Translations under genes and position numbers: made by a program
Assembly: GCA_013823945.1 (NCBI GenBank)
Contig: PNMZ01000003.1
Location: 186,001-250,000 of the forward strand
Direction of reading: 5' to 3'
DNA from: a bacterium
GTDB taxonomy: Bacteria; Armatimonadota; Fimbriimonadia; Fimbriimonadales; Fimbriimonadaceae
Length of the DNA stretch: 64,000 nt
The notes under the pieces: model-generated
What the model was told of the DNA's origin: nothing
What the model saw: only the letters and a program-made list of their open reading frames with translations
Databases searched by the model: none
Part shown: positions 1 through 64,000 of the stretch, piece by piece
How positions within the stretch are numbered: position 1 is the stretch's first letter
Layout: each line of letters begins with the position of its first letter

Positions 1-448
1 TGTGGATTAAGTAAGCCTTATTTGCTCCCGGCAATGATCTCGAATTTGCATCGAGGATTGGTTGAGGATTCAGGGATTTCGTTACTCTTCCGCGTGTCCC
101 GCTTCTTGAGGCGGAGTTGAGCACCATGTACTTGACGCCGTCTTTGAACCATCCGACTGCGTCGCCGCTCTTACTGACTTCTGTGGCAACAATTTCTGGT
201 TTAGTCTTCATGAAATTGGTGACTTGCTGCATGGCATCGGGCTGGGTCGAAACGGATTTGAAGAACGTTGTTACTTCGCTTATGACCCGAGTCCGGTCTG
301 CCTCTGAAACGCTGCCACTAATGAAGTTTGGTAGAGGTGGTAGGGTAGTGGAAGCTGATCCTCCGCCTCCGCCACCGCATCCAATGACGATAAGAGTAGT
401 TAATACTCCGATCATCATGATGAATAGTTTGCTCAAGCACTGTTTCAT
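1..448 (-). CDS. Partial lipoprotein, C-terminus beyond left edge
   Basis: An open frame starts at ATG 448 and reads leftwards off the window edge without a stop, giving at least 149 residues. The N-terminus is a typical lipoprotein signal: Lys near the start, a hydrophobic stretch, then LIVIGC, so Cys24 is the probable lipidated residue, followed by a six-Gly linker. The rest is hydrophilic and matches no family I recognise. No convincing Shine-Dalgarno precedes the ATG. The opposite-strand frame at 117-452 is a shadow of this gene. Function unknown; surface-anchored location inferred from the signal only. Confidence 0.7.
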   Translation of the reverse strand, partial: MKQCLSKLFIMMIGVLTTLIVIGCGGGGGGSASTTLPPLPNFISGSVSEADRTRVISEVTTFFKSVSTQPDAMQQVTNFMKTKPEIVATEVSKSGDAVGWFKDGVKYMVLNSASRSGTRGRVTKSLNPQPILDANSRSLPGANKAYLIH

Positions 449-538
449 TTGATATTTGTCCAAGTTGGTTTCGTTGAATTGCGTAGACGATAGCTGTTGG
501 GCATTAGCCATGCATTAGGATTGCGAGCGGGTTGATGG

Positions 539-1129
539 TTAGCCCTTTCGTCTTCGGAGAATTGCCACTCCGCCGGCGGTCAGAATGAGCATTGTTCCCG
601 GCTCTGGAACGGCTTCAATTGCTTCCAGCTCAGCCAGGTGTAGGTATTCGGTTCTTTCGAGTTGAACCATCACAGAATCGGCTATGACAGGATTGAAATC
701 AAAGCTCATGCCTGATGCAAATGGGTTGCCGTCATTGATGTTTTGCACAAAAGTTTGATTGGTCGCACTCCAGACCGTGTTGCCATTGATCGACAGGGTG
801 ACGGAAAAAGGGCTGAGCCGTTCCATGAAACTGTCTGTACGGTTGAAAAGGTTTACTTGAGAGATTGAAGACGAAGTGGCAAATTCAATCTTGTACCAGG
901 CAGCAGATTCGAAATTAGTGTGCATTACGGATTGAGAATCCCACCGTCCATCGCGGTTGCCGTCGTTACCTTTGTCGGGAGTTGCTTGGGTGGCCCACAC
1001 TGAGCTTTGAGATCCTACGCCTCCGTTTGCGGAAGCGGCGACGTTTATTTGCGCCAAGGATGTTGTGACGGTTGCACATGCTAGTGTTAACGCAAAAAGG
1101 CGAGCAATTGACTGGGTGTTTTGAGCCAT
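539..1129 (-). CDS. PEP-CTERM sorted exported protein, discoidin-like
   Basis: A 196-residue secreted protein. A signal peptide covers about residues 1-26 and ends near SLAQ. The middle (about 30-165) has the look of an F5/8 type C or fucolectin-like beta-sandwich (ASANGG, then AWYKIEF and ISQVNLFNRTD), which in known families binds sugars. The C-terminus is a standard PEP-CTERM sorting signal: VPEPGT, a hydrophobic helix and RRRKG. Proteins of this type are cleaved by an exosortase and exported to the envelope or extracellular matrix; no exosortase gene is in the window. The domain assignment is by eye; the PEP-CTERM signal is clear. Confidence 0.8.
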   Translation of the reverse strand: MAQNTQSIARLFALTLACATVTTSLAQINVAASANGGVGSQSSVWATQATPDKGNDGNRDGRWDSQSVMHTNFESAAWYKIEFATSSSISQVNLFNRTDSFMERLSPFSVTLSINGNTVWSATNQTFVQNINDGNPFASGMSFDFNPVIADSVMVQLERTEYLHLAELEAIEAVPEPGTMLILTAGGVAILRRRKG

Positions 1130-1229
1130 GAGTTCCTCCCTCGCTCTAGGGGAAAGCCCGAGCGATTAAACCTATGGTGAGTTGATGGCATTAGCCGGGA
1201 ATTAATTTAAGTGCAGCAGGGAGTTGTCT

Positions 1230-3737
1230 TCAAGTATTTTTGCGGTTCCAAATATTTCCGGTCAGGTTGAACCCTGTTTGCTTCTTTAGATCTGAAAATT
1301 CCAGCCAATAAGCTTCGGCAAGTGAATCATCACCCTGATGTGAGGCGATCTTTGACATGAAATATGTACAGTACGTTTGAATAGTTTGGCGTTGGAGGGC
1401 AATGGCAGAATCGAACGCAATTTGAAAGTTCAGTTTTGCGTAGGAGAAGTCACCCAGATAGTATTCAGCAACGGCGAGAAGGAGGAAAGCGAGGGGATAC
1501 CTTCTGGAAGCCGGACAAACTGTCTGCGCTAGTTGGTTGGCTAAGTCCTTCGCCCGGAGCAGTGCCTTTGCTCTTTCGGGGTCGTTGGCTTCAAGTGTTC
1601 GGGCAAAAGAGTGAAGCGAACCACTCAGATGGGCGACTGCGCTTTGAATCCAAGATATCTCTTTCGTTTCATTTGCCAACTGAAGTGCGCTTTCGTGCAA
1701 ATTGATTCCTTCGATAAAAAATCCTTGCCGGGATCTGATTAACCCTAAGTTGATCCTGTACTCAAATTCGGCTTTCAAGTCGATTGCTTCAACCGAAATT
1801 TCGCGGAGCTGATTGAGATACTGTTCGGCTTCTTCAAAGAGGTTCACGTAAGGAAAAATCTGCAATGATGAGACAATCCAATCTCGCTTAAGAAGGTGAT
1901 TAGGAATAGATTTGAGATGAATTTGACTTTCTCTGATATGCCTCATCCCAATGATATAGTTCCCTCTTAGGTTGGCGTGAGAGATTGCGCCAATGCGCGC
2001 CTTCCAGTAGAGTTCGTTGTTTGGGTTGGGATTGTGGAAAGCCGCGTTGATATTAAGCTTATCAAGATCGTGGGGTTCGAGGGTTTCCATTGCATCCTCG
2101 TCAACCTCGGAAGCCTTTCGCAAGAAGTAGTTCCTATGACTTTCAATGATAAGTTCTAGCTGATCTGGCGATAGCTGTTCTTGCGCAATTTGTCGGACAG
2201 ACTCTAGGAAATAAAATCGCGTTGGTTGAATGTCAATTTGGGCATTGATGAGTGAGCGATGGACTAGCTCGGAGATATGGGACTTAGTGTTGGAGTTTGC
2301 CGTAACTTCTTGAGCAGCGAGATGGGAAAAGCCTCCCCAGAAACACGCAAGCTGCCCGAGAAATTTGAGAAGTTCTGGACTGAGGTCATCGAAGCTACTC
2401 TGAAGGGCAGCACGAAGGGAACGGTGTTTGGGGGATAGTGTTCGCTGCCTCGACTTCAGCTCGACCAAATTTTGGCTCAGGTGGGACAATATTTCAGAGA
2501 GCGAAAGCGTCGCGATCTGGGCAGCTGCTAATTCCAATGCAAGTGGGAGTCCTTGGAGTCGGGCGCAAATCTCAACAATCAATGGAATATCAGATTCGCG
2601 AGGTCGAAAGTCAGGACGCGACTGGTTGATTCTGGATAGGAACAGGGCGGTTGCTGGATAATTGATAAGTTCAGTAACGGCTGCCGGATAGTCAGCCGGA
2701 ATTGGGAGGGTTTCGAGTCGGAATGCCACTTCGCCGGGGATTTCTAGTGTTTGGCGAGACGTGGTGATACAGGTTAGCTGAGGATTTTGAGCAAGTGCAA
2801 CACTTAAAATTTCGCTGGTTTGGTCGACCAGATGATCAATGTTGTCGAGGATTATGAGTATGGGGCCCGAGTTCTGGAGTGCATCGAGTAATTGCTCCCC
2901 AGCAGATTTTGGATTTTGAGTACCGGTTCCAAGAGCTTTGAGAATGGCCTCGTAAAACTCGTCAATGGTTGCGCAATCGGACAGTGGAACGAATAGGGAA
3001 TTGACTTCGCTCATTCGGGCCGCTTCAATGCTGAGTCTTGTCTTGCCGATTCCGGCAGTACCGGTGATGGTCAGCAAGCGGTTTGATTTGAGGATCACGG
3101 CAATCTGAGATAGAACCGATTGGTTTGGTATATATTCGGTGAGGAAGCTAGGAAGTCCGCTCAAACTGTTATTTGAATTTGCAAGCGCGCTTGATTGGGG
3201 AGTTTCAGCTTCGCGGGTTGCTCGTATATCTGCGAGCTCGCCAATGAGTATGTTGAACCGGGTTTGGTGTTCCGAAATCCACTCGTCGTAGATACCAGGC
3301 AGTAGCGGCGAATGGAGTAGCTCGGCGGCGGCATGGAAGTTTTTTTGCGCATACAGCGTTTCAAAATCAGCCACGTCGCAAGTCGTTGCTCCTTTTCTTA
3401 GAGAGATACATTCAGAGACTGAAGTATCGATTACTGACCCAAACGGGAATCCAGGGGGTTCCAATTGTTTCCTTAAGGATGCAAGGGTAACTCGGAAACG
3501 ATTTGCTAGGGCATTTGGATTTGGATCATCGGGCCAAAGAGCTTCCATTAGAGCTTCTCGGGAGCAAGGTTGTTCGTGATGGATGGCGAGGTAGCAGAGC
3601 AGTGAAGCAACTTTTTTTGATCGAAACCGAGTTTGCGTTGAGCCGTTGGCAGAGTGAAGTATTGGACCGCCAAAGAGCTGAATCTTCCAAACTAGGCTGG
3701 CTAAATTTCTCTGTGTATGATTCGGGCTTTCGATAAT
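1230..3737 (-). CDS. AfsR/SARP-like regulator with NB-ARC-type NTPase
   Basis: From ATG 3548 the protein has 772 residues: the end of a winged-helix domain (LWPDDPNPNALANRFRVTL), a BTAD-like helical region to about 115, an NB-ARC/AAA NTPase with Walker A GTAGIGKT and Walker B LIILDNIDHL, a sensor TSR, then TPR-like helices. The winged helix clearly continues upstream in the same frame (IQLFGGPILHSANG, then RFRSKKVASLLCYLAIH), so ATG 3548 is too late. That extension has no ATG, GTG or TTG before the stop; the only reasonable initiator is ATT at 3737, which has AAGGAG 8 nt ahead. Probable signal-responsive transcription factor of the AfsR type. A mutated start or N-terminal frameshift is the alternative. 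The 259 bp from 3738 to the next gene hold only promoter-like AT-rich sequence. Confidence 0.75.
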   Translation of the reverse strand: MIESPNHTQRNLASLVWKIQLFGGPILHSANGSTQTRFRSKKVASLLCYLAIHHEQPCSREALMEALWPDDPNPNALANRFRVTLASLRKQLEPPGFPFGSVIDTSVSECISLRKGATTCDVADFETLYAQKNFHAAAELLHSPLLPGIYDEWISEHQTRFNILIGELADIRATREAETPQSSALANSNNSLSGLPSFLTEYIPNQSVLSQIAVILKSNRLLTITGTAGIGKTRLSIEAARMSEVNSLFVPLSDCATIDEFYEAILKALGTGTQNPKSAGEQLLDALQNSGPILIILDNIDHLVDQTSEILSVALAQNPQLTCITTSRQTLEIPGEVAFRLETLPIPADYPAAVTELINYPATALFLSRINQSRPDFRPRESDIPLIVEICARLQGLPLALELAAAQIATLSLSEILSHLSQNLVELKSRQRTLSPKHRSLRAALQSSFDDLSPELLKFLGQLACFWGGFSHLAAQEVTANSNTKSHISELVHRSLINAQIDIQPTRFYFLESVRQIAQEQLSPDQLELIIESHRNYFLRKASEVDEDAMETLEPHDLDKLNINAAFHNPNPNNELYWKARIGAISHANLRGNYIIGMRHIRESQIHLKSIPNHLLKRDWIVSSLQIFPYVNLFEEAEQYLNQLREISVEAIDLKAEFEYRINLGLIRSRQGFFIEGINLHESALQLANETKEISWIQSAVAHLSGSLHSFARTLEANDPERAKALLRAKDLANQLAQTVCPASRRYPLAFLLLAVAEYYLGDFSYAKLNFQIAFDSAIALQRQTIQTYCTYFMSKIASHQGDDSLAEAYWLEFSDLKKQTGFNLTGNIWNRKNT

Positions 3738-3996
3738 GCTCCAAACTCCTTTCTCGCGGCGGCTACTCTTGAGGTTGTCTTAAACTCGAATAGATCATAT
3801 CCTAAAAGATTTGACTCACTTGTTTCGAGGGTAAGTCATTTCTCAAAGGCGTTCATTCGAATTTTTGATTCCTTACTCTATAAGGCTTGATCTGCGTTCA
3901 GGTTGCGGCGTGAGATTGAATGAAAAATCCAATTTCTTGAAGCATTTTTGGGAGCGATCTCGCTGGTACAGTAATGCCAGGAGTTGGGAGTTGGCG

Positions 3997-6900
3997 ATGC
4001 GGCTGCGAGGACGAGTTTCAATAAGTTCGGTAGGATTTTTTCTCTTGGCGTTTGTCCCGTTTGCGGTTTCGGCTATTTCTGACCCTGCACCCATTGAGCG
4101 GCCGGTGGACTTTGTTGATGAGATTATGCCCATCGTCAAGGCTAAGTGTTTAAGTTGCCACGGTGGTACGGAGGCTCAGGGTGGGCTCGATTTGAGTAGT
4201 CCGAGAGGGTGGATCAAAGGTGGCGATTCGGGGGCTTTATTCGATCCAGGTAAGCCGGAAAATTCACACATTATTGAGCGATTGACGACAGAGGATCGGG
4301 TGTTGTTGATGCCGAAGGATATGCCTGCTCTGCCGGACGAGCAAATTGAGTTGTTCAGGACGTGGATTCTGCAAGGGGGAAATTTTAATTTGCGGACTTT
4401 TGAGCGCGATATCAAGCCGTTGTTCGTTAGACGTTGCAGCACATGCCACGAAGGGGATGAGCCAGCTGCGGGCCTCGTGCTGGGTTCGAGGGAGAGTGTT
4501 TTGGAAGTGGTTACACCGGGCGACCCGGAGAACTCGATTCTTGTTCGTCGGTTGAAAGGTTACGATGGCCTCGACCAGATGCCCAAGGGCTTTAAGGCCT
4601 TGGAAAAGTCGGAAATCCAGATGGTGGAGGATTGGATTCTGCAGGGGGCAGTTCAGGGGAAGGCACCGGAGATTCATTGGGCTTATCGTCCAGTTGTTAA
4701 GCCAAGTGTTCCGGCTACTGATTCTGGGTGGGTGAGAAATCCGATTGACGCTTTTATTTTGAGTAGGATTCAGCAGGAGGGTTTGGAGCCATCTCCGACG
4801 GCAAGTCGAGAAAAATTACTGCGGCGGCTCTCTCAAGATCTCACTGGTTTGCCACCGAGCCTCGAAGAGCTTGATCGATTCTTAGAAGGTCGCGAATCAG
4901 TTCAACAAGCAATTGATCGGCTACTCGCTAGCCCTCACTTTGGCGAGCGAATGGCGGTTCCTTGGCTTGATCTGGCGAGGTACGCCGATTCTAACGGCTA
5001 TGAGAAAGATAATGCTCGCTCGATATGGAAGTACCGAGATTGGGTGGTTAACGCTTTCAATTCCAACATGCCTTATGATCAGTTTACGGTTAAGCAACTT
5101 GCTGGAGATTTGCTCCCAAATGCATCGGTGGAAGACATGGTGGCGACGGGATTTCACCGAAACACGATGCATAACTTAGAAGGGGGCGTGGATCAGGACG
5201 AAGCGATGTATCTGGTTCGAGCGGATCGGGCGGACACGACTTCGACGGTTTGGCTGGGACAGACGATGGCTTGTGCACGGTGTCATGATCACAAATACGA
5301 TCCGATTTCCCACAAAGAATATTTTCAGTTTTATGCGTTCTTTGCAAATAATCGGTTCAAAAAAGTGGGAGATGCCTCGATCAGCGAGCAAAAGTTTTAC
5401 GAGCCAACGCTTAAGCTGCCGACACCAGAACAGGAAAAGCAGCTCATTGACTTAAAGCAGCATCTTGGTCGGGTCGAAGATGGGCTTAAGTCATTTATCG
5501 CCTCAGATTTGGCTCGGGAGCAGGCTGCTTGGGAGCAGGCGATGAACGACCCGGAAACTTGGAAACCAGCTAAGATCGCGACGAAGGATGATCGCATAAT
5601 TGTTAGCCGCAATCAGGTTACGACTCCCGGAGCTGGGCCGGATACGATGGACTATGCTTTGTCGGTCACAGTTCCACCGGGAACCCGGGGTTTGCGGTTG
5701 CGGGTCATTCCGGACAAAGATCGCGCTTATGGTGGTTCGGGACGTGCGGATAGTGGAAATTTCATCCTGAGCCGAATCTCATTGAAAGGAGCAACGGCAC
5801 GGTACGTGGCGGCTGACTTTACTCAGGCTGGCTATTCAGTTTCGGGGGTTCTTGATTCTGATCCTGAAACGGGCTGGGCAATTTCTGGCGCGGTCAATCA
5901 ACCGCATGAATTAGTAGTTGAATTCACGGCTCCAGTAAGTGGCACGATTGAACTTGGATTGCATTGTGAATCAGTGAGATGGGTTCGCCATACGCTCGGT
6001 CAGTTTACGCTGGAGGCTACAGTTTTGGACGGAGCGGCTCGATTTGCGGTGCCGGGGTCTATTCGAGAAATCGTTTCTCAGCCAGTTCGATCGAATGAGG
6101 AGCAATCTACACTTTCTCGCTATTATGCAAGTCACTCTTTCGGAGGTCGTCAATCTCAAGAGACGATTGCCGATCTCAAATCCAAGATTCGATCTATTGA
6201 GAATGAAATCACTACGACTTTAGTGATGGAGGAGGATAGTGGGAAGACTGAGGCTCCGATTCGCCATCGGGGAGAGTTTATGTCGCCGACGGAGGTGGTT
6301 GCTTCGGGGACACCTCGTTCGTTTGGTCAGGTTGCGGGGGGGTCGCGGCTTGATCTTGCTAAGTGGATTGTTGATCCAGCAAATCCACTTACCGCTCGGG
6401 TGCAAGTGAATCGGCTTTGGGAAATGGTCTTTGGGCGTGGCTTGGTTGAAACAAGCGAGAACTTTGGCACACAGGGTACTCCACCGACTCATCCGGAACT
6501 TTTGGACTGGCTGGCCGCAACCTATGTCGAGTCACGATGGAATACAAAAGCTCTTCTGAAACTCATTTTGAGTTCGTCCACTTACCAGCAATCATCTGGG
6601 GTGACAAGAGAGCTGTTGGAAAAGGATCCCGAGAATCTATGGCTTGCTCGGGGGCCACGTTTTCGATTGGATGCGGAGTTTATTCGTGATCAGGCTCTGG
6701 CAACTTCGGGATTGCTGGATACAAAGGCTGGAGGGCCGCCCGTATTTCCTTTTCAGCCGGCGGGGGTTTGGGATAATCCTTACAGCGGGGAACAGTGGAT
6801 TATGAGTGGAGGGAGTGAGGCTTCGAGGCGATCTCTTTACACGTTTTATAAACGCACCGCCCCATTTCCATCGTTTATGGCATTTGATGCGACATCACGG

Positions 6901-7206
6901 GAGCAATGCACCGTTCGGAGGAGCAGGACAAACACACCCATTCAGGCTTTGGCGACATTAAATGATCCAGGTTTGTTTGAGGCCGCCAAAGCTCTCGGTA
7001 AACGATGGAGGGAGGCTCCCGGCACGGTTGAACACCGCCTTACCATGGCTTTTCGGACTGTCACTTCACGCACTCCGGGAGCACTTGAAATGAAGCGACT
7101 CTACGAATTTTATGACCGGACTGAGGCAAAGAATGGGGATGAGATTGCCTGGGCAATGGTGGCCAATGTGCTTTTGAATCTTGATGAGGCTTTGACTAAG
7201 GAATGA
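3997..7206 (+). CDS. PSCyt1-DUF1549-DUF1553 cytochrome-type protein
   Basis: A large exported protein (1069 residues from ATG 3997) of the family common in planctomycetes. I chose ATG 3997 because GGGAG lies 6 nt upstream and a signal peptide starts there (RLRGRV, then a hydrophobic run to about residue 26). Two haem-c motifs of the PSCyt1 type occur at CLSCH (about 51-55) and CSTCH (about 147-151), and a third CxxCH, CARCH, at about 426-430 in the DUF1549 part ([14 protein letters not shown], then [13 protein letters not shown]). DUF1553 forms the C-terminal third ([20 protein letters not shown]). Such proteins are paired with DUF1501 partners, as here, and are thought to act in polysaccharide or sulfatase-linked periplasmic systems; the exact reaction is not established. 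Confidence 0.9.
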
Positions 7207-8624
7207 CAATGCGACCGAACAATCTTCACACTTTGACGCGGCGAACATTGCTCCGAGATGCGAGTTATGGAATTGGTTCCTTGGCACTGAACCACTTGCT
7301 GGCGAATTCTGTCTTGGGATCGCCGATTGTGAAGCGGATTGCGCCCAAAGCCAAGCAAGTTGTGTTTCTGTTTATGGCGGGGGCACCTTCCCAGCTTGAT
7401 ATGTTTGACTACAAACCGGAACTCAACGCACGGAATGGGGAAGAGTGTCCGGAGGAGTTGACGAAGGGCGAGCGATTTGCGTTTATCAAGGGGCGACCCA
7501 AGCTTCTTGCATCTCCTCATCAATTTCAGCAGGTTGGTCAATCTGGCCAGTGGGTGAGTGATCTGCTCCCGTTCTATAAGGAGATTGCCGACGATGTAGT
7601 CGTTGTGCGGTCTATGCAGACGGATCAGTTTAATCATGCTCCGGCTCAGATTTTTATGAATACGGGATTCCAGATTCCTGGGCGACCAAGTTTTGGGGCT
7701 TGGATGAGTTACGGATTGGGAACTGAGAACGAAGATCTCCCTGCGTTTGTGGTACTGGTGAGCGGCGACAATAATCCTGATGGTGGCAAGGCGTGTTGGG
7801 GAAGCGGCTTTTTACCGAGTCAGCACCAGGGGGTGGAATTCCGTTCAAATGGCGAGCCCATTTTGTTTATCACGAATCCCGACGGGGTGACGGAAGAACT
7901 ACGCCGAGATTCGCTTGATGTATTGGGTGATTTGAATCGGCTTCGTCATAGTGAAATTCTTGATCCAGAGATTGAAGCGCGGATTGCGCAATATGAACTC
8001 GCATTCCGTATGCAGACCAGTGTTCCTGAACTGATTGAGCTGGACAAAGAACCACCGGAAGTCCATGGTCTATATGGAACAGAGCCAGGAAAGCGGAGTT
8101 TTGCGAATAACTGTTTGCTTGCTCGGCGGCTCGTGGAGCGAGGTGTTCGTTTTGTTCAGCTTTATCATCGTGGGTGGGACAATCACGGGGAAAGTGAGGG
8201 GAACGACCTGAAGAATGGACTTGGACGGATGTGCAAGCAAACTGATCAGCCTGCGGCGGCACTGGTCAAGGATTTGAAACGACGGGGATTGCTGGATGAA
8301 ACGCTCGTGATATGGGGGGGTGAGTTTGGTCGAACACCGATGAACGAGGGACGAGGAGGGTCGCCTTTCCAAGGTCGAGATCACCATCCGAGGGCGTTTA
8401 CAATGTGGCTCGCGGGGGGTGGGATCAAGGCGGGGACGGCTTATGGAATGACCGATGAATTTGGATATAACGTCGTCGAAAATCCTGTTCACGTTCACGA
8501 TCTGCATGCAACTATTTTGCATTTGATGGGGGTGAACCATACGGATTTGACTTATCAATTTCAGGGTCGCGATTTTCGACTGACGGATGTTCATGGAAAA
8601 GTTGTTGAGGGGTTAATTCAGTAA
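7203..8624 (+). CDS. DUF1501 protein, Tat-exported
   Basis: A 473-residue protein of the DUF1501 family (sulfatase/alkaline-phosphatase-like fold). The N-terminus has a twin-arginine type signal (TRRTLL, Arg13-Arg14, followed by a hydrophobic stretch), so folded export is likely. Family landmarks are visible: [18 protein letters not shown] near the start, [14 protein letters not shown] mid-protein and [13 protein letters not shown] late. Its ATG overlaps the stop of the upstream DUF1553 gene, so the two are translationally coupled. This pairing is the rule in planctomycete-type genomes and implies a joint periplasmic function. ATG 7209 is an alternative start; substrate unknown. Confidence 0.9.
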
Positions 8625-9403
8625 TGGAAATCAAGGTTTACAAAACGACTTGGGGAATGCCGGGAACACCGGACGAGGTGCTCGCTAAAATCAAGGGTGT
8701 GGGTTACGATGGGTGGAAAGATTGGATCAAGCCTCACTTTGAGGTTCGGGCACTGGCAAGTCGTCACGGGTTGGAGTATATGGCGATGGTGAATGGGGGA
8801 ACACCTGACCAGTTTCGCCGTGATTTGGACGAAGCTCAGGACGCGGGCGCAGTGGGTTGCACGGTTCATGTTGGAAGGGCGAACATGAGCTATGAGGAGG
8901 GTCTTGACCACCTGGGGACATTGGTTGAGATTGCCAAGACTTTGCCCTTTTCGGTTAATTTTGAGACTCATCGCGGACGGTTGCTCTATGAGCCGCTTTC
9001 GACAGCCCGGTATTTGAAAGAACTACCTGATCTGTGGCTCTGTGCTGATTTGAGTCACTGGACAGTTGTTACTGAATCGATGCTGCAGGGGTTTGGCCCA
9101 GCGCTTGAGCTGGCGATCCGTCGGACGCGCCACGTTCACACGCGTGTCGGTCATGAAGAGGGGCCGCAGGTTCCTGACCCGAGGGTGGCACAGTGGCAAA
9201 GCCATGTTAACGTTTTTGAGGGATGGTGGGATCAGATTAAAGCCGCGCACGTTGAGCGCAGGGAGAAAGTCATGACATTTGATCCGGAATATGGTCCTCC
9301 GAACTATATGTGGACTCATCCTGCGAGCGGCGACCCAGTTGCTGATTTGTGGGATGTTTGTTTGTGGACAAAGGATCGGGTGAAGGCACGGCTTTCAGGT
9401 TGA
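8624..9403 (+). CDS. Sugar-phosphate isomerase/epimerase-like TIM barrel
   Basis: A 259-residue protein with the pattern of the AP endonuclease 2/xylose isomerase-like TIM barrel superfamily: VNFETHRGRLLYEP (metal-binding Glu and His), LCADLSHW (Asp and His) and HVHTRVGHEEGPQ (His). No signal peptide, so it is cytoplasmic unless leaderless export occurs. The ATG overlaps the preceding stop (TAATG), which places it as the third gene of the PSCyt/DUF1501 operon. It probably acts on a sugar released or imported by that system; the substrate cannot be read from the sequence. The stop codon coincides with the edge of the 9.4 kb repeat. Confidence 0.85.
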   Translation: MEIKVYKTTWGMPGTPDEVLAKIKGVGYDGWKDWIKPHFEVRALASRHGLEYMAMVNGGTPDQFRRDLDEAQDAGAVGCTVHVGRANMSYEEGLDHLGTLVEIAKTLPFSVNFETHRGRLLYEPLSTARYLKELPDLWLCADLSHWTVVTESMLQGFGPALELAIRRTRHVHTRVGHEEGPQVPDPRVAQWQSHVNVFEGWWDQIKAAHVERREKVMTFDPEYGPPNYMWTHPASGDPVADLWDVCLWTKDRVKARLSG

Positions 9404-9560
9404 TCGTGGTGGATGACAAGTTAGCAAAGCAGTTAGCAACTCTTTTGATCGAAACCGTGTTTGCTGGGCGCCATTAGCAGAGTAAAGAATTGGGCCGCCA
9501 AAGAGCTGAATTCTCCAAACATGATTGGTGGTCTCGCATGAGCTTTGACTCGGGCTATGG
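9398..9560 (-). pseudogene. Remnant of a SARP winged-helix N-terminus
   Basis: This stretch is a diverged direct repeat of 3568-3733, the part that encodes the winged-helix start of the AfsR/SARP-like gene. On the minus strand the same frame reads VWRIQLFGGPILYSANG, then TRFRSKELLTALL, and stops at a TGA soon after. Only the domain head remains; nothing resembling BTAD or NTPase sequence is nearby. As in the intact gene, the 24 codons ahead of the conserved part contain no standard start. It abuts the TIM-barrel stop codon, so the three-gene operon 3997-9403 is bracketed by the two copies. Confidence 0.75.
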
Positions 9561-10312
9561 CTACTCATCCGTGTTCCTCATAGGCTCAATTCTTTTGAGC
9601 GTTCCTGATCATATCCGAATTGGGATGCCTTGGCGGCGGTTAATGGGCGAGCGATCCGATCGCGAGCATATTCACATTAGCAAGTTGGGGCATGGCTTCA
9701 ACTATGTTACATTTGAAGTCATTCAACTCTCGATTCCCGGTTCAAACATATTGGGGGAGGATTGTTTTCTTGGTTACTCAGTGCAGAACAATCGCGGGAC
9801 CCACCGGAGAGACTTAGTCTCCACGAACAGCAACTGAGTTTCTTTTGGCGGCTTGCGATGTGCATGGGGCATTCAATAAGTTAATGGGATGGCTTTTTAT
9901 AACTTGCATATGATGTTTCCCGCAGTGGTCGAACCGGAGATTGCCCGCGTGCCGCTTTTCGCATGACTCAATACCAAGTTTGTGATGACATCGAAAGAGC
10001 ATGCATACACTCGTTACGGCTATCAAGCCACGATGGAAGTAGGGGCGTCTTCACAAGCGCATCGGAGGGCCGTTCAAGATTTCTGGTGCGGAACTAGGTC
10101 AGTACCTTGGATTTAGGATTTTTTGTTAAAATTTTGTGACAGGTCCCGAGGGTAGAAATTTCTTTATATCGGCGTTCGTAGTATCCCCAAATCCAATTGG
10201 GGTCGGCTTGATCAAGGCGTAATTGAGTTCATTTGTGGAATCCACGTGACCAGGTCGCCATTGAGATGAACGTCCGATTTCAAAAGATTGGTAGCCAAAA
10301 AGGAAACGAAAG
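9561..10312. other. Intergenic stretch without supported genes
   Basis: About 750 bp. Short frames exist on both strands (for example a Cys/His-containing frame on the minus strand at 9814-10026) but none has a ribosome site, family resemblance or sensible composition. An AT-rich segment around 10110-10140 may hold the promoter for the gene at 10313. The region next to the SARP remnant could be further decayed coding sequence. Confidence 0.5.
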
Positions 10313-10900
10313 ATGAAATTGAACAATATTCACAGAAGAGGTTCGCTGTTGCTATTGGCCGTTGTAGCCGCTGCCGCGGTCAATGCCCAAACCGGAGATG
10401 CCTTTGGGAAGGCCGTCACCAATACCAACATCACAGCAGAAGAAGTTGAAGCTGCGCAAAAGGCATGGGGAGCTGCCCTGATTCAAATTTCGAGTGACTA
10501 TAAGGCTGGTGGGTTCACGAAGGCAAAAGCAACTGCTGAATCCGTTCTGGATCAAGCCTACGGATATAACATTGGACCGGTTCTCTTCAAGCCGACCCTC
10601 ACTTCTGGGAATCAAGTCTTCCGAACCACTCGACAGGGAGCGTTGGCTTACTTCGTGGGCGGAGACAAGGAGTTTCCAACCGATACAGGCTTTGCATTGA
10701 AGGGTTGGGAAAAGTATGAGTTCAAGAACGCTGCAGTCTTCATAAGCGGCGACATGGCGATCACGATGGGAAATGTCATGTTGACCGACGCATCCGGCAA
10801 AGTCACAACGGTTGACAAAACATGGGGCTTCAAGAAGGACGACAAGGGGAATCTGCGAATTGTTTTGCACCATTCTTCATTGCCTTACAATCCTCAATAA
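10313..10900 (+). CDS. Exported NTF2/SnoaL-like protein
   Basis: A 195-residue exported protein with a signal peptide (LLLLAVVAAAAVNAQ, cleavage near residue 25) and AAGGAAA just upstream of ATG 10313. The body (AYGYNIGPVLFKPTLT, TGFALKGWEKYEF, TVDKTWGFKKDDKG, LHHSSLPYNP) matches a conserved group often labelled phosphoribosyl-AMP cyclohydrolase in databases, but the fold pattern is that of an NTF2/SnoaL-like cone and I see no HisI motifs. The cyclohydrolase label should therefore not be trusted. It stands alone and is followed by a strong terminator. Confidence 0.8.
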   Translation: MKLNNIHRRGSLLLLAVVAAAAVNAQTGDAFGKAVTNTNITAEEVEAAQKAWGAALIQISSDYKAGGFTKAKATAESVLDQAYGYNIGPVLFKPTLTSGNQVFRTTRQGALAYFVGGDKEFPTDTGFALKGWEKYEFKNAAVFISGDMAITMGNVMLTDASGKVTTVDKTWGFKKDDKGNLRIVLHHSSLPYNPQ

Positions 10901-10920
10901 GTCAAGGTAAGTAGGCTCTA

Positions 10921-10960
10921 TACGCCCCTCGATTTGAGGATTTCGAGGGGCGTACTTTTA
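10921..10960 (+). terminator. Rho-independent terminator after NTF2-like gene
   Basis: A perfect 12-bp stem (TACGCCCCTCGA with TCGAGGGGCGTA) and 10-nt loop, followed by CTTTTA. It lies 20 bp after the stop at 10900. Confidence 0.85.
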
Positions 10961-11102
10961 CCTAGATTGTAGCCTTGGAGTATGTGATCCGGTTGGAGAC
11001 TTGTTCGATTTCTGGTTATCAAACCAGCTTGAGATCAAGATGCGGTATGGGGCTAGTTGTGGATTTTGATTGACTTTCTAGTTGTTTGGAACTTATAGTG
11101 AG

Positions 11103-11474
11103 ATGATGAATGGCGAAGGGATTTTGAAAGAGCTTAATCAATTTACCGATGAACTTGAGACTCTCTTCGGTAAGTACCCGAGCTTGGAGGACACGGCTGC
11201 AAGGGATGTGATTTGTGAAGTTCTGCAAAGTGTATTTCTTTCAGGGAAACAGGACGTTAAAATACCGATCTTCTTCGGCGTTTTTCATCCGGGGGCTAAC
11301 CTCAGCATTCATAAGGTTCTCAAAAGATTCGCGACTTCGAACGGACTTACCTTGTTTGTGGCTAGTCACGATGAGGAAGAACGTGTTGCGATTCTCAAAG
11401 AAATGTTTGAGAAAGATCAGATCGTCTCTCGATCGGGAAATCCGCTGACGGAAATTCTTGGCGAGTGGGTTTGA
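11103..11474 (+). CDS. Hypothetical cytoplasmic protein
   Basis: 123 residues from ATG 11103 (a second ATG follows directly). No signal peptide or membrane segment; acidic and helix-rich (GILKELNQFTDELETLFGK, then EEERVAILKEMFEKDQI). I do not recognise the family. It stands alone between two terminator-bounded genes, and the ribosome site is weak (GTGAG), so the start is uncertain. No function assigned. Confidence 0.6.
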   Translation: MMNGEGILKELNQFTDELETLFGKYPSLEDTAARDVICEVLQSVFLSGKQDVKIPIFFGVFHPGANLSIHKVLKRFATSNGLTLFVASHDEEERVAILKEMFEKDQIVSRSGNPLTEILGEWV

Positions 11475-11710
11475 GAATCCCGATCGTATTTGTGGAATTC
11501 CAGGGGGTGCCGGCGCAAGTGAGTCGACACGCGCACAAGGTAAACGATCAGTCGGATTTTCAAGTTACAAGCAGATCGAAAGTGTTAAACCAACGTTAAG
11601 GTTTTCGGATTTGTCGAAACGTTTCGGAACACGGGCAGAACGAAGGCAGTCTCAATTTTTGAGCGGTTGCATCTCTATTGAAGGTGATGCCGCAAATTGG
11701 AGAGGTTCAT

Positions 11711-12331
11711 ATGAAAAAACAGATTGCATTGCTCTGCTTTTCGCTTGCGGCTGTGTCCAGTCAAGCAACAGTTGTCTTCAACACGTTCGGTCCCGGTGAT
11801 TCGACATCTAACTCTGGCTGGGGTTATGGAGACCTTTTTGATACTCGCGTTGCCTCGCAGTTCACATCTTCTGAGTCTGGCACGTTGGACGTCATTAAGG
11901 TTAAATTGCTCGCAGGTGGTGGAACTGGAATATCCACGGTTTCCCTGTTTGAAGATTCAGGAAATGACATTGGCAACCTGATGGCATCCTTCACGGTTGA
12001 CGTGACCACAGCGGGTGTCAAGACAATTACAAACACCGACCCAAGCCTCGAGCTGGTCGCTGGCGGCAAGTATTGGCTTGAGGCAAAATCAGCGGTTGGG
12101 TCAAACGTTTACGGCGGATGGAACATCAATAACCAGAACGTCCGAGGTTTTCTCAAGTTTGGGGCCGTGCTTGGCAATGCCTCAAATCCGACATCGACTT
12201 ACACCGTTGGCAACAACGCTATCCTGCCAGGATTTAGCGTGGAGGTTTCACCTGTGCCGGAGCCAGCTTCAATGCTTGCACTAGGCTTGGTTGCTTCTGC
12301 GGTTGCATTTCGACGCCGAAAGAAAAACTGA
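11711..12331 (+). CDS. PEP-CTERM protein, choice-of-anchor-like domain
   Basis: 206 residues from ATG 11711, chosen because GGAGAGG sits about 6 nt upstream and the signal peptide (KKQIALLCFSLAAVSSQA) begins there. The body (FNTFGPGDSTSNSGWG, ASQFTSSESGTLDVIKVKL, VSLFEDSGND) resembles the choice-of-anchor R beta-sandwich found ahead of many sorting signals. The C-terminus is a full PEP-CTERM signal: VPEPASMLALGLVASAVAF then RRRKKN. Exported and probably processed by an exosortase encoded elsewhere. Followed by a strong hairpin. Confidence 0.85.
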   Translation: MKKQIALLCFSLAAVSSQATVVFNTFGPGDSTSNSGWGYGDLFDTRVASQFTSSESGTLDVIKVKLLAGGGTGISTVSLFEDSGNDIGNLMASFTVDVTTAGVKTITNTDPSLELVAGGKYWLEAKSAVGSNVYGGWNINNQNVRGFLKFGAVLGNASNPTSTYTVGNNAILPGFSVEVSPVPEPASMLALGLVASAVAFRRRKKN

Positions 12332-12340
12332 AAAGCGAGT

Positions 12341-12383
12341 GCCCTGTTCGCCCAACTTGTTTGGGGGAACAGGGCAGGTTTCT
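12341..12383 (+). terminator. Terminator after PEP-CTERM gene
   Basis: GCCCTGTTCGCCC pairs imperfectly with GGGGGAACAGGGC across a short loop, followed by AGGTTTCTT. It starts 10 bp after the stop at 12331. Confidence 0.8.
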
Positions 12384-12500
12384 TCAAGTTCTCCGTTTTC
12401 AGTTTAGTTTGGATCACTTGTTTTTTTTGCTGAGCAGTAGACGCACATTAAATCATGGTTAGAGTTATTGAAAGGTATTGTTGCCTGAGGTGACCAAACA

Positions 12501-13127
12501 ATGAAAGTAGCGATATTTGGGGCGACTGGTCGAACTGGTCGCTTGTTGCTTAATGATGCGGTCGAACGCGGTTGGGAAGTCAGTATTCTGGTGAGGGATC
12601 CGGCAAAACTGAGTGCTAATCATGAAATCTCCGTCTTCGTTGGGGATTCACGGTCGTTACATTCGGTGAATTCCGTAATCCAAGGTGTGGATGCTGTGTT
12701 TAGCTGTTTAGCGGTGGCGGATATCTCCGGGCCAGCAACTGATCTTTCGGACTGCATTAAGACAATTGTTGAAGCGATGGGCGTGCAAGGTATCAAGCGA
12801 ATCATTCATGTCGGGTCTGCGGGGGAACTCGACCACCCTGGCGGGGGCTATCGCAATCAAGAGGGCTTGCCGGATTACCTTCAATATGTCAGTATTGAGC
12901 AAGTTCGGTGTTATGAGGCTCTACGAGAATCTGGATTGGATTGGACTGTGATGTGCCCGAGTTGGCTCCAAGAGGATATTCCGGTTGGGAAATACCGATA
13001 CGAGATTGAAGACCTCCCCGATGGTAGCGAAGAAACTGGCTATGCAGATCTTGCCCGCTTGATGGTTGAGATGGTGGATCGGCCCGAGTCTATTAGGCAG
13101 CGGGTCGGAATCGTCAGCTTTAGATAA
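12501..13127 (+). CDS. NAD(P)-binding NmrA/SDR-like protein
   Basis: A 208-residue atypical short-chain dehydrogenase of the NAD(P)H-binding (NmrA/BVR-B-like) type. The N-terminal Rossmann motif GATGRTGRLL is complete, followed by VSILVRDPAKL and a GDSRS segment typical of flavin reductase/NmrA relatives; later WTVMCPSWL matches the (D/N)WTxxRP region. Such proteins use NAD(P)H in small-molecule reduction or redox sensing; the substrate is not apparent. AGGTG about 9 nt upstream of the ATG. The APH-like gene follows after 23 bp and is probably co-transcribed. Confidence 0.85.
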   Translation: MKVAIFGATGRTGRLLLNDAVERGWEVSILVRDPAKLSANHEISVFVGDSRSLHSVNSVIQGVDAVFSCLAVADISGPATDLSDCIKTIVEAMGVQGIKRIIHVGSAGELDHPGGGYRNQEGLPDYLQYVSIEQVRCYEALRESGLDWTVMCPSWLQEDIPVGKYRYEIEDLPDGSEETGYADLARLMVEMVDRPESIRQRVGIVSFR

Positions 13128-13150
13128 GTAAGCCGCACAGAGTTAAGGTT

Positions 13151-14104
13151 ATGCAAAAATTTCGACGGATTGAGCAAATCACTGTGGAATGGCTTTCTGA
13201 GTTACTTGGCAAGTTGGTTACTGAATTTCATTGTGAACACGAAGTGAGCAACTGGGCTCAACATGCGCGGATTCTTGTCACTTTTGAAGATCAAAGTCAT
13301 GTTCGCCTTTGGATGAAAGAGTGTTTGCATCCTGATATCGGATCCTCTGAAGTTGACTATTATCTCAAAGATTATGCTTCCTTGGAAAACGCACCTTTGC
13401 TTCGTTGCTATGATGCTTGTTATGAGGAAGGAATTGGCTACCATCTTGTCCTGGTCGATGCATCAGAAGAGTTTCACGACCGAAAACTAGTTGCTCCGAC
13501 TCTTAACCATGGTTTAGCAATTGCAGAGGCGGTTGCACTGCTGCACCGTCACTATTGGGAATCACGCGAGCCGAGATCGGACTCAGAGTGGGAGGCATTA
13601 TTTACTGTTCTACGGCCCGGGTTGCCGATTATGGAGAGGCTTACCGAGCGATCCCTTACGTCACGTTTCAACTCTAATGCTCAGGAGTTAGTTGAACGGA
13701 GGACAAACCCGGAGGGGCAGACATTGCTCCACGGCGATCTAAACCCGACCAACATCCTTACTCCAAAGGATGCCGACTCACCGGTGTATTTTTTGGATCG
13801 ACAACCTTTGGATGGGAAACCAGTTTATGGCCTAGCGGTCTACGATTTGGCCTATGCAATTGCACCTTGGTGGCCCAGGGATTTCCGATTAAATCATGAG
13901 ATACAGATTTTACGCTGTTGGTATGAGGCTTTGAATAAGCCCACTTATGCCTGGGAGCAAGCTCAATTGGATTGGGACATTTCTGTTAATCAGTGCCTTC
14001 ACGTGCCGCTAGGATATTGTATTTCTGAAGAATCGGCAGCAGAGATGGAGTGGTTATGGAGATGGCAGCTTTCAAATATTCTTGGCGAAGGCGTGAGTTC
14101 TTGA
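13151..14104 (+). CDS. APH-fold phosphotransferase-like protein
   Basis: 317 residues with the aminoglycoside phosphotransferase/choline kinase fold. The catalytic loop LLHGDLNPTNIL (HGDxxxxN) and a following segment FLDRQPLDGKPVYGLAVYDLAYAIAPW (Asp of the metal site) are intact, so the enzyme could be active as a small-molecule kinase. It resembles the APH/DUF1679-like kinases often called phosphotransferase family rather than a proven resistance enzyme. Co-directional with the upstream NAD(P)-binding gene (23 bp gap). Last ordinary gene before the island boundary at 14189. Confidence 0.8.
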   Translation: MQKFRRIEQITVEWLSELLGKLVTEFHCEHEVSNWAQHARILVTFEDQSHVRLWMKECLHPDIGSSEVDYYLKDYASLENAPLLRCYDACYEEGIGYHLVLVDASEEFHDRKLVAPTLNHGLAIAEAVALLHRHYWESREPRSDSEWEALFTVLRPGLPIMERLTERSLTSRFNSNAQELVERRTNPEGQTLLHGDLNPTNILTPKDADSPVYFLDRQPLDGKPVYGLAVYDLAYAIAPWWPRDFRLNHEIQILRCWYEALNKPTYAWEQAQLDWDISVNQCLHVPLGYCISEESAAEMEWLWRWQLSNILGEGVSS

Positions 14105-14188
14105 CTCCTTTGTAAATAGTTTGATTCTGGATTGCTAAGGTGTTGGAAACGTTTCGGTGTTATGGTCATGTTTTGGTCAATGTGCCAT

Positions 14189-14232
14189 TGGCGGCCCCGG
14201 AGGGAATCGAACCCCCGACGCCCTCCTTAGGA
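14189..14232 (-). other. Truncated tRNA-Arg(CCU) 3' half, att-like copy 1
   Basis: Read on the minus strand, these 44 nt correspond to tRNA positions 33 to 76: U33, anticodon CCU, the anticodon-stem 3' strand GGAGG, variable loop, T-arm (GGGGG, TTCGATT, CCCTC), acceptor CGGGGCC, discriminator G and CCA. Upstream of U33 the match to a tRNA ends abruptly, so this is a displaced 3' half and not a functional tRNA. It is identical to the copy at 33051-33094. Host sequence to the left lacks the GGTCTCTC motifs, as expected for the outer left junction. Confidence 0.85.
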
Positions 14233-14368
14233 CTGAAGAAAAATAGGTTGAAAAACTCTGATTTGAGTCTACAGTCGTCTCAGGACGTCTCACGAAATCC
14301 AGTGGCTAAGAGAGACCTTTAGAGAGACCAGGGCTTCAGGTCTCTCAAATCCCTCCATTTGGTCTCTC
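14233..14368. repeat. Island-end repeat with four GGTCTCTC motifs
   Basis: Continues the direct repeat shared with 33095-33278. After a conserved tail containing CGTCTCAGGACGTCTCACG come GAGAGACC at 14310 and 14322 and the inverted form GGTCTCTC at 14339 and 14361. The right copy has the same four motifs in the same order. The layout resembles arm-type binding sites of a tyrosine integrase attP, though no such integrase is in the window. The rest of the gap to 14529 shows nothing else. Confidence 0.75.
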
Positions 14369-14528
14369 ATCCGGGGGCCAAGATCGAGAGACTGCAAACG
14401 TAAGGGGGATGTGGCGTTGTCAGGATCAACATTGAAGGAGCAGGGCTTCAGGTCAAAGATGCCTTCTAACTGCTCATTAGCTTCAGGATGGGCTAACGTG
14501 AACGGACAGAGCATGCTAGACTAAGAGG

Positions 14529-15230
14529 ATGTCTGAACATGCCGAAGCACCGTCGCGCCGGGAAGTCTTCTTAAGCAGCACGTTGCTTGGCGGCTTGACG
14601 GATGATCAGGTCGGGGAGCTTATCGTCAATTCTCGCATGGCGCATGCCGAAAAGGGTGAGACCATTTGGCTCAGCGGCAGCAGTGTTTCTTATTTTGGCG
14701 TCGTGGGGGCGGGGTTCATCAAGATGACCACAGTGGGGCCCAGCCATCAAGAAATCACGACCGAAATCATGGGGCCAGGACACGTGTTCGGTTTGTTGGG
14801 GGCCATCGATGGCACTGGGTGTCCGCAGTCGGCAAAGGCAATCACAGGGACCTGGTTTCTCAAAGTCCCAAAAGCGGGTTTCCTGCCTGTTTATGAACAA
14901 AATGTCGTGCTGAAAGAGCAGTTGTTTAAGCGCACAACGCACCGGCTAAGGCAGTCATTTGACATGATCGCCCACCTCTCCGTGGGAACCGTTGAGCAAC
15001 GGGTGGCCGCGGTGATCCTCGTACTGACTCGCTCATTTGGCCGGGACTGTCCGGACGGGATCCTCTTGGATGTACCTCTCACCAGGCAAGAGATTGCTGA
15101 ACTCGCGGGTACGACTGTAGAGTCCACCATCCGTATCATGAGTCGCTGGCAGAAACAGGAATGGATAGAAACTCAATCACGCCATATTCTTGTTAAAGAT
15201 CTCGACAAGTTGCTTTTGGCCGTACGCTAG
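14529..15230 (+). CDS. Crp/Fnr-family transcription regulator
   Basis: A 233-residue regulator with an N-terminal cyclic-nucleotide-binding-like domain and a C-terminal winged helix. The recognition helix lies in LTRQEIAELAGTTVESTIRIMSRW; the E-x3-R arrangement there contacts a TGA half-site in Crp/Fnr relatives, which fits the ATGAY half-sites found across this island. The N-terminus has no Cys cluster, so it is not an Fe-S FNR; an NnrR/DNR or NtcA-like sensor is closer. First gene of the nitrate island; the palindromes at 16436, 16499, 20560, 26029, 27999, 29421 and 31475 are its likely targets. A hexamer TAGACT 6 nt before the ATG suggests it too may be leaderless, but AGAGG would also serve as a ribosome site. 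Confidence 0.9.
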   Translation: MSEHAEAPSRREVFLSSTLLGGLTDDQVGELIVNSRMAHAEKGETIWLSGSSVSYFGVVGAGFIKMTTVGPSHQEITTEIMGPGHVFGLLGAIDGTGCPQSAKAITGTWFLKVPKAGFLPVYEQNVVLKEQLFKRTTHRLRQSFDMIAHLSVGTVEQRVAAVILVLTRSFGRDCPDGILLDVPLTRQEIAELAGTTVESTIRIMSRWQKQEWIETQSRHILVKDLDKLLLAVR

Positions 15231-15232
15231 GT

Positions 15233-16402
15233 TTAGAATTTCCAGCCGAGCATCACGTATCCGAAAGTCTGATTCCCAGAGCTGGTTCCACCGAAAGATT
15301 TCACAAACCGACCAGGAAGAAAGACTCCAGCACCAGCACTCAAGGTAAAACCATTGTCCAACGTCGAAGAGTAGTCCAAACTGAATTCTTGGCCAATATC
15401 GCGACCAGAGTTCCCGGCTGGATTTCTATAGAGTGTTGCGCCAAAGGCATTGATCGCTCCGCCTACTCCGTACCAAGCGTCACGATTGTCGTAAAGCTGC
15501 AGCCAGGTGTAACTGAGCCGGAGCGACGAATTGGCACTTAGTTTGAACTTCACTCCGGCGGCTGCAGAAACAATGTTCTTCCACCCGGTTGTGTCCATCA
15601 ATCCAAGCCGATCATGCCCACTGGGATAAAGCTGATCAAAAGTGGCGTTGACTCGGTTGCTACTGCCGCCGCTGGCAACGTTAAGTTCGCTGTACGCCTC
15701 TACCTTTGGCGCGATATCCATCCCGTACCTCCCATTTGCCGCCCAAGCTTGCACGCTTTTCCCGTCCTGATGACCCGCCTGGAAGGCGATTTGGTAGTTC
15801 AAGGTCGATTTCGCATTCGGCTTGAGAGTTCCCTCTGTCGAAAGCGTATACCGAGTCTGATTTACCCCCTTCGCATCATCAAACTTGATGATGAGGGCCG
15901 TCGTGTTGGACGCCCTCTTGAAGCTGACTCCCGACAAAACTAAGCCCTTCGAGGGAGTTGGCAATACGCCTGCACGCATCAGGAAGAAGGTCCAAGTTCG
16001 GTCTTCAACCTTAAGGCCTTCAAAAGCGTTGGCGACATTGTTCCAGTCGAGTTCGCCGATTAGCCTTCGATTGCCCAACCCGAAACGTTGCCGCCCGATA
16101 GTGTAGGTAGTCGCTCCATTCTTGAAGGCGACGTTGGCTTCAAGCAGGTCGCTTCGGATCGCAATGCCATTTCCGACAGGTAGCCAGTTGAGGGAACTTG
16201 CGTGTTGATACACGAATGTAGCGGTTAGACCGTCCATGCTCACCTGGAGACCAAACCTTCCTCGGAGCAAGAGGTTGCTACGATTGTCTGATCGGTCGGG
16301 TTGAAAGTCCGAATCCAACCGCCGCTCGTACCTGGCCCGAAACTCCAGTATGGGCTTGATATGGATGTCGCGATTGTCGAAGTTGTCCAAAAGGATCGGC
16401 AT
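15233..16402 (-). CDS. Alginate-export-type outer-membrane porin
   Basis: 389 residues, dominated by alternating beta-strand segments and ending in an aromatic residue (YVMLGWKF), as outer-membrane barrels do. YTIGRQRFGLGNRRLIGELDW and the general layout match the alginate-export (AlgE-like) family, here probably an anion or nitrate/nitrite porin of the outer membrane. Oddity: the frame is closed by a TGA two codons upstream of ATG 16402, so no signal peptide is encoded. The start is nevertheless supported by the palindrome centred 41.5 bp upstream. Either the signal was lost or a start-proximal rearrangement occurred. Convergent with the regulator, 2 bp gap. Confidence 0.75.
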   Translation of the reverse strand: MPILLDNFDNRDIHIKPILEFRARYERRLDSDFQPDRSDNRSNLLLRGRFGLQVSMDGLTATFVYQHASSLNWLPVGNGIAIRSDLLEANVAFKNGATTYTIGRQRFGLGNRRLIGELDWNNVANAFEGLKVEDRTWTFFLMRAGVLPTPSKGLVLSGVSFKRASNTTALIIKFDDAKGVNQTRYTLSTEGTLKPNAKSTLNYQIAFQAGHQDGKSVQAWAANGRYGMDIAPKVEAYSELNVASGGSSNRVNATFDQLYPSGHDRLGLMDTTGWKNIVSAAAGVKFKLSANSSLRLSYTWLQLYDNRDAWYGVGGAINAFGATLYRNPAGNSGRDIGQEFSLDYSSTLDNGFTLSAGAGVFLPGRFVKSFGGTSSGNQTFGYVMLGWKF

Positions 16403-16435
16403 AGGTCAATCTTTGCTGATTGCTCTTTGGATTCC

Positions 16436-16451
16436 TATGACATCGGTCATA
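16436..16451. promoter_or_regulatory. Crp/Fnr-type operator, porin promoter
   Basis: TATGAC-ATCG-GTCATA, a perfect 6-bp palindrome with 4-bp spacer. Its centre is 41.5 bp from the porin ATG (16402), the class II activator spacing if the mRNA starts at the ATG itself. AAAGAT lies at the -10 position. Confidence 0.8.
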
Positions 16452-16498
16452 AATGGAGTGATCCGACGGGCTAGCTTCAATCAGGTGCTGCCAGCTTT

Positions 16499-16512
16499 AT
16501 GATGGATATCAT
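16499..16512. promoter_or_regulatory. Crp/Fnr-type operator, ferredoxin-subunit promoter
   Basis: ATGAT-GGAT-ATCAT. Its centre is 42.5 bp upstream of GTG 16548. ATG 16539 would overlap the expected -10 position (AACCAT), so the GTG is the better start. Confidence 0.7.
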
Positions 16513-16547
16513 GGTGCGCGTTTGCTCGGCGTGCAACCATGGTCGTT

Positions 16548-17153
16548 GTGAGTGAGCGGCAGTTCTACATAGACCCAAGCCGGTGCATCGGTTGCAATGC
16601 CTGCGTTCAGGCGTGCGCAGAGTGCGACACCCACCCGGGCGTCTCGATGATTCACTTGGAGCAGGTTCAGCGCGCAGACACCGTTCAGACGACGCCAGTC
16701 ATTTGCATGCATTGCGATGAACCCGCCTGCGCGGTGGTGTGTCCTGCGGATGCCATCAAGAAAACTCCCGATGGAGTCGTGCAAAGCTCGCTCAAGACCA
16801 GATGCATCGGATGCACCAACTGCCTGTTCGCCTGCCCATTCGGGGTGCCCAAGTACGACGTAGAGGTGGACCAGATGATGAAGTGCGACATGTGCTACGA
16901 CCGCACCTCCATTGGGCTCAAGCCCATGTGCGCTACGGTCTGCCCCTCAGGAGCACTGTTCTATGGTACGCCCGAAGAACTCGCCGCCGAACGCTCAGGA
17001 ACCCCGATCAATGAGTTCATTTTTGGTGACAAGAAGATCACCACCAAGGTTCACTTGATGATGCCTCAAGGTGCGAAGCGGCTCGTGGTCAAACCCGATG
17101 CCGTTGTTCGTCGATCAGACCTTTTGACCGCCGTGCGACAAGTGGAGCGCTAA
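16548..17153 (+). CDS. Four-cluster ferredoxin subunit (DmsB/NrfC-like)
   Basis: 201 residues from GTG 16548 (ATG 16539 gives three more residues). Four [4Fe-4S] binding motifs are visible: [37 protein letters not shown] and CDMCYDR with a later CATVCP. This is the DMSO-reductase electron-transfer subunit type, cytoplasmic here because no signal is present. It heads a plus-strand operon with the Rieske and small membrane genes, and a molybdopterin oxidoreductase lies nearby on the other strand, so it probably relays electrons to that enzyme. Under the island palindrome at 16499. Confidence 0.9.
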
Positions 17154-17159
17154 TCCAAC

Positions 17160-17657
17160 ATGAACGACAAGCTGAAAGAAGATTTTCCAATTGAGTGGGA
17201 AGACGACCACTTTGTGACTCGCCGTGAGTTTTTTAAGTTTCTAACTTTGGCGAGTGGTGGCATAGCAGTTGGCACGGCGGCGTTGGCAGCCTATGCGCAG
17301 TTTCCGCGTGATGAGATCAAGTTTGAAGCCGCAAGAATCTGCTTAACAGACGACTTGAAACCGGGGTCGGCGCTCGCTTTCAGCTACCCCAGACCGGGCG
17401 ACCTATGCATTCTTGTTCGTAAGCAAGATGGCGAGTTAGTAGCCTTCAAGCGGCGTTGCACTCACCTTTCTTGCCCCGTGGAGTACGAGGTGAAGAATGA
17501 ACGCGAGCTTCTTTATTGTCCGTGCCACAACGGAGCCTTTTCCTTGGAGGACGGTAGCGTGGTTCAGGGCCCGCCACCGCATCCACTGCCGCAAGTGAAA
17601 ATTGAGGTTCGCGGTAACGAGGTTTGGGCCACAGGCGTGATCAAGGGTGATCACTGA
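17160..17657 (+). CDS. Rieske [2Fe-2S] protein
   Basis: 165 residues. The cluster ligands are intact: CTHLSC (box 1) and CPCHNG (box 2), followed by GPPPHPLPQ, the Pro-loop region of Rieske proteins. The N-terminus carries TRREFFKFLTLASGG and a hydrophobic helix, a twin-arginine type signal-anchor, so the cluster domain should face the periplasm, anchored in the membrane. It sits 6 bp after the ferredoxin gene and overlaps the next ATG, so the three form one operon. Likely a quinol-side electron carrier for nitrate reduction; how its electrons reach a cytoplasmic catalytic subunit is open. Confidence 0.9.
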   Translation: MNDKLKEDFPIEWEDDHFVTRREFFKFLTLASGGIAVGTAALAAYAQFPRDEIKFEAARICLTDDLKPGSALAFSYPRPGDLCILVRKQDGELVAFKRRCTHLSCPVEYEVKNERELLYCPCHNGAFSLEDGSVVQGPPPHPLPQVKIEVRGNEVWATGVIKGDH

Positions 17658-17890
17658 TGAACACGCCTCAATTCCATCGCCGACGTCAAAAAGCGGTAGT
17701 TTTCGTCGGATTCTTGCTGTTCGCGTTGATCCTCTTTCTGATTCAGCTCTGGCTCTTTGTGATGGTGCTCGAAAACATATTGGCTGGTAAGACTGAAATG
17801 GTCATTCAGGCATCGGTTCTTAGCATCGGACTATTCGGCATCAACATCTGGATGCTCGCTGGGGTGAAGCGGCTGATGAAGATGCAGTAG
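17657..17890 (+). CDS. Small two-helix membrane protein
   Basis: 77 residues with two hydrophobic helices (about 15-38 and 47-68) and a basic N-terminus (HRRRQK). It starts on the last base of the Rieske stop codon (TGATG). I recall DUF6755-type small membrane proteins of this form beside Rieske/ferredoxin oxidoreductase genes, but the assignment is tentative. Probable membrane anchor or assembly subunit of the same complex. The frame ends just before the convergent hemerythrin gene. Confidence 0.75.
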   Translation: MNTPQFHRRRQKAVVFVGFLLFALILFLIQLWLFVMVLENILAGKTEMVIQASVLSIGLFGINIWMLAGVKRLMKMQ

Positions 17891-17893
17891 TCG

Positions 17894-18346
17894 TTAGGAT
17901 TTGGATTGAATGCGGTCAAGCCTACGTTGCACAATTTCGGCCCGGCTAGGGCAGTTCGCCCACCGTCGCTGCTCCATCTTCAAGGTTTCGTGAATCAAGT
18001 TTGCCTCTTCATCTAAGGACATGCGGGATTCAATAGCGGGAAACAGGACACGCTCTTCCCAGCGAATGTGATCTTCCAGCGCCTGCCCCAACGCCACGCA
18101 CGATTTTGGCAATTCTCCTATGAGCTGCTCAATCTGCCGGTGTTCCTCATATAGTCGCGCTGCATCGTCGCCGGCCAGTGGGCCAAGGAGCCGCTCCTCT
18201 TCGGCAAAGTGATCGGCCAGTTCTCGATCCCAAGCCTCGCTGATCATCACCGGAGCCTCCGGGCGCTCTTCTTTGAGCGCCCGGGCGAGGTGCAATCCAT
18301 CGTTGTGATCCCGCGAGAACGGTTCCAGAGCAAGAGCCCGTTTCAT
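17894..18346 (-). CDS. Hemerythrin HHE-domain protein
   Basis: 150 residues, four-helix di-iron protein of the hemerythrin class. Ligand pattern is visible: FSRDHNDGLHLARAL, DHFAEEERLL, EEHRQIEQLI and LEDHIRWEERVLFP. Its ATG overlaps the stop of the nitrate reductase gene (18346/18343), so it is coupled to it. Hemerythrins beside nitrogen-oxide enzymes are usually read as NO or O2 sensors or iron-cluster repair factors; either would fit protection of the Fe-S-rich reductase. Role inferred. Confidence 0.85.
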   Translation of the reverse strand: MKRALALEPFSRDHNDGLHLARALKEERPEAPVMISEAWDRELADHFAEEERLLGPLAGDDAARLYEEHRQIEQLIGELPKSCVALGQALEDHIRWEERVLFPAIESRMSLDEEANLIHETLKMEQRRWANCPSRAEIVQRRLDRIQSKS

Positions 18347-20526
18347 TGCGGCGGCTCAGACTTCTCGATCTTCACGCAAGCCCGTTTGTATTCAGGGATG
18401 CCACTGACGGGATCGTAGGAGCGGATGGTGAGGTTGTTCGCCGCCTTACGCCCGGGCCAGTGATACGGGATGAAGACGGTGTCTGGGCGAATCGTGGTGA
18501 CCACTTTAGCCTGAAGGACGACTTCGCCCCGCCGACTAGTGACGCGCATCCAGTCCTTGTCGGCGATACCGTATTTTGCGGCCAACGTCGGGTGAATCTC
18601 AACGTAGGGATCAGGACAGAGGTCAACCAGCCCTCCGATCCGGCGGGTTTGTGTCCCGCTCAAATAGTGCGACACAACGCGCCCGGTGGTCAGAACCACC
18701 GGGTACTCGTCATCCGGTTCTTCCAGCGGCGGCCGGTACTTCACAGCATTGAAGTGGGCTTTGCCGTCTGGGGTCTTGAACTTCAGGTCCTCCCAAAGGC
18801 GCGGTGTGCCCGGGTGGCCAATTTCGGGGCAGGGCCAAAAGACGCCGAGCTCATTCTCGATCCGCTCGTAGGTGATTCCGTAGTAGTCGGCGGTTCCGCC
18901 CTTGCTCGCCACTCGCAGTTCGTTGAAGATGCCCTCCGACGTCTTGAAGTGATCAAAGAACTTGCCACGTCCAAGCCGCCGCGCGAGTTCCAGAATAATG
19001 TCGGTGTCGGCTTGCGCGTTTCCGGGAGGGTTCACCGCCTTCTTGATCCGAATCACCCGGCCTTCGGCGCTGGTGCTGGTTCCATCCTCCTCTTCGTGAA
19101 GCGATCCCGCCATGACGATGTCGGCGTGGTGAGCCGTCTCGTTCAAGAAGAAGTCTATAGCCGTGTAGTGCTCCAGCTTGTTGAGGGCTTCGCGCGTAAA
19201 GTTGGAATCAGGCAAGGAGACCAGCGGATTAAAGCAAATGGAGATGAGGGCTTTGATCTCACCGGCATGGATCATTTCCATGATCTCGGGCGCGGTGTGC
19301 CCCTTGCCCGGTAGTTCTTCGTCGGTGCAGCCCCATACCGAGCAGATGTACTCGCGGTGAGCAGGGTTCGAGATATCCCGGTTACCGGGGAGCTGGTCGC
19401 ACTTGTGGCCGTGTTCGCGCCCTCCTTGACCATTGCCTTGGCCTGTGATAGTTGCGTATCCGCAGCCTTTGCGCCCGATCCGTCCGGTGGCGAGAACGAG
19501 GTTAATAGAGCTGACTACGTTGTCCACGCCCTTGGAGCTGTGCTCAATACCTCGGGCGTGCATCAGGAAGCTGGTTTTCGCTTCGCCCCACATTTTTCCG
19601 GCTCGAATGATGTCTTCGACTATAACGCCGCTAATGCGGCTCGCCTCTTCCAACGGGAGCGCGAGGGCCGCCGCCTTGGTTTCTTCCCAACCCGAAGTGT
19701 GTTCGGCGATGAACGCATCGTTGGTCAGCCCTTCTTCGATCAGCACTCGGAGGATGCCAAGCAGGAGCGCCGAATCCGTTCCCGGGAGCACCGGGAGGTG
19801 AAGGTCGCAAGTGCGGGCGATAGGCGTCAAGCGTGGATCAATCACGATCAGTTTCGCGCCCCGATCCCTGGCCCTCCAGATATAGTCTGTGGTGATGGGC
19901 GAGCACTCGGCTACATTTGTGCCAGCCAGGAGAATCACTTCCGCGTGGACGATGTCTTCCCAAGAATTTGAGGCTCGGTCAAGCCCGAACGCCTTCTTGT
20001 TCCCGGCCCCGGCGCTAACCATGCATAAGCGACCGTTGTAGTCGAGGTTGGCAGTCTGTAAGCCGAGCCGCGCGAATTTCCCGATCAAGTAACTCTTCTC
20101 ATTGGTGAGAGAAACGCCCGAGAGAAACGCCACGGAGTCCTTGCCGTATTTGTCCTGGACTTCCTGAATAGCCATAATGGTGGTGCTGAAGGCTTCCTCC
20201 CAAGAGATTGAGATGAATCCTTGGCCGGGCACGTTCTTCATCGGATTAAGTAGTCGATCAGGGTGGCCCCCTTGCAGGTATCGCTTGACGCCCTTAGGGC
20301 AGAGCTTGCCCTTGTTAAACGGAAATTCTTCCCACGGCTCGAAGCCGATGACTTGGTCTTTCTTCACCTTCAACTGGATGCCGCACTGCATGCCGCAAAA
20401 ACAACAGTGCGTCTTCACCAGTCTGTCGGGATCATCCCTGCCCACCCAGCCGCCAGGAGGTGTGTAGGCCGGGTGCGGACCGAAATCTTCGATCAGCTTC
20501 TCGATTGAGACAGGGGGCTTAGCCAT
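18343..20526 (-). CDS. nasA: NasA/NarB-type nitrate reductase catalytic subunit
   Basis: 727 residues, a molybdopterin oxidoreductase of the length of cyanobacterial NarB. The N-terminal [4Fe-4S] site is C41-x2-C44-x3-C48 with the fourth Cys at 76 (KGKLCPKG); YNGRLCMVSAGAG supplies the likely Mo-ligating Cys. TGQGNGQGGREHGHKCDQLPG and the C-terminal molydop-binding segment (TTGRVVSHYLSGTQTRR) are typical of the Nas/Nap branch. There is no Tat signal, so it is cytoplasmic. Reaction: nitrate to nitrite. The start has a palindrome centred exactly 41.5 bp upstream and TAAACT at -10, so its mRNA is probably leaderless. A formate dehydrogenase-like role is less likely given the NarK neighbours. No nitrite reductase is present. 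Confidence 0.85.
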   Translation of the reverse strand: MAKPPVSIEKLIEDFGPHPAYTPPGGWVGRDDPDRLVKTHCCFCGMQCGIQLKVKKDQVIGFEPWEEFPFNKGKLCPKGVKRYLQGGHPDRLLNPMKNVPGQGFISISWEEAFSTTIMAIQEVQDKYGKDSVAFLSGVSLTNEKSYLIGKFARLGLQTANLDYNGRLCMVSAGAGNKKAFGLDRASNSWEDIVHAEVILLAGTNVAECSPITTDYIWRARDRGAKLIVIDPRLTPIARTCDLHLPVLPGTDSALLLGILRVLIEEGLTNDAFIAEHTSGWEETKAAALALPLEEASRISGVIVEDIIRAGKMWGEAKTSFLMHARGIEHSSKGVDNVVSSINLVLATGRIGRKGCGYATITGQGNGQGGREHGHKCDQLPGNRDISNPAHREYICSVWGCTDEELPGKGHTAPEIMEMIHAGEIKALISICFNPLVSLPDSNFTREALNKLEHYTAIDFFLNETAHHADIVMAGSLHEEEDGTSTSAEGRVIRIKKAVNPPGNAQADTDIILELARRLGRGKFFDHFKTSEGIFNELRVASKGGTADYYGITYERIENELGVFWPCPEIGHPGTPRLWEDLKFKTPDGKAHFNAVKYRPPLEEPDDEYPVVLTTGRVVSHYLSGTQTRRIGGLVDLCPDPYVEIHPTLAAKYGIADKDWMRVTSRRGEVVLQAKVVTTIRPDTVFIPYHWPGRKAANNLTIRSYDPVSGIPEYKRACVKIEKSEPPQ

Positions 20527-20559
20527 ATCTGAAGTTTAGTCCCGCCGGGGGGATGCCGT

Positions 20560-20575
20560 TATGACAGGCGTCATA
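20560..20575. promoter_or_regulatory. Crp/Fnr-type operator, nasA promoter
   Basis: TATGAC-AGGC-GTCATA, centre 41.5 bp from the nasA ATG (20526). TAAACT at 20533-20538 on the minus strand fits the -10 element with the transcript starting at the ATG. The site overlaps the end of the upstream TauE gene. Confidence 0.85.
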
Positions 20576-21311
20576 GCGGCATCCCCTTCTGGAGCAGCTT
20601 GCCCACGGCAAGTAGCAGAACCAACCCCAGCGCTCGCCGAAGGGCAAGGCTCGAGACCCGATGGGCTCCAAGGAAGCTGCCACCGACTGCGCCAAGAGTG
20701 CCAACGGTGATCAGCGGCCAGAGGCTCAGGCTTTCTCGCAGGAGATCAAAGGGTCGAGCCGAGAGACCGGCCAACGAGTTCGCGAAAATGAACCCCGCCG
20801 AGAGGGCTGCCACTTTGTGCGGCTGCGCCCACCGATTCAGGATCATGAGCGGTGACAAGAAAATCCCTCCTCCGACCCCGACAAGCCCGCTTAGGAATCC
20901 GATGCTGGCCCCAGAACCAATGAGGATCGGGCGGCCAGGTGGTTGGCTTTCGCCGTCTTTCGCGGGAACGCTGAAGATCAACACTCCAGCGGCGTAAAGA
21001 AGCACCACGGCAAGAACGAGGTCCTGGGTTCGATTTTCAAACTGAAGGCGACCCCCCAAGAAGGCAAAGGGAATTGAACCCAGCAAGAGCGGCCATGCGA
21101 GATTCCAATCAAAATGCTTCGCTCGGCCAAAAACCACCAGGGTGATGCCCGCGACAAACACGTTGAGAAGCAACGCAGTGGTCGCTCCGACCGCGCTCGG
21201 AATCGCGGTGAACGCCAGCAGAGCCAAGTATCCCGAGGCTCCGCCATGACCAACCATGCTGTAGCCAAGGGCCACGGCGAAAACTCCGAGGAAAAGCCAG
21301 GGCTCAATCAT
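20571..21311 (-). CDS. TauE/SafE-family membrane permease
   Basis: 246 residues from ATG 21311, which overlaps the end of the MoaE-MoeB gene by 8 bp. About eight hydrophobic helices and the duplicated TauE/SafE glycine motif (GYSMVGHGGASGYL; SGLVGVGGGIFLSPLM) are visible. The family moves small anions such as sulfite and sulfoacetate across the inner membrane. Placed at the end of the cofactor operon it might export nitrite or sulfite, or take up an oxyanion; no molybdate ABC transporter is in the island, so oxyanion import is worth considering. Substrate not determinable. Confidence 0.8.
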   Translation of the reverse strand: MIEPWLFLGVFAVALGYSMVGHGGASGYLALLAFTAIPSAVGATTALLLNVFVAGITLVVFGRAKHFDWNLAWPLLLGSIPFAFLGGRLQFENRTQDLVLAVVLLYAAGVLIFSVPAKDGESQPPGRPILIGSGASIGFLSGLVGVGGGIFLSPLMILNRWAQPHKVAALSAGFIFANSLAGLSARPFDLLRESLSLWPLITVGTLGAVGGSFLGAHRVSSLALRRALGLVLLLAVGKLLQKGMPL

Positions 21312-22710
21312 GTTTAAGGCACTCGATTCCTCCCTGGAGCGAAAAGACGTCGCGAACGCCACGTGCTTTCAGGTCGGCGACTAAGCGATAACTCCGCCTA
21401 CCTGAGGCGCAAACGAATAGAGTCGGGCGTTGCCATTCTGCCATATAGCATTCCGCCATCGGCACTCGTCGGTGGGGCCGGGTGAGCTCGGAGGTTTCGT
21501 CTGGGTCCCGAATATCTACCAGATCAAAGTTTTCAAGATTAACCGAGGCCGCGTCAACATCCCAAATGATGCCCCCGGAACTGCGTTCACCGGAGGACGT
21601 GCGTCGGATCGTGGTCGCTTCTAAAGTGCGGAAATCAAACAAGAGCAACTTGTCGTCCAAGACCGGTAACCCAAGGATGCCTTTGATGACTTCGTTTGCT
21701 TGCAGCACCCCCATCAGCGTGGGCACAACGCCAAGCACTCCGGATTGGGCGCAGGTTCCAACGCAGTGGTCGGGAGGAGGTTCCGGAAACAGATCGGCTA
21801 GGCACGGTCCTCCGGGCCGAATCGACATCAGTTGGCCCTCAAACTGGTGGACGCTGGCGGTGACCAGGGGGCGACCGAGGCTCTGGCAAACTCGGTCGAG
21901 CAGGAGCTTGGTGCTCAAGGAATCGGTTCCGTCCACGATCCAGTCGTAACTGGAGACGAGTTGTTTGGCATTGGCTTCAGCGAGGTGCACGGGAAACGTC
22001 TGAACCGTCAGTTGGGGCCGGAGCCGACGCGCGAATACCGCGGCCCGCTCGACCTTCATGCGCCCGATATCGGAGGCGGCAAACAGGGTTTGGCGATGAA
22101 TATTCGAAAGTTCAACCAGGTCGGGGTCCACGAGGCCGAGCGTCCCAATCCCTGATCCCACCAGGGAAGGAAGACTTCCCGCCGCCAGACCCCCAACCCC
22201 GACCAGCAGCACCCTCGCTCCAGCGAGTGCGGTCTGACCCTCAGCTCCGACCTCGGGAAGCCGCATTTGCCGGGCAAACATTGCATCGTCCAAGGGGCTA
22301 GTCGTGGCCTGACCGGGGACAACCCACTCGGCGACCCCGCTAGCGTATGTTTCACGTTTCCATATGGGGACCCGCCATTTGAGCTGATCCATGATCCACT
22401 CGCAGGCTTCAAACGCCTCTCGCCGATGGGCAGAGGCCGTTTGAACCACTACTGCAGTATCTCCGATGGCTAGTTTGCCGACCCGGTGAATAACACTCGC
22501 CTCCAGAAGTTCAAAGCGATCAATGGCCTCTCGAACAAGCGCCTCACCCTGGGAGAGGGCCATCTCGGGGAAAGCCTCGTATTCCAGCTCCACCACGTCT
22601 TGACCGTCGGCGTGAATTCGGACCTTGCCCTCAAAAACTACAAACCCGCCCGCTGAATCATGCGCCATCGGCTCAGGAGCTATTGGCGTATCGCTTAGTG
22701 AGAACTTCAT
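21304..22710 (-). CDS. MoaE-MoeB-rhodanese fusion protein
   Basis: 468 residues from ATG 22710, which overlaps the moaD stop (ATGA). Three cofactor domains are joined: MoaE (about 1-135; HRREAFEACEWIMDQLKWR and PIWKRE hold the catalytic lysines), MoeB/ThiF adenylating domain (about 145-365; GVGGLAAGSLPSLVGSGIG, then DPDLVELSNIHRQTLF, and CVGTCAQSG) and a C-terminal rhodanese (about 380-468; active-site loop CASGRRS). Together they adenylate MoaD, sulfurate its C-terminus and use it to make molybdopterin. The glycine motif is GVGGLA rather than GxGGLG. MoaD is encoded immediately upstream, so the carrier and its three processing activities are in two adjacent genes. Confidence 0.9.
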   Translation of the reverse strand: MKFSLSDTPIAPEPMAHDSAGGFVVFEGKVRIHADGQDVVELEYEAFPEMALSQGEALVREAIDRFELLEASVIHRVGKLAIGDTAVVVQTASAHRREAFEACEWIMDQLKWRVPIWKRETYASGVAEWVVPGQATTSPLDDAMFARQMRLPEVGAEGQTALAGARVLLVGVGGLAAGSLPSLVGSGIGTLGLVDPDLVELSNIHRQTLFAASDIGRMKVERAAVFARRLRPQLTVQTFPVHLAEANAKQLVSSYDWIVDGTDSLSTKLLLDRVCQSLGRPLVTASVHQFEGQLMSIRPGGPCLADLFPEPPPDHCVGTCAQSGVLGVVPTLMGVLQANEVIKGILGLPVLDDKLLLFDFRTLEATTIRRTSSGERSSGGIIWDVDAASVNLENFDLVDIRDPDETSELTRPHRRVPMAECYMAEWQRPTLFVCASGRRSYRLVADLKARGVRDVFSLQGGIECLKHD

Positions 22711-22949
22711 CCGCCTGCCACCGGAGGAATTAAAACAAGCTCGCAACCTTCTCGCAATGAGTCAGCCGGATCGACGAACTCATTGTCGATGGCGACGCGA
22801 ATCAGCGCCGGGGGGAGCCCTAGTCGGTGCTCGGCGATCAGCGACTCCACGAGCTCGCCAACCGTCTCGCAAGGCGTCGCTATCTGTTCAACCGCGAGCT
22901 CACGTCGTTCTCTTAGGACGGCGAAATAGCGGATCGTGACGGTCTTCAT
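22707..22949 (-). CDS. moaD: Molybdopterin synthase sulfur carrier MoaD
   Basis: 80 residues from ATG 22949, overlapping the moeA stop (ATGA). Ubiquitin-like fold: VTIRYFAVLRERREL at the start, AIDNEFVDPADSLREG mid-protein, and the C-terminal Gly-Gly (LIPPVAGG) that carries the thiocarboxylate. Small subunit of molybdopterin synthase, partner of the MoaE domain in the next gene. Cytoplasmic. Confidence 0.9.
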   Translation of the reverse strand: MKTVTIRYFAVLRERRELAVEQIATPCETVGELVESLIAEHRLGLPPALIRVAIDNEFVDPADSLREGCELVLIPPVAGG

Positions 22950-24106
22950 GAATCCCGGCTCCACGGAAAAGGAAGGAAATCAATAAGATCCCCCTGGGCT
23001 AAGGCACTCGCTTCAGGGCTAACCCGTACAAGCCCTTCGCATTCCAGAAGACCAAAGTTCGCGTGTGAACCCACAACATTTTGGATGGCAATTTCTCCGC
23101 TCGGCAGTCGTCTAGCAGGCAGAAACTCCTCTCGGCCGGGTTTGCGGTCAAAGTTGCAGGCAACCGGCCTCGGTTCACAGGGTGAATCGTCACCCAGCCA
23201 AGTGCTGACAAACACGAGGTAACCCACCCATGTCGATAGAGGATTGCCAGGTAACCCGAACCAAGACTTCCCATCTTCGCGCACTCCGAAGGCAATCGGC
23301 TTGCCCGGCTTCACGGCGACGCCGTGGAACTTCACTTGGAAACCTATCTCTTCTATCGCCGAATGAACAAGATCGTAAGCCCCGACCGAAATCCCGCCGG
23401 TCGTAATCAATAGATCGCAGCTCGTGATCGCCTTCTGGATTTGGTTGCGCAGTTCTGCCTGAGAGTCTTCAGCATGCCTGACTTCTGCCCGAATGCCTCT
23501 CAGGGCAAAAGCCGAAGAGAGGGCAGTCGCATTGGAGTTGAATATCTGACCGAATTGAAGCGTCTGTCCTGGGGGCACAACTTCATTTCCGGTACTCAGG
23601 ACGGTAACTCTCGGCCGACTGCGCACCTCAATGGATTCCAGTCCGCAACTGGCAAACGCGGCTAGGTGGGGTGGTGTCAGCGTCGCTCCCTGTTGCCCGA
23701 TGAGGAGTCCCGTCGGAGCTTCTTCAGCTTGATGCCGGATATGACCGCCCTTTCGAACTTCCCCCAGAAGAAAGCCTTCCTGGACTGAAGTGTCCTCCTG
23801 AGCGATAACGCCGTATGTGCGGAAGGGCACTGGGGCCCCCGTGAATATCCGAACAGCCTCACAAGGCTGTATGCTCATAAGAGTCGAAGCCCCCGCGGCA
23901 ACTTCGCCTACGATCTCCCACGGTCCCTCCGGACTGCCGACTGCGAAGCCATCCATTGCGGCGTTATCAAAAAGCGGAAAATCAAATGGAGACATGATAT
24001 CTTCCGCTAAAACCCTGCCTAAGGCGATACCGAGCGCCAAACGCTCCGTTCTTGGCTCGGGTCGATTTTCGCGGATGATTAAGAGTGCTTCCTCGACCGA
24101 AATCAC
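22946..24106 (-). CDS. moeA: Molybdopterin molybdotransferase MoeA
   Basis: 386 residues. I start it at GTG 24106, which overlaps the moaC-mogA stop (GTGA) and yields the usual N-terminus (ISVEEALLII); an ATG at 24181 would intrude 78 nt into that gene. Family motifs are complete: FDNAAMDGFAV, STGNEVVPPG, TTGGISVGAYD and GLPGNPLSTWVGY. MoeA inserts molybdate into adenylated molybdopterin. Fifth-from-last step genes on either side show this is one cofactor operon running from moaA. Confidence 0.9.
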   Translation of the reverse strand: MISVEEALLIIRENRPEPRTERLALGIALGRVLAEDIMSPFDFPLFDNAAMDGFAVGSPEGPWEIVGEVAAGASTLMSIQPCEAVRIFTGAPVPFRTYGVIAQEDTSVQEGFLLGEVRKGGHIRHQAEEAPTGLLIGQQGATLTPPHLAAFASCGLESIEVRSRPRVTVLSTGNEVVPPGQTLQFGQIFNSNATALSSAFALRGIRAEVRHAEDSQAELRNQIQKAITSCDLLITTGGISVGAYDLVHSAIEEIGFQVKFHGVAVKPGKPIAFGVREDGKSWFGLPGNPLSTWVGYLVFVSTWLGDDSPCEPRPVACNFDRKPGREEFLPARRLPSGEIAIQNVVGSHANFGLLECEGLVRVSPEASALAQGDLIDFLPFPWSRDS

Positions 24107-25005
24107 GGGTGGCCCTCCCCAGCGAGCATCGAATGAACATGCAACAGGCTCGGCATCAGGCATGCCATGGCATCCTCGCAAGCTCCCGGACTGCCCGGAA
24201 TAGCCAGAACCACGGTCTGCCCGATGATCCCTGCCACTGGCCGGGCCAGCATTGCGGTAGGTATCCGCGAGTAGCTGTAGGCTTGGAAAGCCGCGACCAC
24301 ACCGGGAAGGCTCTTTTCGAGAAGTGGCTCGATTGTCTCGATGGTGATGTCACGCGGGCCAACTCCCGTGCCCCCGGTGATAACGAGGACCGAGACACCC
24401 ATTTCAGCGACGGCGTGGATCTCGTGGGCCAGTAAATCCGATTCATCGGGCAGAACTTTGACCGAGACAGAGCCCGCGCCGTGGCCCTTGAGGGCCTGCT
24501 CAAGACTTGGGCCGCATCGATCTTCGTACTCGCCGCGATGCGCGCGATCTGACATCACCAGAACTTGTGCGCTCCAGTCGCTGCGCTTGGGCAAGTCGCT
24601 CTTCCCGCCTGTCTTTGAGAGCAGGCGAACGCCGACGATTTCCATGTCGTCGTCGATCATTTTCAGCATGTCGTAGAGGGTGAGCACCGCGGCAGTAGCC
24701 CCAGTCATGGCCTCCATTTCGACCCCGGTCTTGGCGATGGAAACAACGAAGACCTCGACCGCGATCCGGTCTTCTAGGAACTCAAAGTCAACCCGCACAT
24801 GCTCAATCGGGATGTTGTGGCAGTAAGGAATCCACTCGGTTGTCTTCTTCGTCGCCTGAATTGCTGCCACTTTGGCGACGGGAACCGGGTCCCCCTTGGG
24901 CGTGTCGCCATTCTGGACCCGGCGGATCGTCTCCGCGCTCGCAGTGAGTTCAGCGCGAGCGAACGCCGTTCGCTTGGTCGTGTTCTTAAATGAAACGTCT
25001 CTCAT
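24103..25005 (-). CDS. MoaC-MogA fusion (cyclase plus adenylyltransferase)
   Basis: 300 residues. Residues 1-150 are MoaC, cyclic pyranopterin monophosphate synthase (IPYCHNIPIEHVRVDF, TGVEMEAMTGATAAVLTLYD). Residues 155-300 are MogA/MoaB (VLVMSDRAHRGEYEDRCGP, ITGGTGVGPRDITIE, AIPGSPGACEDAM), the molybdopterin adenylyltransferase. Fused MoaCB proteins are known, so this is conventional. ATG overlaps the moaA stop by four bases. Confidence 0.92.
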   Translation of the reverse strand: MRDVSFKNTTKRTAFARAELTASAETIRRVQNGDTPKGDPVPVAKVAAIQATKKTTEWIPYCHNIPIEHVRVDFEFLEDRIAVEVFVVSIAKTGVEMEAMTGATAAVLTLYDMLKMIDDDMEIVGVRLLSKTGGKSDLPKRSDWSAQVLVMSDRAHRGEYEDRCGPSLEQALKGHGAGSVSVKVLPDESDLLAHEIHAVAEMGVSVLVITGGTGVGPRDITIETIEPLLEKSLPGVVAAFQAYSYSRIPTAMLARPVAGIIGQTVVLAIPGSPGACEDAMACLMPSLLHVHSMLAGEGHP

Positions 25006-25994
25006 CCGCCGATTTGCACCATGGTTAAGTTATCTCGTTGAGCCCAGTTTCGCATGGGTGGATGGGCGCTCCACTTGCCATCGAGGCACTTCTGAACGGC
25101 AATCCCCAGTTCTTCATCGGAAGCTCCTTCGCGAATCAAGTCCCGCAACGAGACGCTCGGGGGCAAGAAGAGACACGATTTGATTTGGCCGTCTGCGGTC
25201 AAGCGAAGGCGATTGCAGCCTGAGCAAAAACTGTCGGTGACGCTTGACACGAAGGCGACTCGCCCCTCGGAGCCGTTGATTGCATACTCCCGGGCAACAT
25301 CGGAAGCCCCAGAGGCCAAGGGTCGAAGCTCAAATTGGTCGCAGAGTCGGGACCGAATCTCTGCGGAAGAGACGACCCGCTCTGCGTTCCAACCGTTGTC
25401 TAAAAACGGCATGAACTCAATGAACCGGACGGTGAGGCTGTGCTTGCAGGCAAACTCGCCAAAGTGGATGATCTCATCCTCATTCACTCCGGGCAGGACC
25501 ACCACGTTGATCTTGGTTTCAAGCCCCGCCGCTTGGGCGCTCTCAATTCCCTGGAGAACCCCAGGCAACTCGTTGCGCCGCGTGATCTCTAAGAAGCGAT
25601 CTTGGCGCAAGGTATCGAGACTCACATTCACGCTCGCCAGGCCCACCATTCTGAGCGTTATCGCGTCCTGCGCGAGCCTGGTTCCGTTTGTTGTCAAAGC
25701 AAGCTGGTTCAGACCCGGGATCCGGGCAAGTACTTCAACGAGGTTGAGGTAGCCCTTGCGGAGAGTTGGTTCGCCGCCGGTAAGCCGGATCTTCCGCACG
25801 CCACGCTCAACGAAGAATCGAGCTAACCGCTCAATTTCCTCAAAGTTTAAAATTTCTTCGCGCGGTTGCCAAACCATCCCTTCTTCGGGCATGCAATAGA
25901 CGCACCGAAAATTGCATCGATCCGTGATCGACACCCGAAGGTAGTCGTGGAATCGACCAAACTGGTCCGTCAGCACGTCCGCGTGTGTGGTCAC
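25002..25994 (-). CDS. moaA: GTP 3',8-cyclase MoaA
   Basis: 330 residues from GTG 25994. Radical-SAM cluster CNFRCVYCMP, GGEPTLRKG, C-terminal second cluster FCSGCNRLRLT and KSCLF, and a C-terminal Gly-Gly. First committed step of molybdenum-cofactor synthesis from GTP. The GTG is chosen because it is exactly 41.5 bp from the centre of the palindrome at 26029-26042 with CACAAT at -10; the longer frame starting at ATG 26042 would put its start codon inside that operator. Heads the operon moaA, moaC-mogA, moeA, moaD, moaE-moeB, tauE, all joined by 4 to 8 bp overlaps. Confidence 0.92.
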   Translation of the reverse strand: MTTHADVLTDQFGRFHDYLRVSITDRCNFRCVYCMPEEGMVWQPREEILNFEEIERLARFFVERGVRKIRLTGGEPTLRKGYLNLVEVLARIPGLNQLALTTNGTRLAQDAITLRMVGLASVNVSLDTLRQDRFLEITRRNELPGVLQGIESAQAAGLETKINVVVLPGVNEDEIIHFGEFACKHSLTVRFIEFMPFLDNGWNAERVVSSAEIRSRLCDQFELRPLASGASDVAREYAINGSEGRVAFVSSVTDSFCSGCNRLRLTADGQIKSCLFLPPSVSLRDLIREGASDEELGIAVQKCLDGKWSAHPPMRNWAQRDNLTMVQIGG

Positions 25995-26028
25995 GGTTCG
26001 ATTGTGCCGTAAGCCGCCGCATGGAACC

Positions 26029-26042
26029 ATGACATCCATCAT
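26029..26042. promoter_or_regulatory. Shared Crp/Fnr-type operator, moaA and narK
   Basis: ATGAC-ATCC-ATCAT, centre 26035.5. It is exactly 41.5 bp from GTG 25994 (moaA, minus) and exactly 41.5 bp from ATG 26077 (narK, plus). One site therefore has class II geometry in both directions. CACAAT and CATAAC are the matching -10 elements. Confidence 0.85.
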
Positions 26043-26076
26043 AAACCTCGCCGAGAGAGCTGGTCATAACAGAGTC

Positions 26077-27564
26077 ATGCCAGATCGAGCCCTTGCCAAC
26101 CGCATGCTCATCCTCAACACCATTGCCTTCACAGTGTGCTTTGCCGTGTGGACGATGTATGGCGTGCTGGGGGCTTTTTTGGCCGATAAGCAGATAATCC
26201 CGATCTCCAAAGAACAGCTCGGATGGCTCCTGGGCGCCCCCATTCTCACGGGGTCGATCATGCGGTTACCGGTTGGACTGCTTACGGATCGCTTTGGGGG
26301 CAAACCGGTCTACATAGGCGTGATGCTCATTGCGACTTTGGGCATTGCATCCGTGAGCTTCGCAACTACGTTCGCCCATCTTGTGATCTCGGGACTCATT
26401 TTCGGAATGAGCGGAGCAGCTTTCGCAGTTGGGATCGCCTACACGTCCGTGTTTTTTCCCAAGGAAAAACAAGGGACCGCACTCGGAATCTTCGGCGTTG
26501 GAAACGCAGGCTCGGCGTTGACCACGCTGCTGGCTCCGCTCACACTGCAAATGCTCACTCAGGAGGGCAACCAATTGGAAGGGTGGCGAACCTTGCCCCT
26601 GATTTATGCGGCATGCCTATTTGGGATGACGATCCTGTTTGCGCTCTTAACTAAGAACAGGGTCACAGAAGGAGCGAGCCAAAAGACGATCCGCACCATG
26701 CTTGCCCCTCTCAAGTCCGTTCGAGTTTGGCGATTCGGTGCGTACTACTTTCTTGTCTTCGGGGCATTCGTCGCACTTGCACAATGGCTCGTACCTTACT
26801 ATCTCAGCGTCTATGGCATGAGCCTCGCCATGGCGGGTCTCATGGCGAGCATTTTTAGCCTTCCTAGCGGTTTGGTTCGTGCGCTCGGAGGGTGGATGAG
26901 CGATAAGTTCGGAGCCAGGACTACGATGTACTGGGTGCTGGCAAGTTGCGTGGTTTTGTTCGCGCTGGTAATCGCGCCACGCATGGATATCATGTCCCCA
27001 GGGGAAGGAGTTCTGGCTGAACGAGCCGGAACCGTGACTCAGGTCGGTCAAGATCGGGTTCAAATCGATGACAAGTCGTATGCTCTCAAGACTGCTCGAG
27101 GCTCGACGCAGACCCTGTCGAGCAAAGGTTCCAGCCTTTCTGAGGGCACTCTCATCTTCCCCCGAAGTCAGTCGTGGCAAGAGCCAGTAGTTGAAGTGGG
27201 CCAAAAGGTTAGGAAGCGAGAGCTGCTAGCCCGTGGGGTGACTCACGTTTACTTTCAGGCCAATGTGTGGGTATTCACGGCCATCGTTTTCTTGGCCGGA
27301 ATCATGATGGGAATCGGTAAGGCCGCCGTGTATCGCCACATTCCCGACTATTTTCCGAATGATGTTGGCGTTGTTGGTGGAATCGTAGGGGTCATCGGCG
27401 GACTGGGCGGTTTTGTGTGCCCCATTCTGTTTGGCTACCTACTGAAACTGACGGGACTCTGGACCTCTTGCTGGCTGCTCCTCGCCCTCATTAGCGTTAT
27501 TTGCCTCGTTTGGATGCACGTCACAATACTCAAGATCGCGAAGCAGGCTCCGGCTACGGAGTAG
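26077..27564 (+). CDS. narK: NarK nitrate/nitrite transporter with inserted domain
   Basis: 495 residues from ATG 26077, which is 41.5 bp from the shared operator. Major-facilitator transporter of the nitrate/nitrite porter type: RLPVGLLTDRFGGKPV in the first half, GMSGAAFAVGIAYTSVFFP and GIGKAAVYRHIPDYFPNDVG hold the nitrate signatures. About 12 helices in the inner membrane. Unusual: residues about 306-393 form a hydrophilic beta-rich insert between two helices, ending in EPVVEVGQKVRKRELLARG, which looks like a biotinyl/lipoyl-type (barrel-sandwich) half motif. The neighbouring NarK (28067) lacks it. Probably imports nitrate or exchanges nitrate for nitrite. Confidence 0.88.
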   Translation: MPDRALANRMLILNTIAFTVCFAVWTMYGVLGAFLADKQIIPISKEQLGWLLGAPILTGSIMRLPVGLLTDRFGGKPVYIGVMLIATLGIASVSFATTFAHLVISGLIFGMSGAAFAVGIAYTSVFFPKEKQGTALGIFGVGNAGSALTTLLAPLTLQMLTQEGNQLEGWRTLPLIYAACLFGMTILFALLTKNRVTEGASQKTIRTMLAPLKSVRVWRFGAYYFLVFGAFVALAQWLVPYYLSVYGMSLAMAGLMASIFSLPSGLVRALGGWMSDKFGARTTMYWVLASCVVLFALVIAPRMDIMSPGEGVLAERAGTVTQVGQDRVQIDDKSYALKTARGSTQTLSSKGSSLSEGTLIFPRSQSWQEPVVEVGQKVRKRELLARGVTHVYFQANVWVFTAIVFLAGIMMGIGKAAVYRHIPDYFPNDVGVVGGIVGVIGGLGGFVCPILFGYLLKLTGLWTSCWLLLALISVICLVWMHVTILKIAKQAPATE

Positions 27565-27945
27565 ACAAAGTCGGTCGCGCAATGGCAAGAACGTGTCCGT
27601 CTAGATCGAGCGAGTATCCCACGGTGTCTCCCAATCCCTGGGAAGCACGGGGCTGATTTCTCGGCCGCCTGCTTCCAAGGAGCGTTGGTGCATCTGATCG
27701 GCGTCTTGGTGTACCAAATACCACTCAGCCCGAGGAATCCCCTTTGCGAGAGCAGGGTCAGGCAGATTCTAACCAAGGAGGCGCTTGATCCCTGAAGCTG
27801 GCATTAGGCCAAGAACACACTCCTCGCCAAACTCAAACTCACTCATTCCCGGTACGTCGAGTCGCAGTCGGAAAACGAGAACTTTCTCGTAAAACGCCGA
27901 GCTGCGGCTTTGATCCTGGACATAGAGAATAACGTGGGCTCGCAT
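27554..27945 (-). pseudogene. Broken glyoxalase/VOC-family gene
   Basis: From ATG 27945 the frame reads RAHVILYVQDQSRSSAFYEK as a VOC protein, meets an in-frame TAG at 27769-27771, continues in the same frame (NLPDPALAKGIPRAEWYLV), then needs a one-base shift near 27630 to go on as GDTVGYSLDLDGHVLA and end at 27554. Two independent lesions make it a pseudogene of roughly 130 codons. It overlaps the end of narK by 11 bp, tail to tail. The original product was probably a metal-dependent dioxygenase or glyoxalase-like protein. Confidence 0.85.
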
Positions 27946-27998
27946 CAGCAATCCCAACCAACATACCTTGAGCGACGCTCATGATGGCGGATGCTGTG

Positions 27999-28014
27999 TA
28001 TGACAGGCATCATA
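27999..28014. promoter_or_regulatory. Crp/Fnr-type operator, second narK promoter
   Basis: TATGAC-AGGC-ATCATA, centre 28006.5. GACAAT at 28036-28041 fits the -10 element for a transcript starting near 28048. ATG 28040 lies inside that -10 element, so translation from ATG 28067 with a 19-nt leader is more likely. Confidence 0.8.
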
Positions 28015-28066
28015 GCGCGTCGTGAGCTGATCGTCGACAATGAGGAAAGACAACGAGTCCGAACCC

Positions 28067-29398
28067 ATGAATACACTAACCGACGCTCAGAAAGTTCAAG
28101 AATGGCAACCTAACGACCCTGCCTTTTGGGAGTCAACCGCAAAGCCGGTCGCATGGCGGACGTTGTGGATCACCACGTTCTGCCTTCTCCTGAGCTTCTC
28201 CACCTGGTTCATGGTGAGTGCTCTGGTCGTGAAGCTCTCCGGGATCGGATTCAAATTCACGCCCCAAGAACTTTTCTGGCTGACCGCCATGCCCGGCCTC
28301 GCGGCTGGAACCTTGCGCATCGTCCACACCTTTCTCATCCCAATTTTTGGGACGCGCAAGATCGTAAGTGTATCGACGCTTCTCTTGGCGATCCCCTGCG
28401 TGGGCTGGGGGTTTGCGGTCATGAACCCTCAGACTCCGCTCTCTACCTTTTTGGTTCTGGCATTCCTCGCAGGTTTGGGCGGGGGCAACTTCAGTTCATT
28501 CATGCCGAGCACATCGTTGTTTTTCCCAAAATCCAAGCTGGGGACAGCACTGGGGATTCAAGCCGGGATCGGCAACTTTGGCGTGAGTGTTGCCCAGTTC
28601 CTAATCCCCGCCATTCTCGGGATCGCTCTTGTTGGTAGCTCGCAAACCCTGACAAACCCCAAGACCGGGGCGACGAGCAGCATCTCTCTGCAGAACGGGG
28701 CTTTGGTCTGGCTCCCGCTTGTGCTCTTGGGTGCTGTGGTGGCGTGGTTTGGCCTTCGAGACGTGCCGGTTCAGGCCAGCTTTAAGGAGCAACTCGATAT
28801 CTTCAAGGAAAAGCACACGTGGGTCATGACTTCGCTCTACATCATGACCTTCGGGTCGTTTAGTGGTCTAGCTGCTGCTTTTCCGTTAATGATCAAACAG
28901 CTCTACGGTGGATTCGATGGCGCCCCAGATCCGTTGGCGTTTGCCTTTTTGGGGCCGCTGGTTGGGGCGGGAATTCGCGCGGCAGCGGGACCGGTGGCAG
29001 ATAAGCTGGGCGGGGCTAAAGTCACGATGGTCAGCGGGATCGGAATGCTTGGGTGCAGCATCGCAATTCTGCCTTTTGCTAATCCGACATCGATGGCGAG
29101 CTGGTCAGGTTTTCTGTGGCTTATGCTAGGCATCTTCTTCTTCAGCGGCATTGGCAATGCCAGCACGTTCAAACAAATCCCAATGATTTTCCCGCCGCGC
29201 CAGGCGGGGGGAGTCATCGGATGGACTTCCGCCATTGCGGCCTATGGGCCGTTCGCTTTCAGTCTGATTCTCGGCGCAGTTCTCGGTTCGGGCCGCAATG
29301 CGGCCCCGTTCTTCGTAGGGCTTGCCGTGTTTTACGTGATCAACATCGGCCTGAATTGGTGGTTCTATTCCCGAAAAGGGGCTGAAAAACCCTGCTAG
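28067..29398 (+). CDS. narK: NarK-type nitrate/nitrite transporter
   Basis: 443 residues from ATG 28067. Twelve-helix major-facilitator transporter with nitrate-porter signatures: GLGGGNFSSFMPSTSLFFPKSKLG and GIGNASTFKQIPMIFPPRQAGG. The first match in pieces of the NarK2 type, usually nitrate uptake or nitrite export. ATG 28040 is the longer alternative but overlaps the predicted -10. It carries no inserted domain, unlike the paralogue at 26077. Two distinct NarK proteins in one island suggest separate uptake and exchange roles. Confidence 0.88.
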   Translation: MNTLTDAQKVQEWQPNDPAFWESTAKPVAWRTLWITTFCLLLSFSTWFMVSALVVKLSGIGFKFTPQELFWLTAMPGLAAGTLRIVHTFLIPIFGTRKIVSVSTLLLAIPCVGWGFAVMNPQTPLSTFLVLAFLAGLGGGNFSSFMPSTSLFFPKSKLGTALGIQAGIGNFGVSVAQFLIPAILGIALVGSSQTLTNPKTGATSSISLQNGALVWLPLVLLGAVVAWFGLRDVPVQASFKEQLDIFKEKHTWVMTSLYIMTFGSFSGLAAAFPLMIKQLYGGFDGAPDPLAFAFLGPLVGAGIRAAAGPVADKLGGAKVTMVSGIGMLGCSIAILPFANPTSMASWSGFLWLMLGIFFFSGIGNASTFKQIPMIFPPRQAGGVIGWTSAIAAYGPFAFSLILGAVLGSGRNAAPFFVGLAVFYVINIGLNWWFYSRKGAEKPC

Positions 29399-29420
29399 CC
29401 ATCTAGCGGCCGCTCCCGGA

Positions 29421-29434
29421 ATGACAACCATCAT
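29421..29434. promoter_or_regulatory. Crp/Fnr-type operator, NnrS-like gene
   Basis: ATGAC-AACC-ATCAT, centre 29427.5. GATAAT at 29457-29462 fits the -10 element for a transcript starting at about 29469, two bases before TTG 29471. Confidence 0.75.
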
Positions 29435-29506
29435 GGCGGCGGCCGACTGAGCCCTCGATAATGAAGAGCATTGATCAAAGAGCGGCCTTCGTTGACTCTG
29501 CTTCCG

Positions 29507-30844
29507 ATGCGTTCGACGATTCCCGTCGCCAAGTCGGGAGAGGATCGCGCGGAGACCCAAGTGTATCGCCCCTTCTTCGTGTGCGGAATCTTCACCGTGC
29601 TCACCGTGGGTTGCTTTTTGGGGGCGATTGCTTTGATGGGCATCTCGCGCCAAGGAAGCTATACGGCGTCCGTCTGGACTCCTTACGTCTTGGCCCATGC
29701 CAACTCGCAGCTGTTTGGGTGGGTCGGCCTTTTTGTCATGGGGTTTGCCATGCAGCAACACGGGACCACTCTCGCCAAGAGCGCGGCATTTCATAAAATC
29801 GCCTGGTGGGCTCTGGGCGGCATGGGAACCGGTATTACGCTGCGATTCGCGGCGGAACCCCTCGCCCAGCAGGATCCGTCTCGCTGGCTCTGGTTGGGAC
29901 TCTGTTCTGCAAGCCTCCAGATCGTCGCCGTGGCGTTGTTCCTGTACAACATTGGAGCCAACCGATATAGGAAAGCGGAACCCCTTACATGGCCGACTGC
30001 GTTTGTGTTCGCCTCTTTGGGGTGCTTGCTCCTGGTCTCCCTTGCCGAGCCCGCTGCGTTTGCGCTCAGTCACCAGTCAAGCCGGGAGGCGTCGATTGCC
30101 TTTGTCGCCCAATGGTTCACACCACTTCGGGAACTGCAATTCTTGGGCTTTGTGTCGATGATGATCTTTGGCGTCGCGGCGAGCAAGTTCCCGGGATGCC
30201 TTGGTTTCCGAGCCGCCGACCCTGGTTGGGGCCTTGCCGCCTTTGGACTCTGGTTGGGAGGCTTGGTTGCCCGAGTGGTGGGTTGGAACGTGTATTTTCA
30301 ATCCGGACTCATGCCAGGCACGGACATGTGGTTCCGCCTCGGCGGCCTTCTGTTGGCAATGGGGGCGGGGGCGATGACCATTTCTCTGGGTGTTTTCAGC
30401 CCCGTGCGACATGCAAATCCAAGCCAAAAGTTCATCCGATCTGCTTTTGCCTGGTTGCTGATTGCAGGTGCGCTTCTAATCTTGGAACCCCTGCATTTGC
30501 GGGCCATAGGTGCACCGTTCTCACATGCGTACACTGGCGCGATTCGACACGCGGTCACGGTCGGATTTATCTCGCAGATGATCGTGGCCGTGGGCTACCA
30601 CTTGGTGACGAGAATGCTGATGCTGGATGAGCGAAAGGTTCCCACCCTCTGGAGCGTTTTTGTTCTGCTGAACGTCGGCAATGCGGCAAGGGTCGGATTG
30701 GAAATCATCACGGATTTGAGTCGCTCAGCCTTTGCCCCGATGGGCTGGACCGGATTTGTTGAGTTGCTCGGTCTTGGGATTTGGGCCACGGTAATGCTCC
30801 GATTCTTGCTACGAAGGGGCCCAACTTACGCCGCAACTTGCTGA
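29507..30844 (+). CDS. NnrS-like multi-helix membrane protein
   Basis: About 445 residues from ATG 29507 (TTG 29471, just after the predicted transcript start, would add 12). Roughly 12 transmembrane helices. HANSQLFGWVGLFVMGFAMQ, GFVSMMIFGVAASKFPG and HAVTVGFISQMIVAVGYHLV carry conserved His positions as in NnrS and haem-copper-oxidase-related proteins. NnrS is a haem/copper membrane protein linked to nitric-oxide stress in denitrifiers. Placement under the island operator supports a role in tolerating nitrite-derived NO. Family call is moderate. Confidence 0.7.
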   Translation: MRSTIPVAKSGEDRAETQVYRPFFVCGIFTVLTVGCFLGAIALMGISRQGSYTASVWTPYVLAHANSQLFGWVGLFVMGFAMQQHGTTLAKSAAFHKIAWWALGGMGTGITLRFAAEPLAQQDPSRWLWLGLCSASLQIVAVALFLYNIGANRYRKAEPLTWPTAFVFASLGCLLLVSLAEPAAFALSHQSSREASIAFVAQWFTPLRELQFLGFVSMMIFGVAASKFPGCLGFRAADPGWGLAAFGLWLGGLVARVVGWNVYFQSGLMPGTDMWFRLGGLLLAMGAGAMTISLGVFSPVRHANPSQKFIRSAFAWLLIAGALLILEPLHLRAIGAPFSHAYTGAIRHAVTVGFISQMIVAVGYHLVTRMLMLDERKVPTLWSVFVLLNVGNAARVGLEIITDLSRSAFAPMGWTGFVELLGLGIWATVMLRFLLRRGPTYAATC

Positions 30845-30904
30845 AAATCACTCGGAGCGATTTTGGTGCAGCCATCGAGTTCAAGCGATTTGATAGCACA
30901 AGCT

Positions 30905-31513
30905 CTACTTGACAGGACGACTTGCGGAATCCAGCAAGGTCTTTAGTTCTAATGGTGTATTGACTCCTCTGCACCATTCGGGGTGAACACCGAGCCCTAG
31001 TAAGACTGATTCGGTGACGACTTCCACGTCCAAAGCCTCCACCCAATCCATAATTCTTGGCGAGTCAACATCGCACAGCCTCTCCCAGGCCCGGTGGCGA
31101 TACACGCCGCACAGAGGTTGTAACCGCCCATCCAATAAGGGAATCGAAGCTTCTTTTTCACCGAGACACGTTTCGAGAGCTCTCACGACGACCCCGTCGA
31201 AAAGTGGCACATCGCACGAAAGCACGAAGACAAGATGGCTGGTCGGGACGAATGCGCGAATTGCCGTGAGTGGCCCGTGCTCGATCTCATCATCAGGATG
31301 AAAACGGTATCCATCAAGTGGCGAACGGCCCAAGATCGTGGGTTCCCAGCCTGCTTCCCGCAGAATTCGGGCTAACCGGACGGCAAGCGGCTCGCCTCCC
31401 ATCGAAATCAAAGCCTTATCGAAGCCCATCCGGCGGCTTGCCCCTCCGGTCAACAAGACGGAAGACTGGTCAGCATGATCGATATCATAGTGCGCCCCCA
31501 CCTGGCCTTCCAT
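30905..31513 (-). CDS. mobA: Molybdenum-cofactor guanylyltransferase MobA
   Basis: 202 residues; nucleotidyltransferase motif LLTGGASRRMGFDKAL, then GPLTAIRAF and LSCDVPLF. MobA adds GMP to Mo-molybdopterin to give the bis-MGD form used by NasA-type enzymes. The first 16 residues are not family-like and the gene covers the operator at 31475, so the true start may lie downstream (TTG 31456). The spacing to that operator does not fit control of mobA. Convergent with the NnrS-like gene. Confidence 0.88.
   Translation of the reverse strand: MEGQVGAHYDIDHADQSSVLLTGGASRRMGFDKALISMGGEPLAVRLARILREAGWEPTILGRSPLDGYRFHPDDEIEHGPLTAIRAFVPTSHLVFVLSCDVPLFDGVVVRALETCLGEKEASIPLLDGRLQPLCGVYRHRAWERLCDVDSPRIMDWVEALDVEVVTESVLLGLGVHPEWCRGVNTPLELKTLLDSASRPVK
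31475..31488. promoter_or_regulatory. Crp/Fnr-type operator, CMD/NarI-like operon
   Basis: ATGAT-CGAT-ATCAT, centre 31481.5, which is 42.5 bp from ATG 31524. CATACT is a suitable -10 element 7 nt before the ATG. The site is inside the 5' end of mobA. Confidence 0.8.
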
Positions 31514-31523
31514 ACTCTTGACT

Positions 31524-31844
31524 ATGGCACGGTTGCCAAAACGGTATGTTCGGTTCTTTGAAGACTTTCCTGAGGTCGGGAAGGCCTACGAGACCTATGG
31601 GGAAGCTGTAGCAACCGCGGGCCCGCTCGACGAAAAGACCCGATGCCTCATGAAACTCGCAATGTCTTTCGGAGCCCGTCTCGAAGGGGGGGCAAAGAGC
31701 CATGCTCACAAGGCCCTCCAAGCTGGAGCGACCGTTGAGGAGTTGCGCCATGCTGCTTTGCTCGCCGCGCCGACGTTGGGATTCCCGCATATGATGGCTT
31801 GCCTCAGTTGGATTGATGCGGTTCTCGAAGAGGAAAAGTCATGA
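31524..31844 (+). CDS. Carboxymuconolactone decarboxylase-like protein
   Basis: 106 residues, all-helical AhpD/CMD fold: FPEVGKAYETYGEAVATAGPLDEKTRCL then LRHAALLAAPTLGFP. In peroxidase members of the family two Cys flank the His in the motif ExxCxxCxxxH; here the region reads GGAKSHAHKALQAG with the His but no Cys, so disulfide chemistry is not expected. Starts at an ATG matching the leaderless rule. Overlaps the NarI-like gene by four bases, so it is part of the same nitrate module; role unknown. Confidence 0.85.
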   Translation: MARLPKRYVRFFEDFPEVGKAYETYGEAVATAGPLDEKTRCLMKLAMSFGARLEGGAKSHAHKALQAGATVEELRHAALLAAPTLGFPHMMACLSWIDAVLEEEKS

Positions 31845-32881
31845 GCAAGAGTCCCCCCAAAAATCCACTCCCCATCGCGACCACCGGTGGCTTGATTTGT
31901 TCACTGGGACTCCTGGCAGCGGTCTACTTCGGTTCGGGCAAGCTCACGCGATTTGATTCGCCGCTTGCGGCTTATACGGCAGCGACCATTTTTGCCGCAT
32001 TCGCGTTTGCCTATCGATACTTGATGTGGATTCAGCGACCGGCCACATGGCGGTACTTTGTTGCGTCTTGGAAGCTCTTCATACAGCCCAAGAAGCTGAT
32101 CCGAAACATCTTCAAGCTTGTCGGCCTGCTGATCAACAACATCATCCTCCAGAAGTTCATCGGGAAGAGAAGCCACACGCGGTGGCTCGCCCACATGGGC
32201 ATGGCATGGGGCTGTTTGATCGCTTTTGCGATAACCTTTCCGTTGAGCTGGGGTTGGATTCAGTTTGGCGTCGCACCGGATGGATACAACTATCAGGTCG
32301 AATTCATGAGCATTCCTCAGTTTTCGTTCGACCCGAATAGCATCGTAGGATGGCTCCTTTTTAACGGCCTCAACATCAGCGCTTTTCTTGTTCTCGGAGG
32401 GATTGGCCTTGCCATGCATCGGCGCGTTTTCCAACACGGGGCCCATGCCGTCCAATCTATAGAAAACGACTTGATTCCGCTCGTTTTGCTGTTTGCCGTT
32501 TCCATCACGGGGCTGATGATCACGGCTAGCTACAAGCTGATGGGTGGGGCCCACTTTAGCTTTATCTCGCTGCTGCACGCCTTCACGGTGATCATTCTGC
32601 TGCTTTGGATGCCGTTCGGAAAGCTCTTTCACGTGATTCAGCGTCCGGCTCAGCTTGGGGTTGCTTATTACAAGGAAGCCGGAATAGAAGGTCCCAAGGC
32701 AGTTTGCGTTCGCTCGGGAGACGAGTACCAGTCCAAGCTGCATCACGATGATCTAGTCGAGGTGATGAAGGAAGTCGGCGTGGACTTTGGCGACCATCAA
32801 AATCTTTCGCCTGCCGAGAAGCGCAAACTCATCGCCATCAACCAACTGGCAGCGATGGAAGATCGGTCGTTCGTTGGCTGA
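31841..32881 (+). CDS. NarI-like membrane cytochrome b
   Basis: 346 residues with about six membrane helices. LLHAFTVIILLLWMPFGKLFHV resembles the last haem helix of NarI/DsrM-type cytochromes (His, then a Pro, then His before the basic loop), and further His residues occur in HTRWLAHMGMAWG and MHRRVFQHG. Such proteins oxidise quinol and pass electrons inward. The C-terminal 80 residues are hydrophilic. Together with the Rieske, ferredoxin and NasA proteins it would give a membrane-linked nitrate reductase. Overlaps the CMD gene by ATGA. Haem count is inferred. Confidence 0.78.
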   Translation: MSKSPPKNPLPIATTGGLICSLGLLAAVYFGSGKLTRFDSPLAAYTAATIFAAFAFAYRYLMWIQRPATWRYFVASWKLFIQPKKLIRNIFKLVGLLINNIILQKFIGKRSHTRWLAHMGMAWGCLIAFAITFPLSWGWIQFGVAPDGYNYQVEFMSIPQFSFDPNSIVGWLLFNGLNISAFLVLGGIGLAMHRRVFQHGAHAVQSIENDLIPLVLLFAVSITGLMITASYKLMGGAHFSFISLLHAFTVIILLLWMPFGKLFHVIQRPAQLGVAYYKEAGIEGPKAVCVRSGDEYQSKLHHDDLVEVMKEVGVDFGDHQNLSPAEKRKLIAINQLAAMEDRSFVG

Positions 32882-32889
32882 GAGATTAA

Positions 32890-32925
32890 CGCCCTCCGTG
32901 GTGCGGAGGGTGTACTCCTCATTTT
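32890..32925 (+). terminator. Terminator closing the nitrate island operon
   Basis: CCCTCCG pairs with CGGAGGG across a short loop, followed by TGTACTCCTCATTTT. It begins 9 bp after the stop at 32881. Confidence 0.75.
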
Positions 32926-32956
32926 CGAACCTAAGTGCGTGAGTTCAAGGCAAGCA

Positions 32957-32993
32957 GGTCTCTCAAATCTGTTTGAGAGACCTAGGAGAGACC
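32957..32993. repeat. Left-side GGTCTCTC arms of the second junction
   Basis: GGTCTCTCAAA (32957), a TCTG spacer, then TTTGAGAGACC (to 32982) form a perfect 11-bp inverted repeat; a third GAGAGACC follows at 32986. It lies 58 bp left of the tRNA fragment at 33051. No such motif lies to the left of the copy at 14189. Confidence 0.75.
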
Positions 32994-33050
32994 AGATTGG
33001 AAACTCCCCCAAAAGATGATCAGGCGTCCACCGATTTAGGTTCAAAATAG

Positions 33051-33094
33051 TGGCGGCCCCGGAGGGAATCGAACCCCCGACGCCCTCCTTAGGA
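33051..33094 (-). other. Truncated tRNA-Arg(CCU) 3' half, att-like copy 2
   Basis: The same 44 nt as at 14189-14232, from U33 to the CCA end on the minus strand. The match to a tRNA stops in the anticodon loop, so no 5' half is present. GGTCTCTC motifs flank it on both sides, the layout of a complete phage-type attachment site. Confidence 0.85.
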
Positions 33095-33278
33095 CTGAAA
33101 AAAATTAGGTCGAAAAACCTCTGATTTGAGTCTACAGTCGTCTCAGGAAGTCTCATAAAATCCAGGGGCTAAGAGAGACCTTTAGAGAGACCTGGGCGAA
33201 TTTCTTTAGCACCACCTCTTTCAGGTCTCTCTTTCAAGTTCATCACTGAACTCGGCATGGTCACTCACTTGGTCTCTC
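33095..33278. repeat. Island-end repeat, second copy, four GGTCTCTC motifs
   Basis: Direct repeat of 14233-14368, about 90 percent identical over the first 100 bp by eye. GAGAGACC occurs at 33173 and 33185, GGTCTCTC at 33224 and 33271. The remaining sequence to 33418 shows nothing further. Confidence 0.75.
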
Positions 33279-33418
33279 AAATCCTGAAATCAATCCGACG
33301 CACACGCAACCGACTTAAACCCAGGTCCGACTAAAGCTCCGTCCAGGGGGTGAGCTAAGTCAAAAACCATTTAATCTCGCTACAACCTCAGCACTTGGCA
33401 TACCATTTCAGCGGTTCA

Positions 33419-33976
33419 CTAATGTGAAGAGTGATCCATGACTTCCGGGGTCTGACCATATTTTCCATTGAGAAGGGCCTTCAGCTCATTAACCTCACTT
33501 TCCTGTGAGCGAATTATGTCATCAGCAAGCAGTTTGAGTTCGCTGCGCTCTGTGGTCTTTAAGAGTTCCTTCGCCATGAAGATTGCATGTTCATGATGAT
33601 TGATCATTTCAGACGTGTACTGAGCTTCGGCCTCTCGGACAGACAGTCCGTCAATCGGGCTCATCATTTGCTTGTAAACACCTGTCGTCTTGTACGATGC
33701 ACCAAACCATGCTTGGAACCATGAGTTCATCTGAGAAATTTCCTTCTCTTGAGCTGCAATCACAGCTTCAGCTATTTGCCGGACTTGAGGCTCCGAGGCA
33801 ACAGTCAGGATGAGCTTCGACGATGCAACGGCTTCTTCGTGGTGAGGAATCATCTCTTCGATAAATGCCTTATCGTTCTTTGCCTCAGTTGGCCTGGCGA
33901 TGAGGATTCCTATCGCCGTGACCGAGAGGATTGCAATTAGCCAAACGACCAGCACTTTAGATTTTGTCTGCTTCAT
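33419..33976 (-). CDS. DUF305 exported or anchored protein
   Basis: 185 residues. A single N-terminal hydrophobic helix (VLVVWLIAILSVTAIGILIA) anchors or exports it. Two DUF305 repeats follow, each with the M-x2-H-H signature: FIEEMIPHHEEAVASSKLIL and YTSEMINHHEHAIFMAKELL. DUF305 proteins are ferritin-like helical bundles often found with copper-resistance genes and probably bind metal in the periplasm. The end DHSSH adds histidines. Transcribed with or just downstream of the copper operon. Confidence 0.85.
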   Translation of the reverse strand: MKQTKSKVLVVWLIAILSVTAIGILIARPTEAKNDKAFIEEMIPHHEEAVASSKLILTVASEPQVRQIAEAVIAAQEKEISQMNSWFQAWFGASYKTTGVYKQMMSPIDGLSVREAEAQYTSEMINHHEHAIFMAKELLKTTERSELKLLADDIIRSQESEVNELKALLNGKYGQTPEVMDHSSH

Positions 33977-34028
33977 GTTGATTGATTAGGGAATGTGATA
34001 TCAGATTGGTGCCTATTAAGATTGCACA

Positions 34029-34340
34029 TCAGCCGTAGGTCGTCCTCTGAGTTATGCCCTCCGCAATTTGGGTCACGAACGCCGGGCGAACATTGGGCTG
34101 AATTACTTGCTGGCCTCTATTTTGCTCTCCATATGCAGACTCAATAATGAGTAGCTCTTGGTTTGGCAATGGGGTAAATAGCTGTTCTAGTCCGGATTTT
34201 GCGAATGATGAGGCTACTAGGATGCGGTCACAAGCGACCGTTTGCAGTTCCGCTGCAGCATCACCGTGTGGCACGGACATGGCAGATATCGAGTGAGTTG
34301 CAATAAGTAGGGCAACGACTAGAGTTATAAGGCGCATCAT
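34029..34340 (-). CDS. Small exported hypothetical protein
   Basis: 103 residues from ATG 34340 (a second ATG follows). A signal peptide is clear (RLITLVVALLIATHSISA). The mature part has one Cys and no motif I recognise. No good ribosome site. Lies between DUF305 and copA in the same direction, so probably part of the metal-response set. Confidence 0.55.
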   Translation of the reverse strand: MMRLITLVVALLIATHSISAMSVPHGDAAAELQTVACDRILVASSFAKSGLEQLFTPLPNQELLIIESAYGEQNRGQQVIQPNVRPAFVTQIAEGITQRTTYG

Positions 34341-34410
34341 GTGAATAGTGTAACAAATCACCTTTTGAATCTAAAGTGTTGCCAAGGCGGCCGAGGGAAG
34401 GAACTATTAC

Positions 34411-36621
34411 CTAAGCAAACCGTCGGAGTCGAAGTGAATTGAGGATCACCGATATGCTGCTGAAAGCCATTGCCCCTGCCGCGAGCATCGGGCTGAGGAG
34501 TCCAAGTGCGGCGAGCGGAATCATCACGACGTTATAGATAAACGCCCAGAAGAGATTCCACTTAATGGTTCCAAGCGTAGCTCTTGCGAGGCGGATGGCT
34601 TGTGGAACACCACGTAGATCAGCTCGCAGTAAGGTGACTCCAGCAGTTTCGATTGCGACTTCCGTGCCGTGCCCCATCGCAATACCAAGGTCTGCTTGCG
34701 CAAGTGCTGGCGCGTCGTTTATTCCATCTCCCACCATCGCCGTAGAGCCTTTTTCCTGGTATGCCTGAACGTGCTGGGCCTTGTCTGCCGGGAGAACTCC
34801 TGCGTGCACTTTCGAGATGCCAACTTTCTGGGCAACTGCGTTCGCAGCTCGTTGATTGTCGCCGGTGACCATTACTACTTCAATGTCAGCTTGCCTAAGG
34901 AGTGAGATTGCCTCTTTGCTCGACTCACTGATAACGTCCGAAACAGCGAATACTGCGATGTTTCCTCCTGCTTTTACAACGAAGACCGTTTTGCCCTGAC
35001 TCTCCAGGTTTTCAAATGCCTCAGCGATCTCAGGAGCTGTGAGTTTGCTCCCAATCACCCAGTCCGGCTTACCCACACTCACCATCAGCCCCGCTACTTC
35101 GCCTGTGACGCCCTTTCCTCCAATAGCTTCAAACGTCGTGGGCTCTTCCCACTGTAAGCCTTCGGCCTTTGCCGCCTGCAAGACGGCCCTTGCGACGGGA
35201 TGCTCGCTCTTCGATTCAAGCGCGGAAGCGATTCGAAGAGCATCGGTTCGCGTCCAAGTTCCGAACGTGACAATGTCAGTGAGGCGCGGCTTGCCTTCGG
35301 TGATCGTTCCGGTTTTATCGAGCAGAACCGACCGAATGCGGCCAGCACGCTCCAGCGCCTCGCCGTCCTTAATCAAGATTCCGAGTTCCGCTCCGCGTCC
35401 TGTTCCAACCATTAAGGCGGTTGGCGTAGCTAAGCCGAGGGCGCAGGGGCAGGCGATGACAAGGACCGCCACGGCAGCGAGCAATCCCGTTTCAAGTCCC
35501 CTGCCAGAAAAGACGTATGCGAGGGCGGTCAGAACGGCGATACCAATCACGACCGGAACAAACACGGAGGAGATTCGATCAGCAAGCCCCTGGAGGGGGG
35601 CTTTTGAACCTTGAGCTCGTTGTACGAGAGACGCGATCTGGGCGAGCATCGTCTCAGAGCCAACGTGAGTAGCTCGAAACGTAAATGACCCTTGTTCATT
35701 TACCGTGCCCCCCGTAACTGAATCACCTGGAGTTTTGCGTACGGGAATCGGCTCCCCGGTCACCATGGATTCATTCACAAAAGATTCACCGGATATGACC
35801 TCTCCATCGACAGGGATTCGCCCCCCAGGCTTCACCACGACTGTCATTCCAACCAGTACCTCGGAAATCGGCACTTCGCGCTCACTTCCATCGGCATCGA
35901 CAATGGTCGCTAGTTTCGGAGCGAGGTCCATGAGCTTTCGGATGGCATGTGACATCCGCGACTTAGCTTTTGCCTCCATGTATCGACCGAGCAAGATCAG
36001 AACTACGATTACCGCTCCAGTTTCAAAGTAGATGTGCTCACTTTGCTCATGCCCGGAGTAGGCAAACAGGGCATAGGTACTGTAAATCCACGCCGCACCC
36101 GTGCCCATGGCAACGAGCGTGTCCATCGTCGTGGTTCCATGCCGCGCGGCCTTTGCTGCCACAACGAAGAAACCTCGTCCGCACCAGAGGATTGCAGGTG
36201 TTCCCAACGCAAAGAGTAACCAGCTTGCCCATTCTGGCCTTGGATGCCAAAACATCGAGAGGGCGAATAACGGTGCAGTGAGAATCGCTGAGAGCCAGAG
36301 GTTCTTCTGCATCAGTTTTTTGGATTCTTCCGATTCCAACCGCAGGTGTTCTGCGTGCTCGGAAGCTGAATGCGCAGCGTGGGGGTCACTCGGGATCACT
36401 TGCGCGGAATATCCCGCTGAGTCCACGGCGGCAACCAATTCGTCGGTGGAGATAGTCGGCCCATGCAGAATAGTCGCCTCGTGCGTCGCGAAATTGACAG
36501 TTGCATCGGTGACAGAGTCTCCTTTGGCAAGGGCTCGTTCAACTCGGCGCACACATGAGGCGCAGGTCATTCCCTGGATGGACAGCCTCGTCTCTTTCAG
36601 GTGATCGGAGTGATCATTCAT
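34411..36621 (-). CDS. copA: Copper(I) P-type ATPase CopA
   Basis: 736 residues. Order: one N-terminal heavy-metal domain ([10 protein letters not shown]), membrane helices, the A-domain TGE loop (MVTGEPIPV), the CPC membrane motif ([16 protein letters not shown]), the phosphorylation site DKTGT and the hinge [10 protein letters not shown]. The C-terminal pair of helices has YN in [14 protein letters not shown] and MAFSSISV, the signature of the Cu(I)-exporting 1B-1 class. Exports Cu(I) from the cytoplasm. Its ATG overlaps the copZ stop, so it is coupled with the chaperone and lies downstream of csoR. Confidence 0.95.
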
Positions 36622-36815
36622 TCTCGTGAAGCTATGTAGCCTTCCTCATTAACTGCCGATATTGCTCTCTCAGGATCAATGCCCGTGACGGTAGCGGTTC
36701 CAGAGGCTAGATCCACGCTCACTTCAGAGGCTCCTTCGAGCGAAGCGATGGCTTCTTTCACGTGCTTCACGCAGTTTTGGCAAGTCATTCCGGACACTTT
36801 GATGGTTGTTTTCAT
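36618..36815 (-). CDS. copZ: Copper chaperone CopZ
   Basis: 65-residue heavy-metal-associated domain with the metal loop [11 protein letters not shown] and the usual beta-alpha-beta-beta-alpha-beta length. Delivers Cu(I) to CopA, whose gene overlaps by ATGA. AGGAG about 8 nt upstream lies inside a CsoR-like palindrome (36820-36835). Confidence 0.93.
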
Positions 36816-36819
36816 TTTT

Positions 36820-36835
36820 ATACTCCTATGGGTAT
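36820..36835. promoter_or_regulatory. Second CsoR-like palindrome, before copZ
   Basis: ATACTCC-TATG-GGTAT with near-symmetric arms, related to the core ATACTCCAGGGAGTAT of the csoR operator. It occupies the csoR-copZ gap and includes the copZ ribosome site, so it may add a copZ-copA specific control or be a chance overlap. Confidence 0.5.
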
Positions 36836-37129
36836 CTACGCCTTTACGAGCCTCGACATTACATCCTCAAGCTCATCGATCATTTCTTCCCTGGTCATCG
36901 TTTTCGTCTGCTCATGCGAACTTGGGGAGCCATGATCGAGGATGCAAGTACGGATGTGTGAAGCGGCAACGGCTGCCGCAACCTGGTTCAAGGCTGAGGT
37001 GATTGCTGAAATCTGCTGAAGGACATCACTGCAGTACGCGTCTTCTGACAGCATCCGTCGAATGCCACGGACTTGCCCTTCTAGGCGAGCCAATCGGCGA
37101 TCCGTTTTCGTGCGGGTTTCTGCTTCCAT
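36836..37129 (-). CDS. csoR: CsoR-family copper-sensing repressor
   Basis: 97 residues from ATG 37129 (a TTG 36 nt upstream is part of the -35 element instead). All-helical CsoR/FrmR fold with the copper ligand set: AYCSDVLQQISA gives the first Cys and SHIRTC gives His-x3-Cys, matching the Cys-His-Cys pattern of CsoR. Represses until Cu(I) binds. Its own promoter is covered by a 36-bp palindrome and TATAGT lies 6 nt before the ATG, so the transcript is probably leaderless and autoregulated. Heads csoR-copZ-copA. Confidence 0.92.
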   Translation of the reverse strand: MEAETRTKTDRRLARLEGQVRGIRRMLSEDAYCSDVLQQISAITSALNQVAAAVAASHIRTCILDHGSPSSHEQTKTMTREEMIDELEDVMSRLVKA

Positions 37130-37164
37130 GACCTCACTATACTCCAGGGAGTATAGTGAGGTCA
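37129..37164. promoter_or_regulatory. CsoR operator and leaderless promoter
   Basis: Two perfect 17-bp arms (TGACCTCACTATACTCC and its complement) with a 2-bp spacer. On the minus strand TTGACC, 18 bp, TATAGT and 6 bp precede the ATG, so the operator covers the whole promoter. Confidence 0.9.
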
Positions 37165-37174
37165 AGGCAATCGG

Positions 37175-37939
37175 TCAGAAGTTGACTGAGTAGCCAACAG
37201 TCAACCGGACAGGTGAGGCTTTCTCCCGCTTATCCCGGAATAGATCGGTCTGAATCCCAAAGTCAAGCACTCCCGTTGAAGACAGTTGCTTGCGCATTCC
37301 CAGTCCGACCCAGCCATTGAGATTTCCTCCCCGCTGCCGGGACTGCTCAACTCCAAACTCCGCCAGAAGCGTCTGGTCAAAGCGACGGGGATACCCGAGT
37401 GGCTTCGAGTAACCAATCACCGCTCCGAGGCTCGTCTGACGCTTTTTAGGTTCAGCCTCCGTGGAGTGAAGAACGTCGACGTTCAGGTGAATTTTGTCGA
37501 ACTGCCCAACCGTTTTTGTGAGAATTCCCCGTGCGCGAAGATCAACACCTTTCCCGCCAGAGACAGGTACGCCAACATCGACACGATATCCAAATGCGGG
37601 CCTATCACCAATCTCGCGTGCGACGCCTTCGAAGTAGCTGAACTCCACGGCATTTCCAACGGCTTTGCGCGATTCCGATAAATATGAGGGCTCGAATCCA
37701 ATCGAAATGTCTTTGTTCTTGGCGAACCCGTACTGGAGCTCGGATCGGAAGTTGTAGACGGGCTTCCCTCGTCGAAACGTATCAAGCCTGAATCCATTTT
37801 GAAATTCGAAGGATCGGTAGGCAATCGAGTACGCGTCTTCAAATCTCAGCGGCCGTTCCTTATCGAGATTGTTGTGATCGCTTGCCAGCGAAGCTGAAGC
37901 GATCAGAGCGCAGCATCCGAGCGTGACTAGCCGTTTCAC
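37175..37939 (-). CDS. Outer-membrane beta-barrel protein
   Basis: 254 residues with a signal peptide (LVTLGCCALIASASLA) and alternating strands ending in VGYSVNF, a C-terminal aromatic as in outer-membrane barrels. It looks like the transporter-type barrels often found at the end of copper operons (MetA/phenol-pathway-like, DUF3187-like). Overlaps the upstream 521-residue gene by ATGA, so co-expressed with it. May pass metal or metal-bound molecules; function inferred from place only. Confidence 0.75.
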   Translation of the reverse strand: MKRLVTLGCCALIASASLASDHNNLDKERPLRFEDAYSIAYRSFEFQNGFRLDTFRRGKPVYNFRSELQYGFAKNKDISIGFEPSYLSESRKAVGNAVEFSYFEGVAREIGDRPAFGYRVDVGVPVSGGKGVDLRARGILTKTVGQFDKIHLNVDVLHSTEAEPKKRQTSLGAVIGYSKPLGYPRRFDQTLLAEFGVEQSRQRGGNLNGWVGLGMRKQLSSTGVLDFGIQTDLFRDKREKASPVRLTVGYSVNF

Positions 37940-39501
37940 TTTGAGCCTCCATCAGACGGCGGCGTTGCACCACCAGAGCGATAGGGGTTGGGCCGGTCAA
38001 TTTTGCGATAGGTTTCTGGCGTCCCGTAGTTGAGCTTTGACCAAGCTTCCAACGACAGTGGCTTGACCTCCTTGAGGTCGGGATTGGCTTGGACGAACTT
38101 TTCGAACGCAGCATGTGAGGTGAATGCCCTCGACCAGGACGAGCACTCTGGATGCTCACCAAATACTTCGAGGAACACGACGTCCTTGATATTTGAAGTC
38201 CAGTTGCCCTCCTCATCGGAGATCATGACAAGTAGCCGATTTTCGTCTTCTGTAGCCGCGCGGATGATGGCTCTTCCAGGGGTCTCGGCAGCCATATCAC
38301 GGGCGCACATCATGCACCGAACCATCATTGTCCAGCCGTTGGCAGAAACCGTAGCTCCCCAAGGGCCTTCCTCTGGCAAGGCAATCGAGCAGTGTGCACA
38401 CTCGCTCATGTCCATCCAGCCCATCCCTGACATGAACATAACGTCCTCCTCACTCCCTTTCATCATTCCCATCCCGGGGGTGCTCGGTGGATGTCGGTGA
38501 TCGTGCAAGGTCATCGGTTCGCCTTCTCCTGCCTTTTGACCCGCATGTGTCGTCGCCAGAACACGATAGATCGCGATTTTGATCTGATCTTCCTTCTGTT
38601 TCTCCGTCAAGCCAGGGTAGGCGAGAATGTCGTTCACGTTGTCGTGAAGCATATGGAGATTGTCGAAGGCGTTCGCAATGTAGGGAAACCGCTTTGCAAA
38701 CCGGGGGCTCATTTCGGCGGTCATGGGCATGAAATCCCGGTCAGTTTTGTAAAGCTCAGAAGTTCGATACTGCTCACCCAGTACCTCGTACTGCGGAACA
38801 TGATCCTTGACCGGAACGCGGTAAAGCATGTCGTAGTTGACGGTTTGTAACCAGTGATATCCCCAAAACAGTCCGTTCACCTTTGGATAGTTCTTGCGAA
38901 ACGTCATGCTGTACGGGAAACTGTCGAGGTACTCCATATTCATAGGAAGACCCGTGATCGCGTATGGCTCGCTCTGATAGAACTTCCACAGTCGGTCGAT
39001 CTCCATTTCTTTCTGCGCATCTGTCATCCCGGGGTGACTGAAAACGTCGATTGTCTGAAAGTGCAACGTGTGCGCCCAGTCGAAAACCTTTTCAAGGTAT
39101 CCATACTTTTGGACAAATCGTGGCGAGATGGCAGCTTCGTCAACGGGCATTGAAGGCGGATGCTGAAGAACCCAGTCAATCTTCGAAAAGACCCTAGATT
39201 CCAGCTGGTTCGATTGTCCGGTGACGAGGGCCTCGTAGGCCATCGCATGACCTACTCCGGTTGCGTACATGTCCTTGGCGAAAGCGGGGATGCGGTCAAT
39301 CGCCCAGTTGTACGGGCCTCGCTTGTAGAAAATCTCGTCAAGTCCACGGCTGTTCATCCAGCGCGGTAACTCAGACGGCATGGTGGGCATGGGCGATTTT
39401 GTCCCCTCCTTCATTTCCATTCCAGGCATTTGCGCCCAGGCGGTCGGAAGGAGAGCAAACGCCATTGTAAGGGCAAAAACTTGTCTCATTGTTGTTCTCA
39501 T
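37936..39501 (-). CDS. Exported Met/His-rich protein with NosL-like C-terminus
   Basis: 521 residues with a signal peptide ending near AWAQ and Met-rich motifs just after (MPGMEMKEG). The first 330 residues are helical with HxxH and MxxM elements and no family I know. Then come MSGMGWMDMSECAHC and MMVRCMMCARDMA, Cys pairs typical of NosL-like metal binding, followed by a tail (VVFLEVFGEHPECSSWSRAF) that is clearly related to the tail of the next gene upstream (39544). Probable periplasmic copper-handling protein. The domain combination is unfamiliar to me. Confidence 0.8.
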   Translation of the reverse strand: MRTTMRQVFALTMAFALLPTAWAQMPGMEMKEGTKSPMPTMPSELPRWMNSRGLDEIFYKRGPYNWAIDRIPAFAKDMYATGVGHAMAYEALVTGQSNQLESRVFSKIDWVLQHPPSMPVDEAAISPRFVQKYGYLEKVFDWAHTLHFQTIDVFSHPGMTDAQKEMEIDRLWKFYQSEPYAITGLPMNMEYLDSFPYSMTFRKNYPKVNGLFWGYHWLQTVNYDMLYRVPVKDHVPQYEVLGEQYRTSELYKTDRDFMPMTAEMSPRFAKRFPYIANAFDNLHMLHDNVNDILAYPGLTEKQKEDQIKIAIYRVLATTHAGQKAGEGEPMTLHDHRHPPSTPGMGMMKGSEEDVMFMSGMGWMDMSECAHCSIALPEEGPWGATVSANGWTMMVRCMMCARDMAAETPGRAIIRAATEDENRLLVMISDEEGNWTSNIKDVVFLEVFGEHPECSSWSRAFTSHAAFEKFVQANPDLKEVKPLSLEAWSKLNYGTPETYRKIDRPNPYRSGGATPPSDGGSK

Positions 39502-39510
39502 AGTGGTTTA

Positions 39511-39528
39511 CCCCGGATCAAACCGGGG
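39511..39528. other. Intergenic hairpin between NosL-like and 521-residue genes
   Basis: CCCCGG-ATCAAA-CCGGGG, a 6-bp GC stem without a T-run on either strand. Could stabilise or attenuate the mRNA between the two genes. Confidence 0.4.
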
Positions 39529-39543
39529 CTTGTCTGGCACTGC

Positions 39544-40026
39544 TTACTTCGCAGGCTTGGTCACGAGCGCGATGAACTCGGAGAGGCTGAGAGCCTTTGC
39601 GTCCGCAACCTTGTTGTCTTTCACGTACTTATCGAACGCTGCTTTCGAGCTAAACGCCCGGGAGAGTTCCGCGCACTCCGAATGCTTCTTGAACGTATTC
39701 AAGAACACTGCGCCCTCCGGCCCAGTCCACTTGCCATCCGTTCGCTTGAGTACGACCGGCTCGCCGACTTTTTCACTCGGCGAGTAGACGACCAGATCGC
39801 CTTTGTATCGCTTCTGATCCTTGATCACGCAGTAGAGGCAGCGGTACTCGATCCGCTTGTTTCCAACCTTAACGACAACTTCGTTGTCTTGGGTTTTCAT
39901 GTTTTGAACAAGCTTGAGCTTGCAGTAGGGGCAATCCGCTTCGTGAGCGGACGCAATTGACGTCATTCCGAGCAGGCCGAATACGGCGAGGGCGGCAATG
40001 GTTTTTGAGAAAAGTTGAGTATTCAT
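39544..40026 (-). CDS. NosL-like exported copper protein
   Basis: 160 residues from ATG 40026 (the longer frame lacks a signal at its start). A signal peptide leads to HEADCPYCKLKL, then YRCLYCVIKDQKRY, two CxxC pairs as in NosL-type copper chaperones. The C-terminal VFLNTFKKHSECAELSRAF repeats in the 521-residue protein next door (VFLEVFGEHPECSSWSRAF). NosL delivers copper to nitrous-oxide reductase, but no nosZ is in the window, so a general copper chaperone role is more likely here. Confidence 0.78.
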   Translation of the reverse strand: MNTQLFSKTIAALAVFGLLGMTSIASAHEADCPYCKLKLVQNMKTQDNEVVVKVGNKRIEYRCLYCVIKDQKRYKGDLVVYSPSEKVGEPVVLKRTDGKWTGPEGAVFLNTFKKHSECAELSRAFSSKAAFDKYVKDNKVADAKALSLSEFIALVTKPAK

Positions 40027-40043
40027 TTGTTTGTATTCCCTTG

Positions 40044-40472
40044 TCACTTGACGACGACTTTTCCTTGGATCATGTCCATGGAGCAAGCAAACTTAACTTC
40101 GCCAGCTTCCTTTGGGGTGAACTTGAAGACCACCGTTTTGCCTTCCTTCACAGACTGCTTTTGCTTGAGCGACTTGAACTCGACCGTAGAACCGCAACCC
40201 ATGTTCTTCCCACCCTTGAAGGTGAGGGCGACAGGTTTGCCCTTCTTGACCGAGATCAGGGCAGGACTGTACTTGCCGTCGGCGATGGTTACGGTCAGCG
40301 TCTGAACTCCTTTGACGTCCTTAGCAGGAACAGGCTTGTCGTTCTTTGTCTGGCTGTGCTGCGCGGACATGCCGGAGCAGCAGGATTCGTCTGGTGCGCC
40401 CCCGAGAGCGGAAGCGATTGAAGCAACTCCGAGAGCTGCGATTGCGAGTGAGATAAGTGTTTTTGTTTTCAT
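40044..40472 (-). CDS. Exported cupredoxin-domain protein
   Basis: 142 residues with a signal peptide (LISLAIAALGVASIASA). The C-terminal 90 residues are a cupredoxin fold: VTIADGKYSPALISVKKGKP, FKGGKNMGCGSTVEF, and AGEVKFACSMDMIQGKVVV, with Cys and Met at the blue-copper ligand positions. Periplasmic copper carrier or buffer. Lies 18 bp upstream of the NosL-like gene in the same direction. Confidence 0.88.
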   Translation of the reverse strand: MKTKTLISLAIAALGVASIASALGGAPDESCCSGMSAQHSQTKNDKPVPAKDVKGVQTLTVTIADGKYSPALISVKKGKPVALTFKGGKNMGCGSTVEFKSLKQKQSVKEGKTVVFKFTPKEAGEVKFACSMDMIQGKVVVK

Positions 40473-40486
40473 TGTTTTCTCTTAAG

Positions 40487-41281
40487 TTAGTTTCCGTAGA
40501 CCAAGAGGCCTCCGAAGTGTCCTGCACTAGCCACAGCAGCCGTGGCCGCAATGAGCAATGCGATGTAGATAGTTGATGTATGGGCCTCGCGCCTCCGCCA
40601 CAGAACCAAGCCCGTCATTAGCAGGGTTGACGCTGTAGCGAGCACGAAGTGGATGAGGGCATTTCCGGTCCAACTAAATCCAACCCGGTAGAACGCGAGT
40701 AGACCAGTTGGAACGGCGAACCACGCACTGATTGCCCCGAACAGCAGACATAGCCATGCGCTCTTACGCAGGTCATTCGACCTTTTTCGAATCCCGACAA
40801 GTTCCAACACAGCTCCGAAAATGAACAGTGCAATAGGGAAGTGAATTACGAGCGGGTGCATCGAGTGCTTTGGGAGGAGCTGGTCGAGAATGCTCGCCTT
40901 AGCTTTACCTTCACTCTTTGCCCTATCTTTCAGTGTGCCGGGCACTCCTTCCGGGTGACTTTTTGGATCACCCGGCAAGGTATCTGCCTTCCACTCTTGC
41001 TCGTTGGTCCACCCGTCGTTATCAGAGTCTTTGGCGGCAACTGATAGAATAATCAGACTGTCCAATCGGCTCTTTTGGCTTGCGCGGAGGGTAACCTTAA
41101 GGTCCTTCCCGAACGGGTTATGTTCAGGTGGTTCGGTGTGGCACGTCATGCACGAGTTACGCGAGATCCGAGATGACTCCTTCATCCGCGTAACTTCGTG
41201 GAACTTCTCCATGTCCTCCGGAGTGGCGAACACACTCGCCGTAGAGCACGCGAAGACGAGCAAGGAAAGTGCGACTCTCAT
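40487..41281 (-). CDS. Cytochrome-like, calcium-loop and DUF2231 fusion
   Basis: 264 residues. After a signal peptide there is one haem-c motif SCMTCH (about 43-48), a thrombospondin-3/EF-hand-like calcium loop DSDNDGWTNEQEW (about 86-98), and four membrane helices of the DUF2231 type (MHPLVIHFPIALFIFGAVLELVG). DUF2231 proteins often accompany redox and copper genes. Probably a membrane-anchored periplasmic redox subunit. Its ATG overlaps the small Cys-rich gene (41278). Confidence 0.82.
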   Translation of the reverse strand: MRVALSLLVFACSTASVFATPEDMEKFHEVTRMKESSRISRNSCMTCHTEPPEHNPFGKDLKVTLRASQKSRLDSLIILSVAAKDSDNDGWTNEQEWKADTLPGDPKSHPEGVPGTLKDRAKSEGKAKASILDQLLPKHSMHPLVIHFPIALFIFGAVLELVGIRKRSNDLRKSAWLCLLFGAISAWFAVPTGLLAFYRVGFSWTGNALIHFVLATASTLLMTGLVLWRRREAHTSTIYIALLIAATAAVASAGHFGGLLVYGN

Positions 41282-41409
41282 CGCCGTTTACCTTCGCACG
41301 CTGATCGCGAGCCGCAACCGCAGTCTGCTGACTTGAACTTACGGAATGTAAGCCAAAGGTAGATGCCAGCACCCACGGAGATGAGGATAGCCGTGCCCAC
41401 CGATTCCAT
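41278..41409 (-). CDS. 43-residue Cys-rich membrane protein
   Basis: A small gene tucked between its neighbours by stop-start overlaps on both sides (TAATG with the upstream gene, ATGA with the downstream one). It encodes MESVGTAILISVGAGIYLW, a single helix, then FRKFKSADCGCGSRSACEG, a Cys cluster. It resembles the FeoB-associated Cys-rich membrane protein type. GAGGTGA just upstream serves as ribosome site. Probably part of the copper/redox operon. Confidence 0.75.
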   Translation of the reverse strand: MESVGTAILISVGAGIYLWLTFRKFKSADCGCGSRSACEGKRR

Positions 41410-43094
41410 TACTTCACCTCAACCGCGAACGGCAGTGTGCGAATAGCACCCTGCCAGTCGAACTGGGCGTACACCTTGTAGGTTCCGACTTTCGGAAAGC
41501 GGCCTGTGAATCGGACGATGCCCTGCTTCACCAAGGCTGCGTTCTCTTCGTCCTCGGCAGGATGGCTGTGGACCACCGTCATTCCGTCTTGGTGGAAGAT
41601 CATCATGTGGCCGGCTGCCCCAAGCCACTTCACAGTGTCCCCTGCCGGTTGCCCCGTTTTGGCGTCGAACAACTTGACCTGAATCGTCGCTTTCCGGCCA
41701 ATTTCAATCGGCTCTAGGGTTGAAAGGAGACCTTTAAGGTTGCCATCAATCCCAGTTCTACTGAGAGAAAGTTTGGTGTCCCAGGTTGGCTTCGGTCCTG
41801 CTACCTTAACCGACGAGATAAGCACCCGAGAGCCTTTTCCGCTTGGTGCAACGTCGCCATACACCCAATAGTCCGTTCCTGCCGGGAAGGTGATCGGAAT
41901 CGACCATGTCCCGTCGGGAGCCATCTCTGGGTGCTCGTGGAGGAACCAGTTCAGGTCTTTGCTGGCGATAAGTAAGTGGAAGAACTTTTCGTGAGCCAGA
42001 TCGAACTTGGTTTGAACCGCCCCTGTTTTGGAGTCCACTACTTGGAGTTTAAGGGTTGTTGGCGTTCCTGCTTTTGCGGTTTTCGGCCAGTCAACGACCT
42101 TGAGCTGGTACGGTTGCACCCGCGCCGCACTGGCCGGTCGCTCATCTTTGACGTCCACCTTGAATGTAATCTTTTTCGGGGTATCTCCGGGGATACCTAG
42201 CGTCAAATCGATCTGATAGTCCCCTCCATGTGGGAAGAATAGTTCGATCCCGTAGTCGCCCGGAACTCCTTCTCGGTGCACATTCGGCCTTGCCTCAGGC
42301 ATGCCTTGCATGCTCGGCATGGTCATGACCGCGGTCGCTTCGATGCCTCCAACACCCTTGAACCCTTCCTCGACAGCATCTTTCTGGGTGGTGTCCACGA
42401 CTCGGAATTCGACATCGACTTCCTCACCCGCGAATAATCCCTCTTCAGGCATTCGCAGTTCGGCTTGGTACTTCCCAAAAGTAACCTTCGTGACCTCTGA
42501 TCCGACATTTTCAGTCGGATGATGCTGCGATTTAGTCGCGAGCACACTCGCGGGCTTAATGTGTGCCGATATTCCAGGGACCAAGTACTTGCTTGGGTCC
42601 TTTTCGAATGGACCACCACAGCCTGCACAGCACATGTACCAGCGCACTCCGTCGTGGTCCACATAGTCGCTCGCCTTGGAGTAGGAAGCGACGACCTCTT
42701 TCCCTACCGGGCAGTACAGGGCTTCCTTTGATGGAACAGAAGCGTATCGGTTTGGATTTGCGAGGAACGTTTTCTTGGACTCTTCGGAGGCAAACGGGTA
42801 GCGTATTCCCCCGAAATCAGCCGAAGCTTTGGCTTTCAGCGAGTCCAGCCTAACCCGCGAAACCGGGTCGAATAGGAACTCACCAACGGTGTTCCCGGCC
42901 TTGGTCTGAGTCTCTATAAACTTGGTCGGGGATTTGGCGAAGTTACCCTCGCATCCAGGGCAGCAGAACGAGAATTTCGATCCTGCGTATTCGACGAATG
43001 ATGAATTTTTGGCAACGGGGCCGCCCATGACAGGGCACTTCATATCTTGTGCCTGCCCAAGCAGAACCGCCGCAATGACGATTGTGTTTAGCAT
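41409..43094 (-). CDS. YHS/TRASH metal-binding exported protein
   Basis: 561 residues. After a short signal, two YHS/TRASH-type modules occur: CPVMGGPVAKNSSF with FSFCCPGCEGNF, and YCPVGKEVV with WYMCCAGCGGPF. The middle and C-terminal parts are beta-rich repeats of the YtkA/FixH-like type (FHLLIASKDLNWFLHEHPE; AAGHMMIFHQDGMTVVHSHPAE) with His and Met clusters. Likely a periplasmic metal sensor or scavenger. Leads a minus-strand gene run with the 43-residue and DUF2231 genes. Confidence 0.85.
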   Translation of the reverse strand: MLNTIVIAAVLLGQAQDMKCPVMGGPVAKNSSFVEYAGSKFSFCCPGCEGNFAKSPTKFIETQTKAGNTVGEFLFDPVSRVRLDSLKAKASADFGGIRYPFASEESKKTFLANPNRYASVPSKEALYCPVGKEVVASYSKASDYVDHDGVRWYMCCAGCGGPFEKDPSKYLVPGISAHIKPASVLATKSQHHPTENVGSEVTKVTFGKYQAELRMPEEGLFAGEEVDVEFRVVDTTQKDAVEEGFKGVGGIEATAVMTMPSMQGMPEARPNVHREGVPGDYGIELFFPHGGDYQIDLTLGIPGDTPKKITFKVDVKDERPASAARVQPYQLKVVDWPKTAKAGTPTTLKLQVVDSKTGAVQTKFDLAHEKFFHLLIASKDLNWFLHEHPEMAPDGTWSIPITFPAGTDYWVYGDVAPSGKGSRVLISSVKVAGPKPTWDTKLSLSRTGIDGNLKGLLSTLEPIEIGRKATIQVKLFDAKTGQPAGDTVKWLGAAGHMMIFHQDGMTVVHSHPAEDEENAALVKQGIVRFTGRFPKVGTYKVYAQFDWQGAIRTLPFAVEVK

Positions 43095-43169
43095 TGAATT
43101 TCCTATGTTCGGTCGGGACTTGCGTCAAATGACAAAACCCGAGACTCACCCCGAAGGAGAGCTCAGGCT

Positions 43170-43661
43170 TTACGCAAGGAACATAGGAGGGGCGCGTCCA
43201 AAGCAGACGCAATGAGGCCGCGAAATCGGAGGGCCTGAGTCAGAGCCGAGTATTCCAGGTTGTCGGTCTTGAACCTCGAAAGCAACTACGAGAGGTGATT
43301 CTGAGGGCAGCGCGACATCGACTTGGCTTAGCTGGGTCTGACTCGTCGATGGGAGTGCAACTGTAGGAGGATCAGGGTTCGTGGGTGCTGAAATTTCACA
43401 CCCGCAATTCTTGTCCTTCGCTTGGGAGATCGACTCCGGCTGAGGCTCCGTTTTGCACGGATGAGACTCCTGCTTGGTTCCACAGTGCGAGGCTGGAGCG
43501 ACTGGAGCCTTCGCATCCTCGCTTGGAGCCGACTTTCCGGTGCAGCATGGCATCGAACAGTCGGCATGCTGGAACAGCGAGGCAATCGCATTCGCGGGCA
43601 GTTGCGCCAGCACGAATACGAAGAGAGCCAGCATATTCAGCACAGCCTGTTTTCCTCGCAT
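43170..43661 (-). CDS. Cys-rich exported protein with C-terminal PP motif
   Basis: 163 residues: signal peptide (LNMLALFVFVLAQLPANAIA), then MPCCTGKSAPS, SHCGTKQESHPC and KNCGCEISAP, and a C-terminal HCVCFGRAPPMF. Small exported proteins ending in RAPP or RGPP are common beside RND metal pumps (DUF2946-like), and this one is divergent from a similar protein at 43792. Probably periplasmic metal binding. Confidence 0.68.
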   Translation of the reverse strand: MRGKQAVLNMLALFVFVLAQLPANAIASLFQHADCSMPCCTGKSAPSEDAKAPVAPASHCGTKQESHPCKTEPQPESISQAKDKNCGCEISAPTNPDPPTVALPSTSQTQLSQVDVALPSESPLVVAFEVQDRQPGILGSDSGPPISRPHCVCFGRAPPMFLA

Positions 43662-43791
43662 AGAAACCTGAACGTAGTATGCCCCAAAATGGTTCCATCA
43701 TAACCCCGCCTCGTCTTGTCAATCTCGGAGCTCGGCACTTTTTCGAGTGCACCAGCGTCATAATAAGTCACACGTGGATTTCTTCGGCGCA

Positions 43792-44226
43792 ATGAGAACG
43801 GTTTTGGGGCGAGCGGTGCTCGCGCTTGTTCTCGTGCTGACTCAGATGCACTTTTGTGAGTCCGTTTACGTCCGCGCCAACGGAATCGAGTGCCTGGAGT
43901 GTAGAGAACTCCCATTGCACGGCGACGATTCAGCGATCGGTGAAAGTCACGGCGATTGCCATGACTGTTGTGAAATCACGGCATGCGAAACTCCCAGCGG
44001 AGTTGAAATCCCTACGAGCCCTCCGCAATTCACCTACGACTTCATGATCCTGCCGGAGCCGCTGGCTCTGCCTGATCTTCACGCGCTTCCACCAATGAGG
44101 CAGCGTTTCCAGTTCACAGCGGCTGCTCCTACCAATGGCCCACCCATTGTTCAGCTCAGCCGTGGTCCCCCTTGTTCCTGCTTCTTTCAGCCATCTGCTG
44201 GAAACAGGATCGAACCGCTCGTTTAG
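43792..44226 (+). CDS. Cys/His-rich exported protein beside czc genes
   Basis: 144 residues from ATG 43792 (the longer frame has no signal at its start). Signal peptide (AVLALVLVLTQMHFCESV), then ECLECRELPLHGDD, HGDCHDCCEITAC, and a C-terminal SRGPPCSCFF. The RGPP-type end parallels the divergent gene at 43661. It is just upstream of the TolC-type gene, as DUF2946-like proteins usually are. Metal-binding accessory role inferred. Confidence 0.65.
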   Translation: MRTVLGRAVLALVLVLTQMHFCESVYVRANGIECLECRELPLHGDDSAIGESHGDCHDCCEITACETPSGVEIPTSPPQFTYDFMILPEPLALPDLHALPPMRQRFQFTAAAPTNGPPIVQLSRGPPCSCFFQPSAGNRIEPLV

Positions 44227-44270
44227 CCCTCTGATCTTTGCTCCAGCCTTGACGTGCACTGGAGCAATTC

Positions 44271-45467
44271 TTGAACAGATCACTTATCATTCCCGTCCTC
44301 TTGGCGACTACCGTCTGCCAAGCGCAAACACAAATTTCAGCAACTGACGCCCTGAAACTGGCGTCTCAGAATCGACCGTCGCTTATTGCATCACGGCTAG
44401 CCGTGGAGCAAGTACGCGCATCATCCCGTGCCCTTTCTGCGAAACCTCCGCTAACTCTTGCACTCGGGGCGAGCACTCGAAACGATGTAGGAGCCACCGA
44501 CCAAGACCTCGCCTTGAGCCAAGGAATTGACTTGTTCGGGCGAACTCGCTCGTTGGCGAGTCTCGGAGCAAGCGATGTACTTCTAGCTCAGGCACGGTAT
44601 CTAAATGAGGCATTGGGGCTACAAACTGACATCCTCAATGCGTTTGCCAACTCAGTATCCAGTCGTCATCGAAACGAGGTAGCGGCGGAACTTTTAGGTA
44701 TCGCAGAAGGGCTTTTGAAGGCAACGCAGCGAAGGTTCGACGAGGGAAAAGTCGCGGAACTACAAGTGACTCGTGCCTCCATCGAGTTTCAACGCGCCAA
44801 ACAGATCGCTGAACTAAGTGCGGCAGATTACCGAGCCTCGACGTTTCGACTTGCCGGACTTCTCGGCATCTCTGCCGAAGGCCTTCAAGTTGAATCGGAT
44901 TCTGCAATTGAGCCAGTCAAATCTCCAGGCGTAGCGGAACGTCCAGATGTCCTCACACTCCAAGCCGAAGTAACTCGGGCAAAGGCCGAGGCCACTGTCG
45001 CCCGAACGGCTTCTCGCCCAGAGTTTAGCGTTCAGCTTGTTCGATCTCCGTGGTCGAATGATCCGGGGCAATTCGTAGGACGAGCGCAATTTTCGTTTTC
45101 GCTGTGGGATCATGGTAGGGCGAGGAATGAGGTCAAGGCAGCCAACCTCAAAGCGCAAGCCGCTTCCAAAGCTCTAGAGGATCGTATTGCAGTCGCCACT
45201 CTAGAACTTGCAGCCGTTCAGGTTGAAATCAATTCACGCGTTGATAGGATTGCAAGCTATGAAGCCATATTAGTCTCGGCGAAAGACCTGGTCGCGAAAT
45301 CACAAAAAGGATTTTCGGAAGGATTCGGGACGCAAATCGACGTGCTGGAGGCATCTCGTGCGCTGCGAGAAATAGAGCAGGAGCTTGTCGAAGCCCGACT
45401 ACAACTGTCCTTGGCTGTTGTTAAGCAGTATGAGGCTTCTGGGTTCGTCGCGGAGGTGCTGAAATGA
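44271..45467 (+). CDS. TolC-family outer-membrane efflux protein (CzcC-like)
   Basis: 398 residues from TTG 44271, with GGAG 6 nt upstream and a short signal (LIIPVLLATTVCQA). Long amphipathic helices with the repeat pattern of TolC/CzcC (DALKLASQNRPSLIASRLAVE at the start, FSLWDHGRARNEVKAANL late). Forms the outer-membrane channel of the RND pump encoded next. Overlaps the adaptor gene by 4 bp. No lipobox. Confidence 0.9.
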   Translation: MNRSLIIPVLLATTVCQAQTQISATDALKLASQNRPSLIASRLAVEQVRASSRALSAKPPLTLALGASTRNDVGATDQDLALSQGIDLFGRTRSLASLGASDVLLAQARYLNEALGLQTDILNAFANSVSSRHRNEVAAELLGIAEGLLKATQRRFDEGKVAELQVTRASIEFQRAKQIAELSAADYRASTFRLAGLLGISAEGLQVESDSAIEPVKSPGVAERPDVLTLQAEVTRAKAEATVARTASRPEFSVQLVRSPWSNDPGQFVGRAQFSFSLWDHGRARNEVKAANLKAQAASKALEDRIAVATLELAAVQVEINSRVDRIASYEAILVSAKDLVAKSQKGFSEGFGTQIDVLEASRALREIEQELVEARLQLSLAVVKQYEASGFVAEVLK

Positions 45468-47023
45468 GGAAGTACCTCGCGTTGATCTTGGTGGGTGCAA
45501 TTCTCGTTGGATGTGGAAGCTCGGGTGGACCAAAGACCGATGATCATGGACACGAAGAGGAATCCGGCCATTCAAGCGAAGAGACTGGACACAAAGAAGG
45601 CGAAGTCAAACTTACTGTGGAGGGCAAAAAAATTGCGGGAATCGAAACGACCGTTGTGAGAGTCGAGGACTTCCAGCAGCTTCTCCAAGTGCCTGGAACT
45701 GTTTCCAGTACCGATAAAGGCAAGGCGGTGGTGACTCCGCCCGTATCAGGAAGAGTTGTTTCAATCTCAGCTCGACTGGGAGATACCGTGCGACAGGGTC
45801 AAACGCTGGCGGTCATTGAGTCGCCGGAACTCTCCCAAGCGTGGTCAACTATCGCCGATGCGACGAGGCTTCGCGATGCCGCAAGGTCCGATGTTCAGCA
45901 AGCCCGGTCCGAAGTCGATCTATCCATGGCAAAGGTGAGCGCGGCGCGTAAGAACCTGGCTCAGCAACGTGAGTTGGCAAAAGCAGGAGCCTTTAGCCAG
46001 GCTCCAGTCCAGCAAGCTCAGAACGAGCTGAACGATGCGCAAAGCGAGCTGCTGAGCGTTCAGAAGGAACAGGCCTCTCACGCCGAGCAGGTGCGAAGGC
46101 TTGAAAATCTCTATCGAGACGGGATCGTCTCAAAATCAGAACTGGAAGCGGCTCGTCTTGAACTCCAGCAAGATCAGATTCGACTGGATCGCGCCAAAGC
46201 TCGGATCGAGATTGCGAGGGCAACCTACGAACGGGAAAAGAACATTGCTTCGCGAGGACTCCTCAACGCGAAGGAACTTCAATCGGCAGAGGCCGATGTC
46301 AAATCAAGTGAACTTGAGCTTGAACGTTCAAGAATCCGAGTTCGAGCGGCAGAATCTGCTCTTGCCAATGCGAACCGAGCAATTGCAAATGCCCAGGCGG
46401 TGTACCGATCTAACTCGGGGACTGGATCAACTTCGGTTGGCAGAGTCTCGCTCGTGGCTCCCCTGTCGGGAATAGTCACGCATCTCGATGTGACGAGAGG
46501 TCAAGCCGTAGACCGAACTCAAGTTCTCATGGAAATCGAGAACCTCCGTTCAGTGTGGGTGACGGCAAATGTTCCCGAGCGGGATGCGGAGAAGGTTCGG
46601 AAGGGAGCCTTTGTTTCCATCCAGGTGGCTTCGCTTCCGGATCGAGAGTTCGAAGGGGTTGTACAAGTTGTTGGCACGAGAGTTGATCCGAAAACAAGGT
46701 CGATTCCCGTTCAGTGCTTAGTGACGGAAACTCAGGGGCAGCTGAAACCGGACATGTTCGGAAAGGTTTTCATCGGCATCGGCGAAGCCCGTCCGAGCCT
46801 GGTTATCCCGAAATCAGCTCTTGTTTTCGAGGGAGGAAAATCGTTTGTGTTTGCCAAACACGGCGACGCTTTTGAAAAGCACGAAGTCGTTCTAGGAGAC
46901 CAGGACGCGAATAGAGTTGTCGTTCTATCTGGAATCGAGGAAGGCGAAACTATTGCTTCCAAGGGAGCATTCATTCTTGCCAGCGAGCAAAAGAAGGGCG
47001 AACTCAAGGGGCACGAACACTAA
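45464..47023 (+). CDS. RND efflux adaptor, lipoprotein (CzcB-like)
   Basis: 519 residues. A lipobox (LILVGAILVGC) is followed by a His/Asp-rich stretch (DDHGHEEESGHSSEE), typical of CzcB-type metal adaptors. Then a barrel-sandwich domain (PVSGRVVSISARLGDTVRQG), a long coiled coil, and the second half (VAPLSGIVTHLDVTRGQAV). Membrane-fusion subunit linking the inner-membrane pump to the outer channel. Its stop overlaps the pump ATG by one base. Confidence 0.92.
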   Translation: MRKYLALILVGAILVGCGSSGGPKTDDHGHEEESGHSSEETGHKEGEVKLTVEGKKIAGIETTVVRVEDFQQLLQVPGTVSSTDKGKAVVTPPVSGRVVSISARLGDTVRQGQTLAVIESPELSQAWSTIADATRLRDAARSDVQQARSEVDLSMAKVSAARKNLAQQRELAKAGAFSQAPVQQAQNELNDAQSELLSVQKEQASHAEQVRRLENLYRDGIVSKSELEAARLELQQDQIRLDRAKARIEIARATYEREKNIASRGLLNAKELQSAEADVKSSELELERSRIRVRAAESALANANRAIANAQAVYRSNSGTGSTSVGRVSLVAPLSGIVTHLDVTRGQAVDRTQVLMEIENLRSVWVTANVPERDAEKVRKGAFVSIQVASLPDREFEGVVQVVGTRVDPKTRSIPVQCLVTETQGQLKPDMFGKVFIGIGEARPSLVIPKSALVFEGGKSFVFAKHGDAFEKHEVVLGDQDANRVVVLSGIEEGETIASKGAFILASEQKKGELKGHEH

Positions 47024-50000
47024 TGCTGGAACGTGCACTTGAATTCAGCCTGAAGCAACGATTCGTCGTTGTCGTCGGGGCAATCTTGCTCGTGATCCTT
47101 GGGGTGCTCGCATGGCCGCAAGTCAATCTTGACGCGGTTCCGGATATCACAACGAACCAAATCTCGATCAACACCGAGACGGGAGGAATGAGTCCAGAGG
47201 AGGTTGAAAAGCTCGTCACCTTCCCAATCGAAACGGCCATGGGAGGGATCCCGGGAGTAGAGCAGGTTCGTAGCCTGAGTCAGTTCGGCCTGTCCCAAGT
47301 CAACGTGACCTTCCGCGATGACAAGGACATCTACTTTGCTCGGCAGTTGGTCGGAGAACGACTGAACGGGGTTAAGGATGAGCTTCCCGACGGTGTAGGT
47401 TCTCCCACGATGGGACCGGTTTCCACCGGACTAGGCGACATCTATATGTACGCCTTGGAATCTCCCAAGCGAACTCCCGCGCAGCTTCGAGAGCTTCAGG
47501 ACTGGGTTATTGCGCCACAGCTTCGCACCGTTCCTGGGGTCGCAGAAGTCAATGCAACAGACGGGAGCGTGAAGCAGTATCAAGTCGTGGTTTCACCCCA
47601 GGCCATACTCGCCCGTGGGGTAGCGGTCGACGATGTGGTTCTCGCTCTGCAAGAAAACAACGAGAACGCAGGTGGGGGCTTGTTGGAGCGCAACGGCGAA
47701 CGGGTTCTCATCCGGAGTGTCGGGCTCGCTCAGACAACGAAGGATATTGAGCAGATCGTGGTGAAGTCCGAGGATGGGATTCCCATCCTTATTCGAGATG
47801 TTGCCAGTGTCGAGCTTGGCGTTCCGGTGTTAACCGGTATCTCGACGAAGGACGGGAAGGAGAGCCTCATGGTCATCGTCATGATGCTTAAGGGAGCCAA
47901 TGGCCAAACCGTGGCGAACGCGGTCAACGAGCGTGTAGCCGAGATCAAGGCTCAACTTCCAAGTGATGTGACCCTCACCACGACCTATGATCGAGCCGAG
48001 TTTGTAGGGGAAGTGCTACACACGGTCCAAAAGAGTCTGCTTGAGGGGGCAGCCTTGGTGATCATCATTTTGGTGCTTCTCCTTGGCAACTTCCGAGGGG
48101 CAATCATTGCGGCAGTCGCCATTCCCGTTGCAATGCTCTTCGCGGTCTTGGGTATGAGACAGTTCGGAATCAGCGGCAACCTGATGAGCCTCGGCGCGAT
48201 TGACTTTGGAATCATCGTCGATGGCGCGGTCATCATGGTTGAGAACTGCGTCCGGCGGCTTTCTGAAGCCCGAACGCTCCTGGGTCGAACATTGACCAAG
48301 GAAGAGCACGCGGGAGTGATCAAACAGGCCACATCCGAAGTTCGGAAGGTGACCCAGTTTGGTGAGATGATCATCATCGCAACCTTTATCCCGATCCTCG
48401 CCCTTGAAGGGGTGGAGGGAAAAATGTTCAAGCCAATGGCTTTGGTGTTCATCCTTGCTCTGGTTGGAGCATTGATCCTTTCGCTTACGTTGATTCCGAC
48501 TCTGTGCTCGCTATTCCTGAGCAGAGACACTCAGGAGAAACACAGCCGACTGCTTGGCTTCTTCGAGAAGTTGTACACACCAGCACTCGGATTCGCTCTC
48601 AAGCGAAGGTGGTTCGTTGTTGGCTCTGCGGCAGGGTTACTTGTGGTTTGCGGATTCCTCTTTACGAGACTTGGGTCCGAGTTTGTTCCTAAGCTGGATG
48701 AGGGTTCGCTGGTTATTCAGCCAGTGCGGGTTCGCACCGTGGACATGGAGCAGACCGTGAAGCTCGTGACGGCATATGAGAAGAAGGTCCTGGAGGTCCC
48801 CGAGGTTCTGACGGTCGTCACCCGAACCGGAACGCCAGAGATTGCCACGGACCCAATGCCTTTGAGTCTGTCGGACAGCTTCCTGACGATGAAACCTAAG
48901 TCGCAGTGGCGAAAAGGAATGACCAAGGAAAAATTGATCGCTGAACTCGACGCAAAGATTAAGGAAGTCCCGGGGCAGGGATACAATTTTAGTCAGCCGA
49001 TTGAACTCAGGTTTGCCGAAATTGTGTCTGGCGTTAAAGCCGACGTAGGGATCAAGGTGTTTGGCGAGGACCTTGCGGAACTGAAACGCAAAGCCGACGA
49101 GGTTGCGGCCTTAATGCGAGAAGTTCCGGGCGCAACAGACATCGAAGTTGAGCAGGTGGATGACGTGCCCGTCTTCCAGATCGATATAGATCGTGAAGCG
49201 ATTGCGCGGATGGGAATCAATATTTCCGATATCCAGCACATCGTTTCGGTCGCTCTCGGTGGCGAAGAAGTTGGTCAAATCGTTGAAGGAGACCGGAGGT
49301 TTGGCCTAGCAGTTCGATTGCCAGAGGAGATTCGGAACGACCCAGAAGCGATTAAGTCGCTCATGGTCGAGACACCTATGGGCGGATCGGTTCCGCTGTC
49401 GAGCCTAGCCTCGATTGGTGACCGTGTCGCTCCTGCCCAAATCTCTCGGGAAATGGGCAAACGTCGGGTTGTGGTGACCCTAAACGTTCGCGGCCGTGAC
49501 CTTGGTTCCTTCATCAAAGATGCCCAGCGGGTTGTGAAGTCTGAGCTCAAACTTGACGAGGGGTACTACCTCAAATGGGGTGGTCAATTCGAGAATCTGC
49601 AACGGGCATCTCAAAGGCTTACCATCGTGGTTCCGGTTGCTCTAGGCTTGATCTTCCTGCTGCTCTTCTCGACGTTCGGCTCGGTTCGACAAGCTGCCCT
49701 GATCTTCACCGGCGTACCGCTCGCGGTGACGGGAGGGATCATTGCGCTCTTCCTGCGCGGAATGCCGTTCAGCATTACAGCAGGAGTCGGATTTATTGCC
49801 CTCTCAGGGGTTGCCGTTCTGAACGGGGTAGTCATGGTCTCGGCGATCAATCGCTTGCGGGAGCATTCGGGCAAGTCTGTGATGGACGCGGTTCGCGAAG
49901 GTGCATCGCAACGGCTTCGACCTGTCCTCATGACAGCACTTGTTGCGGCCCTTGGGTTCATCCCGATGGCTCTCAACACAGGAGTTGGCGCGGAAGTCCA

Positions 50001-50121
50001 GAGGCCGCTGGCGACCGTGGTGATTGGCGGCATCCTATCGGCGACGCTTCTGACCCTTATCATCCTACCCGCGTTGTATACGTGGTTCGAGACTGACAAA
50101 AATCCAATTGAGGAAGTCTGA
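47023..50121 (+). CDS. Heavy-metal RND transporter (CzcA-like)
   Basis: 1032 residues, inner-membrane proton-driven pump. The helix-4 signature is DFGIIVDGAVIMVEN (about residue 395), the form seen in CzcA/CnrA-type pumps for Zn, Co, Cd or Ni, and not the DAAIVMIEN form of copper-type CusA. VKKG-like and FVPKLDEGSLVIQPVR match the family. With the preceding adaptor and channel it makes a complete CzcCBA-type system. Cargo metal inferred from the signature. Confidence 0.93.
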   Translation: MLERALEFSLKQRFVVVVGAILLVILGVLAWPQVNLDAVPDITTNQISINTETGGMSPEEVEKLVTFPIETAMGGIPGVEQVRSLSQFGLSQVNVTFRDDKDIYFARQLVGERLNGVKDELPDGVGSPTMGPVSTGLGDIYMYALESPKRTPAQLRELQDWVIAPQLRTVPGVAEVNATDGSVKQYQVVVSPQAILARGVAVDDVVLALQENNENAGGGLLERNGERVLIRSVGLAQTTKDIEQIVVKSEDGIPILIRDVASVELGVPVLTGISTKDGKESLMVIVMMLKGANGQTVANAVNERVAEIKAQLPSDVTLTTTYDRAEFVGEVLHTVQKSLLEGAALVIIILVLLLGNFRGAIIAAVAIPVAMLFAVLGMRQFGISGNLMSLGAIDFGIIVDGAVIMVENCVRRLSEARTLLGRTLTKEEHAGVIKQATSEVRKVTQFGEMIIIATFIPILALEGVEGKMFKPMALVFILALVGALILSLTLIPTLCSLFLSRDTQEKHSRLLGFFEKLYTPALGFALKRRWFVVGSAAGLLVVCGFLFTRLGSEFVPKLDEGSLVIQPVRVRTVDMEQTVKLVTAYEKKVLEVPEVLTVVTRTGTPEIATDPMPLSLSDSFLTMKPKSQWRKGMTKEKLIAELDAKIKEVPGQGYNFSQPIELRFAEIVSGVKADVGIKVFGEDLAELKRKADEVAALMREVPGATDIEVEQVDDVPVFQIDIDREAIARMGINISDIQHIVSVALGGEEVGQIVEGDRRFGLAVRLPEEIRNDPEAIKSLMVETPMGGSVPLSSLASIGDRVAPAQISREMGKRRVVVTLNVRGRDLGSFIKDAQRVVKSELKLDEGYYLKWGGQFENLQRASQRLTIVVPVALGLIFLLLFSTFGSVRQAALIFTGVPLAVTGGIIALFLRGMPFSITAGVGFIALSGVAVLNGVVMVSAINRLREHSGKSVMDAVREGASQRLRPVLMTALVAALGFIPMALNTGVGAEVQRPLATVVIGGILSATLLTLIILPALYTWFETDKNPIEEV

Positions 50122-50158
50122 ACCTGGCAAAAGTCATTCAACAACAAAGGAAACAAAC

Positions 50159-50542
50159 ATGAACAAGCAGTCAAATCGCATCATACTTATCGGCATCGCA
50201 GCTATGTCCACATTAACGGCACACTCCCAAACAAAAGTGACTTCCAAGTCGCTTGGGATTTTTGAACTGACCAGTTATGAGCGGAAGGAGGTGTTCGCAG
50301 GAAAGCTCGGAAACCGGGTATCAGAGAAGCTGATCCTTAAGCAATCGGGAAAGCAATACACGCTAACCTTCGCCGCATTTCACACACGCATAGCAGGGCA
50401 GACGGTCAGGCCGTTTTGTCCGGGCTGCCCACTGGAGGTCAAGCGAGGCAAGATTAAGGGAAACACAATCGTTGCTGAGCGCAAAGATGTCGTTCAGCTT
50501 CATGAAAAAGACTCGAAAGGGCACTCTGCCGGAAAGCAATGA
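50159..50542 (+). CDS. Small exported hypothetical protein
   Basis: 127 residues from ATG 50159 with AAAGGAA upstream and a signal peptide ending near TAHSQ. The mature part is beta-rich and contains PFCPGCPLEV; no family recognised. It lies between the RND pump and the ZntA-type gene, whose ATG overlaps its stop, so it belongs to the same operon. Metal-related role inferred from context. Confidence 0.7.
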   Translation: MNKQSNRIILIGIAAMSTLTAHSQTKVTSKSLGIFELTSYERKEVFAGKLGNRVSEKLILKQSGKQYTLTFAAFHTRIAGQTVRPFCPGCPLEVKRGKIKGNTIVAERKDVVQLHEKDSKGHSAGKQ

Positions 50543-52635
50543 TTTCCCAATTCCGCATCGACGGGATGGATTGTTCGTCCGAAGAGCAAGTCATTAGGAA
50601 TCACCTTGGCAAAAAAGCTGAGATTGAGGGCCTGGAATTCGATCTGGTCAACCGAACCCTCACGGTTAACCATCGCTACGCGTCCGAAGAGCCAATTCGG
50701 TCAATGCTCAAAGCAATCGGCCTTCCAGCAGATGCTGAGTGTACTGTTGGATGTGAGCACGAACAAAAGGGGTTAGAACGGTCTGACCTCTTCCTTGGTG
50801 TTGGTTTGGCTCTCGCCATTTTGGCCGAGGTAGTTGCATTTACGACGGGCAACGAGCGTTCCCTTCCCGTCTTGGGGATGGCCCTCGGGGCGATAGCCCT
50901 CGGTGGGATAACAACATTCAAAAAAGGGCTGGTTGCTATCAAGACGGTAACGCTAAACATCAATTTATTGATGTGCATCGCGGTCATCGGGGCTTTTGCA
51001 ATTGGCTCCTATCCGGAGGCCGCAATGGTCACAGTGCTCTTCGCGATTGCCGAGCGGATCGAGTCCTTCGCCCTTGATCGTGCGCGGAACGCAGTGAGAT
51101 CGCTCATGACACTCGCACCTGAAACGGCACTTCTGAGCCGTGAAAACACGTGGGCGGAAGTACAAGCATCTGAAGTCCTTGTTGGAGAAATGGTTCGAGT
51201 GCGCCCTGGAGATCGGATTCCACTTGACGGTATTGTGCTCTCTGGACAAAGCACCGTAAACCAAGCTCCTATCACTGGAGAAAGCGTTCCGGTCTCTAAA
51301 GTAGCCGGTGACACTCTGTTTGCAGGAACGATCAATGGTGAAGGCGTACTTGAGTTCAAAGTCTCTGGGATCAAAGGAAACACAACTCTTGATCGCATCA
51401 TCAAGACAGTTCAAGAAGCCCAGGGCTCTCGCGCTCCAACGCAGCGATTCATAGACTCGTTCGCGCGTTACTACACGCCCGCTGTGGTCGTTATTGCCTT
51501 GCTTGTAGCGGTTACGCCAACCTTATTTGGGCAGCCGTTCTTGCCCTGGCTGTATAAAGCGTTGGTACTGCTAGTCATTGCATGCCCTTGTGCTCTCGTC
51601 ATTTCGACACCAGTGACGGTGGTTAGCGGCTTAGCTGCGGCAGCCAAGCTGGGCATCTTGATCAAAGGTGGTGCTCACCTGGAGTCAGGAAGAAAGTTGA
51701 CCCTCATCGCTCTCGACAAAACTGGAACTCTTACTCACGGAGAACCCAAAGTCACAAAGGTGGTTGCGCTCCACGATCATCATGAGGATTTGGTGAAGCA
51801 ACTAGCTGCATCACTGGATTCGACGAGTGCTCACCCAATTGCAAAAGCAATTATTGCTTCCTGGAGCGGTTCGCTTATCAAGATCGATAACTTTGAGTCG
51901 TTGACCGGACGCGGCGTTACAGGCATTTTCGAGGGGAATGTCTTTTACCTCGGCAACCATAGACTCATCGAAGAGAAAGGAATCTGTTGCGACCATGTTC
52001 ATGACGCAATAGAGCCTATCGAAAAAGCTGGGCAGTCCCTTGTCCTTCTAGCCAATGCCAAAGAAGTGATGGGTGTTTTCGCAGTTTCGGATACCGTTCG
52101 CAACGATAGTACCGAGGCTGTCCGGAGACTCCATGACCTGGGTCTGAAAGTAGTGATGCTCACTGGTGACAATCAAGCAACTGCCCAATCTATCGGCAGG
52201 CAGGTAGGTATCGATGTGATCAAGTTTGAGATGCTTCCTGAACACAAACTGGAGGTCGTGCGTCAGGCAGAAGCCTCCGGAGAGCATGTTGGGATGGTTG
52301 GTGACGGTGTCAATGATGCGCCTGCGCTCGCTGCGTCTACAGTTGGCTTCGCGATGGGAGCAGCTGGGACCGACACTGCAATAGAAACAGCGGATGTTGC
52401 TCTCATGGACGATGATCTCCGTAAACTTCCCGAATACATAGTACTCAGCCGCAAGACATCGACGATTTTGAAGCAGAACATCACCTTCGCGCTTATGGTC
52501 AAGTTCGCCTTTTTTGCGCTGGCCCTATCTGGAACGGCAACACTTTGGATGGCGGTGTTTGCTGATTTGGGAGCAAGCTTGATCGTGGTTGCGAACGGCC
52601 TTCGCCTCCGTCGTCTATCCAACCTGGCGGATTAA
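50539..52635 (+). CDS. zntA: Zn/Cd/Pb P-type ATPase (ZntA-like)
   Basis: 698 residues. The N-terminal metal domain is degenerate: GMDCSSEEQ in place of GMDCxxC. TGESVPV, CPCALVISTPVTVV, DKTGTLT and GDGVNDAPAL are intact. The last helices contain FADLGASLIVVANGLRL, whose Asp marks the divalent 1B-2 class (Zn, Cd, Pb). Exports divalent metal from the cytoplasm to the periplasm, where the CzcCBA-type pump can remove it. Last gene before the third repeat copy. Confidence 0.9.
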   Translation: MISQFRIDGMDCSSEEQVIRNHLGKKAEIEGLEFDLVNRTLTVNHRYASEEPIRSMLKAIGLPADAECTVGCEHEQKGLERSDLFLGVGLALAILAEVVAFTTGNERSLPVLGMALGAIALGGITTFKKGLVAIKTVTLNINLLMCIAVIGAFAIGSYPEAAMVTVLFAIAERIESFALDRARNAVRSLMTLAPETALLSRENTWAEVQASEVLVGEMVRVRPGDRIPLDGIVLSGQSTVNQAPITGESVPVSKVAGDTLFAGTINGEGVLEFKVSGIKGNTTLDRIIKTVQEAQGSRAPTQRFIDSFARYYTPAVVVIALLVAVTPTLFGQPFLPWLYKALVLLVIACPCALVISTPVTVVSGLAAAAKLGILIKGGAHLESGRKLTLIALDKTGTLTHGEPKVTKVVALHDHHEDLVKQLAASLDSTSAHPIAKAIIASWSGSLIKIDNFESLTGRGVTGIFEGNVFYLGNHRLIEEKGICCDHVHDAIEPIEKAGQSLVLLANAKEVMGVFAVSDTVRNDSTEAVRRLHDLGLKVVMLTGDNQATAQSIGRQVGIDVIKFEMLPEHKLEVVRQAEASGEHVGMVGDGVNDAPALAASTVGFAMGAAGTDTAIETADVALMDDDLRKLPEYIVLSRKTSTILKQNITFALMVKFAFFALALSGTATLWMAVFADLGASLIVVANGLRLRRLSNLAD

Positions 52636-52647
52636 CCATTATGCTTA

Positions 52648-52772
52648 GCGTCCCCAGAGAGATTCGACCTTCCGACTCAGTCACTAGGATTAAAGAAAAC
52701 CCTTCAAAGATTTCTTGAATTGGGACTACAGGCGGCTCAGATTAGTGTCAGAAAATCCACTAGATAAACGTA
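52648..52772. repeat. Decayed third copy of the island-end repeat
   Basis: The first 52 bases align without gaps to the tRNA-Arg copies starting at 14191 and match at 38 positions (my count). Further on, GGGACTACAGGCGGCTCA matches the repeat tail GAGTCTACAGTCGTCTCA, and GAAAATCCA matches CGAAATCCA. The GGTCTCTC motifs are no longer recognisable. The 400-bp gap from 52636 to the next gene contains nothing else I can assign. Confidence 0.65.
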
Positions 52773-53048
52773 ACTTACTTAGAGACTAAGCTCATGTTCC
52801 AGATAGATCTTCCAATTGGTCTATCCCAACGGTCCTTCAAACAACCTGGCACGGTCCCATAACCTGGTCGCTCAGATTGGATCACAGCGAGCCCATGCTC
52901 AGTCGAAAGGGCAAATACCCACTGAATACTCGGGACCAGTTTAGCCGTACCTCAATTACTGGCAAAATGCGGAGTTGCTCGATCCTGCCCGCATCCACCA
53001 TGTACACGGAGCGGGACACATGGTGGTTCTAGCTCAGGAAAAACGAAA

Positions 53049-53411
53049 ATGAAAACGAAACAACTCCTTTTCTTCGCCATTGGCCTCGGTTTGGCCCAGA
53101 CCGCATTTTCGCAAGCGAACGAAGTTCTCATCCACGTTCGCCCGTTCATGAGCTACAAAGTGGAAATATTTTACCGAGGTGAGCCGCACCCGATTCGAAC
53201 CGTGCACTTCAACTCCTGGTTCAACTACCAGTATTGGTTCAAGCACTCGGTCGAAGGCTTCAGGTCAACCTTCTATCGGGTGACCGGGGCCGGTCGAGTT
53301 GATCAGACGGACTCGATGAGAAATCTCATGGGAATTGGCAAGGTAACCCTCCGTGCAGGGCAGCCCTTCCTCGACCCGAGACTAAGTGGAGATATCACGT
53401 GGAGTTGGTAG
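53049..53411 (+). CDS. Exported hypothetical protein
   Basis: 120 residues with a signal peptide (LLFFAIGLGLAQTAFSQ) and AGGAAAAACG just before the ATG. The mature part is aromatic-rich (VEIFYRGEPHP, NSWFNYQYWFKHSVEGF) with no family I recognise. Stands alone and is followed by a terminator. Function unknown. Confidence 0.65.
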   Translation: MKTKQLLFFAIGLGLAQTAFSQANEVLIHVRPFMSYKVEIFYRGEPHPIRTVHFNSWFNYQYWFKHSVEGFRSTFYRVTGAGRVDQTDSMRNLMGIGKVTLRAGQPFLDPRLSGDITWSW

Positions 53412-53434
53412 GTCGTACCTGATCCGCGTTCACA

Positions 53435-53465
53435 AGGCCAGCTGTTCATAGCTGGCCTCGTTGTT
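53435..53465 (+). terminator. Terminator after 53049 gene
   Basis: AGGCCAGCT-GTTCAT-AGCTGGCCT, a perfect 9-bp stem, followed by CGTTGTTT. Could also serve the convergent gene ending at 53483. Confidence 0.8.
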
Positions 53466-53482
53466 TCGCCCAGTCAGAGTTT

Positions 53483-53800
53483 TCAGGAAAATTCGATGGT
53501 GCGTGTATTCACTTTCCGGACTGTCTCCCGATGCGTGTCCGTTCCATACTTGATTCCCAGTGCCCGCCGTTCGGAAGTGGTCGTACGCTTTTCTTCTTGC
53601 ACTTGAGTAAGGGTGAGCCGCTTCTTTCCCGCATGCATTGCAAGAAGGAGTCCACACAGCTCAGGGCTGGTTTTGGCGAGCGTGACGATTGCTTCAGCCA
53701 AGGCATTTTGCGCTTCGGCAGGTCTGCCCTGGGCTGTGAGGTTTTCCGCTTTTGACAATTGGTAGCGAACAGATGCTGGAAGGGATGTTAGTTCTTTCAT
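53483..53800 (-). CDS. Hypothetical mobile-element protein
   Basis: 105 residues, no signal or membrane helix, helical N-terminus (YQLSKAENLTAQGRPAEAQNALAEAI) with a TPR-like look, and a basic C-terminus. It follows the replication-relaxation gene after 21 bp in the same direction. Family not recognised. Confidence 0.6.
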   Translation of the reverse strand: MKELTSLPASVRYQLSKAENLTAQGRPAEAQNALAEAIVTLAKTSPELCGLLLAMHAGKKRLTLTQVQEEKRTTTSERRALGIKYGTDTHRETVRKVNTRTIEFS

Positions 53801-53821
53801 GATTGGTTTCCTAGAAATGGG

Positions 53822-54514
53822 TCAGCTCCAATTCGAGGCGGCTTTCACCCCAAACTGGTCGAAGGTCAAAACGTCGTTCACAAGAGGCGATCCCTCCGTG
53901 ACGATTCGAGCCAGGTGCTTGGCTCTCAAGGTTCCCGTGGTGAGGGTGAGAAGGCGGAAACTTGGTTCACCCCAGGCTCGCGTACACTCGCCAGTAGCGA
54001 TAAATGCTTCGTAGGCACGAAGTTTCTCCGCAAACTTGGCTGGGTTCACGTGGCCGAGGTCAACTTCAACGGCAAGGAGACCTTTACCGGGAAACATCGC
54101 TAAACCATCCGGGCGCACCTCATGAGTTTTGCCGCCGCTGACAAACAGCGTCTTAAGCTGTTGCTCAAACCTCCAGGCGGAGGCTCCTTTTTGCGCCAGG
54201 GAGATTCTCGTGTTGGTGACGCTGAGCGCGTGTTGCAAAAATCGTGGAGAGCCAGATCGTGCGGCTAGCAACGGACCGATTCTCAACCCAACCACCTCAG
54301 AAGCAGATGGCGACGCCATGTAGAGGCTTTGAGCAAAGAACGGTGTTTCGAGCCGTTTCACCAAGCCTGCTTCGATGAGACCCCGAATGCGGGTGTTAAG
54401 CCTCGTGACCGTCGAGAAATACCCTAGTTGAAGCAGCTGATCCCGACTTAGGACGTGACTAAGTGCCAAATCCTTCAGGACGTGAACATCCCGCTCCGTC
54501 AGCTGCATAGCCAA
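53822..54514 (-). CDS. Replication-relaxation family protein
   Basis: 230 residues. N-terminal winged helix (LTERDVHVLKDLALSHVLSRDQL, then RIRGLIEAGLVKRL) followed by a domain with VRPDGLAMFPGK and AVEVDLGHVNPAKFAEKLRAYE, the layout of the replication-relaxation (PF13814-like) family found on plasmids and conjugative elements. Overlaps the ATPase gene by 16 bp. Probably acts in element replication or transfer initiation. Confidence 0.85.
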   Translation of the reverse strand: MAMQLTERDVHVLKDLALSHVLSRDQLLQLGYFSTVTRLNTRIRGLIEAGLVKRLETPFFAQSLYMASPSASEVVGLRIGPLLAARSGSPRFLQHALSVTNTRISLAQKGASAWRFEQQLKTLFVSGGKTHEVRPDGLAMFPGKGLLAVEVDLGHVNPAKFAEKLRAYEAFIATGECTRAWGEPSFRLLTLTTGTLRAKHLARIVTEGSPLVNDVLTFDQFGVKAASNWS

Positions 54515-55878
54515 TCCTCCAGTGGTTGGTGCTTCGCCCCACTCGCGAGAAAGGGCTTAGGCTCGGTAGGGAGGTGGACATTCACCAATTGAGGTTCGTC
54601 AAACGGATCGTCTTCATGATCGAAATCGCACACCTCAACATGGCTTCGGGTGTCAAGGATCGCTTGCCGAAACTCGCGTCCCTCCGGACTCAGCCAGCCG
54701 GTTGAGTGCAGGAGCGGCTCGTTGACCTCGATAAGGACTTCGCCCTGACCACGTACCCACATCAAGGCTTCACCCGTAGCCAGATTGTTTAGATCGTAGA
54801 GCTTCGGATCACCTGTGAGGTCCTTGCAAAGGGTTTGGCTATCCTCGCGTCCAGCCCTGAACGCAAACTTAACGCCGACATTTCCGAGGATCATAGAGCG
54901 AATTCGTGGAGTGAGCTGAGCGAGTGTTTGGTGGGCAAGGACGAGCGAAGCGGCAAACCGACGGCCCTCGGCAAGTAAGGAATCAAACTCCTTAAGCACG
55001 AAATTCTCGAATTCATCAACGTAGATGCGGACGGGATTCCTGTCACGCTCAGGTATCTGCACACGGGCAAAAATCTCTCGCGTGACGGAGGCCAAGATCA
55101 TGTTTCCCATCATCTTTGCTGCCCCATGCAACTCGTCGATCGCAAGCGAAATCAAGGTGATACTTCCCGGCGTATTCAACTGCTTCCCGAGGTCAATCGG
55201 ATTGGGGTGTCCGAGAACTTTGCGGAGAGCCGGGGTTGAGGTGAGGATGCTGAGCTTGTTCAAAACAGGCATAGCTAGCGCGTGCTGTTTTTCAATTGAG
55301 AGCGCATTGAACCGCTCCCAAAAGCCCGTCACGGGTGAAGCTTCAGCCTTGGCAAGGCATTGAAGGCGAAATGAAGCGTCATAGAACAGCTGATCCAACC
55401 GCGTGATCGGCTCGCCAACTTCAGCAAAGAGCATGAGGGCGAACCGGAGCGATTCGGCTAGCTGAATGCCCCAACTGTCAGATTCGTTTGCCACGGCATC
55501 GAGCACGCCTAGGGCTCTAAAATACGGCTCACCGGGGCCATAAAGCGGATCGAAGCCGTGCGGATTCTGCTTTTCTCGAAGGTCAATCAGTGTCACGAGT
55601 GAGGGATCAACACGACCAGCTGCGAGTTCGAGCACCGCATCAACCAGGTCTCCGCGGGAGTCGAATGCGACAATGGAATGACTCCGCTCGATATCTTGCG
55701 CCTGCATGTGGTGTAGGAGGTTTGTTTTTCCAGCCCCAGTCGCGCCGATGGCGTACACGTGTGTCTTTTGAACCTGCGGGGGCAACTCGATCAGATGCTC
55801 AAGCGGGTCGTTGGACTCCAAATGCCAATCTTTCTTAACCCCAATCCACTGGGGAATCATCGTTGCGTGGTTTTTCAT
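54499..55878 (-). CDS. TraG/TraD-like coupling-protein ATPase
   Basis: 459 residues from ATG 55878. Walker A GATGAGKTNLLHHM, Walker B RIYVDEFENFV, then SLVLAHQTLAQL, an arrangement shared by VirD4/TraD and HerA-type ATPases. No transmembrane segment precedes the ATPase domain, unlike classical VirD4, so it is a soluble form. May pump or position DNA during element transfer. A frame upstream to 55929 would overlap the divergent gene. Confidence 0.82.
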   Translation of the reverse strand: MKNHATMIPQWIGVKKDWHLESNDPLEHLIELPPQVQKTHVYAIGATGAGKTNLLHHMQAQDIERSHSIVAFDSRGDLVDAVLELAAGRVDPSLVTLIDLREKQNPHGFDPLYGPGEPYFRALGVLDAVANESDSWGIQLAESLRFALMLFAEVGEPITRLDQLFYDASFRLQCLAKAEASPVTGFWERFNALSIEKQHALAMPVLNKLSILTSTPALRKVLGHPNPIDLGKQLNTPGSITLISLAIDELHGAAKMMGNMILASVTREIFARVQIPERDRNPVRIYVDEFENFVLKEFDSLLAEGRRFAASLVLAHQTLAQLTPRIRSMILGNVGVKFAFRAGREDSQTLCKDLTGDPKLYDLNNLATGEALMWVRGQGEVLIEVNEPLLHSTGWLSPEGREFRQAILDTRSHVEVCDFDHEDDPFDEPQLVNVHLPTEPKPFLASGAKHQPLEDWLCS

Positions 55879-55891
55879 GGTGCGGTAACTT

Positions 55892-55905
55892 CTCCTACAT
55901 AGGAG
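55892..55905. promoter_or_regulatory. Palindrome between divergent genes
   Basis: CTCCTA-CA-TAGGAG, in the 42-bp gap between the ATPase gene and the HTH/TPR gene. It also contains the AGGAG of a possible ribosome site on each strand, so symmetry may partly reflect that. Confidence 0.5.
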
Positions 55906-55920
55906 CGTGTCAGACAAGGG

Positions 55921-57081
55921 ATGCCGCACGAAGACGCAGAACTCGATTATTTAGCCGGAACTCAACCGTATGAAAATCCGGCTTCGTTCGAGCGCGTTGT
56001 GAAAGAGGCATTCCTGCTCGAACTCGACTGCTCGCAGAACCAGGACATCGCGGACGTGCTCGGCGTGGACAAGAGCAGAATCTCACAAATCTTCGGTAGC
56101 CCAAGCAATCTGAAGCCGGAAACCATCCAGAAGCTACTAGATCACCTCAAGAGCAAGGAGCACAAGCGGATGATCGTTGAAGCATGGATGCGCGAGTGCT
56201 TTGGAGACGAAATCTTGCATCAGACGGGTCAGCCGACGGTTGGGAAGCGGATTACCGAGAAGACGATCCGACGGATTGATCGGCAGATTCGAGAGTCCCG
56301 GCTCAGCCTTGCGGCTAACACAGCGATTGAGGCGGTGGAGAGAACCGAGGATGCGGTTATGCGGGAGCGACTTCTGGACCGGGCCTTCTTCGCGAGACAA
56401 CGTCTGGATCAGCCAGGGCAAGCAATGCAGATCGCCCGAAGAATCATTGAAGCGGCACTAGACCGGAAAGACTACGCACGCGCTGCGGCAGGCTACTGCA
56501 TGGCTGGACGTGTGCTCCGGGGTATGGCAGATTCACGGGAACGGGAGACGTTGCACTTACTAGATCGTTCCGAGGCACTTCTTTCGCTGGCTGGACCGCC
56601 GCCTCAAACACCCCCGCCTTATGTTCTGGTCAGTGTCGAAGTGTTGCAAATCGAACGAATCAACTTGGCAATAACGCTACTTGAAAGGAAGGAGGTTGTG
56701 ACGCCAGACAAAGTTGTGCAGGGCTACTTAGTGACGGTGGTCAGCCACCTCAAGGCTGCGAAGTTCTATCAAACTCGGTCTAGGTTGCTTCAACTCCAAG
56801 CCAGAATCCACCTCAGGCTTGGAGAAGCGTTCCAAGCCCAGGAGTGCCTCGAAAAGTCGTTTAACGCGGGGGACATTAAGAATCTGAACAGCTACGAAGT
56901 ATCCGGCGTCGTGAATGGAAGAATTCTTGCTCACACAGAAGGACCTGAGGGTGCCATCGAGTATTTGGAGAAGGTCATTGAAAACTGCATCAACTCTCAC
57001 GACTACTACCATCAGCGGTTAGCAGAATATGACTTGGCTCGATTAGAGAGACAACTCATGGTCGAGCTTCGGTTGGACTAG
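55921..57081 (+). CDS. HTH-containing TPR-like regulator
   Basis: 386 residues. The N-terminus has a helix-turn-helix (NQDIADVLGVDKSRISQIFG) and the rest is helical repeats (AMQIARRIIEAALDRKDYARAAAGYCMAG; GEAFQAQECLEKSFNAGD; GAIEYLEKVIENC). No signal. Such HTH-plus-TPR proteins control mobile-element genes, often responding to a peptide. It is divergent from the ATPase gene with a palindrome in between, which suggests it regulates that promoter. Confidence 0.75.
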   Translation: MPHEDAELDYLAGTQPYENPASFERVVKEAFLLELDCSQNQDIADVLGVDKSRISQIFGSPSNLKPETIQKLLDHLKSKEHKRMIVEAWMRECFGDEILHQTGQPTVGKRITEKTIRRIDRQIRESRLSLAANTAIEAVERTEDAVMRERLLDRAFFARQRLDQPGQAMQIARRIIEAALDRKDYARAAAGYCMAGRVLRGMADSRERETLHLLDRSEALLSLAGPPPQTPPPYVLVSVEVLQIERINLAITLLERKEVVTPDKVVQGYLVTVVSHLKAAKFYQTRSRLLQLQARIHLRLGEAFQAQECLEKSFNAGDIKNLNSYEVSGVVNGRILAHTEGPEGAIEYLEKVIENCINSHDYYHQRLAEYDLARLERQLMVELRLD

Positions 57082-57344
57082 CCCGCTTGTTTGGAACAGA
57101 GATCGACAATAGTGGCAGGATTCCAGCCCAGAACGCGACATAGGTCCAGGAACTCAGTGAGCTCCAGTGTGCGCTTTCCCTGAACGAGCTTGTTGACGTA
57201 GCTTGAACTAACTCCGAGTGCCTTCCCGAGTTCTCGCTGACTGAGACCAAGTTCTGAGATGCGCTCGGCAACCATAGCGCGAAGTCGCTTGTACTCACCT
57301 CGCTCCAGCTTCCTAGCCCTCCCTTCTCGTGGTTCTGGCACTGA
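57078..57344 (-). CDS. Xre-family HTH regulator
   Basis: 88 residues from GTG 57344; a longer frame would run through the operator. The helix-turn-helix is GLSQRELGKALGVSSSYVNKLVQGKRTLELTEFLDL. Small Cro/C1-type repressor of the kind that controls plasmid and phage genes. Its stop overlaps the end of the HTH/TPR gene by 4 bp. A palindrome sits just upstream. Start uncertain. Confidence 0.75.
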   Translation of the reverse strand, partial: SVPEPREGRARKLERGEYKRLRAMVAERISELGLSQRELGKALGVSSSYVNKLVQGKRTLELTEFLDLCRVLGWNPATIVDLCSKQAG

Positions 57345-57350
57345 GAAACA

Positions 57351-57383
57351 TTGACAGAAACACTGTACCCAAATAGGGTACAG
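57351..57383. promoter_or_regulatory. Promoter and operator before lipoprotein gene
   Basis: TTGACA (57351-57356), 17 bp, TAGGGT (57374-57379), overlapped by the palindrome CTGTACCC-AAATA-GGGTACAG (57363-57383). The lipoprotein ATG is at 57391 on the plus strand, and the Xre gene starts on the other side, so the site could serve both. Confidence 0.65.
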
Positions 57384-57390
57384 TTCGATC

Positions 57391-58383
57391 ATGCGACGTG
57401 CCAATGTATCCATCTGCATGCTCTCCGCACTGGCTCTGACACTCATCGGATGCGGTGGCGGAGGTGCCAATTCGGTCAACAATCTCACCCTTGGGGCAAC
57501 TCGGGCATCAATCGCCTACGGAGAGACGGTTACGATCAACTGGGACACTCAGGGGCTCAACACCTCCTCAAACAACGGATTTGAACGAAGCAACTTTGCC
57601 GATGTGCCTTCGGGCCTTCCGGGGAGCGGTAGCGTTACCGATCAGCCTGCCATTTCGACGACCTACCGTATGGAGGTTCGAGCTGCCTCCGGTAGCGTGG
57701 TGTCACGGTCGGTTTCCGTCTCGGTTGCTCCAAGCACAAAGTCTTTCCTTGTCGTCGGCTCAAGTTCCACGGGCGACCGCACTGCCGCACTAACACTCAT
57801 TTCAGAGGTGACAACGACCGCTCCGACGGCTTCGACAACGATCCCGTCCCCGTCCGCATCCTATGACGCACTTGTGCTTTGTGAGGGTGGTACATTTGGT
57901 CCGACCGATCAAGCAACGGTAGCTTCGTGGCTCACGGCTGGGAAGGGTGTCATCGTGGTTGGAGGTGCTGGAAATCAGCTAGCCACCGGTGATGTGAATG
58001 ATTCGGATACGTCGAGCATTTCGGGTTGGTTTGGCGGAGTCTCCAACTGTGAGCGACAGAACGTGAACCGTGTTGCACGATTCGAAGCCTCGCAGGCGCA
58101 AAGTGGCGTTGAGCGGACCGTTAGAGATTGGACCGAATCCTCTGTTCAGGGACGCCAGCTGGAATGGGACCCCAGCTATAAGATCACATCGATCAGCGGG
58201 TCTGCAAATGCACAAACAATGGATATCAATGGCACGGACGTCACCTCGTGGACCTTCTCCTCAGGCACAGGCAGAGTCTATTTTCTGATTGGTCTCACAG
58301 GGCCAAGTGCAACGACAAACTATACAAGCGCAACGATCCGTGAAGCATTCTTGTCGGGGGTTCGGTGGGCTGCTCGGGGTTAA
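57391..58383 (+). CDS. Lipoprotein, unknown function
   Basis: 330 residues with a lipoprotein signal (ALALTLIGCGGGG, Cys21). Ser/Thr-rich beta protein. A segment (SSTGDRTAALTLISEVTT, then LVLCEGGTFGPTDQATVASWLTAGKGVIVVGGAG) resembles a Rossmann or GATase-like sheet, as in some cell-surface proteins. No firm family. Likely cargo of the element, expressed from the promoter with operator just upstream. Confidence 0.7.
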   Translation: MRRANVSICMLSALALTLIGCGGGGANSVNNLTLGATRASIAYGETVTINWDTQGLNTSSNNGFERSNFADVPSGLPGSGSVTDQPAISTTYRMEVRAASGSVVSRSVSVSVAPSTKSFLVVGSSSTGDRTAALTLISEVTTTAPTASTTIPSPSASYDALVLCEGGTFGPTDQATVASWLTAGKGVIVVGGAGNQLATGDVNDSDTSSISGWFGGVSNCERQNVNRVARFEASQAQSGVERTVRDWTESSVQGRQLEWDPSYKITSISGSANAQTMDINGTDVTSWTFSSGTGRVYFLIGLTGPSATTNYTSATIREAFLSGVRWAARG

Positions 58384-58413
58384 TGCTACGCTTTCTAGAC
58401 CGGAGATTCGCGA

Positions 58414-58887
58414 ATGAAAAGATCTAGTGCAGTCATCACATCAATGTGCCTCATCAGCTTCGGTGTGGCTCAAACAAAGAAAATGAGCCCATTCGAGTCT
58501 CCCATCAAAGAAAGTGTTTTTGAGCAAGCTTGGAAAGATGCAAAAGATGCGCCGAGGGGTTCTCGATTGTTGGAATGGACGACTCCAGCCAACTCCGAGC
58601 CTGCGTTTAAGTTGGGCAACTCACGAGGTGCTCGATTCTTTAGTGATTGGAAGTTACCGACCAAAGACCTGGATGGTCTCATTGCGAAAATTGTGATCTA
58701 CGATGTTAACGATCAGCCCATCGGTCAACCCGAGTTCGTGAAGGTGAGTGGGTTCTGGGATGCGCCAAAGCGTCCGAAGAATATTGGCGTAACCATTCCG
58801 TTGGCTCCGGGAGGAAAGACGTCTTCTGCCCAGATTTGGCTCGTTGCTGATAGCTATCGGGCGACCACTGGCATGTTCAAGTTGTAG
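58414..58887 (+). CDS. Exported hypothetical protein
   Basis: 157 residues with a signal peptide (SSAVITSMCLISFGVAQ). No recognised motif; beta-rich with KIVIYDVNDQPIGQPEF. It follows the lipoprotein gene after 30 bp in the same direction and is followed by a hairpin. Function unknown. Confidence 0.6.
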   Translation: MKRSSAVITSMCLISFGVAQTKKMSPFESPIKESVFEQAWKDAKDAPRGSRLLEWTTPANSEPAFKLGNSRGARFFSDWKLPTKDLDGLIAKIVIYDVNDQPIGQPEFVKVSGFWDAPKRPKNIGVTIPLAPGGKTSSAQIWLVADSYRATTGMFKL

Positions 58888-58924
58888 GGTGAGGCCATCC
58901 GAGGGGTTGCAGAGGTACGACCAA

Positions 58925-58950
58925 ACCCCCGACCAGGTCTAGTCGGGGGT
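58925..58950 (+). terminator. Hairpin after 58414 gene
   Basis: ACCCCCGAC pairs with GTCGGGGGT, 8-base loop. The T-run is weak (CTTGAAG), so termination is less sure. Confidence 0.55.
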
Positions 58951-59282
58951 CTTGAAGCTAGCCCAGGTTCAGTGGCGAGCTCAACCCTCGTGTTTCACTC
59001 GGTTTAATCTTTCTCACTCTTCGCTCTGACCGCTCATCCCTCGAATTCATAAGCCCGACCTCAACTACTCGGCGGGCGGGCGCCACCGTTCCTAGAGACG
59101 CACACTTTCAGTGTGCTGTTCTTGCTCATCCTTTGACCCTCTGTAGTGTCCGAGCATCTAATTCTGAGGTATCCAGTCGGTAGAAAGAGTGTAAATGTGT
59201 TCCCACCCAACCCAGCCCTGTTGTTCCGTTTTGCGGCTGCTCGTTGGATTGTGTGGAAAACTTCGGACGAGCGCGTTGTCTT
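58951..59282. other. Gene-poor stretch before Rep region
   Basis: Contains a small hairpin GCACAC-TTTCA-GTGTGC at 59100-59116 and the DnaA-box-like TGTGGAAAA at 59252. Short frames here look like shadows. No gene supported. Confidence 0.5.
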
Positions 59283-59633
59283 TTATTTCTTTCTGTATAT
59301 TGTTGCGCTCCGATTTCCATGCAGTGCAAGTTCCGATTGTGCCGCTGTTCGTTGCGCGTATGAACGTGGCTTGTGGATAAGTCCGAGGTCTCGAAGTCTT
59401 CGAAGGGCGCGGGAGACGGCATCATGCCCCCTACCGGAGCGAGCCATCAAAGTCCGGTAGGTCAGCAGGATCGTCTGGTTGTCTCGCTGCCAACCCGAGG
59501 TTTGCCTGATCAGGATCAGGAGAATCCTCAGCTCCGTATCCTTGAGATTGGGGATCACCTTGTCGAACAGCACGTTGGGAACCTTGGTCCACGGCGTCGA
59601 AGGCGGCGGCAAGGTCAGCTTTAGTCTGGGCAT
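59283..59633 (-). CDS. Rep_O-like replication protein
   Basis: 116 residues from ATG 59633. Winged-helix DNA-binding domain with the phage O N-terminal pattern: TPWTKVPNVLFDKVIPNLKD, ILLILIRQTSGWQRDN, and TLMARSGRGHDAVSRALRRL. It would bind an origin, as lambda O does within its own gene; a DnaA-box sequence lies inside (59372). Overlaps the 136-residue frame by 203 nt in another frame. Short for a full O protein, so it may rely on a separate helicase loader. Confidence 0.72.
   Translation of the reverse strand: MPRLKLTLPPPSTPWTKVPNVLFDKVIPNLKDTELRILLILIRQTSGWQRDNQTILLTYRTLMARSGRGHDAVSRALRRLRDLGLIHKPRSYAQRTAAQSELALHGNRSATIYRKK
59372..59380. promoter_or_regulatory. Consensus DnaA box within the Rep gene
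   Basis: TGTGGATAA, the exact complement of TTATCCACA, within the coding region of the Rep_O-like gene. A weaker relative, TGTGGAAAA, is at 59252. Confidence 0.5.
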
Positions 59634-59841
59634 AGTAGTATTCCTTAGGGGGTGAATAGCTCTTGCGGATGGCATCCACGATGAACGCCTCTTGACGCTT
59701 GGCTTTGCGGTAGGGCAGGTAGATCAGCTGTTGCTCGATCTCATCCTCCGAAAACTGAGAGAGAAGCTCGACGACGCCATCCTTGGAGACACCGAGCTTG
59801 TAGAGTTCCACCGCGAGCCTTGTTTTGCGATCCATGCTCAT
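59431..59841 (-). CDS. Conserved-looking protein overlapping Rep
   Basis: 136 residues from ATG 59841, overlapping the Mrr-like gene by ATGA. The first 75 residues look like a real protein (LYKLGVSKDGVVELLSQF, then QQLIYLPYRKAKRQEAFIV). The last 60 are low-complexity and read the Rep gene in another frame, so the tail may be an artefact of a lost stop or frameshift. Function unknown; second-last gene of the operon 60775-59283. Confidence 0.55.
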   Translation of the reverse strand: MSMDRKTRLAVELYKLGVSKDGVVELLSQFSEDEIEQQLIYLPYRKAKRQEAFIVDAIRKSYSPPKEYYYAQTKADLAAAFDAVDQGSQRAVRQGDPQSQGYGAEDSPDPDQANLGLAARQPDDPADLPDFDGSLR

Positions 59842-60344
59842 CGCACCTCCAGACGCATGAAGGCCGAGACGCGACGACCTACCTCTTCGAGTTCACCGAA
59901 GAAGCGGTAGTCAGGCTCTCCTGAGGGCCTCACGGCAATCTTAAGGTCGCTCAGTCGCTTAGCAAGCTCGGTCCCATCAATCACATTCACCCGAGCGGAC
60001 TGGTAGTGGGGTTGCAGCTTCTTGGCCGTCGCGGTAACGTGGCGAGGAGAGACGATGATTCCAAGGTCTGCCTTGGTGCGCATGACGGCCCCGGCCATCT
60101 CATCAAGCATGCGGATGCGAACCCCATCGTTGATCACCTTAACAATCACCTTCAAGGGGAGCGAGCCGAACGAGCTCTCGCACATCAGCTCGTGGCCGCC
60201 GAAGCGAGATTTTTGACGCGTTTCCCTGCGATCTAGGATTTGGACCTCGCCAAACCCTGACCTTGCGAGCACTTTAGAGGTCAGGATGAGGAGGGTATGC
60301 AGAGAGCTTCTTTGAAGCAAGTGGGTCAGTGCAAGGTTGATCAT
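59838..60344 (-). CDS. Mrr-like restriction-endonuclease-fold protein
   Basis: 168 residues from ATG 60344, with AAAGGAG upstream and an ATGA overlap with the Xre gene. Pattern LKVIVKVINDGVRIRMLDEM, then RTKADLGIIVSPRHVTATAKKL and NVIDGTELAKRL, follows the Mrr catalytic fold (VIDG and LG-I-V core). The first catalytic Asp/Glu-x-Lys is not obvious; the GFGEVQILDRR stretch is a candidate. May be a nuclease of the element or a derived DNA-binding protein. Confidence 0.7.
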   Translation of the reverse strand: MINLALTHLLQRSSLHTLLILTSKVLARSGFGEVQILDRRETRQKSRFGGHELMCESSFGSLPLKVIVKVINDGVRIRMLDEMAGAVMRTKADLGIIVSPRHVTATAKKLQPHYQSARVNVIDGTELAKRLSDLKIAVRPSGEPDYRFFGELEEVGRRVSAFMRLEVR

Positions 60345-60775
60345 TTTGATTCTCCTTTCGTTGATTCGATGTATCCCTTCGGATGGCGTGAAGTAACCCA
60401 GCACCCCGGCTTAATGCCTTGGAAAGCTGGTTTGAGGTCTCCGAACTCATCGGTTGCATTCTCGGGGAGGCACCCCCGGCAACCGGCTAGATCGCAGGTA
60501 TGCGGTGTCAAAAATTTTCCAAGCTCGGCAACCAAGTCTCTCGGATCGATCCGATAGCCGAGCGTCTGCTCCAAGGCAGTGGTGACGCGAGCGACCAATG
60601 CGAAACTTGGATTCATCTTCCCGTTGATCAGTCGAGAGACTGACGACGCGCTCACCTTAGCATCCAGGGCAAGGCGGGTGACGCCGTGGAAGGCGTACCG
60701 ATTGGTATGAATCATCAGATCGGAGACCCGATTGATGACCGGCCCGAGGGCCTGAGTCGGGGGTGGTTTGTGCAT
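60341..60775 (-). CDS. Xre-family HTH protein with Cys-containing tail
   Basis: 144 residues. Helix-turn-helix: HGVTRLALDAKVSASSVSRLINGKMNPSFALVARV. The tail has HTCDLAGCRGC, a possible metal or redox site. First gene of a tight operon with the Mrr-like, overlapping and Rep_O genes. Likely an element repressor or copy-control protein. ATG 60715 is an alternative start. Confidence 0.75.
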   Translation of the reverse strand: MHKPPPTQALGPVINRVSDLMIHTNRYAFHGVTRLALDAKVSASSVSRLINGKMNPSFALVARVTTALEQTLGYRIDPRDLVAELGKFLTPHTCDLAGCRGCLPENATDEFGDLKPAFQGIKPGCWVTSRHPKGYIESTKGESK

Positions 60776-60889
60776 GCACCCATTGCACCAAACCGAACAA
60801 AAGCCGACAAGTCCTTGTGCGTCGATGCAAGGCGTGCACCCTACCGTTTTAGCTTTTGGAAGGCACTTTGCTGATGCGATGATTCTTGC

Positions 60890-61150
60890 ATGTGGCTTCC
60901 AACCCCCAATTCCGAGGATGTAGATTCTTTCCGAGCTTTAGTTGCCCGGAAGTTTTCGATAGAGTTAAGCCACGAGCAAGCTCAAGCCTCCGCTACCCGG
61001 CTACTACAAATCTATTTCTATAAGCTTTATGGCAACGATCATCTACGCTCGCAAGTCCTCAGAAAGCGAAGACCGCCAAGTGCAGAGCTTGGACGACCAG
61101 ATTCAGGCACTCCAGACGTTCGCAGAGCGCGAGAACATCACAATCTCTGA
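60890..61150 (+). CDS. Possible small protein before the recombinase
   Basis: 86-residue frame. The first ~50 residues (EDVDSFRALVARKFSIELSH, then EQAQASATRLLQIYFYKLY) match the look of small helical proteins often encoded upstream of integrases. The last 40 overlap the recombinase gene in another frame and look like shadow sequence, so the real stop may have been lost. No ribosome site seen. Confidence 0.45.
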   Translation: MWLPTPNSEDVDSFRALVARKFSIELSHEQAQASATRLLQIYFYKLYGNDHLRSQVLRKRRPPSAELGRPDSGTPDVRRAREHHNL

Positions 61151-62609
61151 GGTAATCACTGAGGCAAGGTCTGCTAAAGCCCCCTACTCGCGCCCAGAGT
61201 TTCAACGCATGGTTGAAGATATTCAGACTGGGAAGGTTGATGGAATTCTGACGTGGTCGATCAACCGCCTGAGTCGCAACCTAATTGACGGTGGCATGAT
61301 TGCTCACCTGCTCCAAACGGGGCAATTGAACTACATCCGGACGCCAGAGAGAACATACCGACCTGAGGACAATGTGCTGATTATGTCCATTGAAAACGGA
61401 ATGGCGACGAGCTTTGTTCAAGACCTGAGCCGAAACGTGAAACGTGGAATGCAAGGAAAAGTGGACCGAGGCGGCTTCCCTGGTTCTGCCCCCATTGGAT
61501 ACAAGAATAATCTAGCCACCCATGAAATCGAGCCTCATCCTGACACGTTTCCGATTGTGGAACAGGCGTGGAGACTCCTACTGTCGCGCCAATTTAGCAT
61601 CGCTGAAATCCATCGTGAGCTCGTGAAACTTGGGCTGAAGGGCATGTTCAAGAACAATCGAAATCGCCCAGTCAGCAAGTCCGTCGTGTACAGCTTCCTC
61701 AGAAATCGCTTCTACACCGGGCAGTTCGAGTACAAGGGCCAGATTTATCAGGGAAATCACGAGCCGATGATAACTGTCGCGGAGTTCAATGAGGCTCAGT
61801 CCATTCTGAGCAAGGCACCGGTAACCAGACCAAAGCGGCTGGAGTTCTCGTTCGCTGGAAGCCTAACTTGCGGCAAGTGCGGCTGTGCAGTCGTTGGAGA
61901 GAGCAAGCGGAAGCACTATAAAGGGACTGGAAAATCAGTCGTATACACTTACTACCACTGCTCGGGCGCAAAAGGCTGTATGCGGACAAGCATCTCGGAG
62001 TCTGACCTCTTCGAGAAAGTCGCAAACGTTCATGATCGACTCGACATTGATGGTGATTTCATAGAATGGTGCAAGACCTCGCTCCAGAGATCATTGGAGC
62101 ACGACGCCTCAATTCGAGCGCGGTCTCTCGAAGAGTTCAAGAGCGAGTTGACAAGGATTCGCGAGCGGATCGAACGAGCGACATCAATGAGGTTGGATGG
62201 AGAATTGAGTGCTTCGGAGTTCGCCGCAATCAAAGCCAAGCTGACCGCCCAAGAAGAGGTCGCACTTGGGAACATCAAGGGTAATCAACTCGCAACAGAG
62301 TCCCTTGATGAACTAATCGTAGGCAAACTGAGGGCCGTTGAGGCCCTGAAGAATCCGACTTCGCTACCGATTCACGCTCTCCGGGGCCACATTCGTTCGG
62401 TGGGCGAAAACCACACTCTCACTCAGGGAACCCTGGTTTTGAATGTCGATCCGATCATCCAAAAAATCGCCGCATTCGAACCCCGAGCAAGTGGCTCTGA
62501 GAGGGCGAATGCGGACGACTATTTTGCTAAAAATCCAGGTTGGCTGGCCTGCCTAAACGAAGCTCGAACCTTGAGCCGAGAAGCCATGAGATCAGATAGA
62601 AATACTTGA
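61029..62609 (+). CDS. Large serine recombinase
   Basis: 526 residues. The catalytic domain starts with YARKSSES (probable nucleophile Ser10) and has LTWSINRLSRN, then the recombinase domain (SIAEIHRELVKLGLKGMF) and a zinc ribbon (CGKCGCAVVGE with YYHCSGAKGC), followed by a coiled coil. This is the phage-integrase type that makes unidirectional integrations. It has no similarity to tyrosine integrases, so it is not the obvious enzyme for the tRNA-type repeats to its left. Its own attachment site was not found. Confidence 0.93.
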   Translation: MATIIYARKSSESEDRQVQSLDDQIQALQTFAERENITISEVITEARSAKAPYSRPEFQRMVEDIQTGKVDGILTWSINRLSRNLIDGGMIAHLLQTGQLNYIRTPERTYRPEDNVLIMSIENGMATSFVQDLSRNVKRGMQGKVDRGGFPGSAPIGYKNNLATHEIEPHPDTFPIVEQAWRLLLSRQFSIAEIHRELVKLGLKGMFKNNRNRPVSKSVVYSFLRNRFYTGQFEYKGQIYQGNHEPMITVAEFNEAQSILSKAPVTRPKRLEFSFAGSLTCGKCGCAVVGESKRKHYKGTGKSVVYTYYHCSGAKGCMRTSISESDLFEKVANVHDRLDIDGDFIEWCKTSLQRSLEHDASIRARSLEEFKSELTRIRERIERATSMRLDGELSASEFAAIKAKLTAQEEVALGNIKGNQLATESLDELIVGKLRAVEALKNPTSLPIHALRGHIRSVGENHTLTQGTLVLNVDPIIQKIAAFEPRASGSERANADDYFAKNPGWLACLNEARTLSREAMRSDRNT

Positions 62610-62693
62610 AAGAGGCTTCAAAAACGTCTTGCTTCTTGTATAAAACTACATAAACATCTCTTAATAATCCTGAGGCCTCTGCGTTGGTCAAAG

Positions 62694-63452
62694 TCAACTT
62701 CTGAGTAGATCTTCTAGGAACCGGTTGGGTTGATCCATGAATCGCCTAGTGAGAGCAAAGTGCGCGGTATCTTGGAAATCAGTTCTGCGAAGTGCTCCAT
62801 CCCTTACCTCATAGAGTAAGGACCTTGGGAAAGCCATGAGAATGGGAGAATGGGTTGCGATAATGAACTGCGAGCCCTGTGACTCTAGCTGATCAAGAAT
62901 AGAAAGCATTTTGAATAGCCCTGTTGGTGAGAGTGCTGCTTCAGGCTCATCGAGTAAGAAGAGTCCACCAGGTCTGAGTCTGTTCTGCATGAGCGCAAGG
63001 AAAGATTCACCATGCGATTGCTCATGGAGGGACTTTGAGCCATACGCTTTCCCAATCTTTGGACCTCCCCAGCCCTCATCAAGACGTTCAATCTCCGTAG
63101 CGACGTTGTAAAAACTCTCAGCCCTTAGAAAGTAGCCATCAGTTGGCATCGCGCCAGTCTTGACGAGCCTCAAGTCACGGTGGAGCTTGGAATGAGAGTT
63201 CCGAGTCTTGAACGAGAAGTGGCGACTACCGCCTTCGGGATTGAATCCCCAAGCGGTTGCAATTGCTTCCAGTAACGTCGACTTTCCACATCCATTCTCT
63301 CCGACCAAGAATGTAACACCCCGGTGAAGCTTGAGTGTCTTCAGCGAAGAGACCATAGGAAGTGAGTATGGGTACTTACCCCAATCCTTAACTTGAGCAC
63401 GATCCAGACGAACTTCACGAATGAACGCATCGCTACGATCTGGGGCTTTCAT
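62694..63452 (-). CDS. Stand-alone ABC-type ATPase
   Basis: 252 residues, one complete ATPase domain: Walker A GENGCGKSTL, signature-like HEQSHGESFL, Walker B GGLFLLDEPEAAL, and ATHSP switch. Such solo AAA_21/AAA_23-type proteins are frequent in mobile elements and in several defence systems but act in many roles. No permease or nuclease partner is adjacent. A small Cys-rich gene lies 39 bp upstream in the same direction. Confidence 0.82.
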   Translation of the reverse strand: MKAPDRSDAFIREVRLDRAQVKDWGKYPYSLPMVSSLKTLKLHRGVTFLVGENGCGKSTLLEAIATAWGFNPEGGSRHFSFKTRNSHSKLHRDLRLVKTGAMPTDGYFLRAESFYNVATEIERLDEGWGGPKIGKAYGSKSLHEQSHGESFLALMQNRLRPGGLFLLDEPEAALSPTGLFKMLSILDQLESQGSQFIIATHSPILMAFPRSLLYEVRDGALRRTDFQDTAHFALTRRFMDQPNRFLEDLLRS

Positions 63453-63491
63453 AGACCCATCCTAACAAAATTAGGAACTAAGTTCTATGGA

Positions 63492-63668
63492 CTAAGAAAC
63501 AGTACCACACTCATCGCACTCTTTTTCTCCAGTGGGGAATCCATCTGAATCGTACAGGTCAGTACCGGAATGAGTTCCTCCGAGGTATCGCTTTGGATCA
63601 CCGTGACACAAAGGGCAGGGGCAATCCTCTTCGCCGCAGATATCGCAAACACCGTTTTCGTCGATCAT
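63492..63668 (-). CDS. 58-residue Cys-rich zinc-ribbon-like protein
   Basis: ATG 63668 with GAGG about 8 nt upstream. Sequence reads DENGVCDICGEEDCPCPLC and ends CDECGTVS, giving CxxC pairs at both ends of a short protein as in zinc ribbons. Ends 39 bp before the ABC ATPase ATG and is probably co-transcribed. Too short for most gene callers; supported by codon pattern and ribosome site only. Confidence 0.6.
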   Translation of the reverse strand: MIDENGVCDICGEEDCPCPLCHGDPKRYLGGTHSGTDLYDSDGFPTGEKECDECGTVS

Positions 63669-63759
63669 CGCAACCTCATTGATTCAGACGACATTAGCAG
63701 TGATTCGGTTCCTCAGCTGTTGAACGCTAGTGAGGTTCGAGGCAAACCTCGCTCCTTCG

Positions 63760-64000
63760 TCAGGTCGCAATCAGAAGGAAGCCTACGACCACAAGTGCGA
63801 GGCCCAGCTGAATCCACTGCCACCGCGCACTTCTCAGGTCTCTCGCGTCAATCCACTTCGCGCAGCCTTGGCAGACGATCCGAGTACCGAATCGTTTTTG
63901 AACTGACATTGGCTTCCCAGTTCGATAGTCACGACGAACCCACTCGCCAGTCTTTACGTTTCGGCGGAGCCTCGTTCTGGATTCGTTGAGCGGTCTCCCG
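63760..64000 (-). CDS. Partial membrane protein with CxxC, runs off edge
   Basis: A frame open at the right edge ends at TGA 63760. It reads GTRIVCQGCAKWIDARD, then a helix (WIQLGLALVVVGFLLIAT) and a stop. The 5' part lies outside the window, so start and family cannot be given. Weakly supported; the plus-strand frame at 63570-63989 has worse composition. Confidence 0.4.
   Translation of the reverse strand, partial: GRPLNESRTRLRRNVKTGEWVRRDYRTGKPMSVQKRFGTRIVCQGCAKWIDARDLRSARWQWIQLGLALVVVGFLLIAT

Follow-up and report, generated by a model that had tools for sequence, protein, structure and literature searches.

A nitrate island of the Fimbriimonadia with a candidate Crp/Fnr activator and predicted leaderless class II promoters

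Known systems of Crp/Fnr activation and leaderless transcription

At class II promoters of E. coli, FNR and CRP bind a 14-bp palindrome, made of 5-bp half-sites separated by four bases and centred at -41.5, and a -35 element is dispensable. The DNR, NnrR and HcpR proteins, which also belong to the Crp/Fnr group, control nitrate and NO genes through palindromes; the motif of HcpR1 is FNR-like, TTGAC-N4-GTCAA (PMC1274295).

Leaderless transcription is known separately from class II activation. In Deinococcus it was shown experimentally that a -10 motif located 6–7 bp before an open reading frame yields a leaderless mRNA (PMC12340547). Crp-family regulators are also known from genomes with leaderless transcripts, namely CRP of Mycobacterium tuberculosis (PMC4117774) and GlxR of Corynebacterium (PMC7026483), and in the literature on these two proteins no whole regulon was found in which operator, -10 element and start codon stand in a fixed register. 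The Fimbriimonadia are a little-studied lineage; for their phylum, the Armatimonadota, regulatory data hardly exist.

The nitrate island and its operators

The window analysed here is a stretch of 64,000 nucleotides from a member of the Fimbriimonadaceae. The genes of its nitrate island are:

14529 to 15230, plus strand: Crp/Fnr-family regulator of 233 amino acids with the recognition helix TTVESTIRIMSRW, the candidate activator
15233 to 16402, minus strand: outer-membrane porin (Pfam Alginate_exp)
16548 to 17890, plus strand: ferredoxin-like 4Fe-4S protein (GTG 16548), Rieske protein (17160) and DUF6755 protein (17657)
17894 to 20526, minus strand: nasA/nasC-type nitrate reductase (18343 to 20526) and hemerythrin (17894 to 18346)
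20571 to 25994, minus strand: operon of moaA, a moaC-moaB fusion, moeA, a moaE-moeB fusion and TauE (molybdenum cofactor and export)
26077 to 27564, plus strand: narK, NarK-family nitrate/nitrite transporter
28067 to 29398, plus strand: narK2, second NarK-family transporter
29471 to 30844, plus strand: NnrS-like membrane protein
31524 to 32881, plus strand: carboxymuconolactone-decarboxylase-like (CMD) protein and a membrane protein whose NarI-like (Nitrate_red_gam) match is weak

The name NnrS-like, taken over from the preliminary description, is a weak assignment (Pfam NnrS only E = 0.87), though the alignment spans nearly the whole model.

Seven palindromes of the form ATGAY-N4-RTCAT lie within 15 kb, each where it had been described, against 0.28 expected per window; none of 100 shuffles reached seven. 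They are listed below without strand:

16437 to 16450, centre 16443.5: ATGACATCGGTCAT, porin operator, conserved in relatives
16499 to 16512, centre 16505.5: ATGATGGATATCAT, operator of the ferredoxin-Rieske-DUF6755 operon
20561 to 20574, centre 20567.5: ATGACAGGCGTCAT, nasA operator
26029 to 26042, centre 26035.5: ATGACATCCATCAT, operator shared by the divergent moaA and narK promoters, 41.5 bp from either start
28000 to 28013, centre 28006.5: ATGACAGGCATCAT, narK2 operator
29421 to 29434, centre 29427.5: ATGACAACCATCAT, operator of the NnrS-like gene
31475 to 31488, centre 31481.5: ATGATCGATATCAT, operator of the CMD operon

The last of these shares sequence with the 5' end of mobA, whose frame is read from the opposite strand. 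Two sequences in the island that differ from the operator by one mismatch are both within genes, with no role seen.

Genome-wide statistics come from a pattern search and a 400-kb sample. The search returned 18 further matches outside the island, close to the chance number. Sixteen of them are inside open frames 150 codons or longer, and the arrangement of operator, -10 and start codon was found at none of the 18. Only L006 among these outside sites has an ATG at 41.5 bp, a coincidence attributed to chance; it lies in a 457-codon open frame of the opposite strand and has no -10 element.

Distance from operator to start codon

At seven of the eight promoters a start codon is located 41.5–43.5 bp from the operator centre. 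Recalculation reproduced the distances first reported: 41.5 bp for porin (ATG 16402), nasA (ATG 20526), moaA (GTG 25994) and narK (ATG 26077), 42.5 bp for ferredoxin (GTG 16548) and CMD (ATG 31524), and 43.5 bp for the NnrS-like gene (TTG 29471). The distance for narK2 (ATG 28067) is 60.5 bp.

Such regularity could arise as an artefact if fitting start codons had been picked, given that GTG or TTG was chosen for three genes and that three genes have an ATG at 33.5 bp. This explanation is scarcely credible. A blind count of start codons that open reading frames of at least 90 codons, with no hand-picking, likewise peaks at 41.5 (four), 42.5 (two) and 43.5 bp (one), and porin and nasA have in-frame stop codons between operator and start. 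The lesser peak of the same count at 33.5 bp (three) represents ATGs inside -10 sequences such as GATAATG; these candidate starts (ferredoxin, narK2 and NnrS-like) were rejected, since they form part of the -10 elements and their conservation among relatives is inconsistent. At the ferredoxin gene, ATG 16539 is replaced by ATA or ATT in relatives, which retain GTG 16548, and the moaA GTG at 41.5 bp is kept even in relatives with a shorter N-terminus. The TTG of the NnrS-like gene corresponds to an ATG at 41.5–43.5 bp in relatives, with a one-base insertion as its origin. The less obvious starts of the preliminary description (ferredoxin GTG, moaA GTG and NnrS-like TTG) are thus upheld by the relatives' sequences.

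The spacing is also kept across the order. Among 94 nasA, narK, moaA and ferredoxin promoters (35 genomes) that have an operator no more than 200 nt away, 79 show an in-frame start codon at one of the three distances (46 at 41.5 bp, 28 at 42.5 bp and 5 at 43.5 bp), an agreement of orthologues that likewise argues against an artefact of start choice. Orthologous promoters in the islands of nine relatives keep operator, -10 element and start, one porin site excepted. In nine diverse nasA promoters with a distance of exactly 41.5 bp, the half-sites are 90% identical, the spacer 29% and the upstream flank 28%; the spacers of relatives have thus diverged to random identity while the spacing of operator, -10 and start persists. 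Eight of 30 nasA promoters have no operator at the expected position, yet a -10-like sequence adjoins the ATG.

Matches to operator plus start occur at 2.4 per Mb in genomes of the order with the regulator clade and at 1.0 per Mb in those without it (P = 2e-8). The phylum-wide count has a chance background of about three per 3 Mb, for which reason the family excess alone was used; a reversed-pattern control of this count reads too low, because reversal creates stop codons.

The -10 elements and predicted transcript starts

A TATAAT-like hexamer is located 22 bp beyond the palindrome, on the gene side, at all eight promoters:

16409 to 16414, minus strand: porin, AAAGAT, predicted +1 at 16402 (A of ATG)
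16535 to 16540, plus strand: ferredoxin, AACCAT (weakest match), predicted +1 at 16547–16548
20533 to 20538, minus strand: nasA, TAAACT, predicted +1 at 20526
26001 to 26006, minus strand: moaA, CACAAT, predicted +1 at 25994 (GTG)
26065 to 26070, plus strand: narK, CATAAC, predicted +1 at 26077 (ATG)
28036 to 28041, plus strand: narK2, GACAAT, predicted +1 at 28048, giving a 19-nt leader before ATG 28067
29457 to 29462, plus strand: NnrS-like, GATAAT, predicted +1 at 29469 to 29471 (TTG)
31511 to 31516, plus strand: CMD, CATACT, predicted +1 at 31523–31524 (ATG)

The hexamers match TATAAT at three to five of six positions (mean 3.9, as opposed to 0.7 on the non-gene sides), a mean reached by none of 20,000 random samples. 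No -35 element was found at the eight promoters, where the best hexamer has at most three of six matches. The site about -41.5 from the predicted +1, the -10 element and the poor -35 region are the features of class II promoters, and at seven of the eight the -10 lies 6–8 nt before the start codon, as in leaderless genes. Since the -10 hexamers have this position, transcription is predicted to begin at, or at most two bases from, the first base of the start codon. Earlier predicted leaders of 0–2 nt stand in that respect, and the estimate for nasA is refined: its spacing varies mostly between operator and -10, while the gap from -10 to ATG is exactly 6 nt in 20 of 22 promoters, so that its leader is probably of zero length.

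The predicted 5' ends are read from sequence, and transcripts might begin further upstream at unseen promoters, with the operator spacing reflecting something else. This is very improbable, as the conserved -10 is correctly placed and present on the gene side only, and the diverged nasA promoters show no further conserved block besides operator and -10.

The promoter of narK2 was described from the outset as an exception with a leader, and this is borne out. The alternative of a leaderless class I promoter, with the operator near -61.5, was rejected, as the hexamer preceding ATG 28067 agrees with TATAAT at a single position of six. In the relatives scored, the corresponding hexamer has zero to two matches. 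The predicted leader of 16–19 nt stands because the conserved GACAAT occupies the class II position.

The palindromes could instead be operators of a repressor that blocks the promoters, as position alone is no proof of activation and Crp/Fnr proteins can repress. This reading is improbable: the sites occupy the class II activation position, from -48 to -35, with the -10 downstream of them; the missing -35 is typical of activator-dependent promoters and unusual in strong repressed ones; and repressor sites tolerate many positions, whereas here the spacing is within 2 bp in 79 of the 94 promoters.

Leaderless genes across the genome

In 400 kb of the genome, TANNNT is found exactly at -12 from start codons 22 times, against 3.0 expected (P = 2e-12), and this excess indicates that leaderless genes are a trait of the lineage. 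A Shine-Dalgarno sequence is present in 21% of a strict gene set; the figure for Fimbriimonadia is only 25% (PMC10783764). The preliminary description had deduced class II Crp/Fnr activation and leaderless mRNAs from the 41.5-bp spacing alone. Three independent tests have been added here, the -10 placement, the spacing kept in relatives and the genome-wide -12 signal, and all of them support that deduction.

The candidate regulator

The protein encoded at 14529 contains an N-terminal cNMP-binding-like domain and a C-terminal Crp-type helix-turn-helix, both above the Pfam cut-off (PF00027 cNMP_binding, 4e-12; PF13545 HTH_Crp_2, 3e-17), which places it in the Crp/Fnr superfamily. No other protein of the genome comes close to it in its match to HTH_Crp_2, and orthologues of 14529 (79–98%) adjoin the same operators in relatives. 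It is not FNR proper, as it has two cysteines rather than four and scores 62 bits against the NCBIfam Fnr cut-off of 228. Its helix V-E-S-T-I-R and box ATGAY-N4-RTCAT differ from E-x-x-S-R and TTGAT-N4-ATCAA of FNR, and the outer base differs from TTGAC-N4-GTCAA and related motifs of DNR, NnrR and HcpR. The helix has the same residues as FNR at Glu-209 and Arg-213, with Ile in place of Ser-212; this altered helix fits an FNR-like palindrome with a changed outer base (ATGAY for TTGAT).

The cognate regulator could be another Crp/Fnr protein, or the operator could be shared. Most relatives' islands contain a second Crp/Fnr protein, encoded between nnrS and mobA, with a similar recognition helix (TTVESAIR), and some operator-bearing genomes are without a close orthologue of 14529. 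Three of them (G118, G132 and G143) gave no regulator match at E <= 1e-30, and therefore another Crp/Fnr user, or an incomplete assembly, may apply there. In G143 the contig stops a short way upstream of the ferredoxin gene. Another regulator is nevertheless unlikely, since the second protein is missing from this window and from L062, where all operators are kept, and since 14529 leads the HTH_Crp_2 matches of this genome.

Proposed mechanism

A single local activator, most likely the 14529–15230 protein, would use the seven palindromes as its operators. Its dimer on ATGAY-N4-RTCAT would cover -48 to -35 and, upon a presumed inducing signal, recruit RNA polymerase in the class II manner to promoters with a -10 and no -35. 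Seven of the eight mRNAs would then lack a leader, and their translation would not involve a Shine-Dalgarno sequence, a common situation in the lineage; narK2 alone would carry a leader. The single operator between moaA and narK would serve both genes in mirror symmetry. The regularity could be the sum of two ordinary constraints, the distance from activator to transcription start site and a leader length of zero.

That a dedicated Crp/Fnr activator (helix VESTIR) drives these eight promoters of class II type, of which seven are leaderless, is judged highly probable from the sequence comparisons. The wider proposal is held with less assurance and is favoured on balance: an order-wide nitrate regulon of activator-dependent leaderless promoters, in which a Crp/Fnr clade with a new half-site sets both transcription and translation starts, including the mirror-symmetric moaA-narK pair.

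Comparison with known systems

For a phylum poor in regulatory data, the analysis provides corrected start codons and an exact set of predicted transcript starts. The Crp/Fnr specificity code would gain a pairing of half-site and helix, ATGAY with VE(S/T)xIR; in the literature searched for the palindrome as written, no regulator with ATGAY-N4-RTCAT was found. In such lineages operator position can call start codons, and a start-adjacent -10 can call leaderless genes.

The locus shares with the class II systems of FNR and CRP the palindrome architecture, the Crp/Fnr fold, the position of the site and the dispensable -35, and its regulator keeps the Glu and Arg of the recognition helix. The half-site is ATGAY rather than TTGAT, Ile stands in place of Ser-212, and the protein, having two cysteines only, is expected to be without an FNR-type [4Fe-4S] cluster. 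The class II mRNAs of E. coli FNR and CRP have leaders, whereas those of the present island are predicted to be leaderless. DNR, NnrR and HcpR are similar in the genes they control and in their use of palindromes, but differ from 14529 in half-site and recognition helix (the DNR match is weak, 4e-10), and unlike theirs the operator set in this genome is confined to the island.

The -10 hexamer 6–7 bp before the start codon is shared with Deinococcus-Thermus (PMC12340547), while the predicted leaderless promoters of the present island, in a member of the Armatimonadota, are tied, regulon-wide, to one probable activator and its operator. Both the half-site and this regulon-wide locking of the two elements look new, and the locking of activator geometry to leaderless translation is unusually clean, kept while the intervening sequence diverged.

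Operators

Seven ATGAY-N4-RTCAT palindromes occur in the window, far above the mean of 0.28 in dinucleotide shuffles, and the palindromes listed in the preliminary description are thus real. The whole 3.16-Mb genome contains 25 palindromes, of which the 18 outside the nitrate-reduction island are about as many as expected of random sequence; 16 of these lie within open frames of at least 150 codons, and none of the 18 shows the arrangement of operator, -10 and start codon. Such palindromes are therefore not equally numerous at random distances elsewhere, which had been named as the outcome that would speak against the family. With a density ~80 times higher in the island, the operator is essentially private to it within this genome.

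Promoter architecture

When the eight promoters were aligned on the operator centre, each displayed a TATAAT-like hexamer 22 bp past the palindrome.

The -10 hexamers of the eight promoters
Porin: AAAGAT
Ferredoxin: AACCAT
nasA: TAAACT
moaA: CACAAT
narK: CATAAC
narK2: GACAAT
NnrS-like: GATAAT
CMD: CATACT

The mean match of these eight hexamers to TATAAT is 3.9/6, versus 0.7 on the opposite side of the six one-sided operators; random hexamers of the island average 1.3, and 0 of 20,000 samples reach the observed mean. The best -35 match in the eight promoters, with spacers of 16–18, is only 3/6. The anatomy is that expected of class II activator promoters, with the -10 at the expected place and a poor -35. 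Since the preliminary description argued for class II activation from spacing and did not use the -10 hexamers, these form an independent test, which favors that reading.

Start codons

Start choices were fixed by comparison with the islands of nine relatives, which back the starts originally chosen for three genes. The ferredoxin ATG at 16539 is replaced by ATA or ATT in relatives, while GTG 16548 is retained; the moaA GTG at 41.5 bp from the operator centre is kept even where the N-terminus is one codon shorter; and the NnrS-like gene of relatives starts with ATG at 41.5–43.5 bp, the TTG of the window reflecting a one-base insertion. For porin and nasA, in-frame stops at 29.5–35.5 bp exclude longer versions. 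In relatives narK2 starts at 57.5–60.5 bp with the -10 at GACAAT (GAAAAT in two), which predicts a leader of 16–19 nt, in agreement with its description as the exception with a 19-nt leader. A class I alternative for narK2 was tested and fails.

Conservation across the order

Orthologues of nasA, narK, moaA and fdx (ferredoxin) were drawn from 113 genomes of the order, and the 30 best per gene were examined. The regularity of 41.5–43.5 bp is confirmed: an operator lies within 200 nt in 94 promoters, and in 79 of these, belonging to 35 genomes, the distance to an in-frame start falls in this range, split into 41.5 (46), 42.5 (28) and 43.5 (5). For nasA the arrangement is kept in 22 of the 30 best matches, with proteins down to 77% identity, and among nine diverse nasA promoters at exactly 41.5 the half-sites are 90% identical versus 29% for the spacer and 28% for the flank. 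The gap between the nasA -10 and ATG is exactly 6 nt in 20 of the 22; in operators at 42.5 or 43.5 the added base mostly falls between operator and -10, and nasA genes with no operator at this place mostly still have a -10-like sequence adjoining the ATG. Leader length is thus the primary constraint, relative to which the operator is positioned.

Predicted leaderless genes

In 400 kb sampled from the window's genome, TANNNT begins precisely at -12 relative to the first start codon in 22 cases versus a background of 3.0 per position (P = 2e-12). Matches of at least 4/6 to TATAAT at -14 to -10 precede 40% of the 57 genes with forced starts, as compared with 9% for the control, and Shine-Dalgarno cores occur in 21% of this strict set; the figure for the class Fimbriimonadia is 25% (PMC10783764). 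Leaderless genes would thus be a trait of the genome, and the -10 elements next to starts, in the island and genome-wide, support the proposal of leaderless mRNAs.

The regulator

The 14529 protein (14529–15230, + strand) belongs to the Crp/Fnr family by domain. It has two cysteines only and was on this ground rejected as FNR. TAGACT lies exactly 6 nt before its ATG (window 14509–14531), and the gene may also be leaderless; it has no operator. The helix register was taken from alignments and from the FNR sequence. In the recognition helix of the 14529 protein, Glu and Arg stand at their FNR positions, and Ile replaces the Ser of FNR. The ATGAY half-site and the VE(S/T)xIR helix plausibly form a new pairing, as helix changes of this kind follow half-site changes in the Crp/Fnr family (PMC1274295).

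Matches to operator plus start amount to 2.4 per Mb in genomes of the order with the regulator clade versus 1.0 in those lacking it (P = 2e-8, and P = 3e-5 for the family alone), both values ignoring the kinship of the genomes. Between the NnrS-like gene and mobA, most relatives encode a second Crp/Fnr regulator (28–31% identical), whose helix is TTVESAIR.

Second Crp/Fnr regulator in the corresponding loci of relatives
L058: 16479–17108
L059: 2886–3533
L060: 2902–3459

It is absent from the window (at 30845–30904) and from locus L062. The link of the 14529 protein to the operators is circumstantial, since some operator-bearing genomes have no close orthologue and relatives carry this second gene.

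Island genes

The island encodes a NasC-type nitrate reductase, ferredoxin, Rieske and DUF6755 proteins, two NarK transporters, a porin, a hemerythrin, a CMD/NarI-like pair and a molybdenum-cofactor set, which includes two fusions also present in relatives.

24103–25005, moaC-moaB fusion
21304–22746, moaE-moeB/thiF fusion

No Pfam family is significantly matched by the 457-aa NnrS-like protein (29471–30844); its alignment to NnrS spans most of the model with E = 0.87. The protein may represent a new family or a remote form of NnrS. In the interval 31456–31513 of the window, the CMD operator falls within the 5' end of the mobA frame, which is divergent; the true mobA start may be a TTG further inside. 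Relatives that carry names (Uphvl-Ar1, FIMBRI1, SZAS-2 and Chthonomonas-labelled MAGs) belong to the Armatimonadota; together with the Shine-Dalgarno figure for Fimbriimonadia, this is consistent with a probable placement in that class. Across species of different genera (14529–32881) the regulator is 90–98% and nasA 92–97% identical, which is higher than expected; the island may have been transferred horizontally.

Comparison with known systems

Class II activation and leaderless mRNAs, the interpretation supported here, are each already known. In Deinococcus, a -10 motif 6–7 bp before ORFs was experimentally shown to yield leaderless mRNAs (PMC12340547), and the same motif precedes ORFs in the window's genome. 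The open-licence literature yielded no description of an entire regulon in which the operator of one activator, the -10 and the start stay in register across an order, combined with an unusual half-site and with one mirror-symmetric operator shared by moaA and narK.
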